The notes: generated by a model not told the origin, from the letters alone. A stretch of 64,000 nucleotides of DNA from Candidatus Fermentibacterota bacterium (GCA_030620115.1 JAUXFG010000001.1:1-64000); one strand, 5' to 3'. Counted from the first letter of the stretch, positions 1 through 64,000 are shown. Translations and numbers: made by a program.

Positions 1-123
1 TCCATCAGCCTCCTCGACGTATCGCAGAGGATACGCCTGCGGGGTCTTCAGTCGCAAGCCTCGCATTCAGAACCATCTCGGCTGTTTCGCTTCGAAAGCC
101 GGTGAGAAGTCCGGGCTAAAGTC
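1..123. repeat. Dispersed repeat family B, copy at the left edge
   Basis: Non-coding. It carries the blocks GGATACGCCTGCGGGGTC, GTCGCAAGCC and AAGCCGGTGAGAAGTCCGGG, which recur on either strand near 17.87, 35.43, 36.7-37.05 and 60.6 kb. The copy is probably cut by the window edge. Function unknown; always intergenic here. Confidence 0.75.
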
Positions 124-298
124 TCAATGAGTCAGTGAAGTATCGGAGAAATCCCCCTTTTCGAAAGCTGACTATCGAACATGCATGACTCCGGGGCCAT
201 TTTCCCATCCACAGCATCATCGGGATCGAGATCGGCATCGGGATCGGAATCAGCCAGACCGTAGCTCTCGCCTTCATCAAATCCCCTCATCCCCGCCC

Positions 299-399
299 AG
301 ATTCTTCGGTCGTTCTGCTCCCTCAGAATGACACGCATTCACGCACCCACTTTGGCTCTACCCCTGTCATTCTGAGCGACTGCAAGAAGCGAAGAATCT
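299..399. repeat. 101-bp palindromic element (35-31-35), copy 1
   Basis: The left arm at 299-333 begins AGATTCTTCGGTCG and ends CAGAATGACA. The right arm at 365-399 begins TGTCATTCTGAG and ends GAAGAATCT. The 31-bp spacer at 334-364, read on the minus strand, resembles the spacer of the copy at 11845-11945, so this copy is inverted relative to that one. Confidence 0.85.
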
Positions 400-478
400 C
401 TCCTTGCTCCATCATCTCAACGCGGTACGCTCTCTTCTTCCCAATCCCCTCATTCCCGCAATTCCCCATTCCCCCATT

Positions 479-610
479 GCATCTCTGGAGGGGCGTCCGC
501 CAGCTGGCGGATCGCGTCCGGGGTATCGGATCAAACGGTGGCCATGACGGAGCATAGCCCTCCATTATCCTCCCTTCGAAGGGACGTTGGATGTTCGATG
601 TTGGACGTTA
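479..610. repeat. Composite repeat family C, left copy
   Basis: In order: GCATCTCTGGAGG, a perfect 14-bp palindrome CCGCCAGCTGGCGG (497-510), GGCCATGACGGAGCATAG, and a run of ACGTTGGATGTTCGATGTTG type. The same blocks in the same order occur on the opposite strand at 63711-63836, and the middle block recurs near 47.92 kb. No coding signal. Confidence 0.8.
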
Positions 611-651
611 GTACAATGCGAATCCGATCTTCTCCTCCATGTCTTGCCCGC

Positions 652-1422
652 TCAGGGCTGATGTCTTTGTCTCTCCATGCCTCTCTCGTACTCGGGAAGG
701 AAGGCTCGAGGATCGAGGAAAACGCCGCGGAGCTCCACCTCATAGTGGAGATGTGGGGCGGTGCTTCTTCCCGAATTCCCCAATCGTGCGACGATCTGAC
801 CAGTCTCTACTGCCTCGCCGGGGCGGACCTCTACTTTCTGTAGATGCGCATAGCGGGTCACATGGCCCGCAGAATGCTGCAGCTCCAGTATCCGGCCAAG
901 GGTGTCATCCCAGTAGACGCGGAGGACCTCGGCATCCGCCGGCGCAATCACCGGGCTGCCCAGGCGAGCGGCAAGGTCGATTCCAAGGTGGCTGGGGCGA
1001 TCCTGCCCTGGTTCCGGTCTGAACTCCTGGGTGATCCATCCTGCTACCGGCCAGAGATGCGGAATGGGGTTTTCGGGCTGCAGGTCGACTGCAACTTCGC
1101 CGGCATCGGCCATGGGGACTGCGGGCGTCTCCTCTTCTCTGAGGAACGAAGGGGGCTCAGTTGCTCCGTCACCCGGTGCGCGCCCCGCGGCGCGCAAAAG
1201 GGCGGCAAGTTGTGCCTGTTTCTGGCTCAGGCCCGCAAGCTCCTTCTCTACGAGACGAAGACGAGCTGCTTCCTGACGCGTTGAGAGAAGCTCCAGGGAG
1301 GTCTTGGATAGCGTACGGTTGGTCTCATAGAGCTTGAATGCCGCAAAAGAGGCGATCCCCCAGCCCAGAAGAGCGGCAAGAGCCAGGGATCTATTGATGA
1401 CCAGTGCGTGTCCTCTATCCAT
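652..1422 (-). CDS. M23-family peptidase (LytM/DUF, murein-hydrolase-like), membrane anchored
   Basis: A 256-residue protein with one N-terminal membrane helix (about 9-30), a short coiled coil (about 35-78) and a C-terminal M23 domain (about 125-245). The zinc-site pattern is complete: HLGID gives H145 and D149, YAH gives H193, and APHLHYE gives H224 and H226, so this is probably an active endopeptidase cleaving peptidoglycan cross-links from the periplasmic side, rather than an EnvC-like activator. The ATG at 1422 overlaps the 3' end of the upstream phosphoesterase gene by 8 bases, which suggests translational coupling. A longer in-frame extension lies over that gene and is unlikely. The physiological partner is not evident. 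Confidence 0.88.
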   Translation of the reverse strand: MDRGHALVINRSLALAALLGWGIASFAAFKLYETNRTLSKTSLELLSTRQEAARLRLVEKELAGLSQKQAQLAALLRAAGRAPGDGATEPPSFLREEETPAVPMADAGEVAVDLQPENPIPHLWPVAGWITQEFRPEPGQDRPSHLGIDLAARLGSPVIAPADAEVLRVYWDDTLGRILELQHSAGHVTRYAHLQKVEVRPGEAVETGQIVARLGNSGRSTAPHLHYEVELRGVFLDPRAFLPEYERGMERQRHQP

Positions 1423-2353
1423 GTTGCTTGTCGTATTCTGGAGGCGGCCATGGGCGCGGGGGCTCCTGTACTCCCCATACCCGATGGACTGACACAAGGG
1501 GCTCTCCTTGCGCCAATCGTACCGTGAGAAAATGATAGAAGCCCCCCTTCTCCGGGGCAAGACCTCTGAGGTTCGCACCTCCTCCACCTGTGATAAATTG
1601 CATGATCCCGCCCGGCAAGCGCGACTGATGGAACATATGATCATGGGAACAGAAGACGGCTCGGACCGCGCTGCCCGCCATCAATTCGATCACCGCGTCT
1701 GCATTGAACAATTGTCTCTTCGCGGGCGAGTTAAGGGGATGATGAAGGAAGAGAAATGCAGGCCCACGCTCTTTTGGCCACTGTCGCAATCGATGTCGCA
1801 GCCAATCGAGTTGCGCATCATCCAACCTTCCTTCCTCGCCGGGGAGGCAGCTATTGACGAGCAGTAGGAGCGCGCCGGAGTGCTCCAAGGCGAGGGGGGT
1901 CGCATTGAAACGCTTCTCCAGCAGCTCGAGCATAGTCATGGTCCCCTGATTCTTGGCCTTGTAGAGATCATGGTTGCCCGGTGCGACAAGAAGAGGGGTT
2001 TCCAAGAGCGAAAGCTGGCGATCAACCACGGTCCACTGTTTCTTCACGATGGTAAGATTTTCTGTATAGCCATTGATCAGGTCCCCCAGATGGATCACGA
2101 GTGGTGGGGAGATTCTATTGATCGAATCGATGATGGCAGGCAATACGCTGCGAGATGCCCTGGAGTCGCCAACCACGGCAAAAGCCAATTCGCCATTGCG
2201 ATCCTGTTGGCCTGCTCTGAGTGCCTGTGTTCGATGGTCCTCCCGGCAGCCAGGGAGCAAGAGAATCAGCATGGCTATTGACAGAAGCGGAAGATTTGAT
2301 CGTATTCTCAACGAAAGAACTCCTTTTGGTGATGGTGAAATGAACCCTCTCAT
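1415..2353 (-). CDS. Lipoprotein metallophosphoesterase (calcineurin-like)
   Basis: A 312-residue protein beginning with a type II signal sequence ending in the lipobox LLPGC (C36), so it is probably a lipoprotein. Metallophosphoesterase motifs follow in order: VGDSR (D63), HLGD (about 88-91), PGNHD (about 125-129), a FLHHP histidine pair and a C-terminal SHDH. The substrate cannot be told; purple-acid-phosphatase-like and nucleotide-phosphodiesterase enzymes share this core. The start at 2353 puts the signal peptide at the N-terminus; a longer frame would run antisense into the divergent gene at 2405. Its 3' end overlaps the M23 peptidase start, so the two are probably one transcription unit. 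Confidence 0.85.
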   Translation of the reverse strand: MRGFISPSPKGVLSLRIRSNLPLLSIAMLILLLPGCREDHRTQALRAGQQDRNGELAFAVVGDSRASRSVLPAIIDSINRISPPLVIHLGDLINGYTENLTIVKKQWTVVDRQLSLLETPLLVAPGNHDLYKAKNQGTMTMLELLEKRFNATPLALEHSGALLLLVNSCLPGEEGRLDDAQLDWLRHRLRQWPKERGPAFLFLHHPLNSPAKRQLFNADAVIELMAGSAVRAVFCSHDHMFHQSRLPGGIMQFITGGGGANLRGLAPEKGGFYHFLTVRLAQGEPLVSVHRVWGVQEPPRPWPPPEYDKQHG

Positions 2354-2404
2354 GCTACGTTCAGTTTCCTGTTGCATCAACTGTTGGCATTCTGGAAGAA
2401 GCTT

Positions 2405-3664
2405 ATGATGCCTTTTGCCCAGCTTGCCGTGCTGGCCATACTCTTGCTTGCCTCGGCGTTTTTCTCTGGTTCGGAATCGGCGCTGTTCTCCCTTTCGGGC
2501 TCGACAGTCGCAGGGTTTGCGACGAGCAAGAAGCGCCATGAGCGGGCCGTAGCGCGTCTTCTGGCTGATCGGCAAGCATTGCTTGTGTCTCTTCTGTTAG
2601 GCAATCTACTGGTCAATCTGGCGGCTACGAGCCGTGCAACCTCTCTTTTGATCCATGCATTGGGCGAGAGTTCGGGGTCATGGGTGGCTTGGTTAGGGAT
2701 GACCGTGATGATCCTGGTGGTGGGGGAGATTACCCCGAAGATGATTGCGATACAGAACTCCGGAGCCTGGGCCGTCGGATGTGCCCGCCCCTTAAGTCTA
2801 TTCTCCCGACTGATCCTGCCCATTCGGCTGTTCCTTGTGTGGCTCGTATCTCCTCTCGTGTCCAAATGGGGGATACAACAGGGTTACGATTTCGTGGAGT
2901 TGGCTGAACTTCGCACCGCGGTGGACGAAGGCTGGAAGGCCGGGAAACTACATCAGTTCGAGAGTGACCTTGTGTCTTCGTTGCTTGAGCTGGAAGAGCT
3001 GCGTGTAAAGGAGATCATGACTCCTCGGGTGAAGATCAAGGCATTGGCGGCCGAGGTCCCTCTGGCGGAAATGACCCGGGGCGCGTGGAGAATGCGAAGA
3101 ACACGTGTGCCTGTCTACTCTGGAACGGTGGACAATATCATGGGTGTTCTCCATCTCAAAGACCTCGCAGGCGTTCGAATATCGGCACACAGCTCCACCG
3201 CGGGCGATCTGGCCCGAAAGGCCATGTATGTTCCTTCGGGCATGGCTGTATCACGTCTTCTCCTGCGCTTCAGAGCCGAGAGTGAAGACATCGCCGTGGT
3301 TGTTGATCAGTTCGGCTCAGTTGCCGGGCTGGTCACACTGCAGGACATCGTTGATGAGATTCTCGGACCGCTACCGGACAAGCATGACCCGGCCTCTCCG
3401 GTGCTTACTCCCTATGGTCCCGGAACGTGGTTGATACCTGCGGTATTCCCACTTGATGAGCTGTCGGAACGACTGGGCATTCAGATCGACGATCCGCTAG
3501 TGGAAACCATTGGCGGCCATATCACGCATTGCCTCGGCAGGGTGCCGAAAACAGGAGAAGAGATAATCCTGTCGCAAGGATTGAGGATAAAGGTGCTCCG
3601 GGCTGAACCGAGAAAGCTTGTGGCTCTTTCGGTGACAGTGACGGATCCAATGGGAGTCGACTAG
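2405..3664 (+). CDS. CNNM/CBS/CorC_HlyC-domain membrane protein
   Basis: A 419-residue protein of the HlyC/CorC (UPF0053) family. Residues about 1-150 form the CNNM (DUF21) membrane domain with FFSGSESALF near the N-terminus and the family motif GEITPK. A CBS pair follows from VKEIMTPRV (about 195-330), then a C-terminal CorC_HlyC domain (about 340-419). Members are linked to Mg/Co efflux, and in Bacteroidetes to gliding (GldE); neither role is proven here. The ATG at 2405 is preceded by GGAAGAAG. It ends one base before the next gene, a shorter paralogue, which begins the envelope operon running to 9861. Confidence 0.9.
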   Translation: MMPFAQLAVLAILLLASAFFSGSESALFSLSGSTVAGFATSKKRHERAVARLLADRQALLVSLLLGNLLVNLAATSRATSLLIHALGESSGSWVAWLGMTVMILVVGEITPKMIAIQNSGAWAVGCARPLSLFSRLILPIRLFLVWLVSPLVSKWGIQQGYDFVELAELRTAVDEGWKAGKLHQFESDLVSSLLELEELRVKEIMTPRVKIKALAAEVPLAEMTRGAWRMRRTRVPVYSGTVDNIMGVLHLKDLAGVRISAHSSTAGDLARKAMYVPSGMAVSRLLLRFRAESEDIAVVVDQFGSVAGLVTLQDIVDEILGPLPDKHDPASPVLTPYGPGTWLIPAVFPLDELSERLGIQIDDPLVETIGGHITHCLGRVPKTGEEIILSQGLRIKVLRAEPRKLVALSVTVTDPMGVD

Positions 3665-3665
3665 C

Positions 3666-4616
3666 ATGCTCTGGGTTTTGGTTTTTCTTGGGATCGTGGC
3701 GTCAGCCCTGTTCAGTGGCGCGGAATCGGCGTTTGTGGCGTGTCCGAAGCTCAAAATACGCCATCTGGCCAGGCAAGGGGTATCTGTTGCACAACGTCTG
3801 GAAAAGGCCATGGCGGATCCCGGGCCGTATCTCTCCACACTATTGGTGGGCACGAACCTTGCAAATGTGGGCGGTACCGTGGCTGCCGCCAGATTGGCTG
3901 AAGGGCTTTTTCCCGGGAAAGGCGATGCGGTGGCTACCGCGGTGATGGTACCCCTTTTTCTCGTGCTCAGCGAGATACTACCGAAGAGCTACTTCCTGGC
4001 TCACGCCAGAAGCCTGTGTCTCAGGATTTTTGTCCCACTCGCCGTACTCCGGCGTGGGCTTCAGCCATTGATTGTGTTGGTGGGGGCCCCGGCGAGGCTG
4101 TTGGGCATGACGGAGTCCGAGGCGAATCTCCCCATCACCAGGGAGGAATTGGTTCTCCTTGCGCGGCTTGGGAGAAAACAGACGCGGCTCAGCGGAGCGG
4201 TGAGCCACCTCTTGGAAAAGCGAGTGGCGGCGGCACGCCCGATAGCCAGCGAAATCATGATCCCGGCCCACAAGGTGGCGGTACTCCCATATGACATCAC
4301 CGTTGAGGCGGCGTTGCCCATGATCGAAGCTTCGGGATTCACTCGCTACCCATTGGATCGGGGGGGCAACTGGCATGGACTCGTACACGTGGTGGACATC
4401 GTGGGGAGCCTTGCCGCAACGCCGCTGGAGCTGCTTGCTCATCCGATACCGGCAGTGGCAGGAGACGCGCAGTTGGAGGATATTATCGAGACCATGAGAA
4501 CCGCTGGTGAGCATGTAGTGATCGTGCGGGAGTCGATGAGGAATGTCGGACTACTCACTCTGGACGACGTGGTAAGGCATTTCACCTCGGGACTAGACCC
4601 TGAGGTGGCGCAGTGA
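3666..4616 (+). CDS. CNNM/CBS-domain membrane protein lacking a CorC_HlyC tail
   Basis: A 316-residue paralogue of the preceding protein. The N-terminal LFSGAESAF and LSEILPK mark the CNNM domain, with four likely membrane segments in the first 150 residues. A CBS region begins around ASEIMIPAHKVAVLP. The C-terminal CorC_HlyC domain seen in the neighbour is absent. Such tandem long/short pairs may form heteromers; that is inference. The ATG lies directly behind the previous stop, and its own stop overlaps the GTG of the TamA-like gene in a GTGA arrangement, which suggests coupled translation. Confidence 0.88.
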   Translation: MLWVLVFLGIVASALFSGAESAFVACPKLKIRHLARQGVSVAQRLEKAMADPGPYLSTLLVGTNLANVGGTVAAARLAEGLFPGKGDAVATAVMVPLFLVLSEILPKSYFLAHARSLCLRIFVPLAVLRRGLQPLIVLVGAPARLLGMTESEANLPITREELVLLARLGRKQTRLSGAVSHLLEKRVAAARPIASEIMIPAHKVAVLPYDITVEAALPMIEASGFTRYPLDRGGNWHGLVHVVDIVGSLAATPLELLAHPIPAVAGDAQLEDIIETMRTAGEHVVIVRESMRNVGLLTLDDVVRHFTSGLDPEVAQ

Positions 4617-6397
4617 GGCTTGCTTGGCTGCCGCTGCTGGTTCTGGTGGGTTGCGCAAGACTGGGCGCACCAGGGTATCAAGAGATACCCAAGGAGCAGC
4701 TCGTCAAGGAGGTTGTGATTGAGGACCAGGGCGCCTTTCCACACAAAGAGACCGAAGCTGTTCTTTACGTAACGCGGGGGCGGTTTTTCGACAGTTATGA
4801 GTGGGACAAGGACAAAGATAGACTAAAAGCGTACTATCACTTGCGTGGGTTCCCTGATGCACGGATAGAGCTGTCCGAGGCGTTGCAAGGGCCAGATGGT
4901 GTGCGGATCAGATATGTGATCAACTCCGGCCCCGAACTCCGCTTGATGGATCTTTCACTGGCCTCCGGTGGTATCCTGATGGCGAGTGAGCTCAAGGAAC
5001 TCCTCTCCCTTGATACCGGCGATCGCTTGGATCGGCAGGCCCTGGATCTGGGCAAGGCACGCATACGGTCTGCGTTGGCCTCTTTGGGTTATGTGCGTGC
5101 GAAGGTCGATGCAAGAGTGATCGCCAAGAAACATAAGGCCTCCCTGGATATAGCGATAGAAGAAGGGAAGCGGGCCTATATCGGTGATGTTGAGCTCTTA
5201 GGCCTCGAGCATGTGCGTCTTTCGGTTGCATCCAGAGAAGTGGTGCTGAAACGGGGAGAGCTGTTTCTCCCCAAGTCCGTGTATGCTACCCAGAAGCATC
5301 TGCTCACCACCGGGCTCTTTTCAAGCGTGAGGGTCTTGGTCCCCGGGCTAGAGCGTGGAGACGATACCCTCCGGGTATTTATACAGATGAGGGAAGCAAA
5401 ACACAGATTCATCGAGTCAGGGCTTGGCTACGCGTCCTCCGATGTCTCGCCCGACAGGGTGACCACGTCTCTCTCAATGGGGCACGAGAATCTTTGGGGA
5501 CTCGCGGCATCGCTTCTTCTTGAGCTTGGTCTCCAGCGGGAATGGTCGTCGGATTTCTGGCAGCAGACTGCTCGATTGGCCTATACGGAACCCTGGCTCA
5601 GAGGGATGCCGTTCACCGGCGGCATTTCCTTGGACTACAAGAGGCGTTCAGTGGGGAGCTCCGAGTACCAGAGCTATGGCGCAACCATTTTGGCCGGCCG
5701 GTCCTGGCATGAGCGGGCCAGTGTGTTCGCGCGGTACAAGTACCAATCAAGGCTTACGGATGCGGGTGAGGACCCAAGCGACTACCTCGTTGATGAGATC
5801 AATCGCCCCATAACCAATAGCGTGGAAGGAACAATAACCCTCGATACGAGGGATTCTTTTGCCGACCCGCACTCGGGGCAGCTTTTCCGCACGCAACTGA
5901 TGCACGCCGGTACGTTTCTCAAAGGAGATTGGTCCTTTCGGAAGCTTTTCGTGGACTGGAGCGCGTATCGCCAAGTGGGAGCTTTCGTGTTCGCTACTCG
6001 TGCTCGTGTGGGTCTGATTCGGCCATTGTCTGATTCGCCCACTGCTCCGGAGGAAGAACGATTTCGCGCCGGCGGGTCGAATAGCGTGCGCGGTTTCAAG
6101 GAGGAGGGGCTCGGACCTATTGATGAAGATGGCAACGCCCTAGGGGGAGAGGAACTGGTGGTGGCCAACCTCGAGCTGAGGGCGCCGATCTGGCGCCACG
6201 TGGGCCTCGGCCTTTTTCTTGATATGGGTCAAGTGTGGCAGACGGCTGGGGCGGGGCGCCTATCGGATCTGGAACCCGCCGCCGGGCTCGGGTTGAGATA
6301 TGCCACGGTCATTGGGCCGGTGCGAGCGGACTGGGGCGTGCCATTGAAGCATGACGGCCGGGGCACGGTGTGCCTGACATTGGGACACGCATTCTGA
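4613..6397 (+). CDS. Omp85-family outer-membrane barrel protein, TamA/BamA-like
   Basis: A 594-residue protein. POTRA-type repeats occupy about residues 35-265 and the C-terminal half (about 300-594) is an Omp85 beta barrel, including the RFRAGGSNSVRGF segment typical of the surface-antigen domain and a terminal aromatic residue (GHAF). Because the next gene encodes a TamB-like protein, a TamA role in inserting outer-membrane proteins or in lipid transport is more likely than BamA. The N-terminus reads MRLAWLPLLVLVGCARLG, a signal sequence with a plausible lipobox cysteine at position 14, which is odd for an Omp85 protein. The GTG start overlaps the previous stop, and the 3' end overlaps the tamB-like ATG. 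Confidence 0.9.
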   Translation: MRLAWLPLLVLVGCARLGAPGYQEIPKEQLVKEVVIEDQGAFPHKETEAVLYVTRGRFFDSYEWDKDKDRLKAYYHLRGFPDARIELSEALQGPDGVRIRYVINSGPELRLMDLSLASGGILMASELKELLSLDTGDRLDRQALDLGKARIRSALASLGYVRAKVDARVIAKKHKASLDIAIEEGKRAYIGDVELLGLEHVRLSVASREVVLKRGELFLPKSVYATQKHLLTTGLFSSVRVLVPGLERGDDTLRVFIQMREAKHRFIESGLGYASSDVSPDRVTTSLSMGHENLWGLAASLLLELGLQREWSSDFWQQTARLAYTEPWLRGMPFTGGISLDYKRRSVGSSEYQSYGATILAGRSWHERASVFARYKYQSRLTDAGEDPSDYLVDEINRPITNSVEGTITLDTRDSFADPHSGQLFRTQLMHAGTFLKGDWSFRKLFVDWSAYRQVGAFVFATRARVGLIRPLSDSPTAPEEERFRAGGSNSVRGFKEEGLGPIDEDGNALGGEELVVANLELRAPIWRHVGLGLFLDMGQVWQTAGAGRLSDLEPAAGLGLRYATVIGPVRADWGVPLKHDGRGTVCLTLGHAF

Positions 6398-9300
6398 TGC
6401 CTGGAAGGTTTTTTCGATCGGGAGCACGGATCATCCACCTGTACTTGAGCATCACGCCGGTTCTCCTGGCATTGGCTATCGCCGTGGTGCTGCTGACTGG
6501 AAAGGATCTTGGCCTCTTCTTCGCCCAGCAGCAACTCTCGTCGTACTTGGGTACGCGAGTTTCGTTCGCCTCCTTCCGGTTCCTGAGGCCGAATCTGATC
6601 GAACTCAGGGGGCTATGCCTTGGAGAACTGCACGATGATGACCTGTATGCACAGGTTCGCAAGGCCCATGTGGCTCTGGATTGGAGGGAGTTGCTCAGGG
6701 CGGAGATCAGGATCCGTGACATAGACCTGGAGGGGTGGATGATCCGCCTGCGGTCACAGGAGCAGGATGACCGCGAAGCGAACGGCTGGCTTGGCACGTT
6801 TCCAACCCTGGAACTTCCGCGAATTTTGCTCAGCAATGGCCTTGTGCTCGCTGAAACCGGGGGTAGGGCCTGGCATGTACGAAACGTCACTGTAGAAGGA
6901 CTCGTACGGCTCGATTCGTCACAATCCTCCATACGCATACGAGAGCTGGGCTTCCAGCTGCCCGGCGGCAGTGCCGTTCGCGGAGAAGCGAGCCTCTGGC
7001 GGCTTGGACGAGGCGCCTGGAAGGCGGAGTTTGGCCTGCAGTGTCAAGGTGGGGCCATGGTGGGCACGGCGGTTCAAGCAGACGGAACATGGGAATGGTC
7101 TCTCAATAGCCGACGCGTTGATCTGGCGAGCTGGATTGCGTCATTGCTTCCACCCGATGCGGGGCTCACTGGTCTGGCAACTTTTGCGGGGAAGGGGACA
7201 GGCGCCGAGGGGACAGGGGTGCTATGGCTGGCTGATCCTGGGTGGGATGGTTTGAGCGCAGACAGCTTGCAGGCGGAGCTTGTCTTGAGAGAAGGCGCTC
7301 TTGTTGCGGAGAACATGATCATCCATCGCGGAGCGGGGAGGCTCACCGGAGCGACCGGGTTGGTTTTCGGCGACGAGGGAACCCGCGTGTGGTCGAATGT
7401 GACAGTGGACTCTCTTCGGGTGCCGGTCCCGGACCCGGCGGGGGGAGAGGCGATTCTCTCTGGTGAGATCTATGCAACGTTTGGCGCAGGACCCGGTCGG
7501 GGCTTTCGGCTTGGTCTTCACCGTGGTGATGTCTCCTGGAAGACGTGGAGACTGACAGGCATCGATGCGGAGATAGCGGGTGAGGGCCACAAGGTCCATC
7601 TCCAAGAACTCAGCATTGCGGGCGGTACCGTGCGGGGCACCGCCCACGGAGAGATTGGTCCTGGAATGATGGTTCTTGAGCATGATCTGCACGTGTCGCT
7701 TCGACCAACCCTCCGGCCGTGGACCGGAGAAAAGATGGGAGGAGAGCTTCAGCTCACTGGTGTGCTCAGAAGTACGGAGCGACTGCAATGGCAAGGGCGG
7801 ATATATCTGGCAAATGGAGCATACGGCGTATGGAAGCTGGCGCACGCGGCATATCATGGCATCATGTACCATGGGTATGGCGGAGCGGGAGTAGATGGAT
7901 CTTTCTTCGCGGAGAGAATCGACCATGCGGGTTCTCGTATTGCGGCGATTGTGGCTGCAGGGCTCGAGATGGACAATGGGCGCATGGCGATTCCCCGGGC
8001 CGCCATCCTAAGACCAAACGGTGCCTTGCTCTTGGGGAAGGGGAGAGACAGGGGCGAGTTCCTGGAACTCGAGCGCTTGAGTATTCTGTCATCCGCCGGC
8101 GGTGCTGAGCTTGCCGGACCTGTGCAGGTCCGTCTTCATGGCGGAAAGGCGAGCATTGGAAGGATCCGTCTGTGTGCCACCGATGGAGGCTGGATCGACG
8201 CCCGAGATATCATTTTGGCACCATGGCCGGAAGCGGGAACCATGGCTTTGGAGGAATTTCCCCTCAGGATGGTGACCAGCATGCTTGGTCTCGAGGGCTC
8301 CTATGATGGGAGGATCTCAGCCATGGTTACGGCAGGCGAAGAGAGTAAGGGCTGGGCGAGACTCGAAGGTGTGCGTCGATTGCCGGCCATGGAGAAATTC
8401 CCCACGGACATCGAGGTGAGGATGCACGGGGATAGCACGAGAACAACGTTCGATGATGTGGTGGTGACACAAGAAGATTTGACCATGCGCGCTACGGGGT
8501 GGTTTGATTTGGACGGTAGAATCCACGGTGAGGTCCAATGTGAAGACGCGCCCATCTCGCAAGTGCTGGTTCTGGTGGATGAGCTCCTTGGCGCTGGATT
8601 GCGACCGATTTTTGATTCCCAAGTGGGCAAGGTGAGTGCGAGAGTCGCGGTTGACGGGACATGGCAAAGCCCATTGCTGGAAGGACAGATGGTTATCGGG
8701 GGGGATGCGGAGATTGTGGTACGCCCGATCCGTTCGACATTCCATGATGTGCGCGCGTTTGCGACGCTCGAAGGGCATGAACTACGCATCGATCACGTAA
8801 CTGGGCGCAGCGGCCAAGGGATGGCGCGGCTTTCCGGAACAATCACCATGCCCGGGTTGCGGCTGGAGGATATTGTTTTCGACATCACGGCCTCCTCTCA
8901 GCAGTTCAACATCATACAAGGAATCTATGGGCTTTATGATGCCGATCTTGAACTCGGGAAACAGGGTCTGGGAATCAGGCTCGAAGGGGACGTTCGGCTT
9001 CTGGAAGGGCGTATCGATCTACCTGCGCTGATAGAGGCGCCCGTACCTCCGCCAACGTCAGCGAGTTTGGATGATCAATGGATGATTGCCGTGACGGCCG
9101 ACCGGGGAGTATGGGCCAGGGACAGGTTCCTGAATGCGGAAGTTGCTGGTCGAGTGGTGCTCACAAAGGAGGATGGAATTGTCTCCCTCCAGGGAGAACT
9201 GGAGCTCTTGAGGGGGACCTACCGGTATCTCGATAGGAAATTCGAGCTAGAACAAGGGACGGTGACCTTCCTCGGGGGGCCATTGATCGAGCCGGTGATG

Positions 9301-9861
9301 AATGTCACCGGTTCGACGATCATACGGTCGGGTCGGCCAGAGGGGGAGGATGTCGAGCTGTTTCTTCACGTCACCGGTACGGCCATGAATCCCGAGCTCG
9401 ATATCCGGTCTGATGCGGATGATCAGTACACTGAAGAGCAGATGATGGCGATGCTGCTGTTCAACCTGACACCTGAAGAGATTGGGACTCTATGGGAAGG
9501 CGATGTGTTCGCCAAGGAGGCGGCGGGCACCGTGGAGGAATTCCTTGCCGGCGAATTGGCTCGCGCCCTTCGGGCCCAGACAGGGCTGGATGAGTTTGAG
9601 GTCTCCTCTGAGCTCCTTGCGAGGGAGGAGAAGGATTTCTATGTAAGGATGGGGAAGTATCTCAGTAGGGATATCTTCGTCTCCGTGGGAGTGCGGAGCC
9701 TGGATGTGGATGATATCAAGATAGAATACATCTTGGATCGATTGACCCGTCGCTTGGGCATCAGCAGACGGGTGGACATCAAGCTTGTTGGTGAACGGGC
9801 ACAAGACGAGTACTCAGGAACGTCCTCGCAGGTTGAACTGAAGCTCAGGTATAAATTCTAG
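6397..9861 (+). CDS. TamB-like (DUF490/AsmA-like) inner-membrane-anchored protein
   Basis: A 1154-residue protein with one N-terminal membrane helix (about 15-40), a very long beta-rich body with AsmA-like character, and a C-terminal DUF490 domain with LRGTYRYLDRKFELEQGTV and FLGGPLIEP. It ends in VELKLRYKF, a final-strand-like sequence with a terminal aromatic residue as in TamB. Known family members bridge the periplasm between the inner membrane and TamA and are linked to phospholipid transport and outer-membrane assembly. The ATG at 6397 overlaps the TGA of the TamA-like gene (TGATG); a GTG nine codons upstream is less likely. Last gene of the operon. Confidence 0.9.
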   Translation: MPGRFFRSGARIIHLYLSITPVLLALAIAVVLLTGKDLGLFFAQQQLSSYLGTRVSFASFRFLRPNLIELRGLCLGELHDDDLYAQVRKAHVALDWRELLRAEIRIRDIDLEGWMIRLRSQEQDDREANGWLGTFPTLELPRILLSNGLVLAETGGRAWHVRNVTVEGLVRLDSSQSSIRIRELGFQLPGGSAVRGEASLWRLGRGAWKAEFGLQCQGGAMVGTAVQADGTWEWSLNSRRVDLASWIASLLPPDAGLTGLATFAGKGTGAEGTGVLWLADPGWDGLSADSLQAELVLREGALVAENMIIHRGAGRLTGATGLVFGDEGTRVWSNVTVDSLRVPVPDPAGGEAILSGEIYATFGAGPGRGFRLGLHRGDVSWKTWRLTGIDAEIAGEGHKVHLQELSIAGGTVRGTAHGEIGPGMMVLEHDLHVSLRPTLRPWTGEKMGGELQLTGVLRSTERLQWQGRIYLANGAYGVWKLAHAAYHGIMYHGYGGAGVDGSFFAERIDHAGSRIAAIVAAGLEMDNGRMAIPRAAILRPNGALLLGKGRDRGEFLELERLSILSSAGGAELAGPVQVRLHGGKASIGRIRLCATDGGWIDARDIILAPWPEAGTMALEEFPLRMVTSMLGLEGSYDGRISAMVTAGEESKGWARLEGVRRLPAMEKFPTDIEVRMHGDSTRTTFDDVVVTQEDLTMRATGWFDLDGRIHGEVQCEDAPISQVLVLVDELLGAGLRPIFDSQVGKVSARVAVDGTWQSPLLEGQMVIGGDAEIVVRPIRSTFHDVRAFATLEGHELRIDHVTGRSGQGMARLSGTITMPGLRLEDIVFDITASSQQFNIIQGIYGLYDADLELGKQGLGIRLEGDVRLLEGRIDLPALIEAPVPPPTSASLDDQWMIAVTADRGVWARDRFLNAEVAGRVVLTKEDGIVSLQGELELLRGTYRYLDRKFELEQGTVTFLGGPLIEPVMNVTGSTIIRSGRPEGEDVELFLHVTGTAMNPELDIRSDADDQYTEEQMMAMLLFNLTPEEIGTLWEGDVFAKEAAGTVEEFLAGELARALRAQTGLDEFEVSSELLAREEKDFYVRMGKYLSRDIFVSVGVRSLDVDDIKIEYILDRLTRRLGISRRVDIKLVGERAQDEYSGTSSQVELKLRYKF

Positions 9862-9865
9862 TAAA

Positions 9866-9920
9866 GCTGCGCCTCAAACCGACGAGTGATCATGCCGTAG
9901 CCCATTGATCGAGGCGCAGC
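9866..9920. terminator. Possible stem-loop after the tamB-like gene
   Basis: GCTGCGCCTC (9866-9875) and GAGGCGCAGC (9911-9920) are perfect 10-bp inverted repeats separated by 35 bases. They begin just after the stop codon. There is no T-run, so this may be a Rho-dependent, stability or repeat element rather than a classic terminator. Confidence 0.4.
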
Positions 9921-10175
9921 GATACCGGTTGCTGGTCACTGGATACTGGATGATGGGACCGGATCGTTCCGTTTTCCTTCCAGCATCAAGCATCCAGAAA
10001 CCAGCATCGCCTCGCAGCCAACCCACATATGTCGTCGCAAAACTTGACTCGTTTGTGAAGTTTCCAACCTATTGAAGACGGCTAGTAAATCCATAGACTT
10101 ACTAGAGATTTAGCCTACATTCCGCACTTCGTGAGGGCGATTCTGGCGAATATTGGGCCGCTCTCGACACCCGAA
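9921..10175. other. Gap with low-complexity CCAGCATC-type repeats
   Basis: No gene signal. It contains short iterations such as ACTGGATACTGGATGATGG and CCAGCATCAAGCATCCAG, then the flank of the transposase remnant. Promoter sequences were not recognised. Confidence 0.5.
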
Positions 10176-10898
10176 TCAGGTGTAGCCTGAGAGGTCCATA
10201 TCGAGTAATCTGAGCAGCAGTTTCTGGAGGGGCGAGAGTCGAATCGGAAACGTGACCGTTTCACCTCCTCGTTGGAATTCATACCACGATACCCCACTGA
10301 AGATTTCGAGGAGACGAGCTGTTGTCGGCGTCTTGGTTGGCCGCCCTTCCGGCAATATGGGCAAGCTCTCGATGCCATGGCGTTTCTCGACGTAGAGCTG
10401 ATATTTGTAGATGAACAGCACTTCCTTCTTCGATGCCTTCCCCGATTTGAGGTTGGTGGCCAACGGGAAGACACCATCAGTCCGAGCCTCCAAGCGGAGT
10501 GCCTCTTTGTCTCGGTGTACCTGGAGGTGAAAGACACGAGTGTGAATCTCTCGCACGGGGTCGCCTGTCTTCGGTCTACCGCGGCGGAGGTACTTGGTGG
10601 TGATCCGGATCTGAGAAGCAATAGTCACGTTGAGGAAACGCCGACAGCCTCGCTGCCCAACGATTCGCTCGACCTCTTTACGGATAGAAGCTCGGCGTCG
10701 CAAGTGGCCGCGGTTGAGCCGTGTATCGAGGGCAAAGAACTCTGCTTCAGCCTTCCGCATGGCAGCTTCTCGTGCATATGCGTCAAGCTCCATCTTCTGG
10801 GAGCTGCGGAATGTAGGATTGTGCACAGAAGAACTGACGATTCGCTTTTTTGCGGAACGTCTGTCGGAAAGGAAACCCACGCAAGGAGTCCCGCTCAA
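10176..10898 (-). pseudogene. IS1634-type (IS4-superfamily) transposase remnant
   Basis: A 240-residue frame whose C-terminal half resembles IS1634-group transposases: RTDGVFPLATN, KYQLYVEKRHG, SLPILPEGRPTKTPTTARL, then a Trp-Tyr-Glu-Phe block. Intact family members are about 500-600 residues, so the N-terminal DUF4277 region and most of the DDE core are missing. The sequence also jumps from KYQLYVEKRH directly to GIESLPILP, skipping roughly the 50 residues I expect between them, which points to an internal deletion. No terminal inverted repeats were identified. Dead element; the exact 5' limit is uncertain. Inference is from remembered family motifs. Confidence 0.7.
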
Positions 10899-11047
10899 CT
10901 CAGGTTCCTCGCAGAGTATACGATTGCGTCGTCCGACATCCAGCGGCGTAGCCGCAGGTCAAGCCGCGTTAACCGAAAGCATCACCGTCTTTACCATCTC
11001 CGCTGTTTCGTACAGAGAGTTGGAGAGAAATACGGGTTAGCTTCGTC

Positions 11048-11647
11048 TCATTCAAGCGAGAAGATGAACTGCATGGATACCCAGACGCCGACAGGCTTAC
11101 CCATGAGCGTGGCGGAGTGGAAGAGCATCCGGTACGCCGCTTCACGGACGGTGTCGAAGGACATCTCATCGCCTTTGATGATGCGTACATCCCTCACGCA
11201 CCCGTGTTCATCCACGAACAGGCGTGCAAGAACCCGTCCCTCATGCCCGGCGAGCCTGGCATTTTCGGGATACATGGGCGTCTCCCTTCTGATCAGTTTC
11301 GGTGTTGTGTCGTGAGGGATGTGTTCTCTTGGGCCAGGACGCACCGGCGGGGGTGGTCTCGATGGGATGATCTCCGGTCCGGTGCTCTTGGACCTGGTTT
11401 TGTCGGGGATTTCCTTGATGCGCGGTCTTGGAAGCGCGGACGATCTCCGTTTGGGGATGTCCAGCAAAGGAAGGCGTTCGATCTTGATGGGTTCTTGGGG
11501 TTTCGGTAATGCCACTCTGATGTCGTATGTCGGTGCTGCAACGAACATAAAGAGGTGGATGAGCAGAGCAAGAAGCAGCGCCCGTCGCTGGAAGGTTGCT
11601 GCTATGGACCGCTCCCGTCCCCATGGTGTCTTCTGTTCGCATTGCAT
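11048..11647 (-). CDS. TonB-like energy transducer
   Basis: A 199-residue protein with one N-terminal membrane helix (about 22-42), a proline- and basic-rich linker (about 45-118) and a C-terminal TonB domain starting at TPMYPENARLAGHEGRVL. TonB proteins pass proton-motive-force energy from ExbB/ExbD to outer-membrane receptors. No exbB, exbD or TonB-dependent receptor lies in the window, so the partners are elsewhere. The ATG at 11647 is preceded by GGAGGGGATC, a strong ribosome-binding site. Confidence 0.87.
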   Translation of the reverse strand: MQCEQKTPWGRERSIAATFQRRALLLALLIHLFMFVAAPTYDIRVALPKPQEPIKIERLPLLDIPKRRSSALPRPRIKEIPDKTRSKSTGPEIIPSRPPPPVRPGPREHIPHDTTPKLIRRETPMYPENARLAGHEGRVLARLFVDEHGCVRDVRIIKGDEMSFDTVREAAYRMLFHSATLMGKPVGVWVSMQFIFSLE

Positions 11648-11844
11648 GATCCCCTCCTTCTTTCCCGCGACAGTAGACGGCTCCCCGGCTGTCTATTGGG
11701 AGCCATTCATGATTTCCACTAGTGAAGCGACGGAGATGGTCGCGAGGTTCACCGGGGGTTGATGTGTGCAGACCAAAGATGGGGGATGGGGAAGAAGAGG
11801 CCTTCAGCGTTGAGCGTTCAGCGTTGAGATGATGGAGCAAGGAG

Positions 11845-11945
11845 AGATTCTTCGTTCCCTGTGGTCGCTCAGAATGACAGTGGTAGTGCCAATGTGGATG
11901 TGTGAATGCCTGTCATTCTGAGGGAGCGGAGCGACCGAAGAATCT
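11845..11945. repeat. 101-bp palindromic element (35-31-35), copy 2
   Basis: The left arm at 11845-11879 starts AGATTCTTCG and ends CAGAATGACA. The 31-bp spacer is 11880-11910. The right arm at 11911-11945 starts TGTCATTCTGAGGGAG and ends CGAAGAATCT. Total length and arm spacing match the copies at 299, 33791 and 63566. Confidence 0.88.
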
Positions 11946-11990
11946 GGGAGGGGGAATGATGGACGGAAAGGATTGGCCCGGACTCCTCAA

Positions 11991-12055
11991 CTTCTCAATA
12001 GGTGCGGGCGGTCTCGGAAGAATCCCCTCAATCCCCCTCTACAGAAGGAGGAGCT
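11991..12055. repeat. Family-D repeat, degenerate copy
   Basis: CTTCTCAATAG, then TCGGAAGAATCCCCTCAATC and CCCCTCTACAGAAGGAGG. It matches the first two thirds of the better preserved element at 46069-46161; the right end is missing. Confidence 0.6.
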
Positions 12056-12167
12056 CGCCCTCGGTCGCAAGCCTTTCAGTCTTCGCCTTCCCGTGGCTAT
12101 GACGGACATGCGCAGCAATCCCGCATCCGCCGCGGAACACGAGATCCGGTGAGAAATGCGATTAGAG

Positions 12168-13715
12168 TTACGCGTCCTCCTCGGATGAAGCGGGCTGTCG
12201 CTGTTGGAACTCCTTGGATCCTTTGAGCACTGAGAGCGCCACGGCGCCGAGCAGGACGAGAAGGAGCATTGCCCAGCCAAAGACGACTTCTTGGCTGCGG
12301 AGGCCGAAATCGCCATACGGGGCCTTGAGACGTTCGTGTATTTCAAAGGCGAGCATGAAAATGATGAATGCGGGGATGATGAGCTGAATCCTGATGTCCC
12401 ACCAGATGCCGATCTTTCCTTCAGAGCGTTCGTTGATGAAATGGCGCATTCGAGAAGCCCTGTAGTACCATCCCACGATCAGGCATGTGCCAAGAACCAC
12501 GAGTGGGAGGCCGAAGAAATTCATGAAATGATCAACGATATCGAGCCAGTGAATACCTGAACCCAACAAGTACGGCAGCCCCATGACCAACCCTACGCCT
12601 GCCACCGTGAGGTTTGCCCGGGCATGGGTGAAGCCGAACTTGTCCTTTATGGCAGCCGACATGGCTTCCACCAGGCTGAAGGCGGAATCAATGGCCAGAA
12701 GACTGAGCATGGTGAAGAAGAGCACTCCGAAGAGCTCCGGAAGGGGCAGGCCGTTGATGATTTCCGGATAAGTCACGAATGTCAGGCCGGGGCCGGATTC
12801 TACCACTTGTGCCACGTCAACACCTTCGAGGAATGCCTTATGCCCCAGTGCGCCAAAGACCGCAAATCCGCCCACCACGGCAGTCATGGCGTCGGCGATG
12901 CCGATGATCCATGCATTTTTCACAATGCATGTCCTGTCGTCCATAAAACTCCCATACGCAATCATTACCCCGAAGCCAACCGTGAGGCTGAAAAAGACCT
13001 GCGAGATGGCTGCGAGCCAGAGCTCATGGGCGCCTATTTGGCCGGCCCCGGGGTTTATGGTCCACAGCATGGACCAGTCTGGCGTAAGGTAGTATGAGAG
13101 GCCCTGCGAGGCCCCCTCGAGCGTGACGCCGCGAACGACGAATACGATGAGGAGAAGCCATGGACCGAGGACGGTGAACCAGACCACCTTTCCCACGGTC
13201 TTCGTCCCTTTCCAGATGGAGGCTACTATCCAGATCCACGCCACGAGAACACCAGCAAACAACGGCCACTTGAATGCACCGAGCTCCCACGGTTTCTGGG
13301 GATTGTTGGTTATCCCAAGGACTTCGTCGAAGAAGAATTCCCCGGGAGTGTTGCCCCACGAGAGCCCGAAGCTGTAGCAGAAGTAGTTGATGCAGTAGGA
13401 CATAATGCCGGAGTAATAGGTGCAGATGATGAAGCCTGTTCCTACGGCAAACCAACCAAACCATTCGAGATTCTTATGCACGCCGCGAAAGGCGCCCGGA
13501 GATGCATTGCTCATCTTTTTCCCAAGGGAGAACTCGAGCATGAGGAGCGGTATCCCCGCCACAAGAAGGCAGATTGCGTATGCTATGAGAAATGCCCCCC
13601 CACCATACTTGTAGCATACATAGGGAAACCGCCAGAGGTTACCCAACCCGATAGCGGAGCCGATTGATGCCAGGACGAAAGCCGTCCTGCTTCCCCAGAC
13701 ATCACGAGCTGCCAT
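12168..13715 (-). CDS. Sodium-dependent transporter, SNF/NSS family
   Basis: A 515-residue, roughly 12-helix inner-membrane protein. The first helix carries the family signature SIGSAIGLGNLWRFPY (about 17-32) followed by YGGGAFLIAY. NSS members such as LeuT and MhsT cotransport amino acids or related solutes with sodium; the substrate cannot be read from sequence here. The chosen ATG (13715) is preceded by a strong GGAGGAG site; an upstream in-frame extension of 34 codons lacks one. It is a single-gene unit convergent with nothing nearby, flanked by repeat gaps. Confidence 0.93.
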   Translation of the reverse strand: MAARDVWGSRTAFVLASIGSAIGLGNLWRFPYVCYKYGGGAFLIAYAICLLVAGIPLLMLEFSLGKKMSNASPGAFRGVHKNLEWFGWFAVGTGFIICTYYSGIMSYCINYFCYSFGLSWGNTPGEFFFDEVLGITNNPQKPWELGAFKWPLFAGVLVAWIWIVASIWKGTKTVGKVVWFTVLGPWLLLIVFVVRGVTLEGASQGLSYYLTPDWSMLWTINPGAGQIGAHELWLAAISQVFFSLTVGFGVMIAYGSFMDDRTCIVKNAWIIGIADAMTAVVGGFAVFGALGHKAFLEGVDVAQVVESGPGLTFVTYPEIINGLPLPELFGVLFFTMLSLLAIDSAFSLVEAMSAAIKDKFGFTHARANLTVAGVGLVMGLPYLLGSGIHWLDIVDHFMNFFGLPLVVLGTCLIVGWYYRASRMRHFINERSEGKIGIWWDIRIQLIIPAFIIFMLAFEIHERLKAPYGDFGLRSQEVVFGWAMLLLVLLGAVALSVLKGSKEFQQRQPASSEEDA

Positions 13716-14101
13716 TATCTCCTCCTTGAGGGATCGACCCACGTTTATCACCCAATAGGAAAGGCATTGGGTTATGACCTGGGTCAGGTGGTGGAAAGCG
13801 GCACTGAAGCGACTCACGGCTATCTATGACTCGTTGATTCCTGGTCAAGAGTCGTGTGTCGGTCGGAGTGGAGCTTTGCCACCCGCTTGTGGCGGGCTGG
13901 CCCAACTGGAGTATTGGAATGCTGGATTGCGGGAATGGGGAGAGGAGAGCGTTCAGCGTTCAGCGTTCAGATGGCAGAATGAGAAGAGGGAGAGGGTTTT
14001 TCGCTTCTTGCAGTCGCTCAGAATGACACATGTCATCTACAAGAACCGGGCAACTCTGCTATTGACACATCTCCTGGAAGCCATATTCTGTTGCGCGTTC
14101 T
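13716..14101. other. Gap between divergent transporter and tRNA-Pro
   Basis: No gene. It holds the 5' leader of the transporter, three tandem copies of GCGTTCA (13949-13969) and a solitary 35-bp arm of the palindromic family (13994-14028). The promoters of both flanking units must lie here but were not recognised with confidence. Confidence 0.6.
13994..14028. repeat. Solitary 35-bp arm of the palindromic element
   Basis: It ends TCGCTCAGAATGACA and contains TTCGCTTCTTGCAG. It is nearly the reverse complement of the right arm of copy 1 (365-399). No partner arm follows at the 31-bp distance. Confidence 0.75.
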
Positions 14102-14178
14102 CGGGGCGTAGCGCAGTTCGGTAGCGCACTGGCATGGGGGGCCAGTGGTCGCTGGTTCAAATCCAGTCGCCCCGACCA
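14102..14178 (+). tRNA. tRNA-Pro (GGG)
   Basis: A 77-nt cloverleaf. The acceptor CGGGGCG pairs with CGCCCCG. The D arm is GCGC/GCGC, the anticodon stem CTGGC/GCCAG with loop ATGGGGG (anticodon GGG), and the T arm GCTGG/CCAGT with TTCAAAT. The CCA end is encoded. It shares its acceptor stem with the tRNA-Pro at 16340. Confidence 0.95.
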
Positions 14179-14179
14179 G

Positions 14180-14207
14180 AGGCCGGCTTCGGTGGTCGGC
14201 CTTTTTT
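14180..14207 (+). terminator. Rho-independent terminator after tRNA-Pro
   Basis: AGGCCGGCTTC and GGTGGTCGGCCT form a G+C-rich hairpin followed at once by TTTTTT. It begins two bases after the tRNA CCA end, so the tRNA is probably transcribed alone. Confidence 0.8.
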
Positions 14208-14262
14208 CAATTGCTGCGAGTCATTCAAACCCTATGACTCGGATGTTGACGGGAGTTGCACC

Positions 14263-15048
14263 ATGCTGATTCTTCTCACAAATGATGATGGAGTGGACGC
14301 TGTCGGACTGACTATTCTCAGGGAGAAGATTCGTATCCTCGGCGACGTGGTTGTTTGCGCTCCAAATCGAAACTGCAGTGCCAGCAGCCGCAAGCTGACA
14401 TTGGATCGACCGCTTCATATCCGAGAGATTGAGCCCGCGGTTTTCTCCATTGACGGCTCGCCTGCTGATTGTGTGCTCTTGGCGATCCATCAGATTCTCC
14501 AAGAGAAGCCGGCTATCGTGATCTCAGGCATCAACTCCGGGGCCAATCTTGGACAGGACATCTTCTACTCCGGAACCGTCGGAGCCGCTATGGAGGCACG
14601 GATTCATGGGGTGCCTGCCGCCGCCATTTCCCTTGCCTCCAGGGCGCCCGAGGGTATGCCCGCCGCAGGTGATGTAGCGCTCTGGGTGGCACAACATATG
14701 TTGCAAGGGCATGTGCCCGACCATGTGGTGCTTAATGTCAATGTGCCGTCGGGTATCACGACTCCCGGGGCGAAGCTCACGCGCCTGGGGCGGCGGACGT
14801 ATGAGGATCTCGTGACCGTCTCGCGCGGTCCCCGGGATCGAATCGTCTACTGGATCGGTGGAAACGGGCCTACATGGGAGGAGGATCCGTTCTGTGATGC
14901 AGCCGCCATTGCCGAGGGGCTTGTCTCGGTGACGCCGCTGGGTGAAGATCTCACGGAGTACCGGGCGATTCGGCATATCAAGCTTCCCGGGCTCCGATTT
15001 GATGAAGAACTGTTTGTTGAAAATGCCGGTCAGGGATCCCAAGCTTAG
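14263..15048 (+). CDS. surE: 5'/3'-nucleotidase SurE
   Basis: A 261-residue metal-dependent phosphatase acting on nucleoside monophosphates, with N-terminal TNDDGVDAVG (metal-binding Asp pair), APNRNCSASS, GSPADCVLL and SGINSGANLGQDIFYSGTVG motifs. The ATG at 14263 places the catalytic DD at residues 8-9, the normal position; a longer frame would overlap the tRNA. It overlaps the downstream pcm, matching the surE-pcm pairing known in proteobacteria and linked there to damage repair and stationary-phase survival. Confidence 0.94.
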   Translation: MLILLTNDDGVDAVGLTILREKIRILGDVVVCAPNRNCSASSRKLTLDRPLHIREIEPAVFSIDGSPADCVLLAIHQILQEKPAIVISGINSGANLGQDIFYSGTVGAAMEARIHGVPAAAISLASRAPEGMPAAGDVALWVAQHMLQGHVPDHVVLNVNVPSGITTPGAKLTRLGRRTYEDLVTVSRGPRDRIVYWIGGNGPTWEEDPFCDAAAIAEGLVSVTPLGEDLTEYRAIRHIKLPGLRFDEELFVENAGQGSQA

Positions 15049-15694
15049 CACTAAGCGTCCTGACGACGACGCGCATATCATCGCCGCGGTAGCCCGCGTA
15101 CCTCGGGAGCGGTTTATCGATCCTTCCCTGAGATCGTTGGCATATGGGGATTACCCGTTACCAATTGGGAGCGATCAGACCATAAGTTCGGTGGAAACAG
15201 TCATTCGTCTTTGTTTGGCACTGAAGGTGCAGGGGGGAGAACGTGTACTCGAGATCGGCACGGGATCGGGGTATCAGGCAGCAGTTCTTTCGGAACTCGG
15301 CTGCCGCGTTTTCAGCATCGAGAAGGTTGCAGAGCTCTCAAGGGCTGCGCGTAGACTGCTTGACCGGCTCGGGTACCAACGTGTGTTGGTTCATTGGGGT
15401 GACGGAGGTGAGGGCTGGCCCAAGTATGCGCCCTTTGATCGCATACTATTGACCGCCGCGTGCCCGTCGGTTCCTCCGCCTTTGGAGGGACAACTGGCGG
15501 AAGGAGGACTCATGGTGTTCCCTCTGGGGCCTCCCAAAGAGCAACGGCTTGTTCGAGCTTACAAGGGTCGGCACGGGCGACTCAGAATCACGGAGATGGA
15601 GCAGTGCAATTTCGTACCGATGGTCGGCCGATGGGGATGGAGCAAAGAGTTGCTCTCGAAGTTTTGGGGCGTGGGAGAGGCCGCTGAGGTCTAA
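15023..15694 (+). CDS. pcm: Protein-L-isoaspartate O-methyltransferase
   Basis: A 223-residue SAM-dependent methyltransferase that repairs isoaspartyl residues in aged proteins. It shows VARVPRERFIDP, the PIGSDQTIS substrate-site motif and the SAM-binding VLEIGTGSGYQAAVL (about residues 75-89). The family usually has TISQP where this protein has TISSV, a mild deviation. Start at the ATG at 15023 gives the normal length and a 26-base overlap with surE; ATG 15002 is an alternative. Its TAA is part of the AAGGAGGA ribosome-binding site of the next gene. Confidence 0.92.
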   Translation: MPVRDPKLSTKRPDDDAHIIAAVARVPRERFIDPSLRSLAYGDYPLPIGSDQTISSVETVIRLCLALKVQGGERVLEIGTGSGYQAAVLSELGCRVFSIEKVAELSRAARRLLDRLGYQRVLVHWGDGGEGWPKYAPFDRILLTAACPSVPPPLEGQLAEGGLMVFPLGPPKEQRLVRAYKGRHGRLRITEMEQCNFVPMVGRWGWSKELLSKFWGVGEAAEV

Positions 15695-15704
15695 GGAGGA
15701 TTTG

Positions 15705-16319
15705 GTGATTCGTCTACTCATGTGGCCGTCGCGCATCATGCGAAAGATGTACGATTGGGTCCTGAAATGGGCGGAGACGAAGCAGGCGCTGTGGGCTCTT
15801 TTTATCCTGGCATTCGCGGAGTCATCGTTTTTTCCGATTCCTCCTGATGTCTTGCTCATCGCCATGGCTGTGGCGACACCCTTGAAGGGGTTACGGTACG
15901 CCGCCGTGGCCACGTTGGGCAGTGCCTTGGGCGGTATGCTTGGCTATGTGATCGGGGCGGAGCTATATGACGCCATAGGGAGGCACATCATTGCGTTCTA
16001 CCACCTGGAATCACAGTGGGAGACGGTGATGGCGAGCTATCAGAAGAATGCGTTTCTTCTTGTCGCGGGCGCGGGGTTCACGCCAATTCCCTACAAGGTC
16101 TTCACCATTGCGGGAGGAGCGTGTCGGATCTATTTTCCGACCATGGTCTTGGCTTCAGTACTCTCGAGAGGGGCCCGTTTCGGATTGGTGGCGGGTCTCA
16201 TACGTGTCTTTGGGCCAGGGGTGAAACAGCTTATCGATCGCTATTTCAACCTGTTGAGCCTGCTTTTTTTCGTGCTCCTCGTGCTGGGGTTCTATGTGGC
16301 CAAGGTGCTCTTGCATTGA
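15705..16319 (+). CDS. VTT/DedA-family membrane protein (YqaA-like)
   Basis: A 204-residue inner-membrane protein of the VTT (SNARE-associated) family with FAESSFFPIPPDVLLI and a GAGFTPIPYKVFTIAGG stretch, the paired E/P motifs typical of YqaA/DedA proteins. Some relatives scramble or flip lipids such as undecaprenyl phosphate, but this subgroup's role is unknown. The GTG at 15705 has a strong AAGGAGGA at 15692-15699, which decides the start over the ATG at 15720. It ends 20 bases before tRNA-Pro(CGG), and is probably in the surE-pcm unit. Confidence 0.85.
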   Translation: MIRLLMWPSRIMRKMYDWVLKWAETKQALWALFILAFAESSFFPIPPDVLLIAMAVATPLKGLRYAAVATLGSALGGMLGYVIGAELYDAIGRHIIAFYHLESQWETVMASYQKNAFLLVAGAGFTPIPYKVFTIAGGACRIYFPTMVLASVLSRGARFGLVAGLIRVFGPGVKQLIDRYFNLLSLLFFVLLVLGFYVAKVLLH

Positions 16320-16339
16320 GGGCTGAACGTGCAGATTTT

Positions 16340-16416
<77 letters not shown>

Positions 16417-16464
16417 GATATCAGCAGAGCGGACAGATTGCTTGTAGGCACATTCTCGCGACGC

Positions 16465-16944
16465 ATGAACTCGCATACCGGAAGGAACGTAAAAGCACAG
16501 ATCGCCGTTATTGGGTCTGCCCGACCGTCCAAAGAGGGCTATGAGCTTGCCATGGAGGCGGGAAGGCTGCTGGGGCGAGAAGGTGTGGTGGTCCTCTGTG
16601 GTGGCCTGGGGGGGATAATGGAAGCCGTGAGCCGCGGAGTGCATGAGGAGGGCGGGCTTGTCATTGGTATTGTTCCCGGCGCAAGACACGACGGAAATCC
16701 ATGGCTCAGTGCCAGGATTTCCCCGGGCATGGGGCTTGCGAGGAATTACATCCTTGTCAACTCCGCGGATGGCGTACTCGCCGTGGAGGGAGGCCTGGGG
16801 ACGCTTTCGGAACTCTCGTTCGCCAGGCAGCTTGGCCTGCCCATCGCGGGACTCAACTCATGGGATTTACCAGAGTTGGATCTGTTCCGTTCGACACGGC
16901 CGACAGAGGCCGTTGCTTGGCTCTTGGAGCAGCTAGATGTGTGA
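16465..16944 (+). CDS. LOG-family / TIGR00725-like nucleotide-binding protein
   Basis: A 159-residue Rossmann-like protein with [20 protein letters not shown] and [10 protein letters not shown]. The second motif is a variant of the PGGxGTxxE signature of lysine-decarboxylase-like/LOG proteins. True LOG enzymes release cytokinin-type bases from nucleoside monophosphates, but TIGR00725 members are uncharacterised, so no reaction is assigned. The start at 16465 avoids the tRNA; longer frames overlap it. The 3' end overlaps the acylphosphatase start by 8 bases. Confidence 0.85.
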
Positions 16945-17212
16945 GCGAAGAAGCATTGTAGTGACCGGTCGGGTGCAGAACGTAGGCTTTCGTTGGTTTG
17001 TCGTTCAACGGGCTCGATCCATGGGACTCGTGGGGTGGGTGAGGAACGCTCCGGACGGCACGGTGGAGATTGAGGTCCAGGGAGTTCAAGACGATCTGGC
17101 ATCATTTCTTGCAGCCATGAAAGAAGGCCCCCGCTTTGCGAGGGTTGCCGACGTGGTGGTGGAAGAGATCCCCTGCGGGAGCGGCGAGCACGACTTCGGA
17201 GTGAGATTCTGA
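16937..17212 (+). CDS. acyP: Acylphosphatase
   Basis: A 91-residue single-domain enzyme hydrolysing acyl-phosphates. The signature GRVQNVGFRWF carries the catalytic R19, and WVRN supplies N37; both essential residues are present. Its normal length is about 90 residues. It overlaps the LOG-like gene and precedes apt by 32 bases. Confidence 0.93.
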   Translation: MCERRSIVVTGRVQNVGFRWFVVQRARSMGLVGWVRNAPDGTVEIEVQGVQDDLASFLAAMKEGPRFARVADVVVEEIPCGSGEHDFGVRF

Positions 17213-17244
17213 GTGAAGACAAAGGAAAATCGGAGGTCAACAGA

Positions 17245-17769
17245 ATGGAGCTAGCAGATATTATCCGATCGGTACCGGATTTCCCAAAGAAAGGGATAGT
17301 TTTCAAGGACATCACGACTCTCCTCGCGGACGAGAAGGCATTTTGTGCGGTTCTCCACCAATGGGCCGATCGATTGCGGGCACGAGAGGTGACGAGGGTC
17401 CTTGCCATAGAGTCGAGGGGCTTTATATTCGGCGGTGCTTTGGCTTATGAACTCAAGGTTCCGTTGGCTTTGGCCCGGAAGGCGGGGAAGCTGCCCTGGT
17501 CGACCATACGGGAAGAATATGCCCTGGAATACGGCACGGATAGTCTTGAGCTCCACGAGGATGCAATAACGCCGGGAGACCGGGTTGCCGTGGTGGACGA
17601 TCTCTTGGCTACCGGCGGAACTGCGTTGGCCACTGTCAAGTTGGCCGAGCGGCTCAATGGAATAGTCGTTGATGTTGGCTTCCTCATTGAGCTGGCATTC
17701 CTGCACGGAAGGGAGAAGCTCGACGCCTATCCTGTTGAGAGCTTCATCACGTATTCGTCTGAGGCCTGA
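17245..17769 (+). CDS. apt: Adenine phosphoribosyltransferase
   Basis: A 174-residue purine-salvage enzyme making AMP from adenine and PRPP. The N-terminal IPDFP-like VPDFPKKGIVFKDIT is typical of Apt, ESRGFIFG contacts the base region, and VAVVDDLLATGGTA is the PRPP-binding loop. The ATG is preceded by CGGAGGTC. It probably shares a transcript with the acylphosphatase; tRNA-Arg follows 11 bases after the stop. Confidence 0.95.
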   Translation: MELADIIRSVPDFPKKGIVFKDITTLLADEKAFCAVLHQWADRLRAREVTRVLAIESRGFIFGGALAYELKVPLALARKAGKLPWSTIREEYALEYGTDSLELHEDAITPGDRVAVVDDLLATGGTALATVKLAERLNGIVVDVGFLIELAFLHGREKLDAYPVESFITYSSEA

Positions 17770-17780
17770 TAAGGCTTCTT

Positions 17781-17858
17781 GCCCCCGTAGCTCAGTCAGG
17801 ATAGAGCACCGGTTTCCTAAACCGGGTGCCGCAAGTTCGAGTCTTGCCGGGGGCGCCA
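17781..17858 (+). tRNA. tRNA-Arg (CCT)
   Basis: A 78-nt cloverleaf. The acceptor GCCCCCG pairs with CGGGGGC, D arm GCTC/GAGC, anticodon stem CCGGT/ACCGG with loop TTCCTAA (anticodon CCT), T arm GCAAG/CTTGC with TTCGAGT. Discriminator G and encoded CCA. Confidence 0.95.
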
Positions 17859-17861
17859 TTC

Positions 17862-17912
17862 GATACCCTAAGCCGGACTTCTCACCGGGTTTCGAAGCGA
17901 AGCGTTCGTCAC
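17862..17912. repeat. Family-B repeat fragment
   Basis: AAGCCGGACTTCTCACCGG followed by a TTTCGAAGCGAAGCG stretch, matching the inner part of the copies at the left edge and near 37.0 kb. It begins four bases after the tRNA-Arg CCA end. Confidence 0.65.
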
Positions 17913-17968
17913 GATGTGCCACGCGGTTCTGTGTGGTGATTTGGAGAATCGAAGAGAAGGAATAAACA

Positions 17969-18691
17969 ATGCCTCCCAAGAGAAAAAGGCTCACCAAGAA
18001 GGAGATCAAACACGATCCCATCCTCGAGAGTGTTCTTGCCGCATGGCAGTACTATACCCGGCATAGCGCCAGGTTCAATGGCATTGCACTCGGTGTAGTC
18101 GTGCTCGTGGTCGCGCTGATCGGCCTGAACTCCTACCATTCTTCGGGCATTCGAGATGCGGAGACCGATTTGGCCCGAGCATTGTTCCATTATGAGGCGG
18201 GGGAACAGAAACAGTCGGTAGAATTTCTCGGGAGACTTGTCTCTGAGAAGGGTGGCACGCCGGCAGGCAAGAGGGCGGTCTACTACCTTGGCCAGGCGAA
18301 ATTCCAGATGGGCGAATATGCAGATGCTCAGGCGCTGTTCTCCCAGTATGAGAGCCACGCCACCGATGATCCAATGCTGAAAGCCGCAGCGGCAAAAGGT
18401 GAAGCTGATTGTTTGGTGGAACTTGGAGAGCTGTCGGCTGCCGGGGTCAAATACCTTGAAGTTGCCAAGGAGTTCAACGCCAATCCTTTGGCACCGGACT
18501 GCCTATTCTTGGCTGGACTTGCGTTGGGCAAGGCTGCCGACAAGAAGTCGGCGGTTTCTGCGCTCCGGAAGCTTCTGGAAGACTATCCCGACTATGCGAG
18601 GAGTGGGCAGGCCCGTGTCCTGCTTGGTGAACTGCGTGCAGAGAATAAAAGGGTGGGGTCTCAGAGCAGCCCCATTGGTGCGGATAGTTGA
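17969..18691 (+). CDS. Membrane-anchored TPR-like protein (YfgM-type)
   Basis: A 240-residue protein. A very basic N-terminus is followed by one membrane helix (about 40-58) and then TPR-like helices (about 65-230), including AKFQMGEYADAQALFSQY and SALRKLLEDYPDYARSGQA. The arrangement resembles the YfgM/TPR_21 proteins that associate with the Sec translocon, or BamD/YbgF-like helpers; which applies is not clear. The stop overlaps the TTG start of the next gene. Confidence 0.75.
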   Translation: MPPKRKRLTKKEIKHDPILESVLAAWQYYTRHSARFNGIALGVVVLVVALIGLNSYHSSGIRDAETDLARALFHYEAGEQKQSVEFLGRLVSEKGGTPAGKRAVYYLGQAKFQMGEYADAQALFSQYESHATDDPMLKAAAAKGEADCLVELGELSAAGVKYLEVAKEFNANPLAPDCLFLAGLALGKAADKKSAVSALRKLLEDYPDYARSGQARVLLGELRAENKRVGSQSSPIGADS

Positions 18692-19038
18692 ACGAAGGCA
18701 TAACCGATACCGAGCGTGCTATTGGCGCCCTATGCTATATGGGGCCCCTCTTCGTCATCTCACGAGTGGTCTTGCCGAGAAGCGATTTCTGCCGGTTTCA
18801 TTTCAGGCAAGGCCTGGTTCTTTTTGTTCTTGAGCTGGTGGCTGCTGTCTTCCTCGCCATAGTCAAGGGAACTCTGGGCCTTATTCCTGTTTTGGGTACA
18901 CTCGTTGTGGCAGCTCTGGGATTCGTGATCTGGGTCGTTGCCTTTCTTGTTTCCTTGGCAGGGGTGGCGAGTGCGGTGAAGGGAGAGCGTTGGCGTATTC
19001 CTCTCATCTCGGAGTATGCCGACATCGTGCCAATCTGA
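18688..19038 (+). CDS. DUF4870/Tic20-like small membrane protein
   Basis: A 116-residue hydrophobic protein with about three membrane segments and the pattern RFHFRQGLVLFVLE near the first, as in DUF4870-type proteins. Function unknown. The TTG start overlaps the previous gene's stop (TTGA), which implies translational coupling. Confidence 0.65.
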   Translation: MNEGITDTERAIGALCYMGPLFVISRVVLPRSDFCRFHFRQGLVLFVLELVAAVFLAIVKGTLGLIPVLGTLVVAALGFVIWVVAFLVSLAGVASAVKGERWRIPLISEYADIVPI

Positions 19039-19074
19039 TGATCTTTACGAATTGGGAAGAACTCTGGAGGAGTC

Positions 19075-19302
19075 ATGTCGCGTAGGTGTTGCATCACAGG
19101 GAAGAAGCCCATGGTGGCGAACCATGTTTCCCACGCCCACAATAAGACCAAGAGACGGCAGCTGCCGAATCTTCAAACGAAACGGATCTGGCTTCCCGAT
19201 GAAGGAAGATGGGTCCGACTCCGGGTCTCGGCACGCGCTTTGCGGACTATCGACAAGAAGGGACTCAAGGCGGCCATGCGTGATGCGGGCGTAAGATTGT
19301 AG
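19075..19302 (+). CDS. rpmB: 50S ribosomal protein L28
   Basis: A 75-residue protein with the L28 N-terminus [12 protein letters not shown], the HAHNKTKRR block and [12 protein letters not shown]. Preceded by GGAGGAG. It sits between a membrane-protein gene and rpsR rather than next to rpmG. Confidence 0.94.
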
Positions 19303-19333
19303 GCTGACGAAACGTTCAGTCTGGGAGGAAAGG

Positions 19334-19567
19334 ATGAGACAGGTTAGAGAGCGGCGCAGGTTTGGAAGAGTACGGATCAGGATCGAGCGAATTGAGGACC
19401 TCAACTACAAGAATCTCGAGCTATTGAAACGTTTTATCTCCGAAAGAGGGAAGATAGTGGCGCGTAAGACTTCTCGCATTCGGGCGCGGGAGCAGCGGAT
19501 ACTTGCACGCGAGATAAAGCGCGCGCGTCATTTGGCGTTGCTGCCCTACTGCTCGCATCACAAGTAG
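19334..19567 (+). CDS. rpsR: 30S ribosomal protein S18
   Basis: A 77-residue protein. The S18 core is clear: [18 protein letters not shown] (about 22-39), then [26 protein letters not shown]. The N-terminus has [13 protein letters not shown] where zinc-type S18 paralogues have a CxxC pair, so this is a Cys-free (C-minus) form. It is unusual to find it beside rpmB and not in the rpsF-ssb-rpsR-rplI set. AGGAAAGG precedes the ATG. Confidence 0.9.
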
Positions 19568-19638
19568 AGCGGTTCCTTGACTCCCCGTATGTGGGAATCT
19601 ATACTCGCGGGCGCATCCGCAACCGGTTAGGCCAGGAG

Positions 19639-19716
19639 GGGCGATTAGCTCAGTTTGGTTAGAGCGCTTGCTCGACACGCAAGAGGCCACTGGTTCAAGT
19701 CCAGTATCGCCCACCA
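19639..19716 (+). tRNA. tRNA-Val (GAC) with an unusual C at position 33
   Basis: A 78-nt cloverleaf. The acceptor GGGCGAT pairs with ATCGCCC, D arm GCTC/GAGC, anticodon stem CTTGC/GCAAG, T arm ACTGG/CCAGT with TTCAAGT, CCA encoded. The anticodon loop reads TCGACAC, placing GAC at 34-36 but C rather than the near-universal T at position 33. This may be a real variant or an assembly error. Confidence 0.9.
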
Positions 19717-19813
19717 GGTAGCAATTGAGCCGTCGGTCTTTTGACCGTCGGTTTGGCAGGCTGTGCGGAAGTCACAGCCATCATTCAAATAAGGAGAGGA
19801 TAGCGCATTAAAT
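19717..19813. promoter_or_regulatory. Leader between tRNA-Val and infC
   Basis: It contains the direct repeat CCGTCGGT (twice, about 19731-19738 and 19747-19754) enclosing GGTCTTTTGACC, which can fold as a small hairpin, and AAGGAGAGG about 14 bases before the infC ATG. Any regulatory role is a guess. Confidence 0.35.
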
Positions 19814-20362
19814 ATGGTGAGGAGGTGGAAGCCCGAAGGTGAAACGGATCGGGTCAAGATCAACCGCATGATTAAGGCCGCGCAGGTCAGGGTGATCGGC
19901 GCTGATGGAAGCCAGGTAGGCGTGATGCCTACGCGCGAGGCAATATTGATCGCAGAGGAGCAGGGATTGGATCTTGTGGAGGTGGCTCCCAAAGCGAAGC
20001 CTCCTGTGTGCAAGATAGTCGACTATGGAAAATTTCGTTATGAGCGCACGAGAAGGGAACGGATTGCCCGCAAGAAGCAGCATACCGTAGATGTGAAGGA
20101 GATCAGGCTTCGTCCCAAGATCGACGATCATGATTACGGATTCAAAGCGAAGAATGCAAAAAAGTTTCTTGAAGCGCGTAACAAGGTGAAGGTGTCGGTA
20201 CTGTTCCGTGGTCGCGAGAAGAGCCATTCAGAGCGGGGTCGTGTGCTCCTCGATAGGTTTGCCGCAGATCTGGCGGAGGTGGCTGTCATTGAGCAGCAGC
20301 CGCAACTGGATGGCCGGAGCATGATCATGATCATGGTTCTTGCTCCGCGCTCTGTGAGCTGA
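19814..20362 (+). CDS. infC: Translation initiation factor IF-3
   Basis: A 182-residue protein with both IF-3 domains: RVIGADGSQVGVMPTREA and DLVEVAPKAKPPVCKIVDYGKF in the N-domain, and KEIRLRPKIDDHDYGFKAKNA in the C-domain. IF-3 keeps 30S subunits free and proofreads start codons. The ATG used here is ordinary; no in-frame AUU/AUA autoregulatory start was seen. It heads the conserved infC-rpmI-rplT order. Confidence 0.95.
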   Translation: MVRRWKPEGETDRVKINRMIKAAQVRVIGADGSQVGVMPTREAILIAEEQGLDLVEVAPKAKPPVCKIVDYGKFRYERTRRERIARKKQHTVDVKEIRLRPKIDDHDYGFKAKNAKKFLEARNKVKVSVLFRGREKSHSERGRVLLDRFAADLAEVAVIEQQPQLDGRSMIMIMVLAPRSVS

Positions 20363-20433
20363 ATCAACTGATCCGTCTCTCCTAAGGTCGCCTTCCTTCC
20401 CCCTACGCTATTCGTTATCTACCATTTTTTGCC

Positions 20434-20451
20434 CCGGCTGCGAGGAGCCGG
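20434..20451 (+). promoter_or_regulatory. Hairpin in the infC-rpmI spacer
   Basis: CCGGCT and AGCCGG are perfect 6-bp inverted repeats around GCGAGG, 18 bases before the rpmI ATG. The position fits a leader structure such as those through which L20 represses its operon, but the L20-site consensus was not tested. Confidence 0.35.
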
Positions 20452-20469
20452 CTTACGTGGAGTTGTCTT

Positions 20470-20664
20470 ATGCCAAAAATCAAGACGAACCGCGCGGCGG
20501 CCAAGCGTTTCAGAACGACAGGAACTGGCAAGATCAGGCGATACCATTCCCATGCCAGTCATATTTTGACGAAGAAGTCTGCCAAGAGGAAACGCGGACT
20601 TCGTAAGGGAGCGCTCATAAGTGATGCCGAAGAAAAGCGCGTGCGGAGGCTGATCGTTTGCTGA
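20470..20664 (+). CDS. rpmI: 50S ribosomal protein L35
   Basis: A 64-residue basic protein with [20 protein letters not shown] and [17 protein letters not shown], diagnostic of L35. Second gene of the infC-rpmI-rplT operon. Confidence 0.96.
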
Positions 20665-20676
20665 GGAGGTGATAGA

Positions 20677-21039
20677 TTGTCGCGATCACAGGTACGGGTT
20701 CCTTCCCGTGCGAGACGGAAGGAAGTTCTGCGCCTCGCCAAGGGTTTTCGGGGAGGACGTGGACGTTTGTATCGCCCTGCCGTCGAATCTCTGCTCAGAG
20801 CGGGCCAATTTGCCTATCGAGATCGTAGGCGGAGGAAACGGGATTTTCGAAGACTCTGGATAGCCAGAATCAATGCGGCCACACGGGCCAATGGTATGAG
20901 CTATTCTCTGTTCATCCATGGGCTCGACACTGCGGGGATTAGGTTGGACCGGAAACAACTGGCTGATTTGGCGGTGAGAGAGCCGGAGGCCTTTACGCAG
21001 GTAGTGAAAACCGCACAAGAAGCGTTGGCTCCAGAATAG
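20677..21039 (+). CDS. rplT: 50S ribosomal protein L20
   Basis: A 120-residue protein with [40 protein letters not shown] and a C-terminal [21 protein letters not shown], diagnostic of L20, an early 23S-assembly protein and operon repressor in some bacteria. The TTG start at 20677 follows GAGGAGGTGATAGA. Confidence 0.96.
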
Positions 21040-21049
21040 TAGGTCACCA

Positions 21050-21373
21050 GTGGATCAACGTGATGCACCTCTGCTGGCAATACCGCTTGAGAAGTGGGAA
21101 CAGTTGGAGGATTTGACTGCATCACTGAGAGCCATGTGTGCACGGCTCGTAATGGAGCAGAAGCAACTGAAAGGGCAGCTTGAGCGAACCATTGCGGAAC
21201 TTGATCGCAAAAGGATCCTGAACGAGGAATTGGAAGAGAAGCGGCTGGAGGCCGATCATTTCCTCGCCCATAGAGACAATATTCGGCAGAAACTGGATGG
21301 GCTGCTCTCACGACTGGATGTCCTAGAACTCCCCGAAGGAATCATGGCTATGCTCTCGGACAATGCATCGTAA
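21050..21373 (+). CDS. Coiled-coil protein upstream of zapA
   Basis: A 107-residue, highly charged, probably fully helical protein (coiled coil about 13-75, Leu-rich heptads). The GTG start lies 10 bases after rplT. No domain recognised. A small coiled-coil protein directly before zapA suggests a divisome or Z-ring role of ZapB type, but this rests on position alone. Confidence 0.6.
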   Translation: MDQRDAPLLAIPLEKWEQLEDLTASLRAMCARLVMEQKQLKGQLERTIAELDRKRILNEELEEKRLEADHFLAHRDNIRQKLDGLLSRLDVLELPEGIMAMLSDNAS

Positions 21374-21382
21374 GGAAGAAGC

Positions 21383-21679
21383 ATGGGTGAACCAATAAAA
21401 TTCGCGATGATGGGGCAGGAATATGTCATATCGGGGAATATAGAACCCAACTATATCGCTGAGCTTGCGAATTTTGTTGATAGAAGTACGAAGGAATTAC
21501 GTGCAAAATCGAGTGGAATGTCGAGTGAAAGATTAGCAGTTCTTGCGGCGATGAATATCGCTGATGAGTTGTTTTCCTTAAGACAAGAGCTTGAGGAGGC
21601 AAAGGAGCGTGCTGGAAGTAGGGTCGATAGATTGATATCGGAGATGAGAGCCGATCTGGACGTGACGAGTGAAAAGTAG
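21383..21679 (+). CDS. zapA: Cell division protein ZapA
   Basis: A 98-residue protein with the ZapA pattern: KFAMMGQEYVISGN, NYIAELANFVDRSTKEL, then SSERLAVLAAMNIADELF and a C-terminal coiled coil. ZapA cross-links FtsZ filaments. The following probable 6S RNA reproduces the zapA-ssrS neighbourhood known from other bacteria. Confidence 0.9.
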   Translation: MGEPIKFAMMGQEYVISGNIEPNYIAELANFVDRSTKELRAKSSGMSSERLAVLAAMNIADELFSLRQELEEAKERAGSRVDRLISEMRADLDVTSEK

Positions 21680-21724
21680 AATAATCAGGCAAGATTATCA
21701 TTTCAAATATCGGATTCACAAGGT

Positions 21725-21860
21725 CAAGAGTTCCCTGTCGTGTTTGTGAAGCTTGGGCATGTTTTGAGCCAACACTTGAACCGACGGGGTTCAACGTGGA
21801 CACTTCTGAAAAGGCCCGCTCTCCGGGCATGGAGCGCTCTGCGGCGATCCCCACTTTTTG
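21725..21860 (+). ncRNA. ssrS: Probable 6S RNA
   Basis: A non-coding stretch directly after zapA, the usual 6S location. It starts CAAGAGTTCCCTGTCGTG and closes with GCGGCGATCCCCAC then TTTTTG, so the outer CAAGAG/CTTTTTG bases can pair. Inside are TTGAGCC, a perfect TTGAACC/GGTTCAA hairpin, and GGCCCGCTCTCCGGGC, consistent with the long bulged rod that mimics an open promoter. Known 6S RNA sequesters RNA polymerase holoenzyme. A T8 run at about 21909-21916 may end a longer transcript. No covariance search was possible. Confidence 0.7.
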
Positions 21861-22007
21861 ATTCAGGTTCAAGACAGACCCAACGCACGGCATTGATACG
21901 GGGGACTCTTTTTTTTGCGCCCGTGGTTATGGGTTCTGGGCTGAATCACTCCTTTGGGAGCGCAGTCCCGGTACGAGCCCGACACCCGGGACATAGGGGA
22001 ATCTCTG

Positions 22008-23576
22008 ATGATGGTGCATTACGGAATACTCGCAGCAGTGGCGGTGGTGTTGTCCTTCCTGGGCTTTCTGTTCGGGATGTGGTGGAAGAGACTCAGCGAC
22101 GAACGTCGTATGGCCAGCGTCAAGCAGCTGGCGGACAGGATTCTCGACGAAGCCCGCAGAGATGCGGAAGTACAAAAACGAGAAGCCGCCCTGGAGGCCA
22201 AGGATCGTTGGTATCAGGCCAAGTCGGCATTTGAGAGCGAAACAAAGGGGCGGCGCAAAGAGATAGAGACCCTCTCGAAGAAGCTTACTGAAAGAGAGTT
22301 CAATCTCGAACGCAAAGCTGATATCCTCAGCAAGAAGGAGCGCGAGTTTACCAATAGGGTGAAAGCCTTGTTGACGAAAGAGCGTGTCGTCAAACAGAAG
22401 GAGGAGAGACTCAGCGAGGTTCTTGCAGAGCAGAACCGTTGTCTTGAGCGCATTGCCGGCATGACCGAGTCTGAGGCAAAACGCCAGCTCATGGGGAACC
22501 TGGAAGAGGAGGCGAGAAAGACGGTTGCGCGAACGGTCAAGGCTATCAAGGATCGGGCCATTGAGACTGCGAACAAAGAGGCCAAGAAAATCATCAGCCT
22601 CGCCATACAGCGATGTGCCGCTGAGCACGTCACCGAGTCCACAGTGACCGTGGTAACTCTGCCATCCGACGAGATGAAGGGCAGAATTATTGGCCGAGAA
22701 GGCCGGAACATCAGAGCGTTCGAGACTGCAACCGGTGTGGACGTCGTGGTGGACGATACTCCAGAGGCGGTGGCCTTGTCCGCATTTGATCCAATCCGAA
22801 GGGAAGTCGCCAGGATTTCAATGGAACGACTCCTGGAGGACGGCCGCATCCATCCCACCAAGATCGAAGAAATCGTCAAGAAGGTCAGTCTGGAGATGGA
22901 AGAGAAGATTCGTGAGGCAGGGGAGCACGCTGCAATGGAGGTTGGCGTTCACGGGCTTCATCCCGAGCTCGTCCGTCTTCTTGGAAGATTGCGCTACCGC
23001 ACGAGTTATGGTCAGAACGTACTAGTTCACTCCAAGGAGACGGCCATCATCGCCGGCATCATGGCCTCCGAGCTTGGGTTTGATGCGGCGCTCGCTCGGC
23101 GGGGGGGATTGCTCCACGACATCGGCAAAGCTTTGGATCACACTGTTGACGGGACCCATACGCAGATCGGCACCGAGTATGTGCAGAGGTACGGTGAGAA
23201 TCCCGTGGTGGTGAACTGCGTTGCCGCCCACCATGAAGAGACGGATTTCGAGACCCCCATGGCGGTGCTCGTACAGGCGGCGGACGCCATCAGCGGGGCG
23301 AGGCCGGGCGCCCGGCGTGAGTTGTTGGAGACCTACGTGAAGCGTTTGGAGAAGCTCGAAGAGATCGGGGATTCCTTCGAAGGAGTCGAAAAGGCATACG
23401 CCATTCAGGCGGGAAGAGAAATCCGGGTCATTGTCTGCCATACCTTGATTGACGACGTCGGCGCAGAACAGCTGGCTTCATCCGTGGCACAAAAGATAGA
23501 GCAGCAAATGGAGTATCCCGGTCAGATCAAGATCACCGTCATCAGGGAAACCCGCGCGGTGGAATACGCTAGGTAA
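22008..23576 (+). CDS. rny: Ribonuclease Y
   Basis: A 522-residue endoribonuclease that starts mRNA decay at the membrane. It has an N-terminal membrane helix (about 6-28), a long coiled coil (about 35-200), the KH motif [15 protein letters not shown] and the HD motif [11 protein letters not shown], with normal family length. The ATG at 22008 puts the membrane helix at the N-terminus; ATG 22011 is equally possible. It leads the block rny-xseA-xseB-ispA-dxs-nadK-recN. Confidence 0.95.
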
Positions 23577-23580
23577 GATC

Positions 23581-24858
23581 TTGAGCACAAACGACCGATG
23601 CCCGAACGGAGAGAATGACCCAAAGAGCGATTCCGCAGAAGCCTCAGGCAGTGTATTCTGGCTCACCGTAAGCCAGCTCACTGGGCACGTGAAGAGGTGC
23701 CTGGAGGAGTCTGTTCTGCCTACATGGGTAAAGGGCGAACTCTCCAATGTGAAGCTGCATCGTCCGTCAGGCCACCTTTACTTCTCCTTGAAGGATGAGG
23801 GGGCCGTGCTCCGCTGTGTCATGTTTCGGCGGAGCGTAGCGGGTATCGGCTTCGAACCTATGGAGGGGGAGGATGTCCTCGCCTTCGGAAGGGTGACGGT
23901 TTACGAACGGCACGGTCAGTATCAACTCCTCGTTGATGATCTGGTCCCCGCAGGCACGAAGGGGTTGGCAGCTCTTCAGCTGGAACGTCTCAAAGAACGA
24001 TTGGCCGGGGAGGGGCTGTTCGATTCTGCCAGGAAGAAGGAACTCCCGGCGTTTCCTGCGGTGGTGGGCGTGGTCACATCGCCCACAGGCGCGGCATTAC
24101 GAGATATCATCCGCGTCACGCGGCGTCGATGGCCTGCGGCCCGAATTCTCCTCTCGCCCGCACAGGTGCAGGGAAGTGATGCGCCTAGGACTCTGGCCAA
24201 GGCGATTGAACTGCAGAACATGGCCGGGCTTGCGGATGTCCTGATCGTGGGAAGAGGCGGCGGTGCTCGGGAAGATCTGTCGGCATTCAATGAAGAGATC
24301 GTGGTTCGGGCCATCGCTGCATCTGCTATCCCCATCGTCTCCGCGGTGGGACACGAAACCGACACGACCCTGGCGGATCTGGCGGCCGACGTTCGTGCAC
24401 CAACACCCTCGGCGGCCGCCGAGCGTGCCGTTCCCGAGGGGAGAGACTTGACATTGCGCGTTTTCTCTCTCGGAGGCAGGATTGAACGAGCCATGGGTAT
24501 GAAGCTTGAGCTTCTTGGAGAGAAACTCCGAAGACTTCAAGGGAGCCATGGGTTGCGGGGACCGCGCTATCTTGTGCAAGAAAAAGCCCTGCGATTCGAC
24601 GAGCTTGGATCTCGCCTGAAGGCAGTGATGGACGGGCAGCTGAATCAGCTGGAAACGAGATTCACAGGACTGGACGAGCGGCTGGCTGCCTTGAATCCTA
24701 TGGCCGTTCTCCAGCGCGGGTACACACTCTGTGTGGACCCACGGTCTCGAGCGCTCCTTGCACGGGCCAAAGAGGTCCAGACTGGGCAGCTTCTGGAGGT
24801 TGTATTCTCGGATGGAGAGGTGACATGTCAGGCGATAAAAACAACTCAACCGACATAA
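23581..24858 (+). CDS. xseA: Exodeoxyribonuclease VII large subunit
   Basis: A 425-residue protein with the OB-fold GELSNVKLHRPSGHLYFSLK, GVVTSPTGAALRDI and the catalytic GRGGGAREDLSAFNEE, plus GHETDTTLADLAADVRAPTP. With XseB it degrades single-stranded DNA to oligonucleotides. The TTG start lies four bases after rny. It overlaps xseB by 34 bases. Confidence 0.95.
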   Translation: MSTNDRCPNGENDPKSDSAEASGSVFWLTVSQLTGHVKRCLEESVLPTWVKGELSNVKLHRPSGHLYFSLKDEGAVLRCVMFRRSVAGIGFEPMEGEDVLAFGRVTVYERHGQYQLLVDDLVPAGTKGLAALQLERLKERLAGEGLFDSARKKELPAFPAVVGVVTSPTGAALRDIIRVTRRRWPAARILLSPAQVQGSDAPRTLAKAIELQNMAGLADVLIVGRGGGAREDLSAFNEEIVVRAIAASAIPIVSAVGHETDTTLADLAADVRAPTPSAAAERAVPEGRDLTLRVFSLGGRIERAMGMKLELLGEKLRRLQGSHGLRGPRYLVQEKALRFDELGSRLKAVMDGQLNQLETRFTGLDERLAALNPMAVLQRGYTLCVDPRSRALLARAKEVQTGQLLEVVFSDGEVTCQAIKTTQPT

Positions 24859-25091
24859 TCGGACCAGAGATCAGAGAGTTTGACGCCCGCCTGAAGAGGC
24901 TGGAGGAAGTTGTCGCACAGCTTGAGCGAGGAGGAGTGCCACTCGAAGAATCGCTGAAGCTGTTCGAGGAAGGCATGGGTCTTCTCAAGAAGCTTCAGCG
25001 TGTGCTGGAGCTGGTAGAAGTGAGGATCGATGAGCTGGTAGATCATGGGGAAGAGAAGCTGGGAACTAGACCTCTCGAAATCTCCGACTGA
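24825..25091 (+). CDS. xseB: Exodeoxyribonuclease VII small subunit
   Basis: An 88-residue helical protein with the family pattern RLKRLEEVVAQLERGGVPLE and SLKLFEEGMGLLKKLQRVLE. It binds XseA. The ATG lies inside the xseA 3' end and its own 3' end overlaps the prenyltransferase start, so expression is probably coupled. Confidence 0.93.
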   Translation: MSGDKNNSTDIIGPEIREFDARLKRLEEVVAQLERGGVPLEESLKLFEEGMGLLKKLQRVLELVEVRIDELVDHGEEKLGTRPLEISD

Positions 25092-25971
25092 ACTCCTCGC
25101 ACACATCGGGGCCCGGATGGATACGTTCTTCGAGGAAGAATTGGCCGGGCTTCTGGGAGGTGAAACGTATCTGGCGGAAGCAGCCCGGTACATGCTGCGG
25201 GGAGGGGGAAAGCGTGTGCGTCCCGCCCTGGTGATACTGTCAGCATGGAGCTGCCGTGGCCCTATGGCCATTGACTTCAACGCTCTTCTTGCGCTTGCTG
25301 CCGCCACAGAGCTCATGCATACCTACTCCCTGGTGCATGACGATTTGCCATGCATGGACGACGATGATACGCGGCGAGGGAGGCCCTCCTGCCATGTGAT
25401 GTTCGGCGTCGAAAGCGCTGTCTGGGCAGGAGATAGCCTCCAGATGGAGGCTATCAGATTGCTTCATGCGAGCTTGCACAAGCCGGCACTATTGAGAGAT
25501 GCTGTTGGAGTCCTTGCCAAGGGGTGTGGATTCCAGGGGATGGTGGGAGGTCAGTGGCTCGATCTGTTGTGGGAAGGAACAGAGCCGACGTGGGAGAAGG
25601 TGAAGCGCATTCATGCTCAGAAAACCGCGGCGCTTATGTCTTCGTGCGGTGAGCTCGGGGCGCTGGCGGGGAATGCGGATCAGGAAGAACGGTACATACT
25701 TCGACGATTTGGGTGCAACGTGGGGTTGGCCTTCCAGGCCATCGATGATCTGTTGGATGTGGTGGGCGACGAATCGACCGTGGGGAAACGAACAGGGAAA
25801 GATCTCGCTGCGGGCAAGATGTCCATGGCCGGCGTCGCCGGCATTACGGAGACCAGGCGTTATGCAGAGGATCTCGTAGGGAAGATGGTGGCTGATGTGG
25901 AGAGGCTGGAAGGAGAAGCCGCACCTTCTCTTGCGGAACTCGCGCGTCATCTGTTGAGAAGAACAAACTGA
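25045..25971 (+). CDS. ispA: Farnesyl/polyprenyl diphosphate synthase
   Basis: A 308-residue trans-prenyltransferase condensing DMAPP/GPP with IPP. The first Asp-rich motif is VHDDLPCMDDDDTRRG, the second DDLLDVVGD, with GGKRVRP near residue 53. Two residues between the Asp pairs of the first motif (DDLPCMDDD) are typical of bacterial FPP/GGPP synthases. The ATG at 25045 overlaps xseB by 47 bases; ATG 25117 is a possible shorter start. It feeds the same pathway as dxs next door. Confidence 0.92.
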   Translation: MGKRSWELDLSKSPTELLAHIGARMDTFFEEELAGLLGGETYLAEAARYMLRGGGKRVRPALVILSAWSCRGPMAIDFNALLALAAATELMHTYSLVHDDLPCMDDDDTRRGRPSCHVMFGVESAVWAGDSLQMEAIRLLHASLHKPALLRDAVGVLAKGCGFQGMVGGQWLDLLWEGTEPTWEKVKRIHAQKTAALMSSCGELGALAGNADQEERYILRRFGCNVGLAFQAIDDLLDVVGDESTVGKRTGKDLAAGKMSMAGVAGITETRRYAEDLVGKMVADVERLEGEAAPSLAELARHLLRRTN

Positions 25972-25976
25972 CGGAA

Positions 25977-27890
25977 ATGGATACAAGTCTAGTGAGCAAT
26001 AGATCCGAACTCCTCAATAGGATCAATTCGCCGGCCGATGTAAAGGAGCTCACTATCCCCCAGCTGCTTCAACTTGCTCAGGAAATCCGCGAGTTGGTGG
26101 TGAAGACTGTCAGCAAGACGGGGGGACACCTTGGTCCGAGCCTAGGGGTTGTTGAGCTTACGCTTGCACTCCACTACGTGTACGATTTCGCCGTGGACAG
26201 ACTGGTGTGGGATGTCGGGCATCAGTGCTATCCCCATAAGCTCCTGACCGGCCGCAGGGAGCAGTTCGCCACGCTGCGTCAACTGGGGGGCATAAGTGGA
26301 TTTCCCAAGCGTAGCGAGTCCCTCTATGATCATTTTGGCACCGGACATGCGGGGACCGCTGTCTCTGCGGTGCTTGGGATGGCGCTGGCCCGGGATGCGT
26401 TAGGCAAGGATCATTCCGTGGTAGCCGTGGTAGGAGACGGCGCCGCCACGGAAGGAATGGTATTCGAGGGGCTCAATCATGCAGGCGATTCAGCCACTGA
26501 TATCACCGTAGTGCTCAATGATAATGCATGGTCAATATCACCCAGCGTCGGTGGGTTGAATGAGTACTTGAATCGGCTCATCACCATGCCTGCTTATCAG
26601 AAGCTTCGGGATGAGATGTGGCGCTTCACCGGCGTTCTGCCAACCGAATCCAAGCGAAAGGTTCGCAAGGCGGTGCATCGTTTCCAGGAAAGCGTCAAGA
26701 ACTTGCTGGTGCCGGGGACGCTGTTCGAAGAACTAGGATTTCGCTACATAGGCCCCGTGGATGGGCACAACTGCTCGGCCCTCATTCGAACCTTCAAATA
26801 TGTCAAGAATCTGAAGTGCCCTGTGCTCGTTCATGTGATGACACAGAAGGGCCGTGGCTACGCTCCCGCTGAGAGCGATGGGCAGCGGCTTCATGGCGTG
26901 GGACCGTTTGACGTGTCCAAAGCGAAACCGGATATATCAGGCGGCATCACTTTCACCCGAGTGTTTGGCACCACCTTGGTGGATTTTGCCAAAGAGCGTA
27001 GTAATGTGTTTGCCATCACAGCCGCCATGCCTGTGGGCACGGGGCTGCAATTTTTCGCTGATGCCTATCCCGATCGTTTTATTGATGTAGGGATTGCGGA
27101 GCAACATGCCGTCACCTTGGCGGCGGGGATGGCGGCAGAAGGCCTCAAGCCCGTGGTGGCCATTTATTCGTCGTTTTTGCAGCGGGCATATGATCAGGTC
27201 ATTCATGATGTGTGTCTGCAAAAGCTTCCCGTGGCCCTTTTTCTGGACAGGGCGGGACTCGTTGGGGAGGACGGCCCTACCCACCATGGCGCCTATGATC
27301 TCAGTTATCTCAGGCCGATTCCGGATCTTGTACTCATCTCGCCGGCTGACGAAGCCGAATTGCAGCGAGCCATGGCCTTCGCACTCAATTTTGATTCCGG
27401 CCCCGTGGCGGTACGGTTTCCCCGCGGAAAAGGCCCAGGAATCGCCTTGGAAGAGCCGATCTCTGCTTTTCCTCTTGGCAAAGGAAGGCTCCTAAGGCAG
27501 GGGCATGGAGTGGCCATTATCGGCGTGGGGCCTGTGGTGTACGAAGGGCTGAAGGCAGCCGAATTGCTCGTAGAAGCGGGAATCGACATAGCAGTTGTCG
27601 ACGCCCGATTCGTGAAGCCTCTGGATGAAGAGCTTTTGCTCGATATTGGGAAGAGGAGCAGGCTGATCCTTACCATTGAGGATAATGTATTGGCCGGCGG
27701 GTTTGGGAGCGCGATCCGGGAACTCTACGGCGAGAAACTTCCCCTTCCGCCGAGAATGGTATCGATTGGGCTGCCTGACCGATTCGTGCAGCATGGGGAT
27801 GTGACCATACTGCGCGATATGATGGGGTTGAGTGCGGAAAAGATCACCGAGAGAGTGAGAGAAGAACTCGCGGCAGACGGTGAGGAATGA
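25977..27890 (+). CDS. dxs: 1-deoxy-D-xylulose-5-phosphate synthase
   Basis: A 637-residue thiamin-diphosphate enzyme for the first step of the MEP isoprenoid pathway. Motifs include GGHLGPSLGVVELT, DVGHQCYPHKLLTGR, the TPP site VGDGAATEGMVFEGLNHAG with LNDNAWSISPSVGGL, DVGIAEQHAVTLAAG and EDGPTHHGAYDLSYLRPIP. Its LNDNAWSISP differs slightly from the common LNDNEMSISP. Position after xseB and ispA is the classic dxs neighbourhood. It overlaps nadK (ATGA). Confidence 0.96.
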   Translation: MDTSLVSNRSELLNRINSPADVKELTIPQLLQLAQEIRELVVKTVSKTGGHLGPSLGVVELTLALHYVYDFAVDRLVWDVGHQCYPHKLLTGRREQFATLRQLGGISGFPKRSESLYDHFGTGHAGTAVSAVLGMALARDALGKDHSVVAVVGDGAATEGMVFEGLNHAGDSATDITVVLNDNAWSISPSVGGLNEYLNRLITMPAYQKLRDEMWRFTGVLPTESKRKVRKAVHRFQESVKNLLVPGTLFEELGFRYIGPVDGHNCSALIRTFKYVKNLKCPVLVHVMTQKGRGYAPAESDGQRLHGVGPFDVSKAKPDISGGITFTRVFGTTLVDFAKERSNVFAITAAMPVGTGLQFFADAYPDRFIDVGIAEQHAVTLAAGMAAEGLKPVVAIYSSFLQRAYDQVIHDVCLQKLPVALFLDRAGLVGEDGPTHHGAYDLSYLRPIPDLVLISPADEAELQRAMAFALNFDSGPVAVRFPRGKGPGIALEEPISAFPLGKGRLLRQGHGVAIIGVGPVVYEGLKAAELLVEAGIDIAVVDARFVKPLDEELLLDIGKRSRLILTIEDNVLAGGFGSAIRELYGEKLPLPPRMVSIGLPDRFVQHGDVTILRDMMGLSAEKITERVREELAADGEE

Positions 27891-28771
27891 GGAATAGTTT
27901 CTCCCTGGGGTTGGTGGTAAACCTCGCGCGCCCCGGGGCACTTGAGCTCCTGGGGGAGGTGCGGCGTTGGGCAGGAGCGAAGCACGCAGACCTCGTGCTG
28001 GGAGATGTGGGTTTCGGCTATCCCCCCGGCGATGAGAAGAAACTACCGGTGACGGAGATGTCGGGGTTCTGTGATGCAGTTCTCGTGATCGGTGGCGACG
28101 GGACGATACTGAGAGCCGCGCCGCTTGTGGCTCCGTTGGCTATTCCTCTGGTTGCGGTGAACACAGGTGACTTCGGCTTCTTGGCCACTGCCGAGAGCGA
28201 AGAGATCGAAGATCTTCTGGAGGAATTGCTGGCGGGGAGCCTCAGGGAGGAGTCTCGTTGCCTTCTCGATGCCCATTTCGATGCGACTCATGGTTCCCGG
28301 GATGTCCTTGCATTGAATGACATCGTCATGCATAGAGGAGAAGAGGCCAAAATCGTGAAGCTCCAGGTCATGGTGGGAGATGAGTTGGTGAGTAGGTTTG
28401 CTGCCGATGGGGTCATTGTTTCGACACCCACCGGCTCAACCGCCTACAGTCTCTCGGCCGGTGGCCCGGTGTTTCATCCCGGAGTCGACGCCTTGGCCAT
28501 CACCCCACTCTGTGCGCACACGCTTGCCATGAGGCCGGCGGTGGTGTCGGGGAACGCGAAGATCACTCTGAAGGTTCTGGCCTACGAAGGCGGGGACGTT
28601 CTCGTGCTGGCTGATGGCCAGGTGGTGGCGAATCTTGGGATAGGCGATGAGGTGATCGTTGAGAGATCCCAACACCGGGTCCGTCTGCTCCTGAGGAAGG
28701 AGCGATCTTTTTACCAAGTACTGAGGGCGAAACTCGGATGGGCTGGAGCCCGGGATTTCGGGGAGATCTGA
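27887..28771 (+). CDS. nadK: NAD kinase
   Basis: A 294-residue kinase making NADP. It carries VIGGDGTIL, NTGDFGFLA, ALNDIVMHR and GVIVSTPTGSTAYSLSAGGP, all in the normal order. The start overlaps dxs by four bases. The next gene, recN, starts one base after its stop, a linkage seen in many bacteria. Confidence 0.95.
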   Translation: MRNSFSLGLVVNLARPGALELLGEVRRWAGAKHADLVLGDVGFGYPPGDEKKLPVTEMSGFCDAVLVIGGDGTILRAAPLVAPLAIPLVAVNTGDFGFLATAESEEIEDLLEELLAGSLREESRCLLDAHFDATHGSRDVLALNDIVMHRGEEAKIVKLQVMVGDELVSRFAADGVIVSTPTGSTAYSLSAGGPVFHPGVDALAITPLCAHTLAMRPAVVSGNAKITLKVLAYEGGDVLVLADGQVVANLGIGDEVIVERSQHRVRLLLRKERSFYQVLRAKLGWAGARDFGEI

Positions 28772-28772
28772 C

Positions 28773-30464
28773 GTGCTCAAGAAGCTCCTCATACGTAGCT
28801 TCCGTGTCGTAGAAAGCCTGGCTTTCGAGCCAGGAGGAGGACTCAACGTCATCACAGGCGAGACCGGAGCCGGTAAATCGCTTTTGGTGGGAGCATTGGA
28901 AGCTGCTTTGGGAAGTGAAGTCACCAAAGACGATGTCCGTGATCTCGCCGAGACTGCTGCAATCGTGGCGGAGTTCGAGATTGCTCCCGACTCGCATGCA
29001 TTCACCAAACTCAATGAGCTGATTCCAGGATGGCAGGGGCCAAGTCTGGTGATGGAGCGGCGAATCCACTCGAGCAGCCGAAGCTCATGCCGTGTACAAG
29101 GGAAGCAGGTGAGCCGAGAATTCCTCTCCAGGGCGGGGGCATGGCTGGTTGATTTCCATGGGCAACATTCACACCAGCTCCTGTTGACACCATCATCGCA
29201 GCTCGAGATCCTTGATGAGTTCGCGGGGTTTGGGCCCAAACGAGAAGTGGTGGCACAAGCGCACAAACGCTGGCAGGAGTTGAAACGGCTTGTTCAGGAA
29301 CGCAAGGCCTGGCTCGAGAGAGCCCGCAGGGAGCGAGAGGAACGAGCCTTCCAGTTGGCAGAGCTGCGTCAGTTGAATCTCCGCCATGGTGAGAGAGCGG
29401 AGCTGGAGAAGGATCTGAAGATCCTCGCCACTGGGCAGGATTGGAAGGAGACCTGCATCCGCGCTCGGCAAACCCTCATGGAGGAAGATGGATCCGTGGC
29501 GGAGAGGCTCGTGCACATCAGTCGTGACCTCGAGGCACTTGGAGCTCATTTCCCCGAACTCAAGAGTGGGCTTGTGGGGCTTGAGTCATCGATAGTGGAG
29601 ATCCAGGAGTTCACCGACGTAATCCGCCATATCGGTGAACGCTTGACCGTGGATCCGGCGAGGCAGAGTGAGATCGAAGAGCGGCTCGCCGCGCTCATTG
29701 GCCTCGAAAAGCGATTTGGACGAGACGAAGCGGGTCTTATCGAACTGCGGCAGGAACTGGAGCATGCTGCTGATGTGCTAACCAGAGCAGACGAGGATTT
29801 GCGGGCCTTGGAGATTGAACTGGAGGGTTCGAGGAATACGCTGGAGGAGCAGGCAGCCGAATTGAGCATGGGAAGACTCAGGGCTGCGGAGCAATTTGTC
29901 CCGAGGGTGGAGGCAGAGCTTGCGCTTCTGGGCCTGGAACGAGCGCGTCTTATCGTTCGCCTCGAACCATTGCCGGTACGTGATGGTTTTGCAGGTGACG
30001 GGAGCGGCAAGGAACGGGCTATGCTTCTCTTCTCTTCGGCACTAGAGGAGGAGCCTAAGGAGCTGGCTCGGGTAGCCAGCGGAGGCGAGCTCTCGAGAAT
30101 CATGCTTGCCTTGAAGACCGTTCTTGGCGATTCCGATCCAGTTGGCGCCATGGTGTTTGACGAAATCGACACAGGCGTCGGAGGAGGGTTGGCGGCGGTT
30201 GTGGGGGAGCGTTTGCAGGCATTGGGCGCCGAGCGCCAGGTTATCTGCATTACCCACTTGGCCCCAGTGGCCAGCCGAGCGGCTCATCATTTCGTGGTGG
30301 AAAAGGACGTACGAGAACGGGTCTCTATTCAGATCAGGAGGCTCTCTCCCGAAAAGAGGATCAACGAAGTTGCACGGATGCTTGGCGGTTTTCCGCTATC
30401 CGATGAGGCATTGCGCCACGCCGAGGCTCTTCTTGACAAGACTCCCCAAGGAGGTTCCCAGTGA
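28773..30464 (+). CDS. recN: DNA repair protein RecN
   Basis: A 563-residue SMC-like ATPase of double-strand-break repair. Walker A is ITGETGAGKSLLVGALE (about 28-44), the middle is coiled coil (about 160-370), the ABC signature is VASGGELSRIMLALK and Walker B FDEIDTGVGG, followed by QVICITHLAPVAS. All ATPase motifs are intact. GTG start. Its TGA overlaps the GTG of the next membrane protein. Confidence 0.95.
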   Translation: MLKKLLIRSFRVVESLAFEPGGGLNVITGETGAGKSLLVGALEAALGSEVTKDDVRDLAETAAIVAEFEIAPDSHAFTKLNELIPGWQGPSLVMERRIHSSSRSSCRVQGKQVSREFLSRAGAWLVDFHGQHSHQLLLTPSSQLEILDEFAGFGPKREVVAQAHKRWQELKRLVQERKAWLERARREREERAFQLAELRQLNLRHGERAELEKDLKILATGQDWKETCIRARQTLMEEDGSVAERLVHISRDLEALGAHFPELKSGLVGLESSIVEIQEFTDVIRHIGERLTVDPARQSEIEERLAALIGLEKRFGRDEAGLIELRQELEHAADVLTRADEDLRALEIELEGSRNTLEEQAAELSMGRLRAAEQFVPRVEAELALLGLERARLIVRLEPLPVRDGFAGDGSGKERAMLLFSSALEEEPKELARVASGGELSRIMLALKTVLGDSDPVGAMVFDEIDTGVGGGLAAVVGERLQALGAERQVICITHLAPVASRAAHHFVVEKDVRERVSIQIRRLSPEKRINEVARMLGGFPLSDEALRHAEALLDKTPQGGSQ

Positions 30465-31546
30465 GGATCTTGCGTAACGATTGGATGGATGTGATCTCCG
30501 CCGCCAGCCTCGGGCTCAGGGTGAGGAAGTGGGCAGTGGCGCTACCGGGTGTGGCGGCCGGATTCGTCTGGTGGGGAGTGTTTGGCTATGTCGCCCTCCT
30601 CGTTCAGGGATGGTCGTTTGCGCAGATCTGGCGTGTCTTCGGTCCCCTACCATGGATGACAAAAATGACGCTGGGAGGTCCAATCGGAACGCTGTTGTGG
30701 CTAGTGGCGGACATAGGTTCCGTGGCTGCCTGGCTTCTGGCTTCGGCCGCCATCGCGAAGATTACCTACGAGCAGCTCAAGGGCAATGAGTTCGTGAGCT
30801 GGACGGAAGCATGGACATTCTCATTGTCGCGGTGGAAAGCGCTGATCCTTACCCCCTTCACGCTGCTGGTGGGTGCAGGCCTTGCCCTGTTCTTTCTTTG
30901 GATCATATCTCTACTGGTGGGGGCGTGGCAACCGTTGGCGGGGATACTCTTCGTGTTCGCCTTGCCTGCCGCCGCAGCGCTTCTCTATATCTGTATGCTC
31001 AGTTGCCTGGCGGTTGTCATGGGGCCTGCAGTGGTTGCCAGCAGCAACAGCCTTACCCTCGAGACACTCTTCGAGATTCTCAGTCTCCATGCGAGTCAGG
31101 GGCGAAGGAGTTGGTTCTATTCGTTGCTCTCCGGCCTTCTGGCCTCGATTCATACCGCTGCTCTGGGACTGTTCCTCGCAGTGGCGTCGTTGTTTTCGAC
31201 TTGGGTCTTGGATCTGGGGCATGGGGGTATGGTGGGCCGCATGTTCAAAGCCGCGTCGGCCTGCACACCGCGGATCGCTGCGGCGATCAACGGGGTGCCG
31301 GGGTTCTTCGAATCAGTGACTCATGCAGGAGGAGTGGGCTCCCGTGTGCCTCAGAGTTATGCGCTGCTTGCAGAACCTATCTCGTTGGGCACGGGTCTTT
31401 TGGCATTCTGGTTGCTCGTCTTGTTTTTTCTGTTAGGAGCACAGTTTGTCACGACATACACTACATGCAGTACCACTTCATACATCGTACTCAGGCAGCT
31501 GAAGGATGAACAGAACTTGCTTGAGGAAGATCTCGGGGATGAGTAG
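30461..31546 (+). CDS. Polytopic membrane protein of unknown function
   Basis: A 361-residue protein with about six to seven membrane segments, including a long Leu/Ala-rich run around residues 130-190. A segment KITYEQLKGNEFVSWTEAWTF lies between helices. No domain recognised. Similar hydrophobic proteins with this layout appear in uncultivated-phylum genomes, but I cannot name the family. The GTG start overlaps the recN stop in a GTGA arrangement, so it is translated with recN. Confidence 0.75.
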   Translation: MRILRNDWMDVISAASLGLRVRKWAVALPGVAAGFVWWGVFGYVALLVQGWSFAQIWRVFGPLPWMTKMTLGGPIGTLLWLVADIGSVAAWLLASAAIAKITYEQLKGNEFVSWTEAWTFSLSRWKALILTPFTLLVGAGLALFFLWIISLLVGAWQPLAGILFVFALPAAAALLYICMLSCLAVVMGPAVVASSNSLTLETLFEILSLHASQGRRSWFYSLLSGLLASIHTAALGLFLAVASLFSTWVLDLGHGGMVGRMFKAASACTPRIAAAINGVPGFFESVTHAGGVGSRVPQSYALLAEPISLGTGLLAFWLLVLFFLLGAQFVTTYTTCSTTSYIVLRQLKDEQNLLEEDLGDE

Positions 31547-31579
31547 CATCACGTTTCCTTGAGAGCCGAGGCGAGTGCC

Positions 31580-32086
31580 ATGTACTATCTGGTCGATGGT
31601 TCCAACCTGCTGGGCGCCATGAACGAGCTTGGTTCTCGCGGTGCGGAGATATCACTTCTTGCGAGAATCGACCGTTTCTGCCAGGCGCGACGGCATCGTG
31701 CACTGGTGGCGTTCGATGGCATGGAGAATCATGAGCCAGGAAGGAAGTTCGGTTTCGGAGCACGTGTCACCGTCTGTATTGCTCCGGGACGAGGGGGGAA
31801 GGACCGCGCCGACCGTCTACTCTTGGCTCGATTGAAGGAGCGGAAAGACACCCAGGGAGTCTGCCTTATTTCCAGTGATCGTGTTCTTGCGGCTCTCGTC
31901 CGCGTCACGGGGGCAGAGGTGATGGGGAGCCGGGAATTCGCCGATATGCTTCAGCAAAGGCTCGCCAGAGCTACTGATGATTCTGAAAAAGAACACGCCA
32001 TACGAGGAATCGACAATTCGGAGTTCCGCCGTTTGTGGGGCTCTTCCGCGCCGGATAGATCCAGGGACCAGGGCGTGGGGGACTGA
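31580..32086 (+). CDS. NYN/YacP-like PIN-type ribonuclease domain protein
   Basis: A 168-residue protein (counting from ATG 31580; a TTG seven codons upstream is possible). It shows YYLVDGSNLLGAM at the N-terminus, VAFDGMEN, GGKDRADRLLLARL and CLISSDRVL, the Asp-rich pattern of NYN/YacP (Rae1-like) nucleases. B. subtilis Rae1 cleaves mRNA on ribosomes; the role here is not known. Six bases separate it from the anti-sigma-like gene. Confidence 0.8.
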   Translation: MYYLVDGSNLLGAMNELGSRGAEISLLARIDRFCQARRHRALVAFDGMENHEPGRKFGFGARVTVCIAPGRGGKDRADRLLLARLKERKDTQGVCLISSDRVLAALVRVTGAEVMGSREFADMLQQRLARATDDSEKEHAIRGIDNSEFRRLWGSSAPDRSRDQGVGD

Positions 32087-32091
32087 TTGCC

Positions 32092-32586
32092 TTGGCTTGT
32101 CTTTACGAGAAAAAAGAGAAGCCTCAAACAGGTGGGTCTGCGAGCCACCCCGAAGACTCAGTGGCCATGGTCGTGGAACTCACCTTTGGTGCAGTGCGCA
32201 TGGCGGCCTCTGCAGTGCGAGGCATCGCCGAACTGATGCTGGATCAAGAACAAGGTCAGCAGCTGGAAGTCGTGGTCGCCGAGGTAGGGAACAACATCAT
32301 CCTGCACGGCATGGGAGACATGCAGAACCCGCCTGGTCATACATTCACCATCACGGTGACAGGCCGAGATGGGAAGCTCACCTTGATCTTCGAAGACGAG
32401 GGCCCCCCATTTGACCTGGCAGCAGCCCGGCCTGGGACGCCGGAAGAGAGTGTTGCGCAGGGAGGAGGCGGCCTTGGGATTTTCATCGTTCGACAGGTGA
32501 TGGACGAGTTGTCCTACACAAGGAAGGGCACGAGAAACAGGCTGACGTTGGTGAAGTATGGGGCGCCGGCGGAAGATGCTTCATAG
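32092..32586 (+). CDS. RsbW-like anti-sigma/ATP-binding regulator (HATPase_c_2)
   Basis: A 164-residue GHKL-type protein. The N-box is EVVVAEVGNNIILHG, the G1 box EDEGPPFDL and the G2 box GGGGLGIFIVRQVMDEL, typical of serine kinases such as RsbW/SpoIIAB that hold sigma factors or phosphorylate anti-anti-sigma proteins. No STAS partner or sigma factor is adjacent, so its target is elsewhere. TTG start. A strong stem-loop lies 20 bases past the stop. Confidence 0.85.
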   Translation: MACLYEKKEKPQTGGSASHPEDSVAMVVELTFGAVRMAASAVRGIAELMLDQEQGQQLEVVVAEVGNNIILHGMGDMQNPPGHTFTITVTGRDGKLTLIFEDEGPPFDLAAARPGTPEESVAQGGGGLGIFIVRQVMDELSYTRKGTRNRLTLVKYGAPAEDAS

Positions 32587-32600
32587 GCCCCACGAAGGGT

Positions 32601-32753
32601 ATAGGCTTCTTCCGAGACTATGCTCGGAAGAAGAAACGTCGAACATCCAACATTCAACGTCCAACATCGAAGTAGGAGCCTGGATTGGATCCGTCGGCTG
32701 GGGGATAGGTTTCTTTCGAGACTACGTATGGAAAAAAAACGTCGAAGATCGAA
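32601..32753. repeat. Direct repeat pair downstream of the RsbW-like gene
   Basis: Copy 1 (32601-32650) begins ATAGGCTTCTTCCGAGACTA and copy 2 (32705-32753) begins ATAGGTTTCTTTCGAGACTA. Both continue into AAACGTCGAA and GATCGAACG/CATCCAACATTC-like short repeats also seen in family C. Confidence 0.65.
32606..32633 (+). other. Perfect 11-bp stem-loop after the RsbW-like gene
   Basis: CTTCTTCCGAG and CTCGGAAGAAG flank ACTATG. There is no following T-run. It lies inside a direct repeat whose second, degraded copy is at 32705-32753, so it may be a repeat unit that also serves as a 3' structure. Confidence 0.6.
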
Positions 32754-32841
32754 CGCCGAAGTGGGGCGCTTCCTTCATCCGTCCTCAGTCATCACTCTAT
32801 CCCCGCCACTGCGGGGTTGGTGAACTCGCACTACCAATCGT

Positions 32842-33648
32842 CTAATCTACTGTATCGTTTCCCAAGATGGCATTTGCGATGCGCCTGATGGAAAAGGTTT
32901 TTATGCGGCGAGGGGAAGGGACAAGCAGGCGGATATCTTCTCCTCTGAGGATCATGCGAGGAAGCGTCTCAGAGATCACATGGAAGTACTCCTCACCCCC
33001 CAGCTTGACAACCTTTTTCACAGCGTCCTTCCAAAGACGGACCCTTGAGGAGGGACCATGCAGGTCAGAGCCGAGAAGGTGAACCAGATGATTCCTTATC
33101 AGCAGTTCAGCGAATCTCTGGACATCAGAGCCATGCAGCCCAAAAAGGCTGGCGATGTCGAGCTGAGCGAGGATGCCTTTGCAGTACCACGATCGGATCT
33201 CCTCAGTATCTCTGTGGAGCAGGTAGTATCGCGCTGGATGGGCCACAATAGGAGTTATGCCTGATTCAACCATGTGTTCGAGTACGCTCATGGAGAACCA
33301 TGGAATCTCATGCAGAGGAAACTCTACGAGAGCGTATGTGTGCTGATCCGCGATGGTGAGAAGATCGCCCTTGAGGAGTCGTTCGGTCATTCCTTGGTGA
33401 ACCATGATTTCGCATCCGGGAATGAGCCGTATCACGATTCCCGCATCATCCAATGTCTGCTGGAGATCCCTGGTCGCAGAGAGCAGCATGTCAGGCGTGA
33501 GCTCATAGTGCCCCGGAAGGTAATGGGAGCTTGCGACCAGCGTCTGGATACCTTGCTCAACAAGTGCCCTGGCCGCCTGGAGGGCCTCTTCTGTGGTGGC
33601 ACACCCGTCATCCATACCGGGAAGAATATGAGAATGGAAGTCTATCAC
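32842..33648 (-). CDS. PHP-type protein-tyrosine phosphatase, CpsB/YwqE-like
   Basis: A 268-residue metal-dependent phosphatase. It has the PHP N-terminal motif DFHSHILPGMDDG (about 3-15), a later PIVAHPARYYLL and LGSDLHGPSSR, matching CpsB/CapC phosphatases that dephosphorylate the tyrosine kinase controlling capsule or exopolysaccharide length. No BY-kinase or Wzz gene is adjacent; the nearby glycosyltransferases and flippase fit the role. GTG start at 33648. Confidence 0.9.
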   Translation of the reverse strand: MIDFHSHILPGMDDGCATTEEALQAARALVEQGIQTLVASSHYLPGHYELTPDMLLSATRDLQQTLDDAGIVIRLIPGCEIMVHQGMTERLLKGDLLTIADQHTYALVEFPLHEIPWFSMSVLEHMVESGITPIVAHPARYYLLHRDTEEIRSWYCKGILAQLDIASLFGLHGSDVQRFAELLIRNHLVHLLGSDLHGPSSRVRLWKDAVKKVVKLGGEEYFHVISETLPRMILRGEDIRLLVPSPRRIKTFSIRRIANAILGNDTVD

Positions 33649-33790
33649 CTGCTGCTCCAGAAGGGGCCTACGAAAAATCCAAACAAGTAAGAGCGCGCCT
33701 GTGGGTGGTCAACCTGGACAGGAATTGCGAATGAGGAATGTGAAATCTGATAATCTGGAATCTGCAATCTGGAATCTGGGGAAAGGGGAG

Positions 33791-33891
33791 AGATTCTTCG
33801 CTCCTGTCGGTCGCTCAGAATGACAGGGGTGTGGTACGAACAGATGTGGCACTGTGTGTCATTCTGAGGAAGCGGAGCGACCGAAGAATCT
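33791..33891. repeat. 101-bp palindromic element (35-31-35), copy 3
   Basis: Left arm 33791-33825, spacer 33826-33856, right arm 33857-33891. The right arm (TGTCATTCTGAGGAAGCGG to CGAAGAATCT) is the exact reverse complement of the solitary arm at 56490-56524. Confidence 0.88.
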
Positions 33892-33915
33892 GGGTGGGGG
33901 GAAGGCGGGAATTGA

Positions 33916-33993
33916 GGAATGCGGGAAGCTCGTGAGCTATTGAGCCCTTCGACTTTGCTCAGGACAGGCTGATAAGCTGTTGAGCGGGGATGG
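33916..33993. repeat. Repeat E, plus-strand copy
   Basis: It begins GGAATGCGGGAAGCTCGTGA and contains GAGCCCTTCGACTTTGCTC and AGGACAGGCTGATAAGCTG. The same sequence lies inverted at 56857-56935, where it forms the 3' end of the cytochrome gene. Confidence 0.82.
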
Positions 33994-34080
33994 GAAGGGA
34001 AGATTGCTGGAATGGATTGGGATTCTTTGGCACATAAGACGTCATCCGCCAAAAAATTGTAACATTCCCGATGCGTCAGA

Positions 34081-35340
34081 TTACCCCTCCTTGGCCGCAT
34101 ATTCCTCGTACATCCAGCGATGCCCGTGCAGAGCCCTCAGTGCTTGCTTCGCATATATATTGTAGGGCTCGTCGATGAGTATTCTCCGAAAGACTTGTTC
34201 GATTGTCTTTTTCTTGCCCGATCTGCGGCCGATCTCGGCCAAGATCTCGTAGACCCTCCATTGGCGCTTATTCACCGCCAGGAATCGTGTGGCGATCTCC
34301 TCTGCCTTGTACATGTTGCCGCCTTCATAGTACATGGTCATTACCCGTATCCACAGTTCCCAGTGGCTCTCCCAGTATTCCGCGAGCTGCTCATACTCTC
34401 GTGCCGCCTCCAACATCATCCCCCGCCCCTCATACCCCATCCCTGCTTGGAGATGACCCACATTGAAGATCTGCTCCCGGTGTTCGGGTTTCATGAAACA
34501 GAGAGCCGACAGCAGGAGGGACGCCGCCAGAAGTACTCCGGCGCCCTTGAGAATTACCCGTTCCCTTCTGCGGACCATTCCATGGGCTGCGATGGCTGCC
34601 ACGGCAGTCAGGGAAAAGGCAAAAAAGACCTCCCCGACCTCATCGTCTGTTGCGGTAATCGGTGCACTCATGAGCCAGGCCCCCACTGCGAAGCCGGTGG
34701 CTGCACCAAAGCTGGGAACCGGAATGCCGAGTCGATAGAGAAGGCGCCCCAGGGGCTTGATGGCCCACGCGAGCAGAGGGACACCGACACCATAGATGAG
34801 CATGAAAAGGGCGCCCATGCGCCGTGGTTGCATCCACGGAGAAGAAATATTGTGGAGTGTTACCTCCATCTGTACGTTTCGTTGGAGAAAGTACTCGGGG
34901 GGGGTGAAGCCGAAGATCCGTTGTCCCCAACTGATTTCTTCCCCGGCTACGAAGAAGCTGAAAGCCGCCATGGCGCCGCAAAAGAGCATCCCAAGCCATT
35001 GGCGTTTCCGGGAGCGCCGGAAAGAGCTTCTCCCCCATAACAAGGCGCCCCACATGAGCGTCAGGAAGCCAAACCATTCCGGTGGCGTATCCTCCATGAG
35101 CATATAACCATAGAGGGCAGGGAAGAAGAAGAGGAGTCCGCCGAACATGAGCACCAGGAGGCCGTTGACCAGAAGCTCGGGCCTTCCGAAGCGCCGGGTA
35201 TCATATGATTGGTTTCCTGTGGCGAGTTGCGAAGATTCCACCCGGTCAGGCTCCTGAGACAAGAGATGTAGAGCTTTTCCCCTTCGATGCCCCCAACTTA
35301 CACGAAAGCCGTGAATTGGGAAGATCCATCCATGGCACAC
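34081..35340 (-). CDS. Membrane protein with C-terminal TPR-like region
   Basis: A frame of 419 residues. About seven membrane segments (57-310) are followed by a soluble helical tail (about 325-410) with LEAAREYEQLAEYWESHWEL, a TPR-like array. A loop contains AGEEISWGQRIFGFTPPEYF followed shortly by TLHN, a motif I recall from uncharacterised membrane proteins of many phyla. Function unknown. The GTG at 35340 is the longest option; the first about 50 residues may not be translated. Confidence 0.7.
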   Translation of the reverse strand: MCHGWIFPIHGFRVSWGHRRGKALHLLSQEPDRVESSQLATGNQSYDTRRFGRPELLVNGLLVLMFGGLLFFFPALYGYMLMEDTPPEWFGFLTLMWGALLWGRSSFRRSRKRQWLGMLFCGAMAAFSFFVAGEEISWGQRIFGFTPPEYFLQRNVQMEVTLHNISSPWMQPRRMGALFMLIYGVGVPLLAWAIKPLGRLLYRLGIPVPSFGAATGFAVGAWLMSAPITATDDEVGEVFFAFSLTAVAAIAAHGMVRRRERVILKGAGVLLAASLLLSALCFMKPEHREQIFNVGHLQAGMGYEGRGMMLEAAREYEQLAEYWESHWELWIRVMTMYYEGGNMYKAEEIATRFLAVNKRQWRVYEILAEIGRRSGKKKTIEQVFRRILIDEPYNIYAKQALRALHGHRWMYEEYAAKEG

Positions 35341-35431
35341 GGCGGGGCTGAAGCTGATACTGTGTGAGAAGGGCCTCGATCGGAGCGATTGCGGCGAAGG
35401 GCAGAATTTGCGTATGTTGCCCGCTCAGCGT

Positions 35432-35578
35432 TAGCCCGGACTTCTCACCGGCTTTCGTCGCGAAACCGTCGAGATGGTTCTGGCTGCGAGGCTTGCGACT
35501 GAGGACCCCGCAGGCGTATCCACTGTCCCGCGTCGGACGCGGGACTGCAGCCGAAAGCTGGTGAGAAGTTCGGGTTAG
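35432..35578. repeat. Family-B repeat
   Basis: AGCCCGGACTTCTCACCGG, GGCTTGCGACTGAGGACCCC, GCAGGCGTATCCACTGTCCC and the CCCGCGTCGGACGCGGG palindrome, ending GGTGAGAAGTTCGGGTTAGG. It ends only a few bases before the SGNH gene's ribosome-binding site. Confidence 0.75.
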
Positions 35579-35587
35579 GAGGAATCA

Positions 35588-36712
35588 GTGAGCACACGCC
35601 GCGCAAGAATTGCCATCAAGAACCTCTGTTTCTCGATACTGCCTGCGCTTGTTCTTTTCGTGGGAGCGGAGGTGGCTCTTCGGCTTATTGCGCCTTTTTG
35701 GATGGAGTGTGTGCGGACCAGAGCTTGCCCGGCACATGATCACAGGCCTCTGAATCTTACCGAACAGGGACACAATTTCAGTCTCGAGACGCATGAACCA
35801 TTGTTCGTATACCATCCACGATTTTTCTGGTGGCCACGATCATATGTGCAAGGGACGTTCTGGTCGACGCCGGATGTGAAGACCAACAGGTTCGGGCTGC
35901 GAGATGATGAGGTCGACATGTCTCCCGGGAGGAGGAACATCCTGTTCGTTGGTGATTCGGTGGTGTGGGGTAGCCTGGTCTATCAGGAGGACCGATTCAC
36001 GGAGAAGACGCACGCCATTCTTCAAAGCCAGCCTGAGTTCAGGGACGTCCAACTCATCAATGCAGGAGTTCTCGGCTTCTCCACCTTTCAGGTACGCACC
36101 TACCTCAAGGAAGAGGGGCTGGACCGATTCAAGCCTGAGGTTGTGGTCATTTGCGCGGGGATAAACGACAACTGGCCGTTCTCCATGTGCGACCGGGAGA
36201 TCTATGCTCGTAATATGCGACTTGGCAACAGACTGAGGCGGTGGTGCATGCGGTCGGACCTCTTTCTATTGCTCGACAGGTACGTCAATGAGCTGGCGTT
36301 GTGGGCGCGAACCGGGGAGAACCCTCAAGGATTCACATTCCTGTTCCGGGAATCGTCAGGGAAGAAGACGGTTCTTCGGAATCAACCCCATCAGACCGAG
36401 CAGAACTTGAGGGAGGCCGGCGCACTGATCGAAGCGTCGGGAGCCCGGGTCGTCATCGTGTTGGAGGACATACGCGCCCGACAACCCGGAGGTTTCGCTA
36501 CGCGAAGCTTCAAGGCCGCAAGATCGAGGATCAGGCAGCTTGCCGCGCATGCGGGGTGGCCGGTCATCGAAATCGCCAAGCTCGGTCAACCCCCGATCGA
36601 GATGAAGGTGAATGACTATCTCATTGATTTTTGTCATTTACACCCGAGAGGGCACGAAGTGGTGGGGAGATGGCTGGCGGATGTGTTGACGGGAATGCTG
36701 CAAGAAGACTAA
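35588..36712 (+). CDS. Membrane-anchored SGNH/GDSL hydrolase-like protein (paralogue 1)
   Basis: A 374-residue protein with one N-terminal membrane anchor (about 15-36) and an extracytoplasmic SGNH domain. Block I is FVGDSVVWGS (S124 as nucleophile), block III AGINDNW, and the Asp-His pair is in DFCHLHPRGHE. The catalytic triad is therefore complete. Such proteins often add or remove acyl groups on polysaccharides, but the substrate is unknown. Residues MECVRTRACP just after the anchor hold a conserved Cys pair shared with the paralogue at 38880. GTG start behind TAGGAGGAATCA. Confidence 0.85.
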   Translation: MSTRRARIAIKNLCFSILPALVLFVGAEVALRLIAPFWMECVRTRACPAHDHRPLNLTEQGHNFSLETHEPLFVYHPRFFWWPRSYVQGTFWSTPDVKTNRFGLRDDEVDMSPGRRNILFVGDSVVWGSLVYQEDRFTEKTHAILQSQPEFRDVQLINAGVLGFSTFQVRTYLKEEGLDRFKPEVVVICAGINDNWPFSMCDREIYARNMRLGNRLRRWCMRSDLFLLLDRYVNELALWARTGENPQGFTFLFRESSGKKTVLRNQPHQTEQNLREAGALIEASGARVVIVLEDIRARQPGGFATRSFKAARSRIRQLAAHAGWPVIEIAKLGQPPIEMKVNDYLIDFCHLHPRGHEVVGRWLADVLTGMLQED

Positions 36713-36713
36713 C

Positions 36714-37053
36714 CCGAACTTCTCACCAGTTTTTGGCTGCAGTCCCGCGTCCGACGCGGGACAGTGGATACGCCTGCGGGGTCCTCAGTCGCAAGCCGAG
36801 CCCGGACCTCTCACCAGCTTCCTACCCCGCTGGAAGCGGGGCCGATATGGCTCTGTCTGCTGCGTTACGCTCCGTCAGCTTCCTCGATCCCGCGTCGGCC
36901 GCGGGACAGAGGATACGCCTGCGGGAGCCTCGGTCGCAAGCCTTGCAGCCACAACCATTTCTTCTGTCTCGCCACGGAAGCCGGCGAGAAGTCCGAGCTA
37001 ACATTCAGAACCATTTCGGCCGTTTCGCTTCGAAAGCCGGTGAGAAGTCCGGC
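36714..37053. repeat. Family-B repeat cluster, tandem and rearranged
   Basis: A gap with no gene and at least three partial B units: GACTTCTCACC-like starts near 36718 and 36806, the CCCGCGTCGG/CCGCGGGACA palindromes, GCGGGGTCCTCAGTCGCAAG and GCGGGAGCCTCGGTCGCAAG, and GAAAGCCGGTGAGAAGTCCG at the end. The two flanking genes converge on it. Confidence 0.75.
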
Positions 37054-38877
37054 TTATCGAAGCTCCGGGCGAAGCAAGAGCACCTGAATGTCGTGCTGGG
37101 CATCCTGGTACCCCACCTCAAGCTCTTCCCCTCTCATCATATCAAGACCTTTGCACACCCCCGGTTCACACCGTCTGAAGAGCTCATCAACATAGATGGC
37201 CTTGACATCTCTTGTCAGAAGCCACCCGAGCAGGTCGCGGCGCGATGTGAGTTTGCGGGGTTCGGGAAATATGGGGATATAATCCAAGCGTGCCATGATC
37301 ACGGGAGCCGGAGAGTAGGAAGCCACATTCGAACCTGCAGGGAGATGGCTGGCCAAGAAGAGAGCCGCCTGCTCGTTGGGAGCTGTGCCCAGCTCCGGGA
37401 TGGAAGGGATGGAGCAGCGAGCTGGGCGGCAGAATAGGCTTTGGAGGGTAAGCAGGAATACTATGCCATAGGAGCCAATCGAGGTTCTGACTGAGTGTCT
37501 CAACGTGCCCCCATACCGATCCGATAGAATCCATATGATCGACAAGCCAAGCAGGAAGACCACGGCCGGGGCGAGCAGGCGCTTATTGACAGTGCCGAGT
37601 GCATAGATGATCAGTCCGAGCATTACGGCGCATGCTATTACCCGCTCTCGTCTCTGGTTTATTGTGGCGAATAGCGCGGCCGAACCAATGGCAGCAAGCA
37701 CAAATACGATGGCGCAAGGCAGAAGGAAGTACCCCTCCCTGAAGAAGGTCACCAGGTAGGCCAGGAGATGCAAGGGCCACGCGAGCATGATGAGGAGAAC
37801 GGACCATGCCCGTCTTCTGGCGAGTGCGACGATTCCGCGGACTGCGAGCAGGAGGAGCAGCGCGCCTGTTCCGTGGAGCCCCTTGCCATAGGCCACGAAA
37901 GCTTGAGCCGGCATCTGGAGGATTACATGAGTGATACGTTGAAGAAACGCCCTTGGATTCCTCCGGATGGCCTTGAGTACGGAATAGTTGTTATCCTCAG
38001 GCGTACCATAGAGATCCCGCGCCAAGGCATATCCCTCTACATAGGGATTCTCCGCCTCGCAGAGAGGACCATAAGCGACCCCTTGGCCTTGCTCAAACGC
38101 GTCGTAGAGTCTACGCTTGGTACCAACCTCGAACTCTCCCGAAAGCAACCCGACGAGCGCGATATATCCCCCAACTATCACGGCGAATGGCGCCACGCAT
38201 GCGGCGACTGATCCGAGCGTTTTCCCCCGTGCGCCATGCAGGAGAATCACAAGTATCAGTGCGGTGATGAAGAGAAGCAGCCCGTCATTCCGACAAAGTG
38301 CCGCCATGGAGATGAATACCGCGCAGATAACGAGGTGTTTCCTCAAGCCGGTGGCGGAGAACCTCAGAAACTGCCAGAGCGCAAAGGCGGAGAGAGCCGC
38401 GAAGAGCGCATCGCTGGAGTTATCCAGGATGCTCAAGAGACTGGGCGTTACCAAAAGAAGGAGCAAAGGCATGAGGGGCGATACGATGTGCTTGAGTTCG
38501 CGGCTGATGACGTAGGTGCCAAACCAAAGGAAGATGAAGATGATGATGCGGCCAAGCGCATAGGCATGCATGAGCCAGAATGGCGATTCTTGAAAAGGGA
38601 TGATCGCCAGCGCCCAGAACGCGGCGACAAGCGGGTTGGATGCGTAGGTGGGGAATTCCCCGTGGAGCAGCAGCCGGCCATTGTTGAGATAGTAGGCTTC
38701 ATCGAACGACCAGATGTCGGTCAGAGTGGGAAAGAAAGCGCGGAAGGTGAGAGCAAAACCTAAGGCGATGAGCAGAGCGACGCATATGGGTGGGCAGTCC
38801 CCGGGGATGAAAACATTCGATTTCCCCGGCGTTTGGCTATCGGGGATCCTACTTGATGTTCGCGTCTTGTTAGGCAA
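37054..38877 (-). CDS. Membrane glycosyltransferase, GT39/ArnT-like
   Basis: About 607 residues from TTG 38877, three bases after the upstream stop; a longer frame to 38985 overlaps the SGNH gene. Roughly 11-12 membrane helices, with the first periplasmic loop carrying TLTDIWSFDEAYYLNNGRLL, the acidic loop typical of GT-C lipid-linked-sugar transferases. A soluble C-terminal domain follows (about 520-607). It likely moves a sugar from a polyprenyl carrier onto a lipid, polysaccharide or protein in the periplasm; the acceptor is unknown. It probably forms one minus-strand unit with the two SGNH genes. Confidence 0.82.
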   Translation of the reverse strand: MPNKTRTSSRIPDSQTPGKSNVFIPGDCPPICVALLIALGFALTFRAFFPTLTDIWSFDEAYYLNNGRLLLHGEFPTYASNPLVAAFWALAIIPFQESPFWLMHAYALGRIIIFIFLWFGTYVISRELKHIVSPLMPLLLLLVTPSLLSILDNSSDALFAALSAFALWQFLRFSATGLRKHLVICAVFISMAALCRNDGLLLFITALILVILLHGARGKTLGSVAACVAPFAVIVGGYIALVGLLSGEFEVGTKRRLYDAFEQGQGVAYGPLCEAENPYVEGYALARDLYGTPEDNNYSVLKAIRRNPRAFLQRITHVILQMPAQAFVAYGKGLHGTGALLLLLAVRGIVALARRRAWSVLLIMLAWPLHLLAYLVTFFREGYFLLPCAIVFVLAAIGSAALFATINQRRERVIACAVMLGLIIYALGTVNKRLLAPAVVFLLGLSIIWILSDRYGGTLRHSVRTSIGSYGIVFLLTLQSLFCRPARCSIPSIPELGTAPNEQAALFLASHLPAGSNVASYSPAPVIMARLDYIPIFPEPRKLTSRRDLLGWLLTRDVKAIYVDELFRRCEPGVCKGLDMMRGEELEVGYQDAQHDIQVLLLRPELR

Positions 38878-38879
38878 AT

Positions 38880-40127
38880 CTATGGCCTCGCGACAGGGCT
38901 CCCTGCCATGGAAACGGGGAGCTCCGGATCTTGTCCGTGGCGAACAGGCGTCCGAGCCAACTGGGCAACCCCGAGATCTTTCCACTCCCCAAGGTCAGCC
39001 CCGACCAATAGCTTCTCCAGTACCTCAGCGAGCCGCGTCGCCACGATATCATGGCCCTTTGGATGGAGATGGCAGAAATCAAGGAGGTACTCGTGTGGAA
39101 CCAAGGACAATGGTGAGCTACTAAGATCCTCAATCTTGATGATTCCCCATCCTCGGTTGGTTGCCAGTCGCTCCACTTTTGAGCGTCCGGCTCTGAATCC
39201 TTCTGGATCCCAGTTCTTTGGATGCTCGCTACGAGTGTGTTCCAGAATGATCACGACTCGCGCTCCCTGGACCTCGGCCGAATTGCCGATTTCTCTGAAA
39301 TTCTCTTCCGTCTCGGAAGGCGAGTCTCGATGAATTCTCACAGGATTCCATCTCTCACGAAACAGAAAAGAAAGCCCTTCAGGATTGCGGCCAGTTCTCC
39401 GCCATTCCAGTAGTTCGCCGACGTACCGGTTGAGGAGAAGGAATACGTTTGAATGCATGAGGAAATGCTTCACACGATATGGAGGCGACATATTCGTGCG
39501 GAAGCTCTCCCTGTCGCTCCTGTTAAACAGCCAGCTATCGTTGATGCCAGCACAGACAACAACAATCTCGGGTCTGAACCTGGTGAGGCCAACTCTCTTG
39601 AGGTATTGGAGTACCTGAAAAGATGAGAACCCGACTATGCCGGCATTGATGAGCTGTACATCTTCGAGGCCCGAGCGTCTTGAAAGGAGTTTCTGCGCTT
39701 TGTTGGAGAAACGTTCAGCCTCGAACACGAGACTCCCCCACATGACGGAGTCTCCCAGGAGGAGAACATTCCTTCTTGCCTGGGACTCGTCGATTTCGTT
39801 TCCGCGGAGCCCCAGACTGTTTGTCCGCACCTCGGGCGTTGCGCATACTGTGCCACGAATATGGGGCCGTGGCCACCAGAACAGCCTTGGATGATAGATG
39901 GACAATGGTTCTCCCGTCTCAATCACGAAATTGCCGCGGTGCTGGGTGAAGAATACCGGATTGAAGTCATGCGGGGGGCATGCTCTCGTCCGCAGACATT
40001 CCATCCATGGTGGCGACACGATGCGGAGCCCAATCTCCATTCCAAGGAGGAGCAGCACAGCGGGAGCAACCGAAAAAAGGAGTTTCTTCCATTGCACAAG
40101 CTTCGCTACATTATTCCTATTGCTCAC
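38880..40127 (-). CDS. Membrane-anchored SGNH/GDSL hydrolase-like protein (paralogue 2)
   Basis: A 415-residue protein closely resembling the one at 35588: same anchor, WMECLRTRACPPHD, the LFWWPRP stretch, LLGDSVMWGSLVF, NAGIVGFSSFQV, CAGINDSW and DFCHLHPKGHD. The SGNH triad is complete. It has a longer C-terminal tail (about 375-415). The GTG start is GTGAGCA as in its paralogue. It lies in the same orientation as the GT39-like gene, which follows directly. Confidence 0.85.
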   Translation of the reverse strand: MSNRNNVAKLVQWKKLLFSVAPAVLLLLGMEIGLRIVSPPWMECLRTRACPPHDFNPVFFTQHRGNFVIETGEPLSIYHPRLFWWPRPHIRGTVCATPEVRTNSLGLRGNEIDESQARRNVLLLGDSVMWGSLVFEAERFSNKAQKLLSRRSGLEDVQLINAGIVGFSSFQVLQYLKRVGLTRFRPEIVVVCAGINDSWLFNRSDRESFRTNMSPPYRVKHFLMHSNVFLLLNRYVGELLEWRRTGRNPEGLSFLFRERWNPVRIHRDSPSETEENFREIGNSAEVQGARVVIILEHTRSEHPKNWDPEGFRAGRSKVERLATNRGWGIIKIEDLSSSPLSLVPHEYLLDFCHLHPKGHDIVATRLAEVLEKLLVGADLGEWKDLGVAQLARTPVRHGQDPELPVSMAGSPVARP

Positions 40128-40218
40128 TGAGACGGTCCTTTCGCGTCGACGAAGGGATATTGGTGAAAAGCACTCCTGGGCGCGGTAGTCCAGCTAACAC
40201 TGCTGAGAACCGGGAGAG

Positions 40219-41316
40219 CTATGTGCCCGCCACAGGTAATGAGAGCGTATCGTCATTTGTACTTGTCATCAGCTCGTCAATCCATCCCTCTTCGATGATT
40301 CGGGTTGCGACACACTCAGCGACGCGGCGGTTTCCTTTTGCATTGAAGTGACACTTGTCTTGTGGATAGTTCTTCATGATCCCATCTTCAGGCGCCGTGC
40401 GGTACATGTCTCGAATATCGACGAGGACCAGGGAGTCTTCTCGCTCGAGACGCTGGAGCATGGCATTGTAGAAGTCAAGTGCAAGATCATGTCTTGCATG
40501 CTGCCGCGTGATGGCCAGGAATCGTGCTCCCCTGTGTTCACAGTAGGCTTTGGCTTTCTTGATGTTCTCGAAGTACTGGGGCGGATCGACCCGCCGTGGA
40601 TAATCGAGTGAGTGCTCCCAGGGCCTTTCCTCTATGGTACTGTTAGGGACCAAGTAGAGGGTACGTGTCCATCGGATGAAGGCACTCTTGTCAAGGAGAT
40701 GGCGCAGCGTGTACATGGGACCGGCATACAGTCGTGCGAATATGCGATCGCAATAGCCGTTGGCTGGCGCATTGTCGTTACTGCCTCCCCAGTACACCAC
40801 GATGTCAGGCTTCACGCGGTCGAATTCCCCGCGCAGGATTTTCAGTGTCTGGTATGAACTATGGGCGGGAATGCCAAGATTGAAGGAGGCCATTCTCTGG
40901 GTGTCATATCGCTCGGCCACCAATGAAACCAGTACATCAGGGAAGCTCTTGCCCGGTGGTGACGACCAGCCCAATACCATGGAGTCGCCCAAGAATATCC
41001 ATCGAATCGCGTCGACTCCCTGATACCGCCAGGGTGTAGTGCGAAAACCCCAGGAGTCGATTCTGATCGTTTTTTTCTCGCCGGGTTTCATGCCGGCTTT
41101 GAGCTCGATATCGGGCTTGAGGGTCCAGAAGTAGCGCTGATGCCAGACAATCTTGCCCCGTACACCGGCGAGTCCCCGGCACCGAAATACCACTGGGTCG
41201 TGCAATGCCATTCCCGGGAAATGGAATGCCCGCGCCACCAACTCTCCTGCAAGAAAAAGCACCGGGAGCGCCAAGGCGACTATGGTGAAAAATCTGGTGA
41301 TTCGCCACATCCTCAT
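40219..41316 (-). CDS. SGNH-hydrolase-like membrane-anchored protein (third, divergent)
   Basis: About 365 residues from ATG 41316 (ATG 41310 has better ribosome-site spacing). One N-terminal anchor (about 8-28), then WIFLGDSMVLGWS, PDIVVYWGGSNDNAP and CHFNAKGNRRVAE. The SGNH Ser, Asn and His are present; the usual Asp before His reads DKCH. It differs from the other two by the loss of the WMEC block and by a shorter linker. Role probably similar: acylation state of an exported glycan. Confidence 0.78.
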   Translation of the reverse strand: MRMWRITRFFTIVALALPVLFLAGELVARAFHFPGMALHDPVVFRCRGLAGVRGKIVWHQRYFWTLKPDIELKAGMKPGEKKTIRIDSWGFRTTPWRYQGVDAIRWIFLGDSMVLGWSSPPGKSFPDVLVSLVAERYDTQRMASFNLGIPAHSSYQTLKILRGEFDRVKPDIVVYWGGSNDNAPANGYCDRIFARLYAGPMYTLRHLLDKSAFIRWTRTLYLVPNSTIEERPWEHSLDYPRRVDPPQYFENIKKAKAYCEHRGARFLAITRQHARHDLALDFYNAMLQRLEREDSLVLVDIRDMYRTAPEDGIMKNYPQDKCHFNAKGNRRVAECVATRIIEEGWIDELMTSTNDDTLSLPVAGT

Positions 41317-41532
41317 ATTCCTTTTCCGGGGAAGAATCCGCGCTGCCACATAGGCCGGTTCCGATCAATCTAACGGCGCAATGTGCCGACGCAACGATAG
41401 ATGTGCCGCATTGTTGAGTATTCTCCCATGGAGATGGATCATGGCTCAGTCCCGGCAAAGTGGACTCTGCCCATTCTCAGCCTTAGCTTCCCAAGAGAGC
41501 AATGAAGAGAAGTACCACGAAGGAGTTGGGCC

Positions 41533-43866
41533 ATGACTAGTCGTCTTGCTTGTATGATCGTTGCCGCCATGCTCTGTGGGTCGGCACCTGCGATGACCCT
41601 TGTGGAGGAAGCTACGGTTGCCGGTGACTCCCGGGAAGCCGGGTTCGAGGCAGTACAGCTCGCGCTACGAGGAGTCATTGATTCAGCGGTGGTGAAGACC
41701 ATTGGCCCGAGGCTTGCCCAGCGTTTTCGGCGCGAGCTGGAAGCCCACATCCATGCGAGACGAAGGGCGTTCATTTCCCATTACCGAATCCCGTTTCTCG
41801 TGGATAAGCCCTATGATGGGATCACCACGAGAAAGGTCTCTGCCGAAGTCTCTCTGGAAACGTTGGCCGACACCCTCATCGCCATGGGGCTGGCCTGGCG
41901 AGATCCTGAGGGAAAGGTGGCAGGGTGCCGCGAGGTAGTGGTGAACTTCGCCGACTTTTCACCCCATGATGCACTTGCCCTGGCAAATGAGATCGAGGGC
42001 AGTGGTCTTGTGGCCCGGAACCTGGGCACAGTCGAGAAAATGGCGGGTCCCCAGATGCGCTTCTTGATTTCCGGCTCCCCATGGGACCTTGCCAGGTCTC
42101 TCGCTCAGCTTAGCGCGGAGCGGTTCTCTGTTGGTGCGGTTGCGGGAGATGTCATCGATTTGATCGCCGGCGGGGACTTGGCTATCCGGCCTTCGGACGA
42201 ACGAGAGAATCTTCCACCGCTGGAGATTATGGAGCTCTGGATTGATGAGCTTTTTCCGGCACGCCATCCCCGCTATGCACATGAGGCTGTAGGGCGGCTG
42301 GTTGTGGCGAACCATGGCGCCCATGCCGTCAGCCATATGGATGTCGAAGTAGAGTGCCCCGCATTCCTCGAGGTGCCATGGGTGATGCATGCCGGTCCCA
42401 TTGCTCCCGGCACGATCGATTCCCTGCTCCTCCTGATTCCTTTCTCAGGCGCGCGGCTTATGGCGGTCAGGGATGAAACACAAACGGTGGTCAGAGTGAC
42501 CTTGACGTGGAGCCGGGGAGGAGAGGAAAAGCAGCGTGCCGCCACCACGACAGTGACTGTTCACAGTCGCAATGCCGTGGATTGGAACGATGTGAGATCC
42601 GCGTGTGCATTTGTCACGCCAAGTGCACCGGTAGTGGAAGGCGTTGCCAGAAGGGCAATGTCCACTGCGCTCCAGGGCCAGCAGGATCTTCCGGGAAGCC
42701 TTGCCAGGGCGTTCAAGATCGTGCAGGCGCTTTCGTCGTTTGAACTTGCATACACGCCCGATCCTCCCTCGCCGGTGAGTGCGGCATACGATCATATGCA
42801 ATTCTCCAACGAAACGCTGCGCCTTGGGGCAGGTGATTGCGAGGATACCGCCGTGCTCTTAGGATCATGTCTGGAAAATGGGGATCTGCCGGTCCAGCTG
42901 CTTCTTACCCAGGACCATGTCTTTGCCGCGTTCAACACGGGCTTGTATTCCAAGGATGGCTTTCTGATCTCTCCTGACCGGGAGCGATTTCTCGTGTTGG
43001 ACGGGAGAATCTGGTTGCCCATAGAGACGACACTGTTGAGCCAGGGCTTTCTTCGGGCCTGGAACGAGGGTGTCCAAACCTATCGCGCTTTGGAGAAGAC
43101 AGGCGATTATCTCGAGCGGGTTGATGTACGCCGGGGGTGGCGTATCTATCCTCCTGCAGGAACTCCCGGCGACGACGGCTTCACCAAGATGCCCGATATG
43201 GCGGGGGCTTCGGCTGAGCTGCGTGCCTTGCTCTCTGCCAGGAGGAAGGCGGTGGCGGAGGTAGAGGAGCGGCTTCATGCAGCGGTCAAGGCGCATCCCG
43301 AAGATTGGGAGTCGCTCTATAGACTTGGGGTGCTATTGGGGCGCGAGAGCAGGGCTTTCGAAGCTCTCGAATCGTTCAAGCGTATCCCCGATGGGGTGGC
43401 ACTTGGCGCGCAGGCGCGAATCGGTGAAGGGAACAGTTACTTGGTTGAGTCGAAGGTTGAGTCTGCGTTGGTCAAGTATCGCCATGCCGTGGAGCTGGAT
43501 CCCGATAGTCCTGTGGCGCATGTGAATCTTGGGGTGGCCTACTACCTGGGTGGAGATGAAGAGGGAGCGGTGGAGAGCTTTGCCTCGGCGGTGGACCTGC
43601 TCCCGGGAGAAGAGAAGTCGCTGGCCCATCTGCTGGGAGTGGATATCGAGGAGCTTGGCACCAAAGCTGCAGATGCACGGCAGAGACAAGCACTCTCCAA
43701 GGGTGAACTCAGGGCGCTCATGGACAAGGTACGAAAGAAGAAGGAATGGAAAAGGCTTGCGGACCGCGGCCCGAGCCGTCACAAGTTCGCGGGAAGGAAG
43801 GCGCTGGATCCAGAGCAGCGGCTTTGTGCAGAGCGGCTCGTGTTTTGGCCCGAGATCGAAGGGTAG
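41533..43866 (+). CDS. Exported transglutaminase-like and TPR-domain protein
   Basis: A 777-residue protein with an N-terminal signal sequence (about 1-21), a long N-terminal region of unknown fold, a transglutaminase-like core and a C-terminal TPR array. The core has RLGAGDCEDTAVLLG (C436) and LTQDHVFAAFN (H462), a Cys-His layout like that of papain-fold proteases. The TPR units are about 585-705 (e.g. ALVKYRHAVELDPDSPVAHV). Start chosen at ATG 41533. Its stop lies six bases before the GTG of the cyclase gene, suggesting one functional unit. Substrate unknown. Confidence 0.72.
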   Translation: MTSRLACMIVAAMLCGSAPAMTLVEEATVAGDSREAGFEAVQLALRGVIDSAVVKTIGPRLAQRFRRELEAHIHARRRAFISHYRIPFLVDKPYDGITTRKVSAEVSLETLADTLIAMGLAWRDPEGKVAGCREVVVNFADFSPHDALALANEIEGSGLVARNLGTVEKMAGPQMRFLISGSPWDLARSLAQLSAERFSVGAVAGDVIDLIAGGDLAIRPSDERENLPPLEIMELWIDELFPARHPRYAHEAVGRLVVANHGAHAVSHMDVEVECPAFLEVPWVMHAGPIAPGTIDSLLLLIPFSGARLMAVRDETQTVVRVTLTWSRGGEEKQRAATTTVTVHSRNAVDWNDVRSACAFVTPSAPVVEGVARRAMSTALQGQQDLPGSLARAFKIVQALSSFELAYTPDPPSPVSAAYDHMQFSNETLRLGAGDCEDTAVLLGSCLENGDLPVQLLLTQDHVFAAFNTGLYSKDGFLISPDRERFLVLDGRIWLPIETTLLSQGFLRAWNEGVQTYRALEKTGDYLERVDVRRGWRIYPPAGTPGDDGFTKMPDMAGASAELRALLSARRKAVAEVEERLHAAVKAHPEDWESLYRLGVLLGRESRAFEALESFKRIPDGVALGAQARIGEGNSYLVESKVESALVKYRHAVELDPDSPVAHVNLGVAYYLGGDEEGAVESFASAVDLLPGEEKSLAHLLGVDIEELGTKAADARQRQALSKGELRALMDKVRKKKEWKRLADRGPSRHKFAGRKALDPEQRLCAERLVFWPEIEG

Positions 43867-43871
43867 CGCTC

Positions 43872-45806
43872 GTGGCGATACCCAGGGCGTATGGCTGGTC
43901 TGCCGCCGGTGTCATGGCTGTGGGGTGGGTACTGGTGACATGTGCGCTCTCGCCTCTCATCCTGGAGGACTTGGAGCTTCGCGTTTTTGATCTTTTTCAG
44001 CGTTTGGAAGGTATCGATGAAGCCAAACGAGACGATATCGTGCTCGTCAATGTGGACGATGCGACCATCTCTGCCTTTGGATGGCCGGTGCCTCGTATAG
44101 TTTGGGCTCTGTGGCTGAATAATCTGAATGAATTCGGCCCTCGCCAGATAGGATTCGATCTTTTCCTGACACATCACCTTTGTGATCCTGCGGAGGATAC
44201 ATTGTTGGCGGCGACCATGCGCGATTCCCGCCCCGTTATTCTCGCAGTCGGGCTGGCATTGCCAGAGGAGCAGAATTACCATGAGATCGTGGTGCTCGAC
44301 AGCGCGGATTTGTCTCTTGTATCCCCGTGGCCTCAACGAGAGGGGTTGGCCTTCGACTCGCGGATTCTCCACTCGGATGTGGTCACCGAACGGCCGCTGC
44401 CTGTGCTCTTGGACTCGGCATGGGGAGCAGCCAATGTGGCATTGGATCCGGACGGCGATGGTGTGATCCGTCGGGTTCCACTGTTTACCGAGTTTGCCGA
44501 TCGGTTGGCGCCGAATTTTGCGCTATCACTCTTTCTCCAGCGGCGGGGCATTGGCCTTGGCGAGCTCACCCTCATACCCGGAATGGAACTCATCATTCCC
44601 GGAACGGCGCCGATACGTTTGGACTCCAAGTCGCGGATGATTCTGGACTATGTGGGTGGACCGGGCTCTTTTCTCACGTTCAGCTTTGTCGAACTCCTCG
44701 ATCTCTTGGATCGGGCTCTCTCTGATGGGGACGAGAAGGCCATGGAAGCGCTGAGATCGATTCGGGGGGCAACGGTCATCCTCGGAGTAACCGATCCCTC
44801 CCTCATGGACTTACCCGCCACTCCGGTGCATCCCCGATTCCCCGGTCCTGAGATACAGGCCACCGTTCTGGACAATCTCCTGAGGGGCACGCACATAACA
44901 CGGACGGGCTGGAAGGTGGAACTGCTCCTTGCATTCCTTCTCTCGCTCCTCGCGTCAGCAGTGGGGTTACGACTTCGTCCCGCCACGGGGGCCGCCGTAG
45001 TTATTGTCGTGGCAGTAGTCTTCTTGGTGGCCGTTTTCCTGCTTGGCACGCAGCACAACCTATGGGTTGGATCTGTGGCTGCTCTAGTGGCCGTCGCAGG
45101 GAGCTATGGCGCCAGTGTCACCCTTGAACGATTGGCGCGGGAGAAGGAGCAGCGGCTTGTGAAGGATGCGTTCGGCAAATATGTGTCGCCGGCCGTGCTC
45201 AAGGAGCTCCTCCACGATCCCAGTTCCGTACTGAGTGGGGCGGGACAGAAGAAAGACATCACGATCATTTTCTCGGATGTAAAGGGCTTCAGCAGACTAT
45301 GTGAAGAGCACGAGGCTACGGCGCTCCTCACGCAACTCAATGAATATCTCTCGGAGATGACCGAGATCGTGTTCATGCATGGGGGGACTGTCGACAAGTT
45401 CATGGGTGACGGGCTCATGGCCTTTTTTGGCCATCCGGCCATCCTGGATGATCATGCTGCAAGGGCAGTCCGCGCGGCCGTTGAGATGCAGCGGAGGTTA
45501 GGGGAACTGAGGAAGCGGTGGGAAGAGGAAGGGAGACTTCAGTTCCGCATCAGGGTTGGGGTGAACTCAGGTCAAGTCATAGCCGGGAGTATGGGTGGCG
45601 CCGGAAAGATGGATTATACGGTCTTCGGGCGAAGTGTAAATCTGGCACAGCGTCTCGAGGCTGGTTGTGATACCGATGGTGTGCTGGTGAGCGAGCGGAC
45701 GCTCTTGGAAGCTGGATTGGAAACAGACCAGGCGCAGGCGAAAACCATCCATGCGAAGAATATCGGAGAGGTGACGGCCTTTCAACTGCCTATGGGGGTT
45801 CCGTGA
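43872..45806 (+). CDS. CHASE2-domain class III nucleotide cyclase
   Basis: About 644 residues from GTG 43872 (GAAGGG eight bases before); a longer ATG frame from 43746 would overlap the previous gene by 121 bases. N-terminal membrane helix, extracytoplasmic CHASE2 domain (about 45-330), three membrane helices (about 345-415), then a cyclase domain. FSDVKGFSRL and GGTVDKFMGDGLMAFFG carry both metal Asp, and the Lys in DKFMGDG with MDYTVFGRSVNLAQRLE fits adenylate rather than guanylate specificity. It would make cAMP in response to an external signal. CHASE2 ligands are unknown. Confidence 0.88.
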   Translation: MAIPRAYGWSAAGVMAVGWVLVTCALSPLILEDLELRVFDLFQRLEGIDEAKRDDIVLVNVDDATISAFGWPVPRIVWALWLNNLNEFGPRQIGFDLFLTHHLCDPAEDTLLAATMRDSRPVILAVGLALPEEQNYHEIVVLDSADLSLVSPWPQREGLAFDSRILHSDVVTERPLPVLLDSAWGAANVALDPDGDGVIRRVPLFTEFADRLAPNFALSLFLQRRGIGLGELTLIPGMELIIPGTAPIRLDSKSRMILDYVGGPGSFLTFSFVELLDLLDRALSDGDEKAMEALRSIRGATVILGVTDPSLMDLPATPVHPRFPGPEIQATVLDNLLRGTHITRTGWKVELLLAFLLSLLASAVGLRLRPATGAAVVIVVAVVFLVAVFLLGTQHNLWVGSVAALVAVAGSYGASVTLERLAREKEQRLVKDAFGKYVSPAVLKELLHDPSSVLSGAGQKKDITIIFSDVKGFSRLCEEHEATALLTQLNEYLSEMTEIVFMHGGTVDKFMGDGLMAFFGHPAILDDHAARAVRAAVEMQRRLGELRKRWEEEGRLQFRIRVGVNSGQVIAGSMGGAGKMDYTVFGRSVNLAQRLEAGCDTDGVLVSERTLLEAGLETDQAQAKTIHAKNIGEVTAFQLPMGVP

Positions 45807-46196
45807 TTCCGCACGGAACTGAGCTGCCGCTTCCCGCCGGGATGACAGAAGACAGAGGACAGCCATATGGAGTGCGGCGACATGTCGCCGCTTTGTTTCT
45901 CCGTGCCGTGTCGCGGAATCTGAAAGCGGCCTCGTGCGGCCGCACTCCAAGATTCTGTCATCGGAGCTTATCCCGCGCGGTACGCGGGATTGGTAATCTC
46001 CGCCCCACTAAGCGCTCATGGGGAAGCAGAGCGGTGTGCTCCATGAGCGTGAGAATGAATCAGTGTAGCTTCTCAATAGATCCGTGCAATATCGGAAAAA
46101 TCCCCCTCAATCCCCCTTTGCAAAGGGGGAGAAGGCCCGGATGCACGGACTTATTGAGAAGTTGCGAATCGCAAAGGCGCGTGAGGGGCTGGTAGC
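45807..46196. other. Gap with repeat D element
   Basis: No gene. The first part has CTCGTGCGGCCGCAC-type and CCCGCGCGGTACGCGGGAT palindromes (about 45930-45990); the second is the best copy of repeat D (46069-46161). Confidence 0.7.
46069..46161. repeat. Repeat D: MITE-like element with 20-bp terminal inverted repeats
   Basis: CTTCTCAATAGATCCGTGCA (46069-46088) and TGCACGGACTTATTGAGAAG (46142-46161) are inverted repeats matching at 18 of 20 positions. The interior has TCGGAAAAATCCCCCTCAAT and the perfect palindrome CCCCCTTTGCAAAGGGGG. Degenerate relatives at about 131 and 11991 lack the right end. Confidence 0.82.
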
Positions 46197-47876
46197 ATGG
46201 GGCGTTCACCGGTATTCGTGCTCGGACTCGATGGTGCAGCATGGCCGGTGGTGCAGCCTTTGATCGATAAGGGTGCTCTCCCATTCCTGGGGAGCTTGGT
46301 GGACAACGGGGCATGGGGTACCTTGGAGGCCCCATGGCCGTGGGCCACTTTTCCGTCGTGGACAAGCATCATGACGGGCACAACCCAGGGGGTGCATGGT
46401 CTCCTTGATTTCAGCGAGCTCGATCCCGCCACAATGCATGTGCGTTTTGTCGATTCCACGTGGCGTCGGGTACCGGCGATCTGGCAGCTTGCCACAACGA
46501 GGGGAAAACGATCCGTGGTTCTCGGGGTACCGGGAACCTATCCCCCTGACAGAGATGTGGAGCTCATGATTTCCGGCTTTGATACCCCGGTGACCACCAG
46601 CATTGATCCGACATTTGTCTGGCCTCCGGACTTCCGTACTCGATTGTTCAGAGAGGTGGGCCGGTTTCCCCTGACGCCGGTACAAGAGCTGCGCATTGGG
46701 AAGGGGTGGCATCGGAAGGCGCTTGCGGCGTTGCTGGAGAGCATCCAGGGGAAGACTCGAGTCGCACGATTTGTTCTCGAAGAGCTCCACCCCGATTTAT
46801 TCGTCATGGTATTCGGGGAATCGGATACGGTGTGTCACCACTTCTGGCATTTTGCGGATCCCAGGAGTCCCCGGGCAGAACCAGGCCTTCGCCCTGAGTT
46901 GCGGACCGCCATTGAGCAGGTCTATACGGCGCTGGATAGCGCACTCTCAGAGATCGTGCAGAGCTCGAGATTGGCGCCTACTGTTCTGCTGGTTTCGGAT
47001 CATGGATTCGGCGGCGCGGGAAGTACGGCGCTTCACCTCAACCGGTTTCTTGCATCCCATGGCTTCCTTACATTCGGATCACGTGCCGCCTTACCGGCTG
47101 TTTTTTCTTCGGTGCCCGCCACGATGCTGCCCTTTTTCCCACGGACCCTGCAGCAGTGGGTCTTTCGCAAGGCGGGGTCAAAGATGATTCCGCGGCTCGA
47201 AGGTCGGCGCAGATTTGCGGGGATTTTGTGGCAGGAGACGTTGGCCTATTCTGAGGAGTTGAACTATGCTCCTGCGATTCGGATCAATCTGCGCGGTCGC
47301 GAGCGAGGTGGCGTGGTTGCGCCTGAGAAATATGAAGAGGTCCGGGAGCGGATTACGGCGGCATTGCGGGCATGGAGGGACAAGAGGACGGGCGAGCCCG
47401 TGGTAAGGAGAATCTTTCGGAGGGAAGAGCTCATCCAGGGGCCCGCGGTCGAGAAGGCGCCGGACCTTCTCCTGGAATTGCATGCCCCTGGAGGATACTC
47501 GTATGTGGTGCTTCCCTCGGAGGGGAAAACGGAGCCGGTGCAGGAAGAGATCGACAGCGCTGGATCGAGTGGGGCCAAGGGCAGGGGAATGCACGGGAGC
47601 CACCGGCGGGAGGGGTTTTTTGTCGTCTCCGGCAAAGGCATTTCCCGGGGGGCGCTGCAGAACCCGGTGCAGGCGCATCAGGTGGCGGGAATTGTCCTTG
47701 CGGAGTTAGGTCTTTCGCTTCCGTCCTGGATCTCTCTGCCCCCTCCAGGGGTGCTTATGCATGAGCCCGAGATAGAAGCGGGAGAAGAGCATGCCCAAAG
47801 AGGTGAATTAGTTGACCGCGCGGGAGATCTGGCATGGGAACGCACCAGGCGCCTGAAAGATCTTGGATATCTATGA
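46197..47876 (+). CDS. Alkaline-phosphatase-superfamily protein (type I phosphodiesterase-like)
   Basis: A 559-residue protein. VFVLGLDGAAW supplies the first metal Asp (D12), WATFPSWTSIMTG the likely Thr nucleophile (T56), FGESDTVCHHFW the Asp/His pair and LLVSDHGFGG the final metal site. This is the nucleotide pyrophosphatase/phosphodiesterase pattern. No signal peptide is visible, so it may be cytoplasmic, as many bacterial relatives ending in RLKDLGYL are. The substrate may be a phosphodiester or phosphonate; not determinable. The ATG follows the repeat D gap. Confidence 0.87.
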   Translation: MGRSPVFVLGLDGAAWPVVQPLIDKGALPFLGSLVDNGAWGTLEAPWPWATFPSWTSIMTGTTQGVHGLLDFSELDPATMHVRFVDSTWRRVPAIWQLATTRGKRSVVLGVPGTYPPDRDVELMISGFDTPVTTSIDPTFVWPPDFRTRLFREVGRFPLTPVQELRIGKGWHRKALAALLESIQGKTRVARFVLEELHPDLFVMVFGESDTVCHHFWHFADPRSPRAEPGLRPELRTAIEQVYTALDSALSEIVQSSRLAPTVLLVSDHGFGGAGSTALHLNRFLASHGFLTFGSRAALPAVFSSVPATMLPFFPRTLQQWVFRKAGSKMIPRLEGRRRFAGILWQETLAYSEELNYAPAIRINLRGRERGGVVAPEKYEEVRERITAALRAWRDKRTGEPVVRRIFRREELIQGPAVEKAPDLLLELHAPGGYSYVVLPSEGKTEPVQEEIDSAGSSGAKGRGMHGSHRREGFFVVSGKGISRGALQNPVQAHQVAGIVLAELGLSLPSWISLPPPGVLMHEPEIEAGEEHAQRGELVDRAGDLAWERTRRLKDLGYL

Positions 47877-48269
47877 GCGGTGTCAGGGTTCGCGCAAGAA
47901 TCAGCACTAACAACGGCCATGACGGAGTATGGCCCTCCAGAGGGGGATGCGTACATCTTGTCCTGTGGAGGGACGACCTCCGTGTCGTCCGCAGAACTAG
48001 GCCCAAGAATCTCACGACTTTCTGCCTGAATCAACAACTCCGCAACCCGAAGTCCGTGAGCCACTGCCCTTGAGCAGAACCGAATGGCGAGAATGACTAT
48101 GACGGCCAATGTCCTCCATCTTCCATCGGCATCGGCATCGAATTGAGGTGTGATCACATGGCCCTCAGTCGCGGAAATCCGGATGTTTGATGAAGGCGCG
48201 CGCAACGGTGTGGCTGATTTTGATAGCGATTCCGATGATGCTCAGCTGAGAGCAGGGAGCAGAGAGCTC
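47877..48269. other. Gap with a partial family-C repeat
   Basis: No convincing gene. It carries AACGGCCATGACGGAGTATG and GGAGGGACGACCTCCGTG (from 47911), matching the middle of the composite repeats at 479 and 63711, and CATCGGCATCGGCATCG-like low-complexity sequence at about 48121-48142. Confidence 0.6.
47911..47998. repeat. Family-C repeat, partial middle copy
   Basis: The AACGGCCATGACGGAGTATGGCCCTCCAG block matches the left composite copy (same orientation), followed by a TGTGGAGGGACGACCTCC hairpin-like sequence. Confidence 0.6.
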
Positions 48270-49451
48270 ATGGCCGGGGCTGGCGGGAAACAAGCACTGC
48301 GCATCCTTATGCTGGCGCCCTGCCCATTCCCCACCAGCCAAGGATCGCAGACGTTGATCAGGCAGCTGGCAGCCGGCCTCCAACATCGTGGACATGAAGT
48401 CCACCTGGTGACCTATCACCATGGTGAGTACAGGGAGGAATTCGCCTTCAGCGTGCATAGGACGCCCTATTTCCCCGGCACAAGCAGGCTCAAGGCGGGG
48501 CCGAGCCTTGGCAAGCTCGTGCTTGATCTTTTCTTTTGGTACATTGCAGTGAGAGTGGCGGGAGAGATCAATCCCCATCTTATTCACGGGCACAACTACG
48601 AGGGCGCCATTCTTGGCCATTTGGTGGCCAAGAAACGCGGCATTCCACTGATATATCACACACATAACGTGATGCATGAAGAGCTGCCCACCTACTTCCA
48701 TCAGAGGCCTCTTCGATTTTTGGCGCGGAAGGTCGGTCTATGTTTGGATAATTGGATACCGCGGCACGCCGATCAAATCATTGCCATCAACAGGGCGCTG
48801 AGGCGGGAGCTCGTGACCATGGGGATTGATCCTGAACGGATACGGATCGTACCTCCAGGAATCTGGCCGGCGGAGTGGGAGAGAGCCGTGGAGCCCCGGC
48901 AAGAGCCTTTGGTCGTCTACACCGGCAATCTGGACAACTATCAGAACCTTTCCCTGCTGATTGAGGGTATAAGGCTGGTGAAACAGAGGATTCCTGGAGC
49001 CACGCTGAAGATCGTAAGCCATGAGACCAGACCGAGGTTGGAACGAGAAGCTCGTAAGCTGGGCATGGAAGAAGCCGTAGAATTCATCAAAGTCGATACG
49101 TTCAGTCAGGTCAAGGCGTGGATACTGCGGGCTGCGGTGGTGGTCTGCCCGCGGATACCAACGTGTGGTTACCCCATAAAGCTTGTGAACTACCTTGCTG
49201 CGGGTAGACCGGTGGTGGTCAGCGAGGCTTCCGCAGACGGCATTGTGGATGGGGAAAGCGGGCTGGTGGTGGAAACAGGGAATCCCGCCGCGTATGCAGA
49301 GGGTATCATCAAGCTCCTCACCGATCGAGCACTTGCGACTCGCATTGCCCGGGAAGGGAGGCGCTTGGCATCGGAGAAGCATTCATGGGATCGATCTTTG
49401 GCTGCCATCGAGGCTTCGTATCGAGCGGCATTAACCGGGGTCAAATCTTGA
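48270..49451 (+). CDS. GT4-family glycosyltransferase (paralogue 1)
   Basis: A 393-residue GT-B enzyme. The N-domain has LMLAPCPFPTSQGSQTLIRQLA and HGHNYEGAILGH; the C-domain has VVYTGNLDNYQNLSLLIEG and KLVNYLAAGRPVVVSEAS, where the nucleotide-sugar site normally lies. ATG 48270 gives a normal length; a longer frame runs into low-complexity DNA. It resembles the enzyme at 62311. The product is probably a surface glycan or lipid; its sugar is unknown. Its 3' end overlaps the giant peptidase gene. Confidence 0.88.
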   Translation: MAGAGGKQALRILMLAPCPFPTSQGSQTLIRQLAAGLQHRGHEVHLVTYHHGEYREEFAFSVHRTPYFPGTSRLKAGPSLGKLVLDLFFWYIAVRVAGEINPHLIHGHNYEGAILGHLVAKKRGIPLIYHTHNVMHEELPTYFHQRPLRFLARKVGLCLDNWIPRHADQIIAINRALRRELVTMGIDPERIRIVPPGIWPAEWERAVEPRQEPLVVYTGNLDNYQNLSLLIEGIRLVKQRIPGATLKIVSHETRPRLEREARKLGMEEAVEFIKVDTFSQVKAWILRAAVVVCPRIPTCGYPIKLVNYLAAGRPVVVSEASADGIVDGESGLVVETGNPAAYAEGIIKLLTDRALATRIAREGRRLASEKHSWDRSLAAIEASYRAALTGVKS

Positions 49452-52400
49452 CGGGCATCCTCATGGCCGGGCTTGTGCTGGCAGTCATCGGAGCACCTTC
49501 GCATGGGGCTGAGGTCGAGGTTCTCAGATCAGACCAGGCGAGCATCAGGTTGCTGATCAGGCCCTCAGTGGATGATCGGGTATGGAATGGATGGGTCGGC
49601 CTCCCTCCCGGAGCCTCGGTGGAAGAGGTGAGCGTTCGAACACAAGGGCGTGTGCGCCCGGTACCATGGGAGCTGGGCCGCGAGGTCACCACAAGTCCTC
49701 AAATCACCGTTGGTCCCGTGGGTTTCATAAGGTTCCATAGGGCTTGTCCCCTTCGGGTCGAGACAGGAATGGCTACCCAGGACGGGGTGGCAGGAATTCC
49801 AGAGGTCCTATTGGTGGAGATCCTGCTTTCGCCAGGATCTGCCAAGGCGCGGAAACGAAATGTCGGATTTCAGAATGTATTGTCGAATTTGTTCGTGAAC
49901 TGGCAAAGCGCCCAGCATTGGGCCGAGCAGATGGACGGTCCGCCGCTTCCGCCTCCAGTGCCGGCCCCGAGCATCCGTATCCGAGTAAGAGAGGAGGGGC
50001 TCTACAGGATTACTGCAGAGGATCTTCCCGATATGCCTGGGGATGCGGATCCCCGGATGTTTTCTCTTTGGAACCGAGGGAGCTATGTTCCTTTGCGGGT
50101 GGTAGTGCAGCAGCCGGACACCGTATGGAAAGATGGTGACTGGATCGAGTTCTATGCCCACGGCACCCGGCGGGAAGATCCACAGGGACGGTGGACTCCG
50201 GTGGAAAGCAAGTATGGCCTCGATAACCCCTACTATCTCGTGTGGGACCAGGTGGATCCTCCAAGAATCCTCGATGTGTCTTCAGAGCCTACAGGCGGCC
50301 CGGCCGCTACGTATCATTGGTGGGTATGTCACCGTGAGGTGAACACGAATTCCTCACTATCGGGCCATGAGGGAGCCATCGACGATGAATGGTACTGGGG
50401 CGGACAGCTCGGCCCCGGCCAGATTTCCAAGCAGTTTTCTCTGCCAGATCTGGCGCGGGAAGTGGCGGATGGGGTGATCCGCGCCAGATTCCAATCCATG
50501 AGCCTTTCCGAGTCTGAGATGCATCTTCTGGTGAATGGCGCCATGGTCGCAGAAGGGTCGTGGAACGGCTTCGGCGCACAGCTCTTGGAAGGTCAGGGGG
50601 TGCCGCTTGATGTGGGTACGAATCAGCTCGTTATGGATTTCTCGGGAGATGCGTACTCACGAGTTCATCTCGACTGGTTCGCAATTCAATACCCTCGAGA
50701 GTATGTCATGTCAGGGGGGCAGGCCGCGTTCGGACCATCTGCCGATGATCGCCCAGAGTACGAGATTTCTGGTTTGGAGCCTGGGACCAAGACGGATATC
50801 TTTGAGATCAGCTCAGGCCTCAGATTCATGGATTTCCACCACGAGGCGGACCAAGAAGGGGCAATCCGGTTCAGGGCTAATCTCCCGGATAGTGCGACCT
50901 TCTTGGTGGTGACGAACAGCGGTTGGCTTACTTCCCTTGATCTTCCCGACATGCCTACGTGGATCGAGCCACATCCGGCCGTGGCTGATGAGGATCGAGA
51001 AGGTAGCTATTTGATTGTGTATCCGTCTGATTTCTTAGAGGCGGCCAGCGGCCTGAGAGATCACCATCTGGACGCCGGAGATATCGAAAGTGCAGAGATG
51101 GTGGATGTGCGCCATATCTGGGAGGAGTTCTCATACGGCCTGCCGGACCCGCGAGCCTTGCGCTCATTCCTGCAATGGACATTGGCCAATTGGAGCGATC
51201 CGCCGGAGTTCGTGCTGCTCTTTGGGGACGGCACGTGGGACTACAACGGCTACATGAACCAACACGCCAGCGTGAATCTCGTGCCCAGCTATGGCAATCC
51301 CGCGTCTGATAATTTCTACGCGAGCCTCAACGATACGAGCTACTTCCCCGATCTACACGTCGGACGTGTGCCGGCGGTTGATGCCACTCAAGCCTGGAAT
51401 GCTTTCCAAAAGATACGCAACTACCGTGCCTCTCCAGAGCCGTCGTTGTGGCGCAAGCTTGTTCTTTTTGTCAATGGCGGGGGCACACAGGATGAGTTTG
51501 ACTACTTCGCGGCGTGGACATCGATCACCTCCCAGCTTGTCGTCGCACCGCCGCCGGTCCTGGGCGCCACATCGATCATTGCTAAGGACCAGGAAGAATA
51601 CTGGATGGGCTACTACAATAAGAGCATAGCCGCGGCGGTAGACTCAGGCTGTCTGATCATGAACTTCTTCGGCCACGCCGCAACGCAGACCTGGGACTTT
51701 ATGTTCGAGTCAGATGATGTTGATTCACTTCTCAACGGGGATCGTACCCCCTTGGTGCTCAGCCCTACATGCTTCACCGGCGATTTCGCGGATCCACGCC
51801 AGGTGGTCTTCGCGGAACACTTCCTCAGATTGGACGAACCGGAGCACGGCGCAATCGGCTTTTTTGGAAGCTCCGGCACCGCGTACCAGAACAAAGGCGG
51901 GGTCTACGCCTATCGGATCATGGAGTCCATCTTTTGCAAGGGAGATCCCCGAGTCGGGCCGGCAATCACCTGGGCGAAGCTCAACGGATATCCCTACACG
52001 AGCCCTGAGGACTCGATCATGGCCACGGTATTCAGCCTGCTGGGCGATCCGCTCCTCTCCCTCGTGCTGCCCGAAGCGCCGGACCTTCACATCGGTCCGG
52101 AGAGGGTTACCGTGCAACCAGAGGAGCCGGCAGTGGGGGATAGCGTGAGGCTTCTTGTGAGCGTGCTCAATGAAGGGGTGTCATGGGAGGATGAATACCG
52201 GGTGACTGTCCACTGCGAAGGCCAGGAGCTGGCTTCAGGATTTGCCCGGGCCGATTCGCTGGAGAATCGCCTTTCCTTGTCCTGGCCTGCCCCTGCCCAA
52301 CCGGGAAGCCAGGAGATCGAGATCCATGTGGACCCGGATCAGAGTGTAGAAGAGGAAGACAGGGAGGACAATACCACTGCGTTGACCATAACCTACCTCA

Positions 52401-55400
52401 AGCGGCGCCCTGTGGTCCTCTTGCCTCTCAGCGATGCCATGGTTCCGGGAGCTCTTGCGGAATTTTTCATCACCGCAGTCTCGACGCAACCCCATGGGTT
52501 CCAGATTGCGCTTTGCGATACCTTTGGTTCCTCTGTGATCGACTCCTCCGGTCCCGTGTCGCCTGAGGCAGGCCTTGTTTCGTGGACATGGTCCTCGCCT
52601 AGTCCAGGGACCTACTGTTGGAGGGCGAGGGGCCAGGGCGGCGCATGGTCTTTTCCCAGGTGGTTCACTACTGGAGTGGAAGCAGCGGGATGGGGCCAGT
52701 TCCTTCCCGCGCAGCTGACCGGCGGGGTCATGGAAGACTGCGAAGTCACCGATCTAGGGCTTGGGTTGTACGCCAGGGTCAACATATCTCGGGATTTTGC
52801 ACTGTTGTCAGAAGGCGCCACTGTTCCTGAGGTCTCGACCCACAACCCCGACGCCTGCGGCCCGGAGAATCTCATTGGAGGCCAGGTGGGGAACACCGAT
52901 TGGGGCGGTTCCTTTTACTTCCGCCGGCTCGATGAGAACCAGTATGCGGTGGTGGACCTGGGAGAGCCCAGGATGATAATAAAGATCGCCAGCGCCCATG
53001 AAGGGGATACACTCACTGACCGATCCGTATGGTCCCATTTCGGTATCGAAAGCTCGTTGAATGATGTCGATTACAAGCTGTGGGGCAATACGCCTGACTA
53101 CAGCGACTCAGGCTATGGGCCATGGATTTCGAGTAACATGGCCTATGAGAAGCCGTATCCGATCTCGGTTCGGTATATCAAGTTCAGCTATGGACAATGT
53201 CATCCCATAGGCACAATACGGCCGGGCTCACGGGTCTATGAAGTCTATGCATATGCCGCGCTGTACCCTGATTCAGGCTCGGTCTTTTCCCCGCCCCTCG
53301 GTCCTTCTGATCAGTGGGGCAGGCTCACGGCCTTGGGCGATGTTCCAGGAGGGACCAACACGACGATCGAGGTCTATCTGGAAGATGAGAATGGAACGTG
53401 GGAGCTGGGCAGAACTATGTCCTTGGGAGCGGATCAGGCCCTTGATTGGATCGGAGATGAGTACCGGCGCGTGAAGCTTCGTGGCGTACTCACCAGCGAG
53501 TCTATGGATGTGACGCCCAGGCTTATGAGCTGGAGCGTGGAGTATCGCTCGATCCCGGATCTTGCGACCATGCACGATACGCTTCTCGTAGTTCCTGAGC
53601 TGCCGGAGCCTGGCAGCACGGCCCAGATTCGAGCCATAGTGATCAATGCCGGTTCAGAACCAGTTTCGGGAGCCTCGTACCGTCTCGATGCGCAGCTTGA
53701 TGATGATGCGCCCACGACTCTGGAGTCGGGCGTGCTGGGATGGCTTACCCCGGGATTGCCCGAGAGTCTTTCGACCCCATGGGTTGCGGAGGGAGGCGTG
53801 ACGCGTTTCACCCTGGTGCTCGACCCTGATGAAAAGATCACCGAGGCATGGGAAGAGAACAATACGGTGTATGGAGAGGCCCGTGTACTGGGCAATCTTG
53901 CCTGGATAGATAGTATCGAGGTCAGCCCTCCGGTTCCCAGTCCCAGAGAATCGCTTTCTGTAGAAGCATGGGTCGTCAATAATGGGGTTCTTGCTTTGGG
54001 CGAGAGTTGGGCACGGTGTTTCTGGGTTGGGTCGGACAGCGGAGAGATAGTCGCCATTCCCCCTCTTGCGCGTGATGAACGAGCAAGGCTTATCTGGTCC
54101 ATGGTGGCGCCCGACAGCGTGGGGTCCTATCAGCTCGCCTGTGAGCTCGATCCGGATTCCCTGGTTCGGGAAGCCTGGGAGGATGATAATATCATCTTGC
54201 TCCCTATCGAGGTTGTACAAGGCCCTGACCCGGCTCTTTTCGATGTAGATGTCTACTGTGTGACGCCCGCGGTGGGCGATCCTGTGGAGGTCGTTCTGGG
54301 ATTGACGAACTTCGGTGGCCGGGATACTGAAGAGTTCCTCGTTCTTGGCCTCGAACAAGGGGTGTGGCGCGACAGTCTCTTCATTGATGGGCTCGCCGGC
54401 GCGGAGAGTACGGTGGTCTCTTTGTGGTGGCCCACCGGCGATGCGGCGCGGAGCCACTTCCTGGAGTTCCATGTCGATCCTGACAGCTTTGTCGTTGATT
54501 GTGACCGGGCCAACAATGTCTTGACCATGGAGCTTATCACGGTTCTTCTCCCCGATCTCTACGCCGCAGGCGATAGTACGTGGCCCGCTTTTCCCATTGC
54601 AGGTGACCCCATGACCCTGCATACAGAAGTCAGGAATCGCGGCATCGTGCCTGCAGGGGGCTTCGAGGTATCCGTGCAATGGCCCGATGGGGAACAAGAG
54701 ACGCAACGCGTTGATTCGCTGGGGGGCCAAGAGACGGTTCAGTTCCAGTGGGATTGGATACCCGAGACATCCGGTAGCGGTAGCGTGATCATGACCATTG
54801 ATAGTGCCGGTGAGGTGGGAGAGGCATGTGAAACCAACAATGAGACGGCAATCCAGCTCCAAATAGGGCAGCCGTGGGACTTGGCTGTAGCCTCAACGGA
54901 CATTCAGAAGCAAGATCCCACGGCTTCGTTCGTGGCCTGGGATTCATTGTTTCTCCACATCATCGTGCACAATGTGGGAGACGAGGCATCGCCTTCAGTG
55001 CCTGTCGAGCTTTTCGACGGCATCCCGGAATCGGACGGAACGCTTCTCAAAGCGGAGGACATGGCCTTGGCGGCAGGCGCTTCCGATACCTTGGAGGCGG
55101 TGTGGCCCGAAGGTGCTTTTCCCGGCACACATCTTCTGGTGGCGGTGCTGAACCGGCAGAATGAGATCGAAGAGTTCAATACTTCGAACAACCGGGCGAG
55201 CCGGGAGGTGGTGGTGTTGGGAGACACGATCCCTCCAGGCGTGGCGGTCAGGCCGCCGTGGCCGGGATTCGCCCAGGGCGGGTTTCTCGCTCAGGGAGAC
55301 ACCATTACGGCATACGGATGGGATGAAGCCAGCGGGATGAATCGCCTGGAGATTTTTCTGGATGATGCGGACATCACCGAGGCATTCATCTCAGAGCCGG

Positions 55401-55831
55401 ACTCGAGTCAGGGGATTCCAGGGATCAGAACGATTTTCCCTATTGTGGGGGGGCCTGGTGAACATCGATTGAGAGCCCGGGCTGTGGATAATGCGGGGCT
55501 ATGGACAGAGGCTGAAATCCGATATACGCTTTCCCAAACCGCACTGGTACGAAATGTGGCTGCATTCCCGAGCCCCGCGTCAGGTCCTACCCGGGTCACG
55601 GCGGAACTCTCACGGCCGGGCCAGATGATTATCAGCCTCTATACCACAGGGGGCCGGTTCATCCGGCGCCTCCAGGGCGAAGCTCTCTATCCGGGCAGGG
55701 CAGGCCTGGAGTGGGACCTTCTGGACCAGGATGGTGACCGCGTGGCGAATGGCGTGTACCTTGTAAGCTTCAAATTGCAGACTGATGAAGCCAGCACGGA
55801 GGCACTAGGGAAACTCGTGGTGATGAGGTAG
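49385..55831 (+). CDS. Giant secreted C25-family cysteine peptidase with CARDB, discoidin-like and C-terminal sorting-like domains
   Basis: Up to 2148 residues. A signal peptide (hydrophobic core about 21-38) precedes a beta-rich region, then a gingipain-like C25 domain (about 525-900). It has VLLFGDGTWDYNG, NFFGHAATQTWD (catalytic H764) and SPTCFTGDF (C796). One CARDB-like domain (about 900-1005) follows, then a Fn3-like segment, a discoidin/F5-8-like domain (about 1150-1290), five more CARDB-like repeats (about 1390-1955), an Ig-like domain and a C-terminal FlgD/T9SS-like domain (GRAGLEWDLLDQDGDRVANG). Start uncertain: ATG 49385 overlaps the GT gene by 67 bases; TTG 49448 and ATG 49463 are alternatives. 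Confidence 0.85.
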   Translation: MGSIFGCHRGFVSSGINRGQILTGILMAGLVLAVIGAPSHGAEVEVLRSDQASIRLLIRPSVDDRVWNGWVGLPPGASVEEVSVRTQGRVRPVPWELGREVTTSPQITVGPVGFIRFHRACPLRVETGMATQDGVAGIPEVLLVEILLSPGSAKARKRNVGFQNVLSNLFVNWQSAQHWAEQMDGPPLPPPVPAPSIRIRVREEGLYRITAEDLPDMPGDADPRMFSLWNRGSYVPLRVVVQQPDTVWKDGDWIEFYAHGTRREDPQGRWTPVESKYGLDNPYYLVWDQVDPPRILDVSSEPTGGPAATYHWWVCHREVNTNSSLSGHEGAIDDEWYWGGQLGPGQISKQFSLPDLAREVADGVIRARFQSMSLSESEMHLLVNGAMVAEGSWNGFGAQLLEGQGVPLDVGTNQLVMDFSGDAYSRVHLDWFAIQYPREYVMSGGQAAFGPSADDRPEYEISGLEPGTKTDIFEISSGLRFMDFHHEADQEGAIRFRANLPDSATFLVVTNSGWLTSLDLPDMPTWIEPHPAVADEDREGSYLIVYPSDFLEAASGLRDHHLDAGDIESAEMVDVRHIWEEFSYGLPDPRALRSFLQWTLANWSDPPEFVLLFGDGTWDYNGYMNQHASVNLVPSYGNPASDNFYASLNDTSYFPDLHVGRVPAVDATQAWNAFQKIRNYRASPEPSLWRKLVLFVNGGGTQDEFDYFAAWTSITSQLVVAPPPVLGATSIIAKDQEEYWMGYYNKSIAAAVDSGCLIMNFFGHAATQTWDFMFESDDVDSLLNGDRTPLVLSPTCFTGDFADPRQVVFAEHFLRLDEPEHGAIGFFGSSGTAYQNKGGVYAYRIMESIFCKGDPRVGPAITWAKLNGYPYTSPEDSIMATVFSLLGDPLLSLVLPEAPDLHIGPERVTVQPEEPAVGDSVRLLVSVLNEGVSWEDEYRVTVHCEGQELASGFARADSLENRLSLSWPAPAQPGSQEIEIHVDPDQSVEEEDREDNTTALTITYLKRRPVVLLPLSDAMVPGALAEFFITAVSTQPHGFQIALCDTFGSSVIDSSGPVSPEAGLVSWTWSSPSPGTYCWRARGQGGAWSFPRWFTTGVEAAGWGQFLPAQLTGGVMEDCEVTDLGLGLYARVNISRDFALLSEGATVPEVSTHNPDACGPENLIGGQVGNTDWGGSFYFRRLDENQYAVVDLGEPRMIIKIASAHEGDTLTDRSVWSHFGIESSLNDVDYKLWGNTPDYSDSGYGPWISSNMAYEKPYPISVRYIKFSYGQCHPIGTIRPGSRVYEVYAYAALYPDSGSVFSPPLGPSDQWGRLTALGDVPGGTNTTIEVYLEDENGTWELGRTMSLGADQALDWIGDEYRRVKLRGVLTSESMDVTPRLMSWSVEYRSIPDLATMHDTLLVVPELPEPGSTAQIRAIVINAGSEPVSGASYRLDAQLDDDAPTTLESGVLGWLTPGLPESLSTPWVAEGGVTRFTLVLDPDEKITEAWEENNTVYGEARVLGNLAWIDSIEVSPPVPSPRESLSVEAWVVNNGVLALGESWARCFWVGSDSGEIVAIPPLARDERARLIWSMVAPDSVGSYQLACELDPDSLVREAWEDDNIILLPIEVVQGPDPALFDVDVYCVTPAVGDPVEVVLGLTNFGGRDTEEFLVLGLEQGVWRDSLFIDGLAGAESTVVSLWWPTGDAARSHFLEFHVDPDSFVVDCDRANNVLTMELITVLLPDLYAAGDSTWPAFPIAGDPMTLHTEVRNRGIVPAGGFEVSVQWPDGEQETQRVDSLGGQETVQFQWDWIPETSGSGSVIMTIDSAGEVGEACETNNETAIQLQIGQPWDLAVASTDIQKQDPTASFVAWDSLFLHIIVHNVGDEASPSVPVELFDGIPESDGTLLKAEDMALAAGASDTLEAVWPEGAFPGTHLLVAVLNRQNEIEEFNTSNNRASREVVVLGDTIPPGVAVRPPWPGFAQGGFLAQGDTITAYGWDEASGMNRLEIFLDDADITEAFISEPDSSQGIPGIRTIFPIVGGPGEHRLRARAVDNAGLWTEAEIRYTLSQTALVRNVAAFPSPASGPTRVTAELSRPGQMIISLYTTGGRFIRRLQGEALYPGRAGLEWDLLDQDGDRVANGVYLVSFKLQTDEASTEALGKLVVMR

Positions 55832-55887
55832 TCCTCCGTCCGGATCGAATCGCGTCGTTGTTGTGACGCGAGGCGGGGAGAGCTGCC

Positions 55888-56394
55888 GTGTCATTGATGA
55901 GATACCTCAGGGAAGACGGCGTTCGAATGGAACTGCAGACCGTTATGCCGACACCCGAGGAGATGGAGACAAGTGAGAGAAGCCGATGGCTTCCGGAGGT
56001 GAAGAGGGCGGTTCTCCAGGAGCTTGCCGAATTGCTGAGTACTTCCCCAGAGATCCGGAAACCCGGCAAGATCTTTATTGACCTATACAACCGAGAGAAG
56101 CAGTGGACCACCGCACTTGGGAGAGGAGTTGCATTCCCACATGTGCGAACCAAGCATACGAGATCCCTCGTTTTTGCCATCGCACGGAGTGTTGAGGGCA
56201 TTGATTTCGGGGCGCCGGATGGGGAACCGGTGCATTTTTTCCTTTGTATGGTGGCGCCACCGTACGAAGACAAGACCTATTTGAGGTTTGTCAAGAAATT
56301 GGCCGAGGCAGTGACGTATGGCGGGCTTATTAAGCGGGCTCTGGAAGCGCAGAGTGCCTGGGAGCTGATACGGTTGGTGGACGATCTGATCTAG
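55888..56394 (+). CDS. PTS EIIA type-2 (PtsN-like) domain protein
   Basis: A 168-residue protein. GRGVAFPHVRTKH carries the phosphorylatable His (H85) of the fructose/mannitol or nitrogen-PTS EIIA fold; the pattern of a long N-terminal region then LIKRALEAQSAWELI fits. No EI, HPr or EIIB/C is nearby, so a regulatory (PtsN-like) role is more likely than sugar uptake. GTG start with GGGGAGAG upstream. It may share a transcript with the peptidase. Confidence 0.8.
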   Translation: MSLMRYLREDGVRMELQTVMPTPEEMETSERSRWLPEVKRAVLQELAELLSTSPEIRKPGKIFIDLYNREKQWTTALGRGVAFPHVRTKHTRSLVFAIARSVEGIDFGAPDGEPVHFFLCMVAPPYEDKTYLRFVKKLAEAVTYGGLIKRALEAQSAWELIRLVDDLI

Positions 56395-56489
56395 CCCGCA
56401 CCACGGTGCGCAGTTGATCGTGGGTTATGCGTGGTGGACCGTCTTGCGTGGGCATTGGACTCGGTCAGGCATCTCGGCCAGAGTAAGAG

Positions 56490-56524
56490 AGATTCTTCGG
56501 TCGCTCCGCTTCCTCAGAATGACA
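56490..56524. repeat. Solitary 35-bp arm of the palindromic element
   Basis: AGATTCTTCGGTCGCTCCGC followed by TTCCTCAGAATGACA; the reverse complement of the right arm of copy 3 without mismatches. No partner arm is present at the expected distance. Confidence 0.85.
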
Positions 56525-56627
56525 CACAGCATCCAGTTTCCTCAATTCGCAATCCAGCATTTTGCTTTTCGTAACCGTTGACGGAGATATTTCAGGAAAA
56601 GCCCGGAAGTGCTTTACACTTTCGGAA

Positions 56628-56756
56628 CCCTCCTTGCAATGACTGAGGCCCCGGTGGTCATCGCGAGCGGTAGCGCGGCGATCTCAGTTGAGGGCATGAG
56701 ATTGCTTCGTCGCGGACTCAATCCTGAGCTTGCCGAAGGGCTCCTCGCAATGACTG
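56628..56756. repeat. Family-F repeat
   Basis: CCCTCCTTGCAATGAC, GGTCATCGCGAGCGGTAGCG, GAGATTGCTTCGTCGCGGAC and GGGCTCCTCGCAATGAC: an inverted-then-direct arrangement of a GCAATGAC/GTCATCGC motif. Similar strings are familiar from other uncultivated-bacterium assemblies (recollection, not a search). Confidence 0.65.
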
Positions 56757-56856
56757 ATGGTGGGGCTACGGTTCCGGGATCTCTCTATGGGATTTTATAT
56801 TCCTATCGTGAGCCGTAGCGTCAGGCCGAGACCGTAAAACGAGAAAATGAAACATC

Positions 56857-56935
56857 CCAATCCCCGCTCAGCAGCTTATCAGCCTGTCCTGAGCAAAGTC
56901 GAAGGGCTCAATAACTCACGAGTTTCCTGCATTCC
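56857..56935. repeat. Repeat E, minus-strand copy overlapping the cytochrome 3' end
   Basis: Inverted copy of 33916-33993, with CAGCTTATCAGCC-type and CCTGAGCAAAGTCGAAGGGC blocks. Bases 56916-56935 supply the last codons (GNAGNS) and the stop of the cytochrome gene on the minus strand. Confidence 0.8.
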
Positions 56936-58106
56936 CCGTGGCGAATACCAGCCAGAGCAAGAGGAGTACTCCCGAGAAACGATGGAGCTCTCTGATCCAA
57001 GGGACAAGTTCGTCGAATATGGAGGTGATGGAAGGGATCAGAAGCAAGACCCCAGTGGCCAAGAGGAGGCTCAGGATGACCGCCCGAAAGAAGCGCGCGG
57101 AAAGAAATTTCGGATGGGAAATCCCTCTGGGGAGCAGGAATCGGGCAGCGCATACTGCAAGGAGAATGACGCCGGCAAGCAGATGAACGTGACAGAGTGA
57201 AGAAAGTGCCCGGCCGCCACCAAAGTAGATACCCGCTCCGGTGATCAAAAGGAGGAGCATGGCGATTCCACGGATCCTCGCGGCGGGCCCTGGTGCGAAT
57301 ATTTGTATAAAACCATTGGCGCCGGTTCGAAGCACCCGTCGGAGATGCAGTGCAATGAGGAGGAGCAGGACCGCGATGACGAAGATCAGCTCCGCGGCGA
57401 GACCATATCCCCATCCGGGCACTCTTCTTCCCGTCCAATGGTCAATCTGTTGGCCAAAGGTGGCGTCGGCCAACCGTCTGGAATGGCAAATCCTGCAATC
57501 TCGGAGGGATGAGGGCGCCGGCAGCACAAAATGCTCCGATCCGCCTGTCTCCAGGGGGAAGTGGCATCGCGTACATGACACTTGCCTGAGATGTAACCCT
57601 GCTCCAGGAAAGAGCAAATGGCTCTCATTCAGCTCTCTCATTGGGTGACAACGGATGCAGGACTCATTGGTCTGTTGAGGTGGTGCACATCGTGAGATTG
57701 ATGAGGAATGTGGCTCGTGGCAGGCGCCGCACGAGAAGTTCCCCATTCGGGTGACGTGAATATCCCCGCCTTGCGCAGCAAGATACTCGTTGAATGGCAG
57801 ATGACTGCAAGGGGCCGGCTCTGTTCCGTGGCATGAACCGCAGGAGAGTGACGTGGAAGCGCCTGGAGGGAGGTGGGGTACGTGGGCGAATGATTCGCCA
57901 TGGCACTGTATACAGCTCAAAGAACCATGATCACTCTCAAGGAATCCCTTCTCCGACAGGGGGACGGAGAATCCGACGCCCATGCTATCCGCCTTCACGA
58001 GAGAGACCCGCTCGTGACACCCGAGACATGATGCGCTCTCGGGGGGAAGGCTCTCTCGGTTCGCTGCATTGATGAGCAGCGCGAGGATAACAAGCAAAAT
58101 CGCCAT
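56916..58106 (-). CDS. Seven-heme membrane cytochrome c with b-type-like tail, probably truncated
   Basis: A 396-residue protein. A signal/anchor (about 1-18) precedes seven CxxCH heme sites (CLGCH, CIQCH, CGSCH, CGACH, CIRCH, CTRCH, CRICH) in residues about 25-215. Five membrane helices follow (about 230-395), with HLLAG and HRFSG, patterns like b-heme ligands of cytochrome-b subunits. It likely moves electrons between the quinone pool and a periplasmic partner; the substrate is unknown. ATG 58106 has GGAGG 10 bases before. The last six residues and stop lie in repeat E and the final helix is cut short, so the protein is probably truncated. Confidence 0.82.
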   Translation of the reverse strand: MAILLVILALLINAANRESLPPESASCLGCHERVSLVKADSMGVGFSVPLSEKGFLESDHGSLSCIQCHGESFAHVPHLPPGASTSLSCGSCHGTEPAPCSHLPFNEYLAAQGGDIHVTRMGNFSCGACHEPHSSSISRCAPPQQTNESCIRCHPMRELNESHLLFPGAGLHLRQVSCTRCHFPLETGGSEHFVLPAPSSLRDCRICHSRRLADATFGQQIDHWTGRRVPGWGYGLAAELIFVIAVLLLLIALHLRRVLRTGANGFIQIFAPGPAARIRGIAMLLLLITGAGIYFGGGRALSSLCHVHLLAGVILLAVCAARFLLPRGISHPKFLSARFFRAVILSLLLATGVLLLIPSITSIFDELVPWIRELHRFSGVLLLLWLVFATGNAGNS

Positions 58107-58698
58107 CGATTCGGGACCTCCATGAGGGATCATGGTGTTCTATGATCTACAGATGATAGGCAACTTGTGGGTTCGAGTCCAGTTTTTGATGCCTCTGCGG
58201 GTTGCCAATCGAAGAAGAATGATGCATATTGTTTCCAGGGCAGATAGCCCTGCTGAATGCACCATGGCAGGAGGATGGAAAGCTTTGCGCCACTTGTTGG
58301 GCTGCCATTCTATTCGCCGGTTCGGATATCCCGTACGTGGGCGATCTCGAAGAGGTAGCACCGACCTCCCACCGTTCAATTCCCTTGAGATACTTAACCC
58401 CCAGAGGTCAGAAGTCAGAAATCAGAGGTCAGCCGGACAACTTCGTCGGCAGCTCTCTCGCGAGCTTCTCCGCGTGATGAGCTTCCACTCCCGCGCAGTA
58501 CGCGGGACAGAAAGCGTAGATGTCTCGAATCAAGACTCTGATCTTTGTGTCCCGCACTGGTTCCATGTGTCCTTCATGGGGTTGATAGGGGAAGAAAGCA
58601 CGGTTCTGAGGCGCAGCTGAAGATCATGAGAAGGGATTGCCGAGGATTGGTGCAAAGCGGTCTTGTTGCATCATGACACCGACGCTGGAGGTGATGTA
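58107..58698. other. 592-bp gap between divergent genes
   Basis: No supported gene; a 162-codon plus-strand frame lacks family resemblance and crosses AGAGGTCAGAAGTCAGAAATC-type repeats (about 58403-58436) and a GCGCAGTACGCGGGA palindrome. The promoters of the cytochrome and baeRF-like genes should lie here. Confidence 0.55.
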
Positions 58699-59118
58699 AT
58701 GCCAAAACGTTGCGCTGTTTGGATCGATCATTCAAATGCCTTTATTGTGAAGTTCGCCAACGGTGGCGAACCTGAAGTGGAGAAGTTGGAATCAGGTATC
58801 GGAGCCATACACAAGAGTACCGGTGGGGCAAGAGCAAAGGAACCATATCGTCACGGTTCGGCGAGGAGACATTCCGAAGAGGAGCGGAGGAACCATCAGC
58901 TCACGAAGTTCTACGGCCAGATAGTATCACGGATCAAGGATGCCCCGAAGGTTCTGCTGCTTGGCCCAGGTTTGGCAAAGCAGGAGCTTGGGAAAGCCAT
59001 CCAGGACTTACCTGGCGCTCACAAACCAGGTTACGAAATCCATCCAGCCGAGAAGATGTCCGATCGTCAGCTAGTGGCCCTGGTCCGGAAAGAGCTGAAT
59101 GTACCGGCGCCTCTCTAG
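58699..59118 (+). CDS. baeRF-like (eRF1-related) small protein
   Basis: A 139-residue protein starting PKRCAVWIDHSNAFIVKF, with a His-rich basic middle (RHGSARRHSEEERRNHQL), FYGQIVSRI and LLLGPGLAKQELGKAIQ. This is the layout of short bacterial eRF1-domain proteins, often annotated translational machinery protein; they may act on stalled or hibernating ribosomes, which is unproven. A GGAGG site eight bases before ATG 58699 decides the start over the ATG at 58663. Confidence 0.68.
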   Translation: MPKRCAVWIDHSNAFIVKFANGGEPEVEKLESGIGAIHKSTGGARAKEPYRHGSARRHSEEERRNHQLTKFYGQIVSRIKDAPKVLLLGPGLAKQELGKAIQDLPGAHKPGYEIHPAEKMSDRQLVALVRKELNVPAPL

Positions 59119-59155
59119 CTGCCTGCGGCAGGCAGGGGGAATTGGGTGATGGAAG

Positions 59156-59201
59156 AATGGGGTGATGGGGTGATGGGGTGATGGGGTGATGGGGTATGGG
59201 G
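59156..59201. repeat. Tandem 8-bp microsatellite (GGTGATGG)
   Basis: About five consecutive copies of the 8-mer with a degenerate end (GGTATGGGG), between the baeRF-like and flippase genes. A palindrome TGCCTGCGGCAGGCA lies just upstream at about 59120-59134. Confidence 0.8.
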
Positions 59202-59328
59202 AGGGGATTCTCGGAGAGAGGGAATATCAGTATTCCTATTCCTGCGCGAACCCTAAGCTCCATATCCGTGCACGGGTGACCGTTTCGATCACTTAAAAGA
59301 GGAAAGAATCTCCAAGGGACCGTCTGCG

Positions 59329-60585
59329 ATGAGGTGGGCGGCCCTTGAAGCACGACAGCTTTTCTCCACTGGATTCTTCCATGTCGTGGGAGCCCAGGGT
59401 GTGGTGCGAGCTGTCACGATTGTACAGGGGTTGGTGCTTGCGCGTATGCTGGGGCGCGAGGATCTTGGGCGATACGCGGTATTCGCGTCCGTGTTGGCCC
59501 TGGGGGCGATTGTTGCCCAGGCGGGAGTTCCCAGTGCGCTTTCCCGTTTCATCGCCCTTGCTGAGGACAGGAAGCGCCAGAAGGAAATCCGTGACTCGGC
59601 GGCGACCGTGGCAATCCTGTGGTCTCTGGTGGTGGGTGCTTCTCTCGCGCTGCCGCCGTTAGGACGCGTGCTCTCCAATGAGTCCTGGGTATGGGGCGTC
59701 CTTCCTCTTGCACTGATCATTCTTCCGCTGCAGACAGCTTCGCAGTCGAGCCTGGCGTTGTTGCACGGCCGTGCGATGCTCCAGAGGAAATCCGGTCTCG
59801 AGAGCCTGGCTGCTCTGATCTCCATTATGGCCATCATCGGGGGAGCTATGGGCATGGGCGTCTCTGGCGCGGCGTGGGGGCGGGTCGTCGCGGCGGGGTG
59901 TATTGCGGTGATGATAGGCCGGGTCACCGGGCAAAGGCCCTCTGCAAAGAAGGTATGCCCCGATGGATTCTGGCGATTCGCGCTTTTGAGCCTGGCCAGC
60001 TCGTCGTTCTCCACCATGATCCATACGGCGGATACGCTGGTGCTGGCAATATTCCGGATCGGCAGTGGCATCATCGGAGATTACCGTGTCGCCGCCATGG
60101 CATACCTTGGTCTCTCCATGGTTCCCGCTGCCGCCATGCATACGATGTTTCCTCGACTGGTGAGAATACACAGGGATGGCGGCGATCTCGCAGCTCTCTG
60201 TCGGCGATTGGGGATTCGACTCCTGGCTTATGGGCTGACCGTGGGGATCATGGGAGTGGTGTTTTTACCCAGGCTGCTTGTATGCATTCTTGGGGCACAG
60301 TACCATGGGTCCAAGCCCTTTCTTCTGATTCTCTCAATGGGGCTGCCCTTTCGGGCGCTGGTGTTGGGCGCAGGCAGCGTCATCCTTGCTTTGGGAAGAC
60401 CGGGTCTCAACTTCTCACTTCTTCTACTTTCGGGAACTCTCAACATTGCCCTCAATGTGTTGCTCATTTCCTCAATCGGCGCAGTTGGCGCGGCGTGGGC
60501 AACATTGGCCACCGAGGCAACCAGCGCCATTGCCGGATCCGTGGCGGTTCTGGTTATTTTGAGGAGGTCTCTCCGTGCGGGCTAG
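59329..60585 (+). CDS. Polysaccharide flippase (MOP superfamily, Wzx-like)
   Basis: A 418-residue membrane protein with about 12 helices. The N-terminal VLARMLGREDLGRYAVFASV matches the Polysacc_synt family, and a late GAVGAAWATLATEATSAIAG is also typical. It would flip lipid-linked oligosaccharide across the inner membrane. Nearby GT4 and GNAT/FemAB-like genes fit a glycan-assembly group, although a family-B repeat separates them. Confidence 0.87.
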   Translation: MRWAALEARQLFSTGFFHVVGAQGVVRAVTIVQGLVLARMLGREDLGRYAVFASVLALGAIVAQAGVPSALSRFIALAEDRKRQKEIRDSAATVAILWSLVVGASLALPPLGRVLSNESWVWGVLPLALIILPLQTASQSSLALLHGRAMLQRKSGLESLAALISIMAIIGGAMGMGVSGAAWGRVVAAGCIAVMIGRVTGQRPSAKKVCPDGFWRFALLSLASSSFSTMIHTADTLVLAIFRIGSGIIGDYRVAAMAYLGLSMVPAAAMHTMFPRLVRIHRDGGDLAALCRRLGIRLLAYGLTVGIMGVVFLPRLLVCILGAQYHGSKPFLLILSMGLPFRALVLGAGSVILALGRPGLNFSLLLLSGTLNIALNVLLISSIGAVGAAWATLATEATSAIAGSVAVLVILRRSLRAG

Positions 60586-60785
60586 CCTGCGCTTCTTACC
60601 GGCTTTCGTCGCGAAGCGGTGTAGTTAGCTGTGCCTGCAAGGCTTGCGACCGAGGACCCCGCAGGCGTATCCCCTGTCCCGCGTCTGACGCGGGATCGAG
60701 GAGTCCGAAGGAGCGTAACGCAGCAGGCAGAGCCAAATGCAACGCTGTAGTCCCGCGGCGGACGCGGGATGAGAAATGCGGGCTA
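60586..60785. repeat. Family-B repeat
   Basis: GCTTCTTACCGGCTTTCGTC, AAGGCTTGCGACCGAGGACC, CCGCAGGCGTATCCCCTGTC, CCCGCGTCTGACGCGGG and CCCGCGGCGGACGCGGGATG, then GAGAAATGCGGGCTAA. The last ATG in it (60776) is the first possible start codon of the next gene. Confidence 0.78.
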
Positions 60786-61744
60786 AGCCCATGGTATTCT
60801 ACGGAGAGGACGCATTGGCGCTGGAACTCTGGCATGATCTTGCCGCTGGAGACCGGCGATGCAGGCTGTCTCAGACACCGCAGTGGGCACGGTGGTCTGC
60901 GGATGAGCTGGGGTGGAAGATAGGGTGCATGATGTGGGAATTGGAAGAAGTCGTCTTCCCGTTTGTGGTGGTCAATCGGCACTCGTGTATTGATGTTCTT
61001 GTGGAATCGCTTCCATGGGGTCAGATCGGGGGGCCCCTGGTGGGTGGGAGCGAGCATCGGGAAGTGACCTCATTGGTGGCAAAAGAGATCGAAGGACTTG
61101 CGCAGGAACTCCTAGTATACGCCGACTCCGTGCGATTCTCCCCGGCCACGTGGCAATCATGCACCTACAGCATTCATGAGGCTTCTCTGACGGACGACCG
61201 GGAACGCCAGTGGGCACTTGCAGAGCCGCGTTGCAGAACCGCTGCCCGACATGCGGAGCGAGAAGGCGTCCGAATTGTGAAAGCCACGGGAGGCGCCTTG
61301 CTGGCCGAGTCAGTGGCTCTCCACCTGAGACAGCAAGGCGTGAGAGATGCCAGGGTACTGCCTGGTAGCTGGTGGGAGCGTCTTTTGCGGGAAGGTGCAC
61401 ATCATGTGGGGCTCTGGTGTGCAGTTATGGACAGCCGCGTTATTGCCGCATTGCTCGTCGGGTGGTGGCAAGATCGAGCAGTAGCATTGATTTCCACCAG
61501 TGACCCAAGGGCACGGCCTCTGAAGGCGGGGAACCTTCTCTATCTCACCGTGTTGGAAGAGCTTGGAGTTCGGGGCCTCAGAACCCTTGATCTCGGCGGG
61601 AGTCGAGGCAAGCCCGGGCTCGAATCATTCAAGGAGTCAGTGGGTGCGTATCGCACCAGCAGACCCTTCTATCGATACAGGAATCCGACCTACAAGCTTT
61701 ACCAGAGCGTTGCCCGGAAAGCGAAGATGATCGTCGGGCATTGA
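60776..61744 (+). CDS. GNAT-fold FemAB-like acyl/aminoacyl-transferase
   Basis: Up to 322 residues; ATG 60791 is an alternative outside the repeat. FemAB/BioF2-like (GNAT_acetyltr_6) features: LSQTPQWARWSADELGWKIG near the N-terminus and GNLLYLTVLEELGVRGLRTLDLGGSR followed by LESFKESVGAYRT, the usual C-terminal core. Relatives add amino acids or acyl groups to peptidoglycan or exopolysaccharide precursors. The donor is unknown. Confidence 0.8.
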   Translation: MRAKPMVFYGEDALALELWHDLAAGDRRCRLSQTPQWARWSADELGWKIGCMMWELEEVVFPFVVVNRHSCIDVLVESLPWGQIGGPLVGGSEHREVTSLVAKEIEGLAQELLVYADSVRFSPATWQSCTYSIHEASLTDDRERQWALAEPRCRTAARHAEREGVRIVKATGGALLAESVALHLRQQGVRDARVLPGSWWERLLREGAHHVGLWCAVMDSRVIAALLVGWWQDRAVALISTSDPRARPLKAGNLLYLTVLEELGVRGLRTLDLGGSRGKPGLESFKESVGAYRTSRPFYRYRNPTYKLYQSVARKAKMIVGH

Positions 61745-61837
61745 CAAGGAGGTTGTTTTCTCGCAGGTTGGATGAATGAATTTGCGAGGTTTGGCCCGAA
61801 CTAGTCTAACACCAAATGCAAGTGAGGAGCGCAGACG

Positions 61838-62266
61838 ATGAGAACAAGGCTCTTGATCATAGCAGGAATGATAGTGTTCGCTCACACGGCAGGTTTGGCC
61901 TTTACCGGGGTCAGCGCGCCCTCGCTCTCGATGGGTGAGCGGCACACTGGAGTGAGCTTGCTGGATCTATCGAGAGTGAGCATCAAGAACAGTCTCATGT
62001 TCGGCTACTCCTCTGGTGTGGGAAGGAAGGAGTCGGCTGGCGCGCTCTTCACTACCCTCGGGTATAGATTTTCGCCACGATTGATGGTTCGGGCGACCCT
62101 AAGCAAAGAGTTCTCGATCTATGGCCGGGACTCGTCGGATCAGAACATTTCCCTCTCCGGGCTCAAGGTCGACTGGAAGCCCATAGACAGCATGCATTTC
62201 CATCTGGAGTTCGCCAGAGTCCCCTCTCTCTGGCAGGAGCGAACCCTGTTTCCCCGCAATTGGTGA
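61838..62266 (+). CDS. Small exported protein of unknown function
   Basis: A 142-residue protein with a signal peptide (about 1-22, cleavage near GLAF) and alternating polar/hydrophobic stretches such as GALFTTLGYRFSPRLMVRATL, suggestive of beta strands and perhaps a small barrel or a fragment of one. It ends with LFPRNW. No family recognised. A GAGGAG site seven bases before the ATG supports it. Confidence 0.65.
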   Translation: MRTRLLIIAGMIVFAHTAGLAFTGVSAPSLSMGERHTGVSLLDLSRVSIKNSLMFGYSSGVGRKESAGALFTTLGYRFSPRLMVRATLSKEFSIYGRDSSDQNISLSGLKVDWKPIDSMHFHLEFARVPSLWQERTLFPRNW

Positions 62267-62310
62267 GCGGGGGGGTTTTGATCCCTCTCCCGAGCTAGAT
62301 CTAGCTGCCC

Positions 62311-63489
62311 ATGTACCGCATATTGGGCATCGCTCCTACGCCGTTTTTTTCTGATCGCGGCTGTCACGTCCGTATACTTGAAGAGGCCCGGGCGCTTACC
62401 CGGCTTGGGCATGAAGTCACCATTTGCACCTACCATCTTGGCCGAGATCCCGAAGGTATCACGCTCCATCGCATCCCCCATATCCCCTGGTATTCCAAAC
62501 ATGATGCAGGCCCATCCTGGCACAAGTACTACATTGATATGCTTCTAACGGTGCGGGCTCTATTGAGTGGCCTTCGCGATAAGCCTGATATCGTCCATGG
62601 CCATCTTCATGAGGGGGTCTTCATCGGCTACTTCGTAAGCCGGATTCTGGATGTGCCCCTGGTATTCGACCTCCAGGGAAGCCTCACGGGGGAGATGCTT
62701 GCACACGATTTTATCTCCACCAGAGGCCTGTTCTACAGCTCCAATCGTTTCCTCGAAAAGTTGACCACGCAGATGGCTGATGTGATTCTTGCGTCCTCGG
62801 TGGGTGCAGCATCTTATCTCCAGGACGATCCCGATCTGAACGGGAAGAAGGTTCATATCGTGCCCGAAGGGATCGATGTCCGGCCGTATGATGCCATCAA
62901 AGAGACCGAAACGCTTCGTGCTTCCTTAGGGATTTCGAGGGACGATCCGCTCTGTGTCTACATGGGAGTGCTCTATCCATATCAGGGAATCGATGCGTTG
63001 ATCCGATCGGCGCCCATTGCCCTTGAATTGTGCCCTGCTCTTCAATTTCTTGTCATCGGGTTTCCCCATGTTGAGCACTATCGGCAGATGGCCGAGAGGC
63101 TCGGTTTGGGAGAACGGTTTCATTTTGTTGGCAAGGTTCACTACGAGAACGTGCCCGAGTACTTGAAGGCGGGCGATCTTGCGGTTACGCCGAAGGATTC
63201 CCAGACCGAAGCAAACTCAAAGATATACAACTTCATGGCTGCAGCGCTCCCAGTGGTTGCCTACGACACCGCCACCAACCGGTCACTGCTGGGCGAGCTG
63301 GGCGTATATGTGACGCGAGGTGACGAGTCGGGGCTCGCCAAGGCGGTGGGCTCGTTGGCCGCGGACCATACGCGAAGGAAAGACCTGGGAGAGGCGGTTC
63401 GGCGCAAGGCACAGGAGGAGTTCAGCTGGATGGAGGTGGGAAGAAAGATCGTGACCGTCTACGAAGATCTGCTTCGTGGAAGAGGATAG
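62311..63489 (+). CDS. GT4-family glycosyltransferase (paralogue 2)
   Basis: A 392-residue GT-B enzyme paralogous to that at 48270. APTPFFSDRGCHVRILEEARAL and GHLHEGVFIGYFVSR are in the N-domain; VYMGVLYPYQGIDALIR, EYLKAGDLAVTPKDS and NFMAAALPVVAYDTATNRS lie in the C-domain. The EAR-EAL-type nucleotide-sugar loop is replaced by SQTEANSKIYNF. Both enzymes share HLHEG/HNYEG-type loops, so substrates may be related. ATG 62311 has no strong ribosome-binding site. Confidence 0.88.
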   Translation: MYRILGIAPTPFFSDRGCHVRILEEARALTRLGHEVTICTYHLGRDPEGITLHRIPHIPWYSKHDAGPSWHKYYIDMLLTVRALLSGLRDKPDIVHGHLHEGVFIGYFVSRILDVPLVFDLQGSLTGEMLAHDFISTRGLFYSSNRFLEKLTTQMADVILASSVGAASYLQDDPDLNGKKVHIVPEGIDVRPYDAIKETETLRASLGISRDDPLCVYMGVLYPYQGIDALIRSAPIALELCPALQFLVIGFPHVEHYRQMAERLGLGERFHFVGKVHYENVPEYLKAGDLAVTPKDSQTEANSKIYNFMAAALPVVAYDTATNRSLLGELGVYVTRGDESGLAKAVGSLAADHTRRKDLGEAVRRKAQEEFSWMEVGRKIVTVYEDLLRGRG

Positions 63490-63565
63490 GGAGGAATGGG
63501 GAATATAGAATCTGCAATGTAGAATCTGAAATCTGACAATCTGGAATTTGGGGAAAGTGTGGGAG

Positions 63566-63666
63566 AGATTCTTCACTCCTTGTGGTCGCTCAGAATGACA
63601 GGGGTGGTGCGCAGAAGGATGCAGTACGTTGTGTCATTCTGAGGGAGCGGAGCGACCGAAGAATCT
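63566..63666. repeat. 101-bp palindromic element (35-31-35), copy 4
   Basis: Left arm 63566-63600, spacer 63601-63631, right arm 63632-63666. The right arm equals that of copy 2 over its TGTCATTCTGAGGGAGCGGA and CGAAGAATCT parts; the spacer is close to that of copy 3 (both start GGGGTG). Confidence 0.88.
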
Positions 63667-63710
63667 GCGGGAGGAGGGGGAGGATGTGGGAATGAGGATT
63701 GGGAGAAATG

Positions 63711-63836
63711 AACATCCAACGCCGAACGTCCAGCGTCGGAGTGGGGATGATGGAGGGCCATGCTCCGTCATGGCCGTTGATGCTCGATACGACGGACGCG
63801 ATCCGCCACCTGGCGGACGTCCCTCCAGAGATGCAA
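63711..63836. repeat. Composite repeat family C, right (inverted) copy
   Basis: AACATCCAACGCCGAACGTC, GGCCATGCTCCGTCATGGCC, ATCCGCCACCTGGCGGAC and GGGACGTCCCTCCAGAGATG-like blocks in the reverse order and on the opposite strand of the copy at 479-610. Confidence 0.8.
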
Positions 63837-63981
63837 TACTCCTCCGGCTGAGGGCTGATAGCTGGAGATGGGAAGGAGGAGGAAGGATAAGGGAATTTGA
63901 AATTAAACAAGCTGCAATCCGGGCTAAGAGCTCAGATTGTGGGTGATCGACAACGGACCAATAGACAAATCGACGAACTTC

Positions 63982-64000
63982 AAGGAGGTTTCGTGTCATG
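63982..64000 (+). CDS. Start of a truncated gene at the window edge
   Basis: AAGGAGG at 63982-63988, nine bases before an ATG at 63998-64000, the last bases of the window. The strong ribosome-binding site indicates a real gene beginning here; its product cannot be told. Confidence 0.6.

What the first reader, a model, noticed from the sequence alone, without database searches (positions are those of the whole stretch)
299..63666. A 101-bp intergenic element with fixed 35-31-35 palindromic geometry, four full copies
Copies at 299-399, 11845-11945, 33791-33891 and 63566-63666 all have exactly 35-bp arms and a 31-bp spacer. The outer AGATTCTTCG/CGAAGAATCT and inner CAGAATGACA/TGTCATTCTG ends are near-invariant, and the spacers are related but variable. 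Exact length control in the absence of coding suggests a structured mobile unit (REP/MITE-like), a protein-binding site or an expressed hairpin RNA. Similar strings are, from memory, widespread in uncultivated-bacterium assemblies, yet no function is known to me.
Basis: seen in the sequence. Interest (0 to 1): 0.85.

Follow-up and report, generated by a model that had tools for sequence, protein, structure and literature searches.

The report
Paired DNA hairpins with nuclease partner
The repeated 101-letter element is a pair of short DNA hairpins of a known bacterial repeat class (CGTC/TGTC-tagged REPs) that was reported to lack an enzyme; across many phyla, this genome included, these hairpins sit beside the gene of a small GIY-YIG nuclease, which is therefore their likely partner.

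Summary
All four copies exist exactly as described. The source genome holds 367 exact arms, but the lengths are modal rather than fixed: the spacer is 31 nt in 37 of 71 pairs and ranges from 11 to 61. Each copy is a head-to-head pair of two different hairpin REPs, A plus B in 70 of 70 pairs. On one strand each arm reads TGTC-ATTCT-GA-[stem-loop]-GA-AGAAT-CT. Across phyla the inner stem changes sequence while staying complementary (329 of 549 pairs against 202±11 when reshuffled). This matches the CGTC/TGTC-tagged REP superfamily (Di Nocera 2013), which was said to lack a dedicated transposase. RAYT linkage failed. An unbiased neighbour search instead found a standalone GIY-YIG nuclease within tens of bases of the arms, in this genome and in many other phyla. 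In Clostridia sampled without regard to arms, 11 of 12 such genes had arms nearby, against 0 of 17 UPF0213-type relatives. One clade is REP-flanked in 37 of 43 cases, against 1 of 36 outside it, and includes Neisseria, Sinorhizobium and Azospirillum genes flanked by classical CGTC REPs. Best reading: non-autonomous hairpin repeats recognised, and probably spread, by a single-strand-acting GIY-YIG nuclease (Ssn-like, from memory). Nuclease activity and mobility are untested.

The parts
299..399 (+). full element: arm A 299-333, spacer 334-364, arm B (reverse) 365-399
11845..11945 (-). full element: arm B 11845-11879, spacer 11880-11910, arm A (reverse) 11911-11945
33791..33891 (-). full element: arm B 33791-33825, spacer 33826-33856, arm A (reverse) 33857-33891
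63566..63666 (-). full element: arm B (one mismatch) 63566-63600, spacer 63601-63631, arm A (reverse) 63632-63666
56490..56524 (+). single intact A arm without a recognisable partner
13994..14028 (+). single decayed B arm (3 mismatches in the 20 fixed positions)
285..432 (+). copy 1 with its conserved pyrimidine-rich flanks, homologous over about 142 nt to 11812-11953
   Evidence: inverted repeats I2 and I5; flank conservation

Best explanation
The element is a head-to-head heterodimer of two TGTC-tagged REP hairpins. Read on the GA strand, each arm is TGTC | ATTCT | GA | inner stem-loop | GA | AGAAT | CT: a 5-bp stem, a symmetric GA/GA step, a variable but complementary inner stem (in short arms usually GC-GNA-GC), and an unpaired TGTC tag. 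The cognate protein is a standalone GIY-YIG nuclease of about 95 aa, encoded elsewhere in this genome (contig C254, two copies) and itself flanked by A and B arms. Shown here: structure, covariation, gene-repeat adjacency and gene-repeat co-variation. Inferred: the nuclease binds the folded single-stranded hairpin with its TGTC tag when the strand is exposed (replication, DNA uptake) and cuts beside it. Repair of these cuts, or re-use of the released strand, copies the pair and now and then the gene into new intergenic sites. Each strand of the dimer shows one recognisable arm, so nicks can be placed on both strands around the spacer, and the A/B difference avoids one long perfect palindrome. 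Membership of the TGTC/CGTC REP class: about 0.95. The GIY-YIG protein as its partner: about 0.9. Spread by its nuclease activity: about 0.5.
For: Heterodimer: 70 of 70 head-to-head pairs are A+B. Constraint: mean pairwise distance is 0.003 for the inner decamers (tag side), 0.032 outer and 0.385 for the spacer. Hairpin: 115 distinct inner sequences from 107 loci in other genomes give 329 of 549 Watson-Crick pairs against 202±11 with 3' halves re-dealt (max 242 of 2000) and 104-139 when slid; GNA is the commonest central triloop, closed by GC/GC, AC/GT, GT/AC or AT/AT. The DNA minimum-energy fold of arm A is this structure. Enzyme: an unbiased all-against-all of ORFs near arms pointed to GIY-YIG genes in four genomes of different lineages. 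In this genome the gene lies 7-8 bp from arms on both sides (L315) and the second copy 11 bp from an arm. Adjacency held in 11 arm-bearing genomes from the handle set plus one Clostridiaceae. Arm-blind test: 11 of 12 against 0 of 17, Fisher 3.5e-7. Clade of 43 (support 99/96): 37 flanked, against 1 of 36 outside, Fisher 5.8e-15. Arm ends vary with the protein: Mantel r 0.636, 0 of 5000 permutations. Sister genomes without arms have only UvrC-length GIY-YIG proteins. In Azospirillum lipoferum a REP-gene-REP unit lies between sufB and sufC, absent in three relatives 95-96% identical there.
Against: Eleven of 25 arm-bearing genomes yielded no member of the nuclease clade, among them Lachnospiraceae NC2004 with 139 arms. 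MAG gaps or loss could explain this, but so could another mobiliser. GIY-YIG nucleases hydrolyse DNA and are not known to rejoin strands, so a copying step must come from the host. No target-site duplication was found, and exact insertion boundaries in Azospirillum are blurred by flank divergence. Predicted DNA folding energies of the own-genome arms are no better than shuffles; the case rests on covariation. Adjacency alone would also fit a nuclease that only uses the repeats as its own regulatory or landing sites.
Confidence: 0.8

Rival explanations
1. Ordinary REPIN/BIME mobilised by a RAYT (HUH Y1 transposase).
For: Same anatomy: tagged imperfect hairpins in inverted pairs of about 100 bp, hundreds of copies. 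E. coli REPs also need a tag and an irregular stem (PMC8266576). A 311-aa RAYT-like gene in one Bacteroidales genome has a pair of arms 174 bp downstream.
Against: The genome's Y1 genes are not near arms. Its true RAYT (NF047646, 194.8 bits) is flanked by a different, GTAG-tagged REP. Helicobacter marmotae has 348 arms and no PF01797 hit. The tag is TGTC, not GTAG.
Confidence: 0.07
2. The nuclease and the hairpins form a genome-maintenance or DNA-uptake control system: the enzyme cuts incoming or exposed single strands at the repeats, and the repeats are kept by selection rather than by self-spread.
For: From memory, the Neisseria homologue family (Ssn) cuts single-stranded DNA at repeats and modulates transformation. 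The near-zero divergence of tag-side decamers against 0.385 in spacers fits strong site constraint.
Against: Absent from the sister genus, patchy across phyla, with copy number from 3 to 367, and an intact unit inserted in an operon. That is the pattern of a selfish element. Both readings can be true together.
Confidence: 0.3
3. MITE of a double-strand (DDE) transposase, with the 35-bp arms as terminal inverted repeats.
For: Inverted ends, uniform size near 101 bp, dispersed copies.
Against: No target-site duplication. Each arm is a hairpin with its own covarying inner stem. Arms occur singly and as free-length dimers. No DDE transposase gene emerged near the arms.
Confidence: 0.03
4. Expressed hairpin RNA, terminator or mRNA-stabilising element.
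For: 70% of arms lie outside ORFs that cover 86.5% of the sequence; convergent gaps are mildly favoured (25 of 89, against 56 of 268 gaps). REPs can act at RNA level (PMC3733652).
Against: Both orientations are built into every dimer. No Rfam match. Linkage to a DNA nuclease and co-variation with it point to DNA. Side effects in transcripts are not excluded.
Confidence: 0.05

Closest known systems
CGTC-tagged REP superfamily (Di Nocera, De Gregorio, Rocco 2013, PMC3733652)
   Same: CGTC or TGTC tag, stem beginning with AT, short unpaired tail, head-to-head dimers, heterodimers, spacers of 20-100 bp, mainly intergenic, no RAYT association.
   Different: Published families have continuous 8-9 bp stems, 4-5 nt loops and mostly CCA tails. 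Here the stem is 5 bp plus GA/GA steps plus a variable inner stem, often with a GNA triloop, the tail is CT, and the range includes many phyla not listed there. That paper found no dedicated enzyme; a GIY-YIG nuclease is found here.
Ssn family of site-specific single-stranded GIY-YIG nucleases of Neisseria and others (from memory, Nature Communications 2025; not held in the library)
   Same: The N. gonorrhoeae homologue falls in the same clade and is flanked by CGTC REPs whose sequence fits the dRS3 repeats.
   Different: Cleavage was not tested here. The repeat is another type, and the link to the whole CGTC/TGTC REP superfamily, with its heterodimers, is drawn here from genomes.
REPINs/BIMEs with RAYT (GTAG REPs; PMC3116915, PMC8266576)
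   Same: Paired imperfect hairpins of about 100 bp, conserved ends and variable spacer, high copy number, tag plus irregular stem.
   Different: Tag TGTC instead of GTAG; partner gene GIY-YIG instead of HUH Y1; the same genome has a separate GTAG/RAYT pair.
UPF0213 GIY-YIG proteins (PDB 1zg2, 1ywl)
   Same: Nearest solved sequences to the nuclease.
   Different: UPF0213-type genes fall outside the REP-flanked clade and have no arms nearby.

Membership tests
CGTC/TGTC-tagged REP superfamily | unpaired CGTC (or TGTC/CCTC) tag at one end of a hairpin | tested here: met
   of 137 aligned own arms the four tag positions differ from TGTC in only 4 letters in all
CGTC/TGTC-tagged REP superfamily | stem starting with complementary AT residues | tested here: met
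   AT...AT invariant in own arms and present in the flanking arms
CGTC/TGTC-tagged REP superfamily | continuous stem of 8-9 bp with 4-5 nt loop | tested here: not met
   5 bp, GA/GA, then a variable inner stem; hence filed as a variant, not as one of the four published families
CGTC/TGTC-tagged REP superfamily | predominant head-to-head dimers | tested here: met
   71 HH, 13 TT, 4 HT pairs
CGTC/TGTC-tagged REP superfamily | short unpaired tail, mostly CCA | tested here: inconclusive
   tail CT, third base C in 84 of 174 arms elsewhere
REPIN/BIME mobilised by RAYT | GTAG tag | tested here: not met
   tag is TGTC
REPIN/BIME mobilised by RAYT | repeat flanks a RAYT gene | tested here: not met
   own Y1 genes without arms; about one of 30 elsewhere
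Ssn-type GIY-YIG nuclease system | standalone GIY-YIG protein with conserved catalytic residues | tested here: met
   PF01541 over cut-off; invariant Y11, Y21, G23, R31, H35, E68 in alignment A1
Ssn-type GIY-YIG nuclease system | cognate repeat in many copies and around the gene | tested here: met
Ssn-type GIY-YIG nuclease system | sequence-specific cleavage of single-stranded DNA | not testable with these tools
   needs purified protein
MITE of a DDE transposase | target-site duplication | tested here: not met
   no excess of direct repeats of 2-10 bp at 70 dimers

The most novel reading that the evidence does not exclude
The whole CGTC/TGTC REP superfamily and one clade of GIY-YIG nucleases form a single mobile system, present in at least ten phyla, in which a single-strand-acting hydrolytic nuclease, not an HUH or DDE transposase, drives the spread of hairpin pairs and of its own gene. 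This would be a second, independently evolved counterpart of the RAYT/REP system.
Probability: 0.45. Interest if true: 0.88.

Novelty: new variant of a known kind. Interest (0 to 1): 0.7.

Why it matters
CGTC/TGTC REPs are among the most widespread bacterial repeats, and their reference paper left open which enzyme, if any, moves them. The genome evidence here names one: a small GIY-YIG nuclease clade whose members change together with their hairpins. It also gives a precise, testable recognition model (tag, short stem, GA/GA step, variable stem) and supplies natural enzyme-site pairs with different specificities. If the enzymes cut single-stranded DNA as recalled for the Neisseria homologue, each cognate pair is also a possible site-specific single-strand cutter.

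Tried and rejected
RAYT linkage: PF01797 in the own genome and 24 arm-bearing genomes, flanks of 1.5-3 kb, plus the L165 protein in 149 relatives of its host genome; only isolated adjacencies. Expressed RNA: Rfam, no match. Target-site duplications and inverted flank matches: none. Literature search by repeat sequence: nothing relevant. Folding energy as evidence: z-scores near zero for own arms, so not used. Kinship: only three genomes of this phylum are held, so no close-strain comparison. Exact boundaries from Sinorhizobium: site too rearranged. The Ssn paper could not be read. No structure prediction was run because the Pfam match and conserved residues already settle the fold.

Full report
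Observation. The genome (G000, 4.10 Mb, 296 contigs) has 367 exact arms against none for the reversed pattern, and 252 half-anchored dimer matches counted on both strands. In 0.92 Mb that I examined in detail, arms have 0 or 1 mismatches in their 20 fixed positions in 170 of 203 cases; the reversed-sequence control has 6 hits, one with 2 mismatches and five with 4. Spacer length is modal, not fixed: 31 nt in 37 of 71 head-to-head pairs, with a range of 11-61.

Anatomy. There are two arm sequences. A is AGATTCTTCG-GTCGCTCCGCTCCCT-CAGAATGACA and B is AGATTCTTCG-CTCCTTGGAGTCGCT-CAGAATGACA. Every one of 70 head-to-head pairs is A+B. In 37 elements of exactly 101 bp, mean pairwise distance is 0.003 for the inner decamers, 0.032 for the outer decamers, 0.154 and 0.214 for the arm centres, and 0.385 for the spacer. 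Conservation continues into pyrimidine-rich flanks (CCCACCC before A, CTCCTTC after B), so the repeated unit is longer than 101 bp.

Each arm is itself a hairpin. Read on the other strand: TGTC-ATTCT-GA-inner-GA-AGAAT-CT. In the own genome the inner part is GG-GA-GCGNAGC-GA-CC in A and GC-GA-C-NNCAA-G-GA-GC in B. Pair 13-25 is G-C in A and C-G in B, and pair 16-22 likewise, while the GA steps stay. In other genomes the inner part ranges from GCGNAGC (N is any base) to about 31 nt. Among 115 distinct inner sequences the first two free positions are A (113) and G (112), the second being the partner of a fixed C. Watson-Crick pairing is 329 of 549, against 202±11 when 3' halves are re-dealt within length classes (max 242 in 2000) and 104-139 when slid. 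GNA triloops dominate, closed by GC/GC, AC/GT, GT/AC, CC/GG or AT/AT. d(GCGNAGC) is known as an unusually stable DNA mini-hairpin, and tandem G.A pairs are stable in this context (own knowledge). Predicted energies with standard parameters do not distinguish own arms from shuffles, so I rest on covariation.

Distribution. The two other genomes held for this phylum, in another genus, have no arms. A scan of 84,980 species stopped at its limit, with matches in Planctomycetota, Chloroflexota, Campylobacterota, Clostridia, Bacteroidales, several deltaproteobacterial lineages, Nitrospina, Ignavibacteria, Zixibacteria, Latescibacterota, Acidobacteria and others. Copy number among 24 genomes followed up runs from 3 to 348.

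Looking for the enzyme. The RAYT expectation failed. Four Y1 genes in this genome have no arms nearby. The true RAYT (L011, NF047646, 194.8 bits) is surrounded by its own REP, GTAGGTCGGGTTAGCGCAGCGTAACCCGAC, a GTAG type. Across 24 arm-bearing genomes only one RAYT-like gene, in a Bacteroidales genome, had arms within about 200 bp. I then compared all ORFs within 600 bp of arms in other genomes without a candidate in mind. Among the largest clusters was a small GIY-YIG protein 0-15 bp from arms in four genomes of different lineages. Searching PF01541 in 27 genomes, standalone genes turned out flanked by arms in this genome (L315, 7-8 bp on both sides; L316, 11 bp) and in ten other genomes of the set, plus a Clostridiaceae. 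The two sister genomes without arms have only UvrC-length hits. The contig with the gene carries the genome's own B-type arms, so it belongs there.

Independent test. In 291 genomes of the class of G015 (Clostridia), chosen without regard to arms, 12 further genes close to the query and 17 more distant, UPF0213-like ones came with flanks. Eleven of 12 against 0 of 17 have tagged arms within 200 bp, mostly within 20 bp (Fisher 3.5e-7). The arms differ from gene to gene (stems ATTCT, ATCCT, ATTCC, ATTGC, ATTTC) but keep TGTC/CGTC, AT and usually GA/GA. In a tree of 79 proteins one clade of 43 (support 99/96) holds 37 of the 38 REP-flanked genes; outside it 1 of 36 is flanked (Fisher 5.8e-15). 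Distances between arm ends and between proteins correlate (Mantel r 0.636, 0 of 5000 permutations). Control loci (UvrC, UPF0213, RAYT) hold 6 tagged hairpins in 171 kb. Support values in a 93-column tree are rough, and the same clade supplied the search seeds.

Link to the known superfamily. tblastn against plasmid records, which include some mis-filed chromosomes, finds clade members in Neisseria gonorrhoeae (46.7%), Sinorhizobium meliloti, Rhizobium, Azospirillum lipoferum, Aeromonas caviae, Photobacterium, Spirosoma and Planktothrix (67%). In eight of the twelve loci fetched, CGTC or TGTC hairpins flank the gene, among them the Neisseria CGTCATTCCCGCGCAGGCGGGAATC repeats, which fit the dRS3 repeats (CGTC-1 of PMC3733652), and S. 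meliloti CGTCATCCTCGGGCTTGACCCGAGGATCCA. [quoted passage not shown] In A. lipoferum the REP-gene-REP unit lies between sufB and sufC, and three relatives 95-96% identical over the matching stretches have only the short intergenic gap.

Mechanism. Shown: tagged hairpin, heterodimer, partner gene, co-variation, presence/absence as a unit in one operon. Inferred: recognition of the folded GA strand, cleavage next to the tag side (the most conserved part), spread through repair. From memory and not checked, a family named Ssn (GIY-YIG, Neisseria) cuts single-stranded DNA at repeats and affects transformation; the paper is not in the library. A hydrolytic nuclease does not by itself insert DNA, which is the weakest step. 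Eleven of 25 arm-bearing genomes show no clade member, so repeats can outlive the gene or be served by something else.

Verdict. The element is a new structural variant of a known repeat class. The real gain is a strongly supported partner enzyme for that class. If the Ssn work already states this link in general form, what remains new is this variant, the A/B rule, the covarying GA hairpin and the multi-phylum coupling.

Noticed in passing
L011 and L057 (own contig C200, about 12.4-17.8 kb): A canonical RAYT gene (NF047646) with many nearby GTAG-tagged REPs (GTAGGTCGGGTTAGCGCAGCGTAACCCGAC): a separate RAYT/REP system in the same genome.
   Followed up: partly
L010 (own contig C118), 1354-1384 and 2438-2468: A 324-aa Y1 transposase gene flanked by 31-nt inverted repeats (TTTCTGGGGTCAGATCTTTAATGTT...), also found elsewhere in the genome; resembles RAYTs with long terminal repeats.
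   Followed up: no
window 25-119, 35430-35544, 36743-37059, 60558-60772: Other repeat families: CAGTCCCGCGTCCGACGCGGGACAG palindromes and AAAGCCGGTGAGAAGTCCGG segments in several orientations; the latter also lies about 130 bp from a Y1 gene (L009), so it may be a further REP type.
   Followed up: no
window 10082-10115; L012 1250-1288: A 38-nt near-perfect palindrome (CTCTAGTAAATCCATGGATTTACTAGAG), repeated in the genome and next to a short Y1 gene.
   Followed up: no
L301 (Helicobacter marmotae, G003): A GIY-YIG domain in a long open frame sits inside an array of 13 arms; this genome has 348 arms in 2.0 Mb and no Y1 transposase hit.
   Followed up: partly
L364 (Planktothrix agardhii plasmid): The REP-flanked GIY-YIG gene lies between a type IIL restriction enzyme and DISARM drmA, i.e. 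inside a defence cluster.
   Followed up: no
L366 (S. meliloti pSymB), 1159-1319: A truncated second copy of the GIY-YIG gene's 3' end lies beside the intact one, each between CGTC REPs, suggesting local duplication of the unit.
   Followed up: partly
own genome, many contig ends (C1, C8, C9, C11, C30, C39, C91, C99, C107, C108): Elements sit near contig ends, so the assembly probably breaks at them and the copy number is a lower bound.
   Followed up: no
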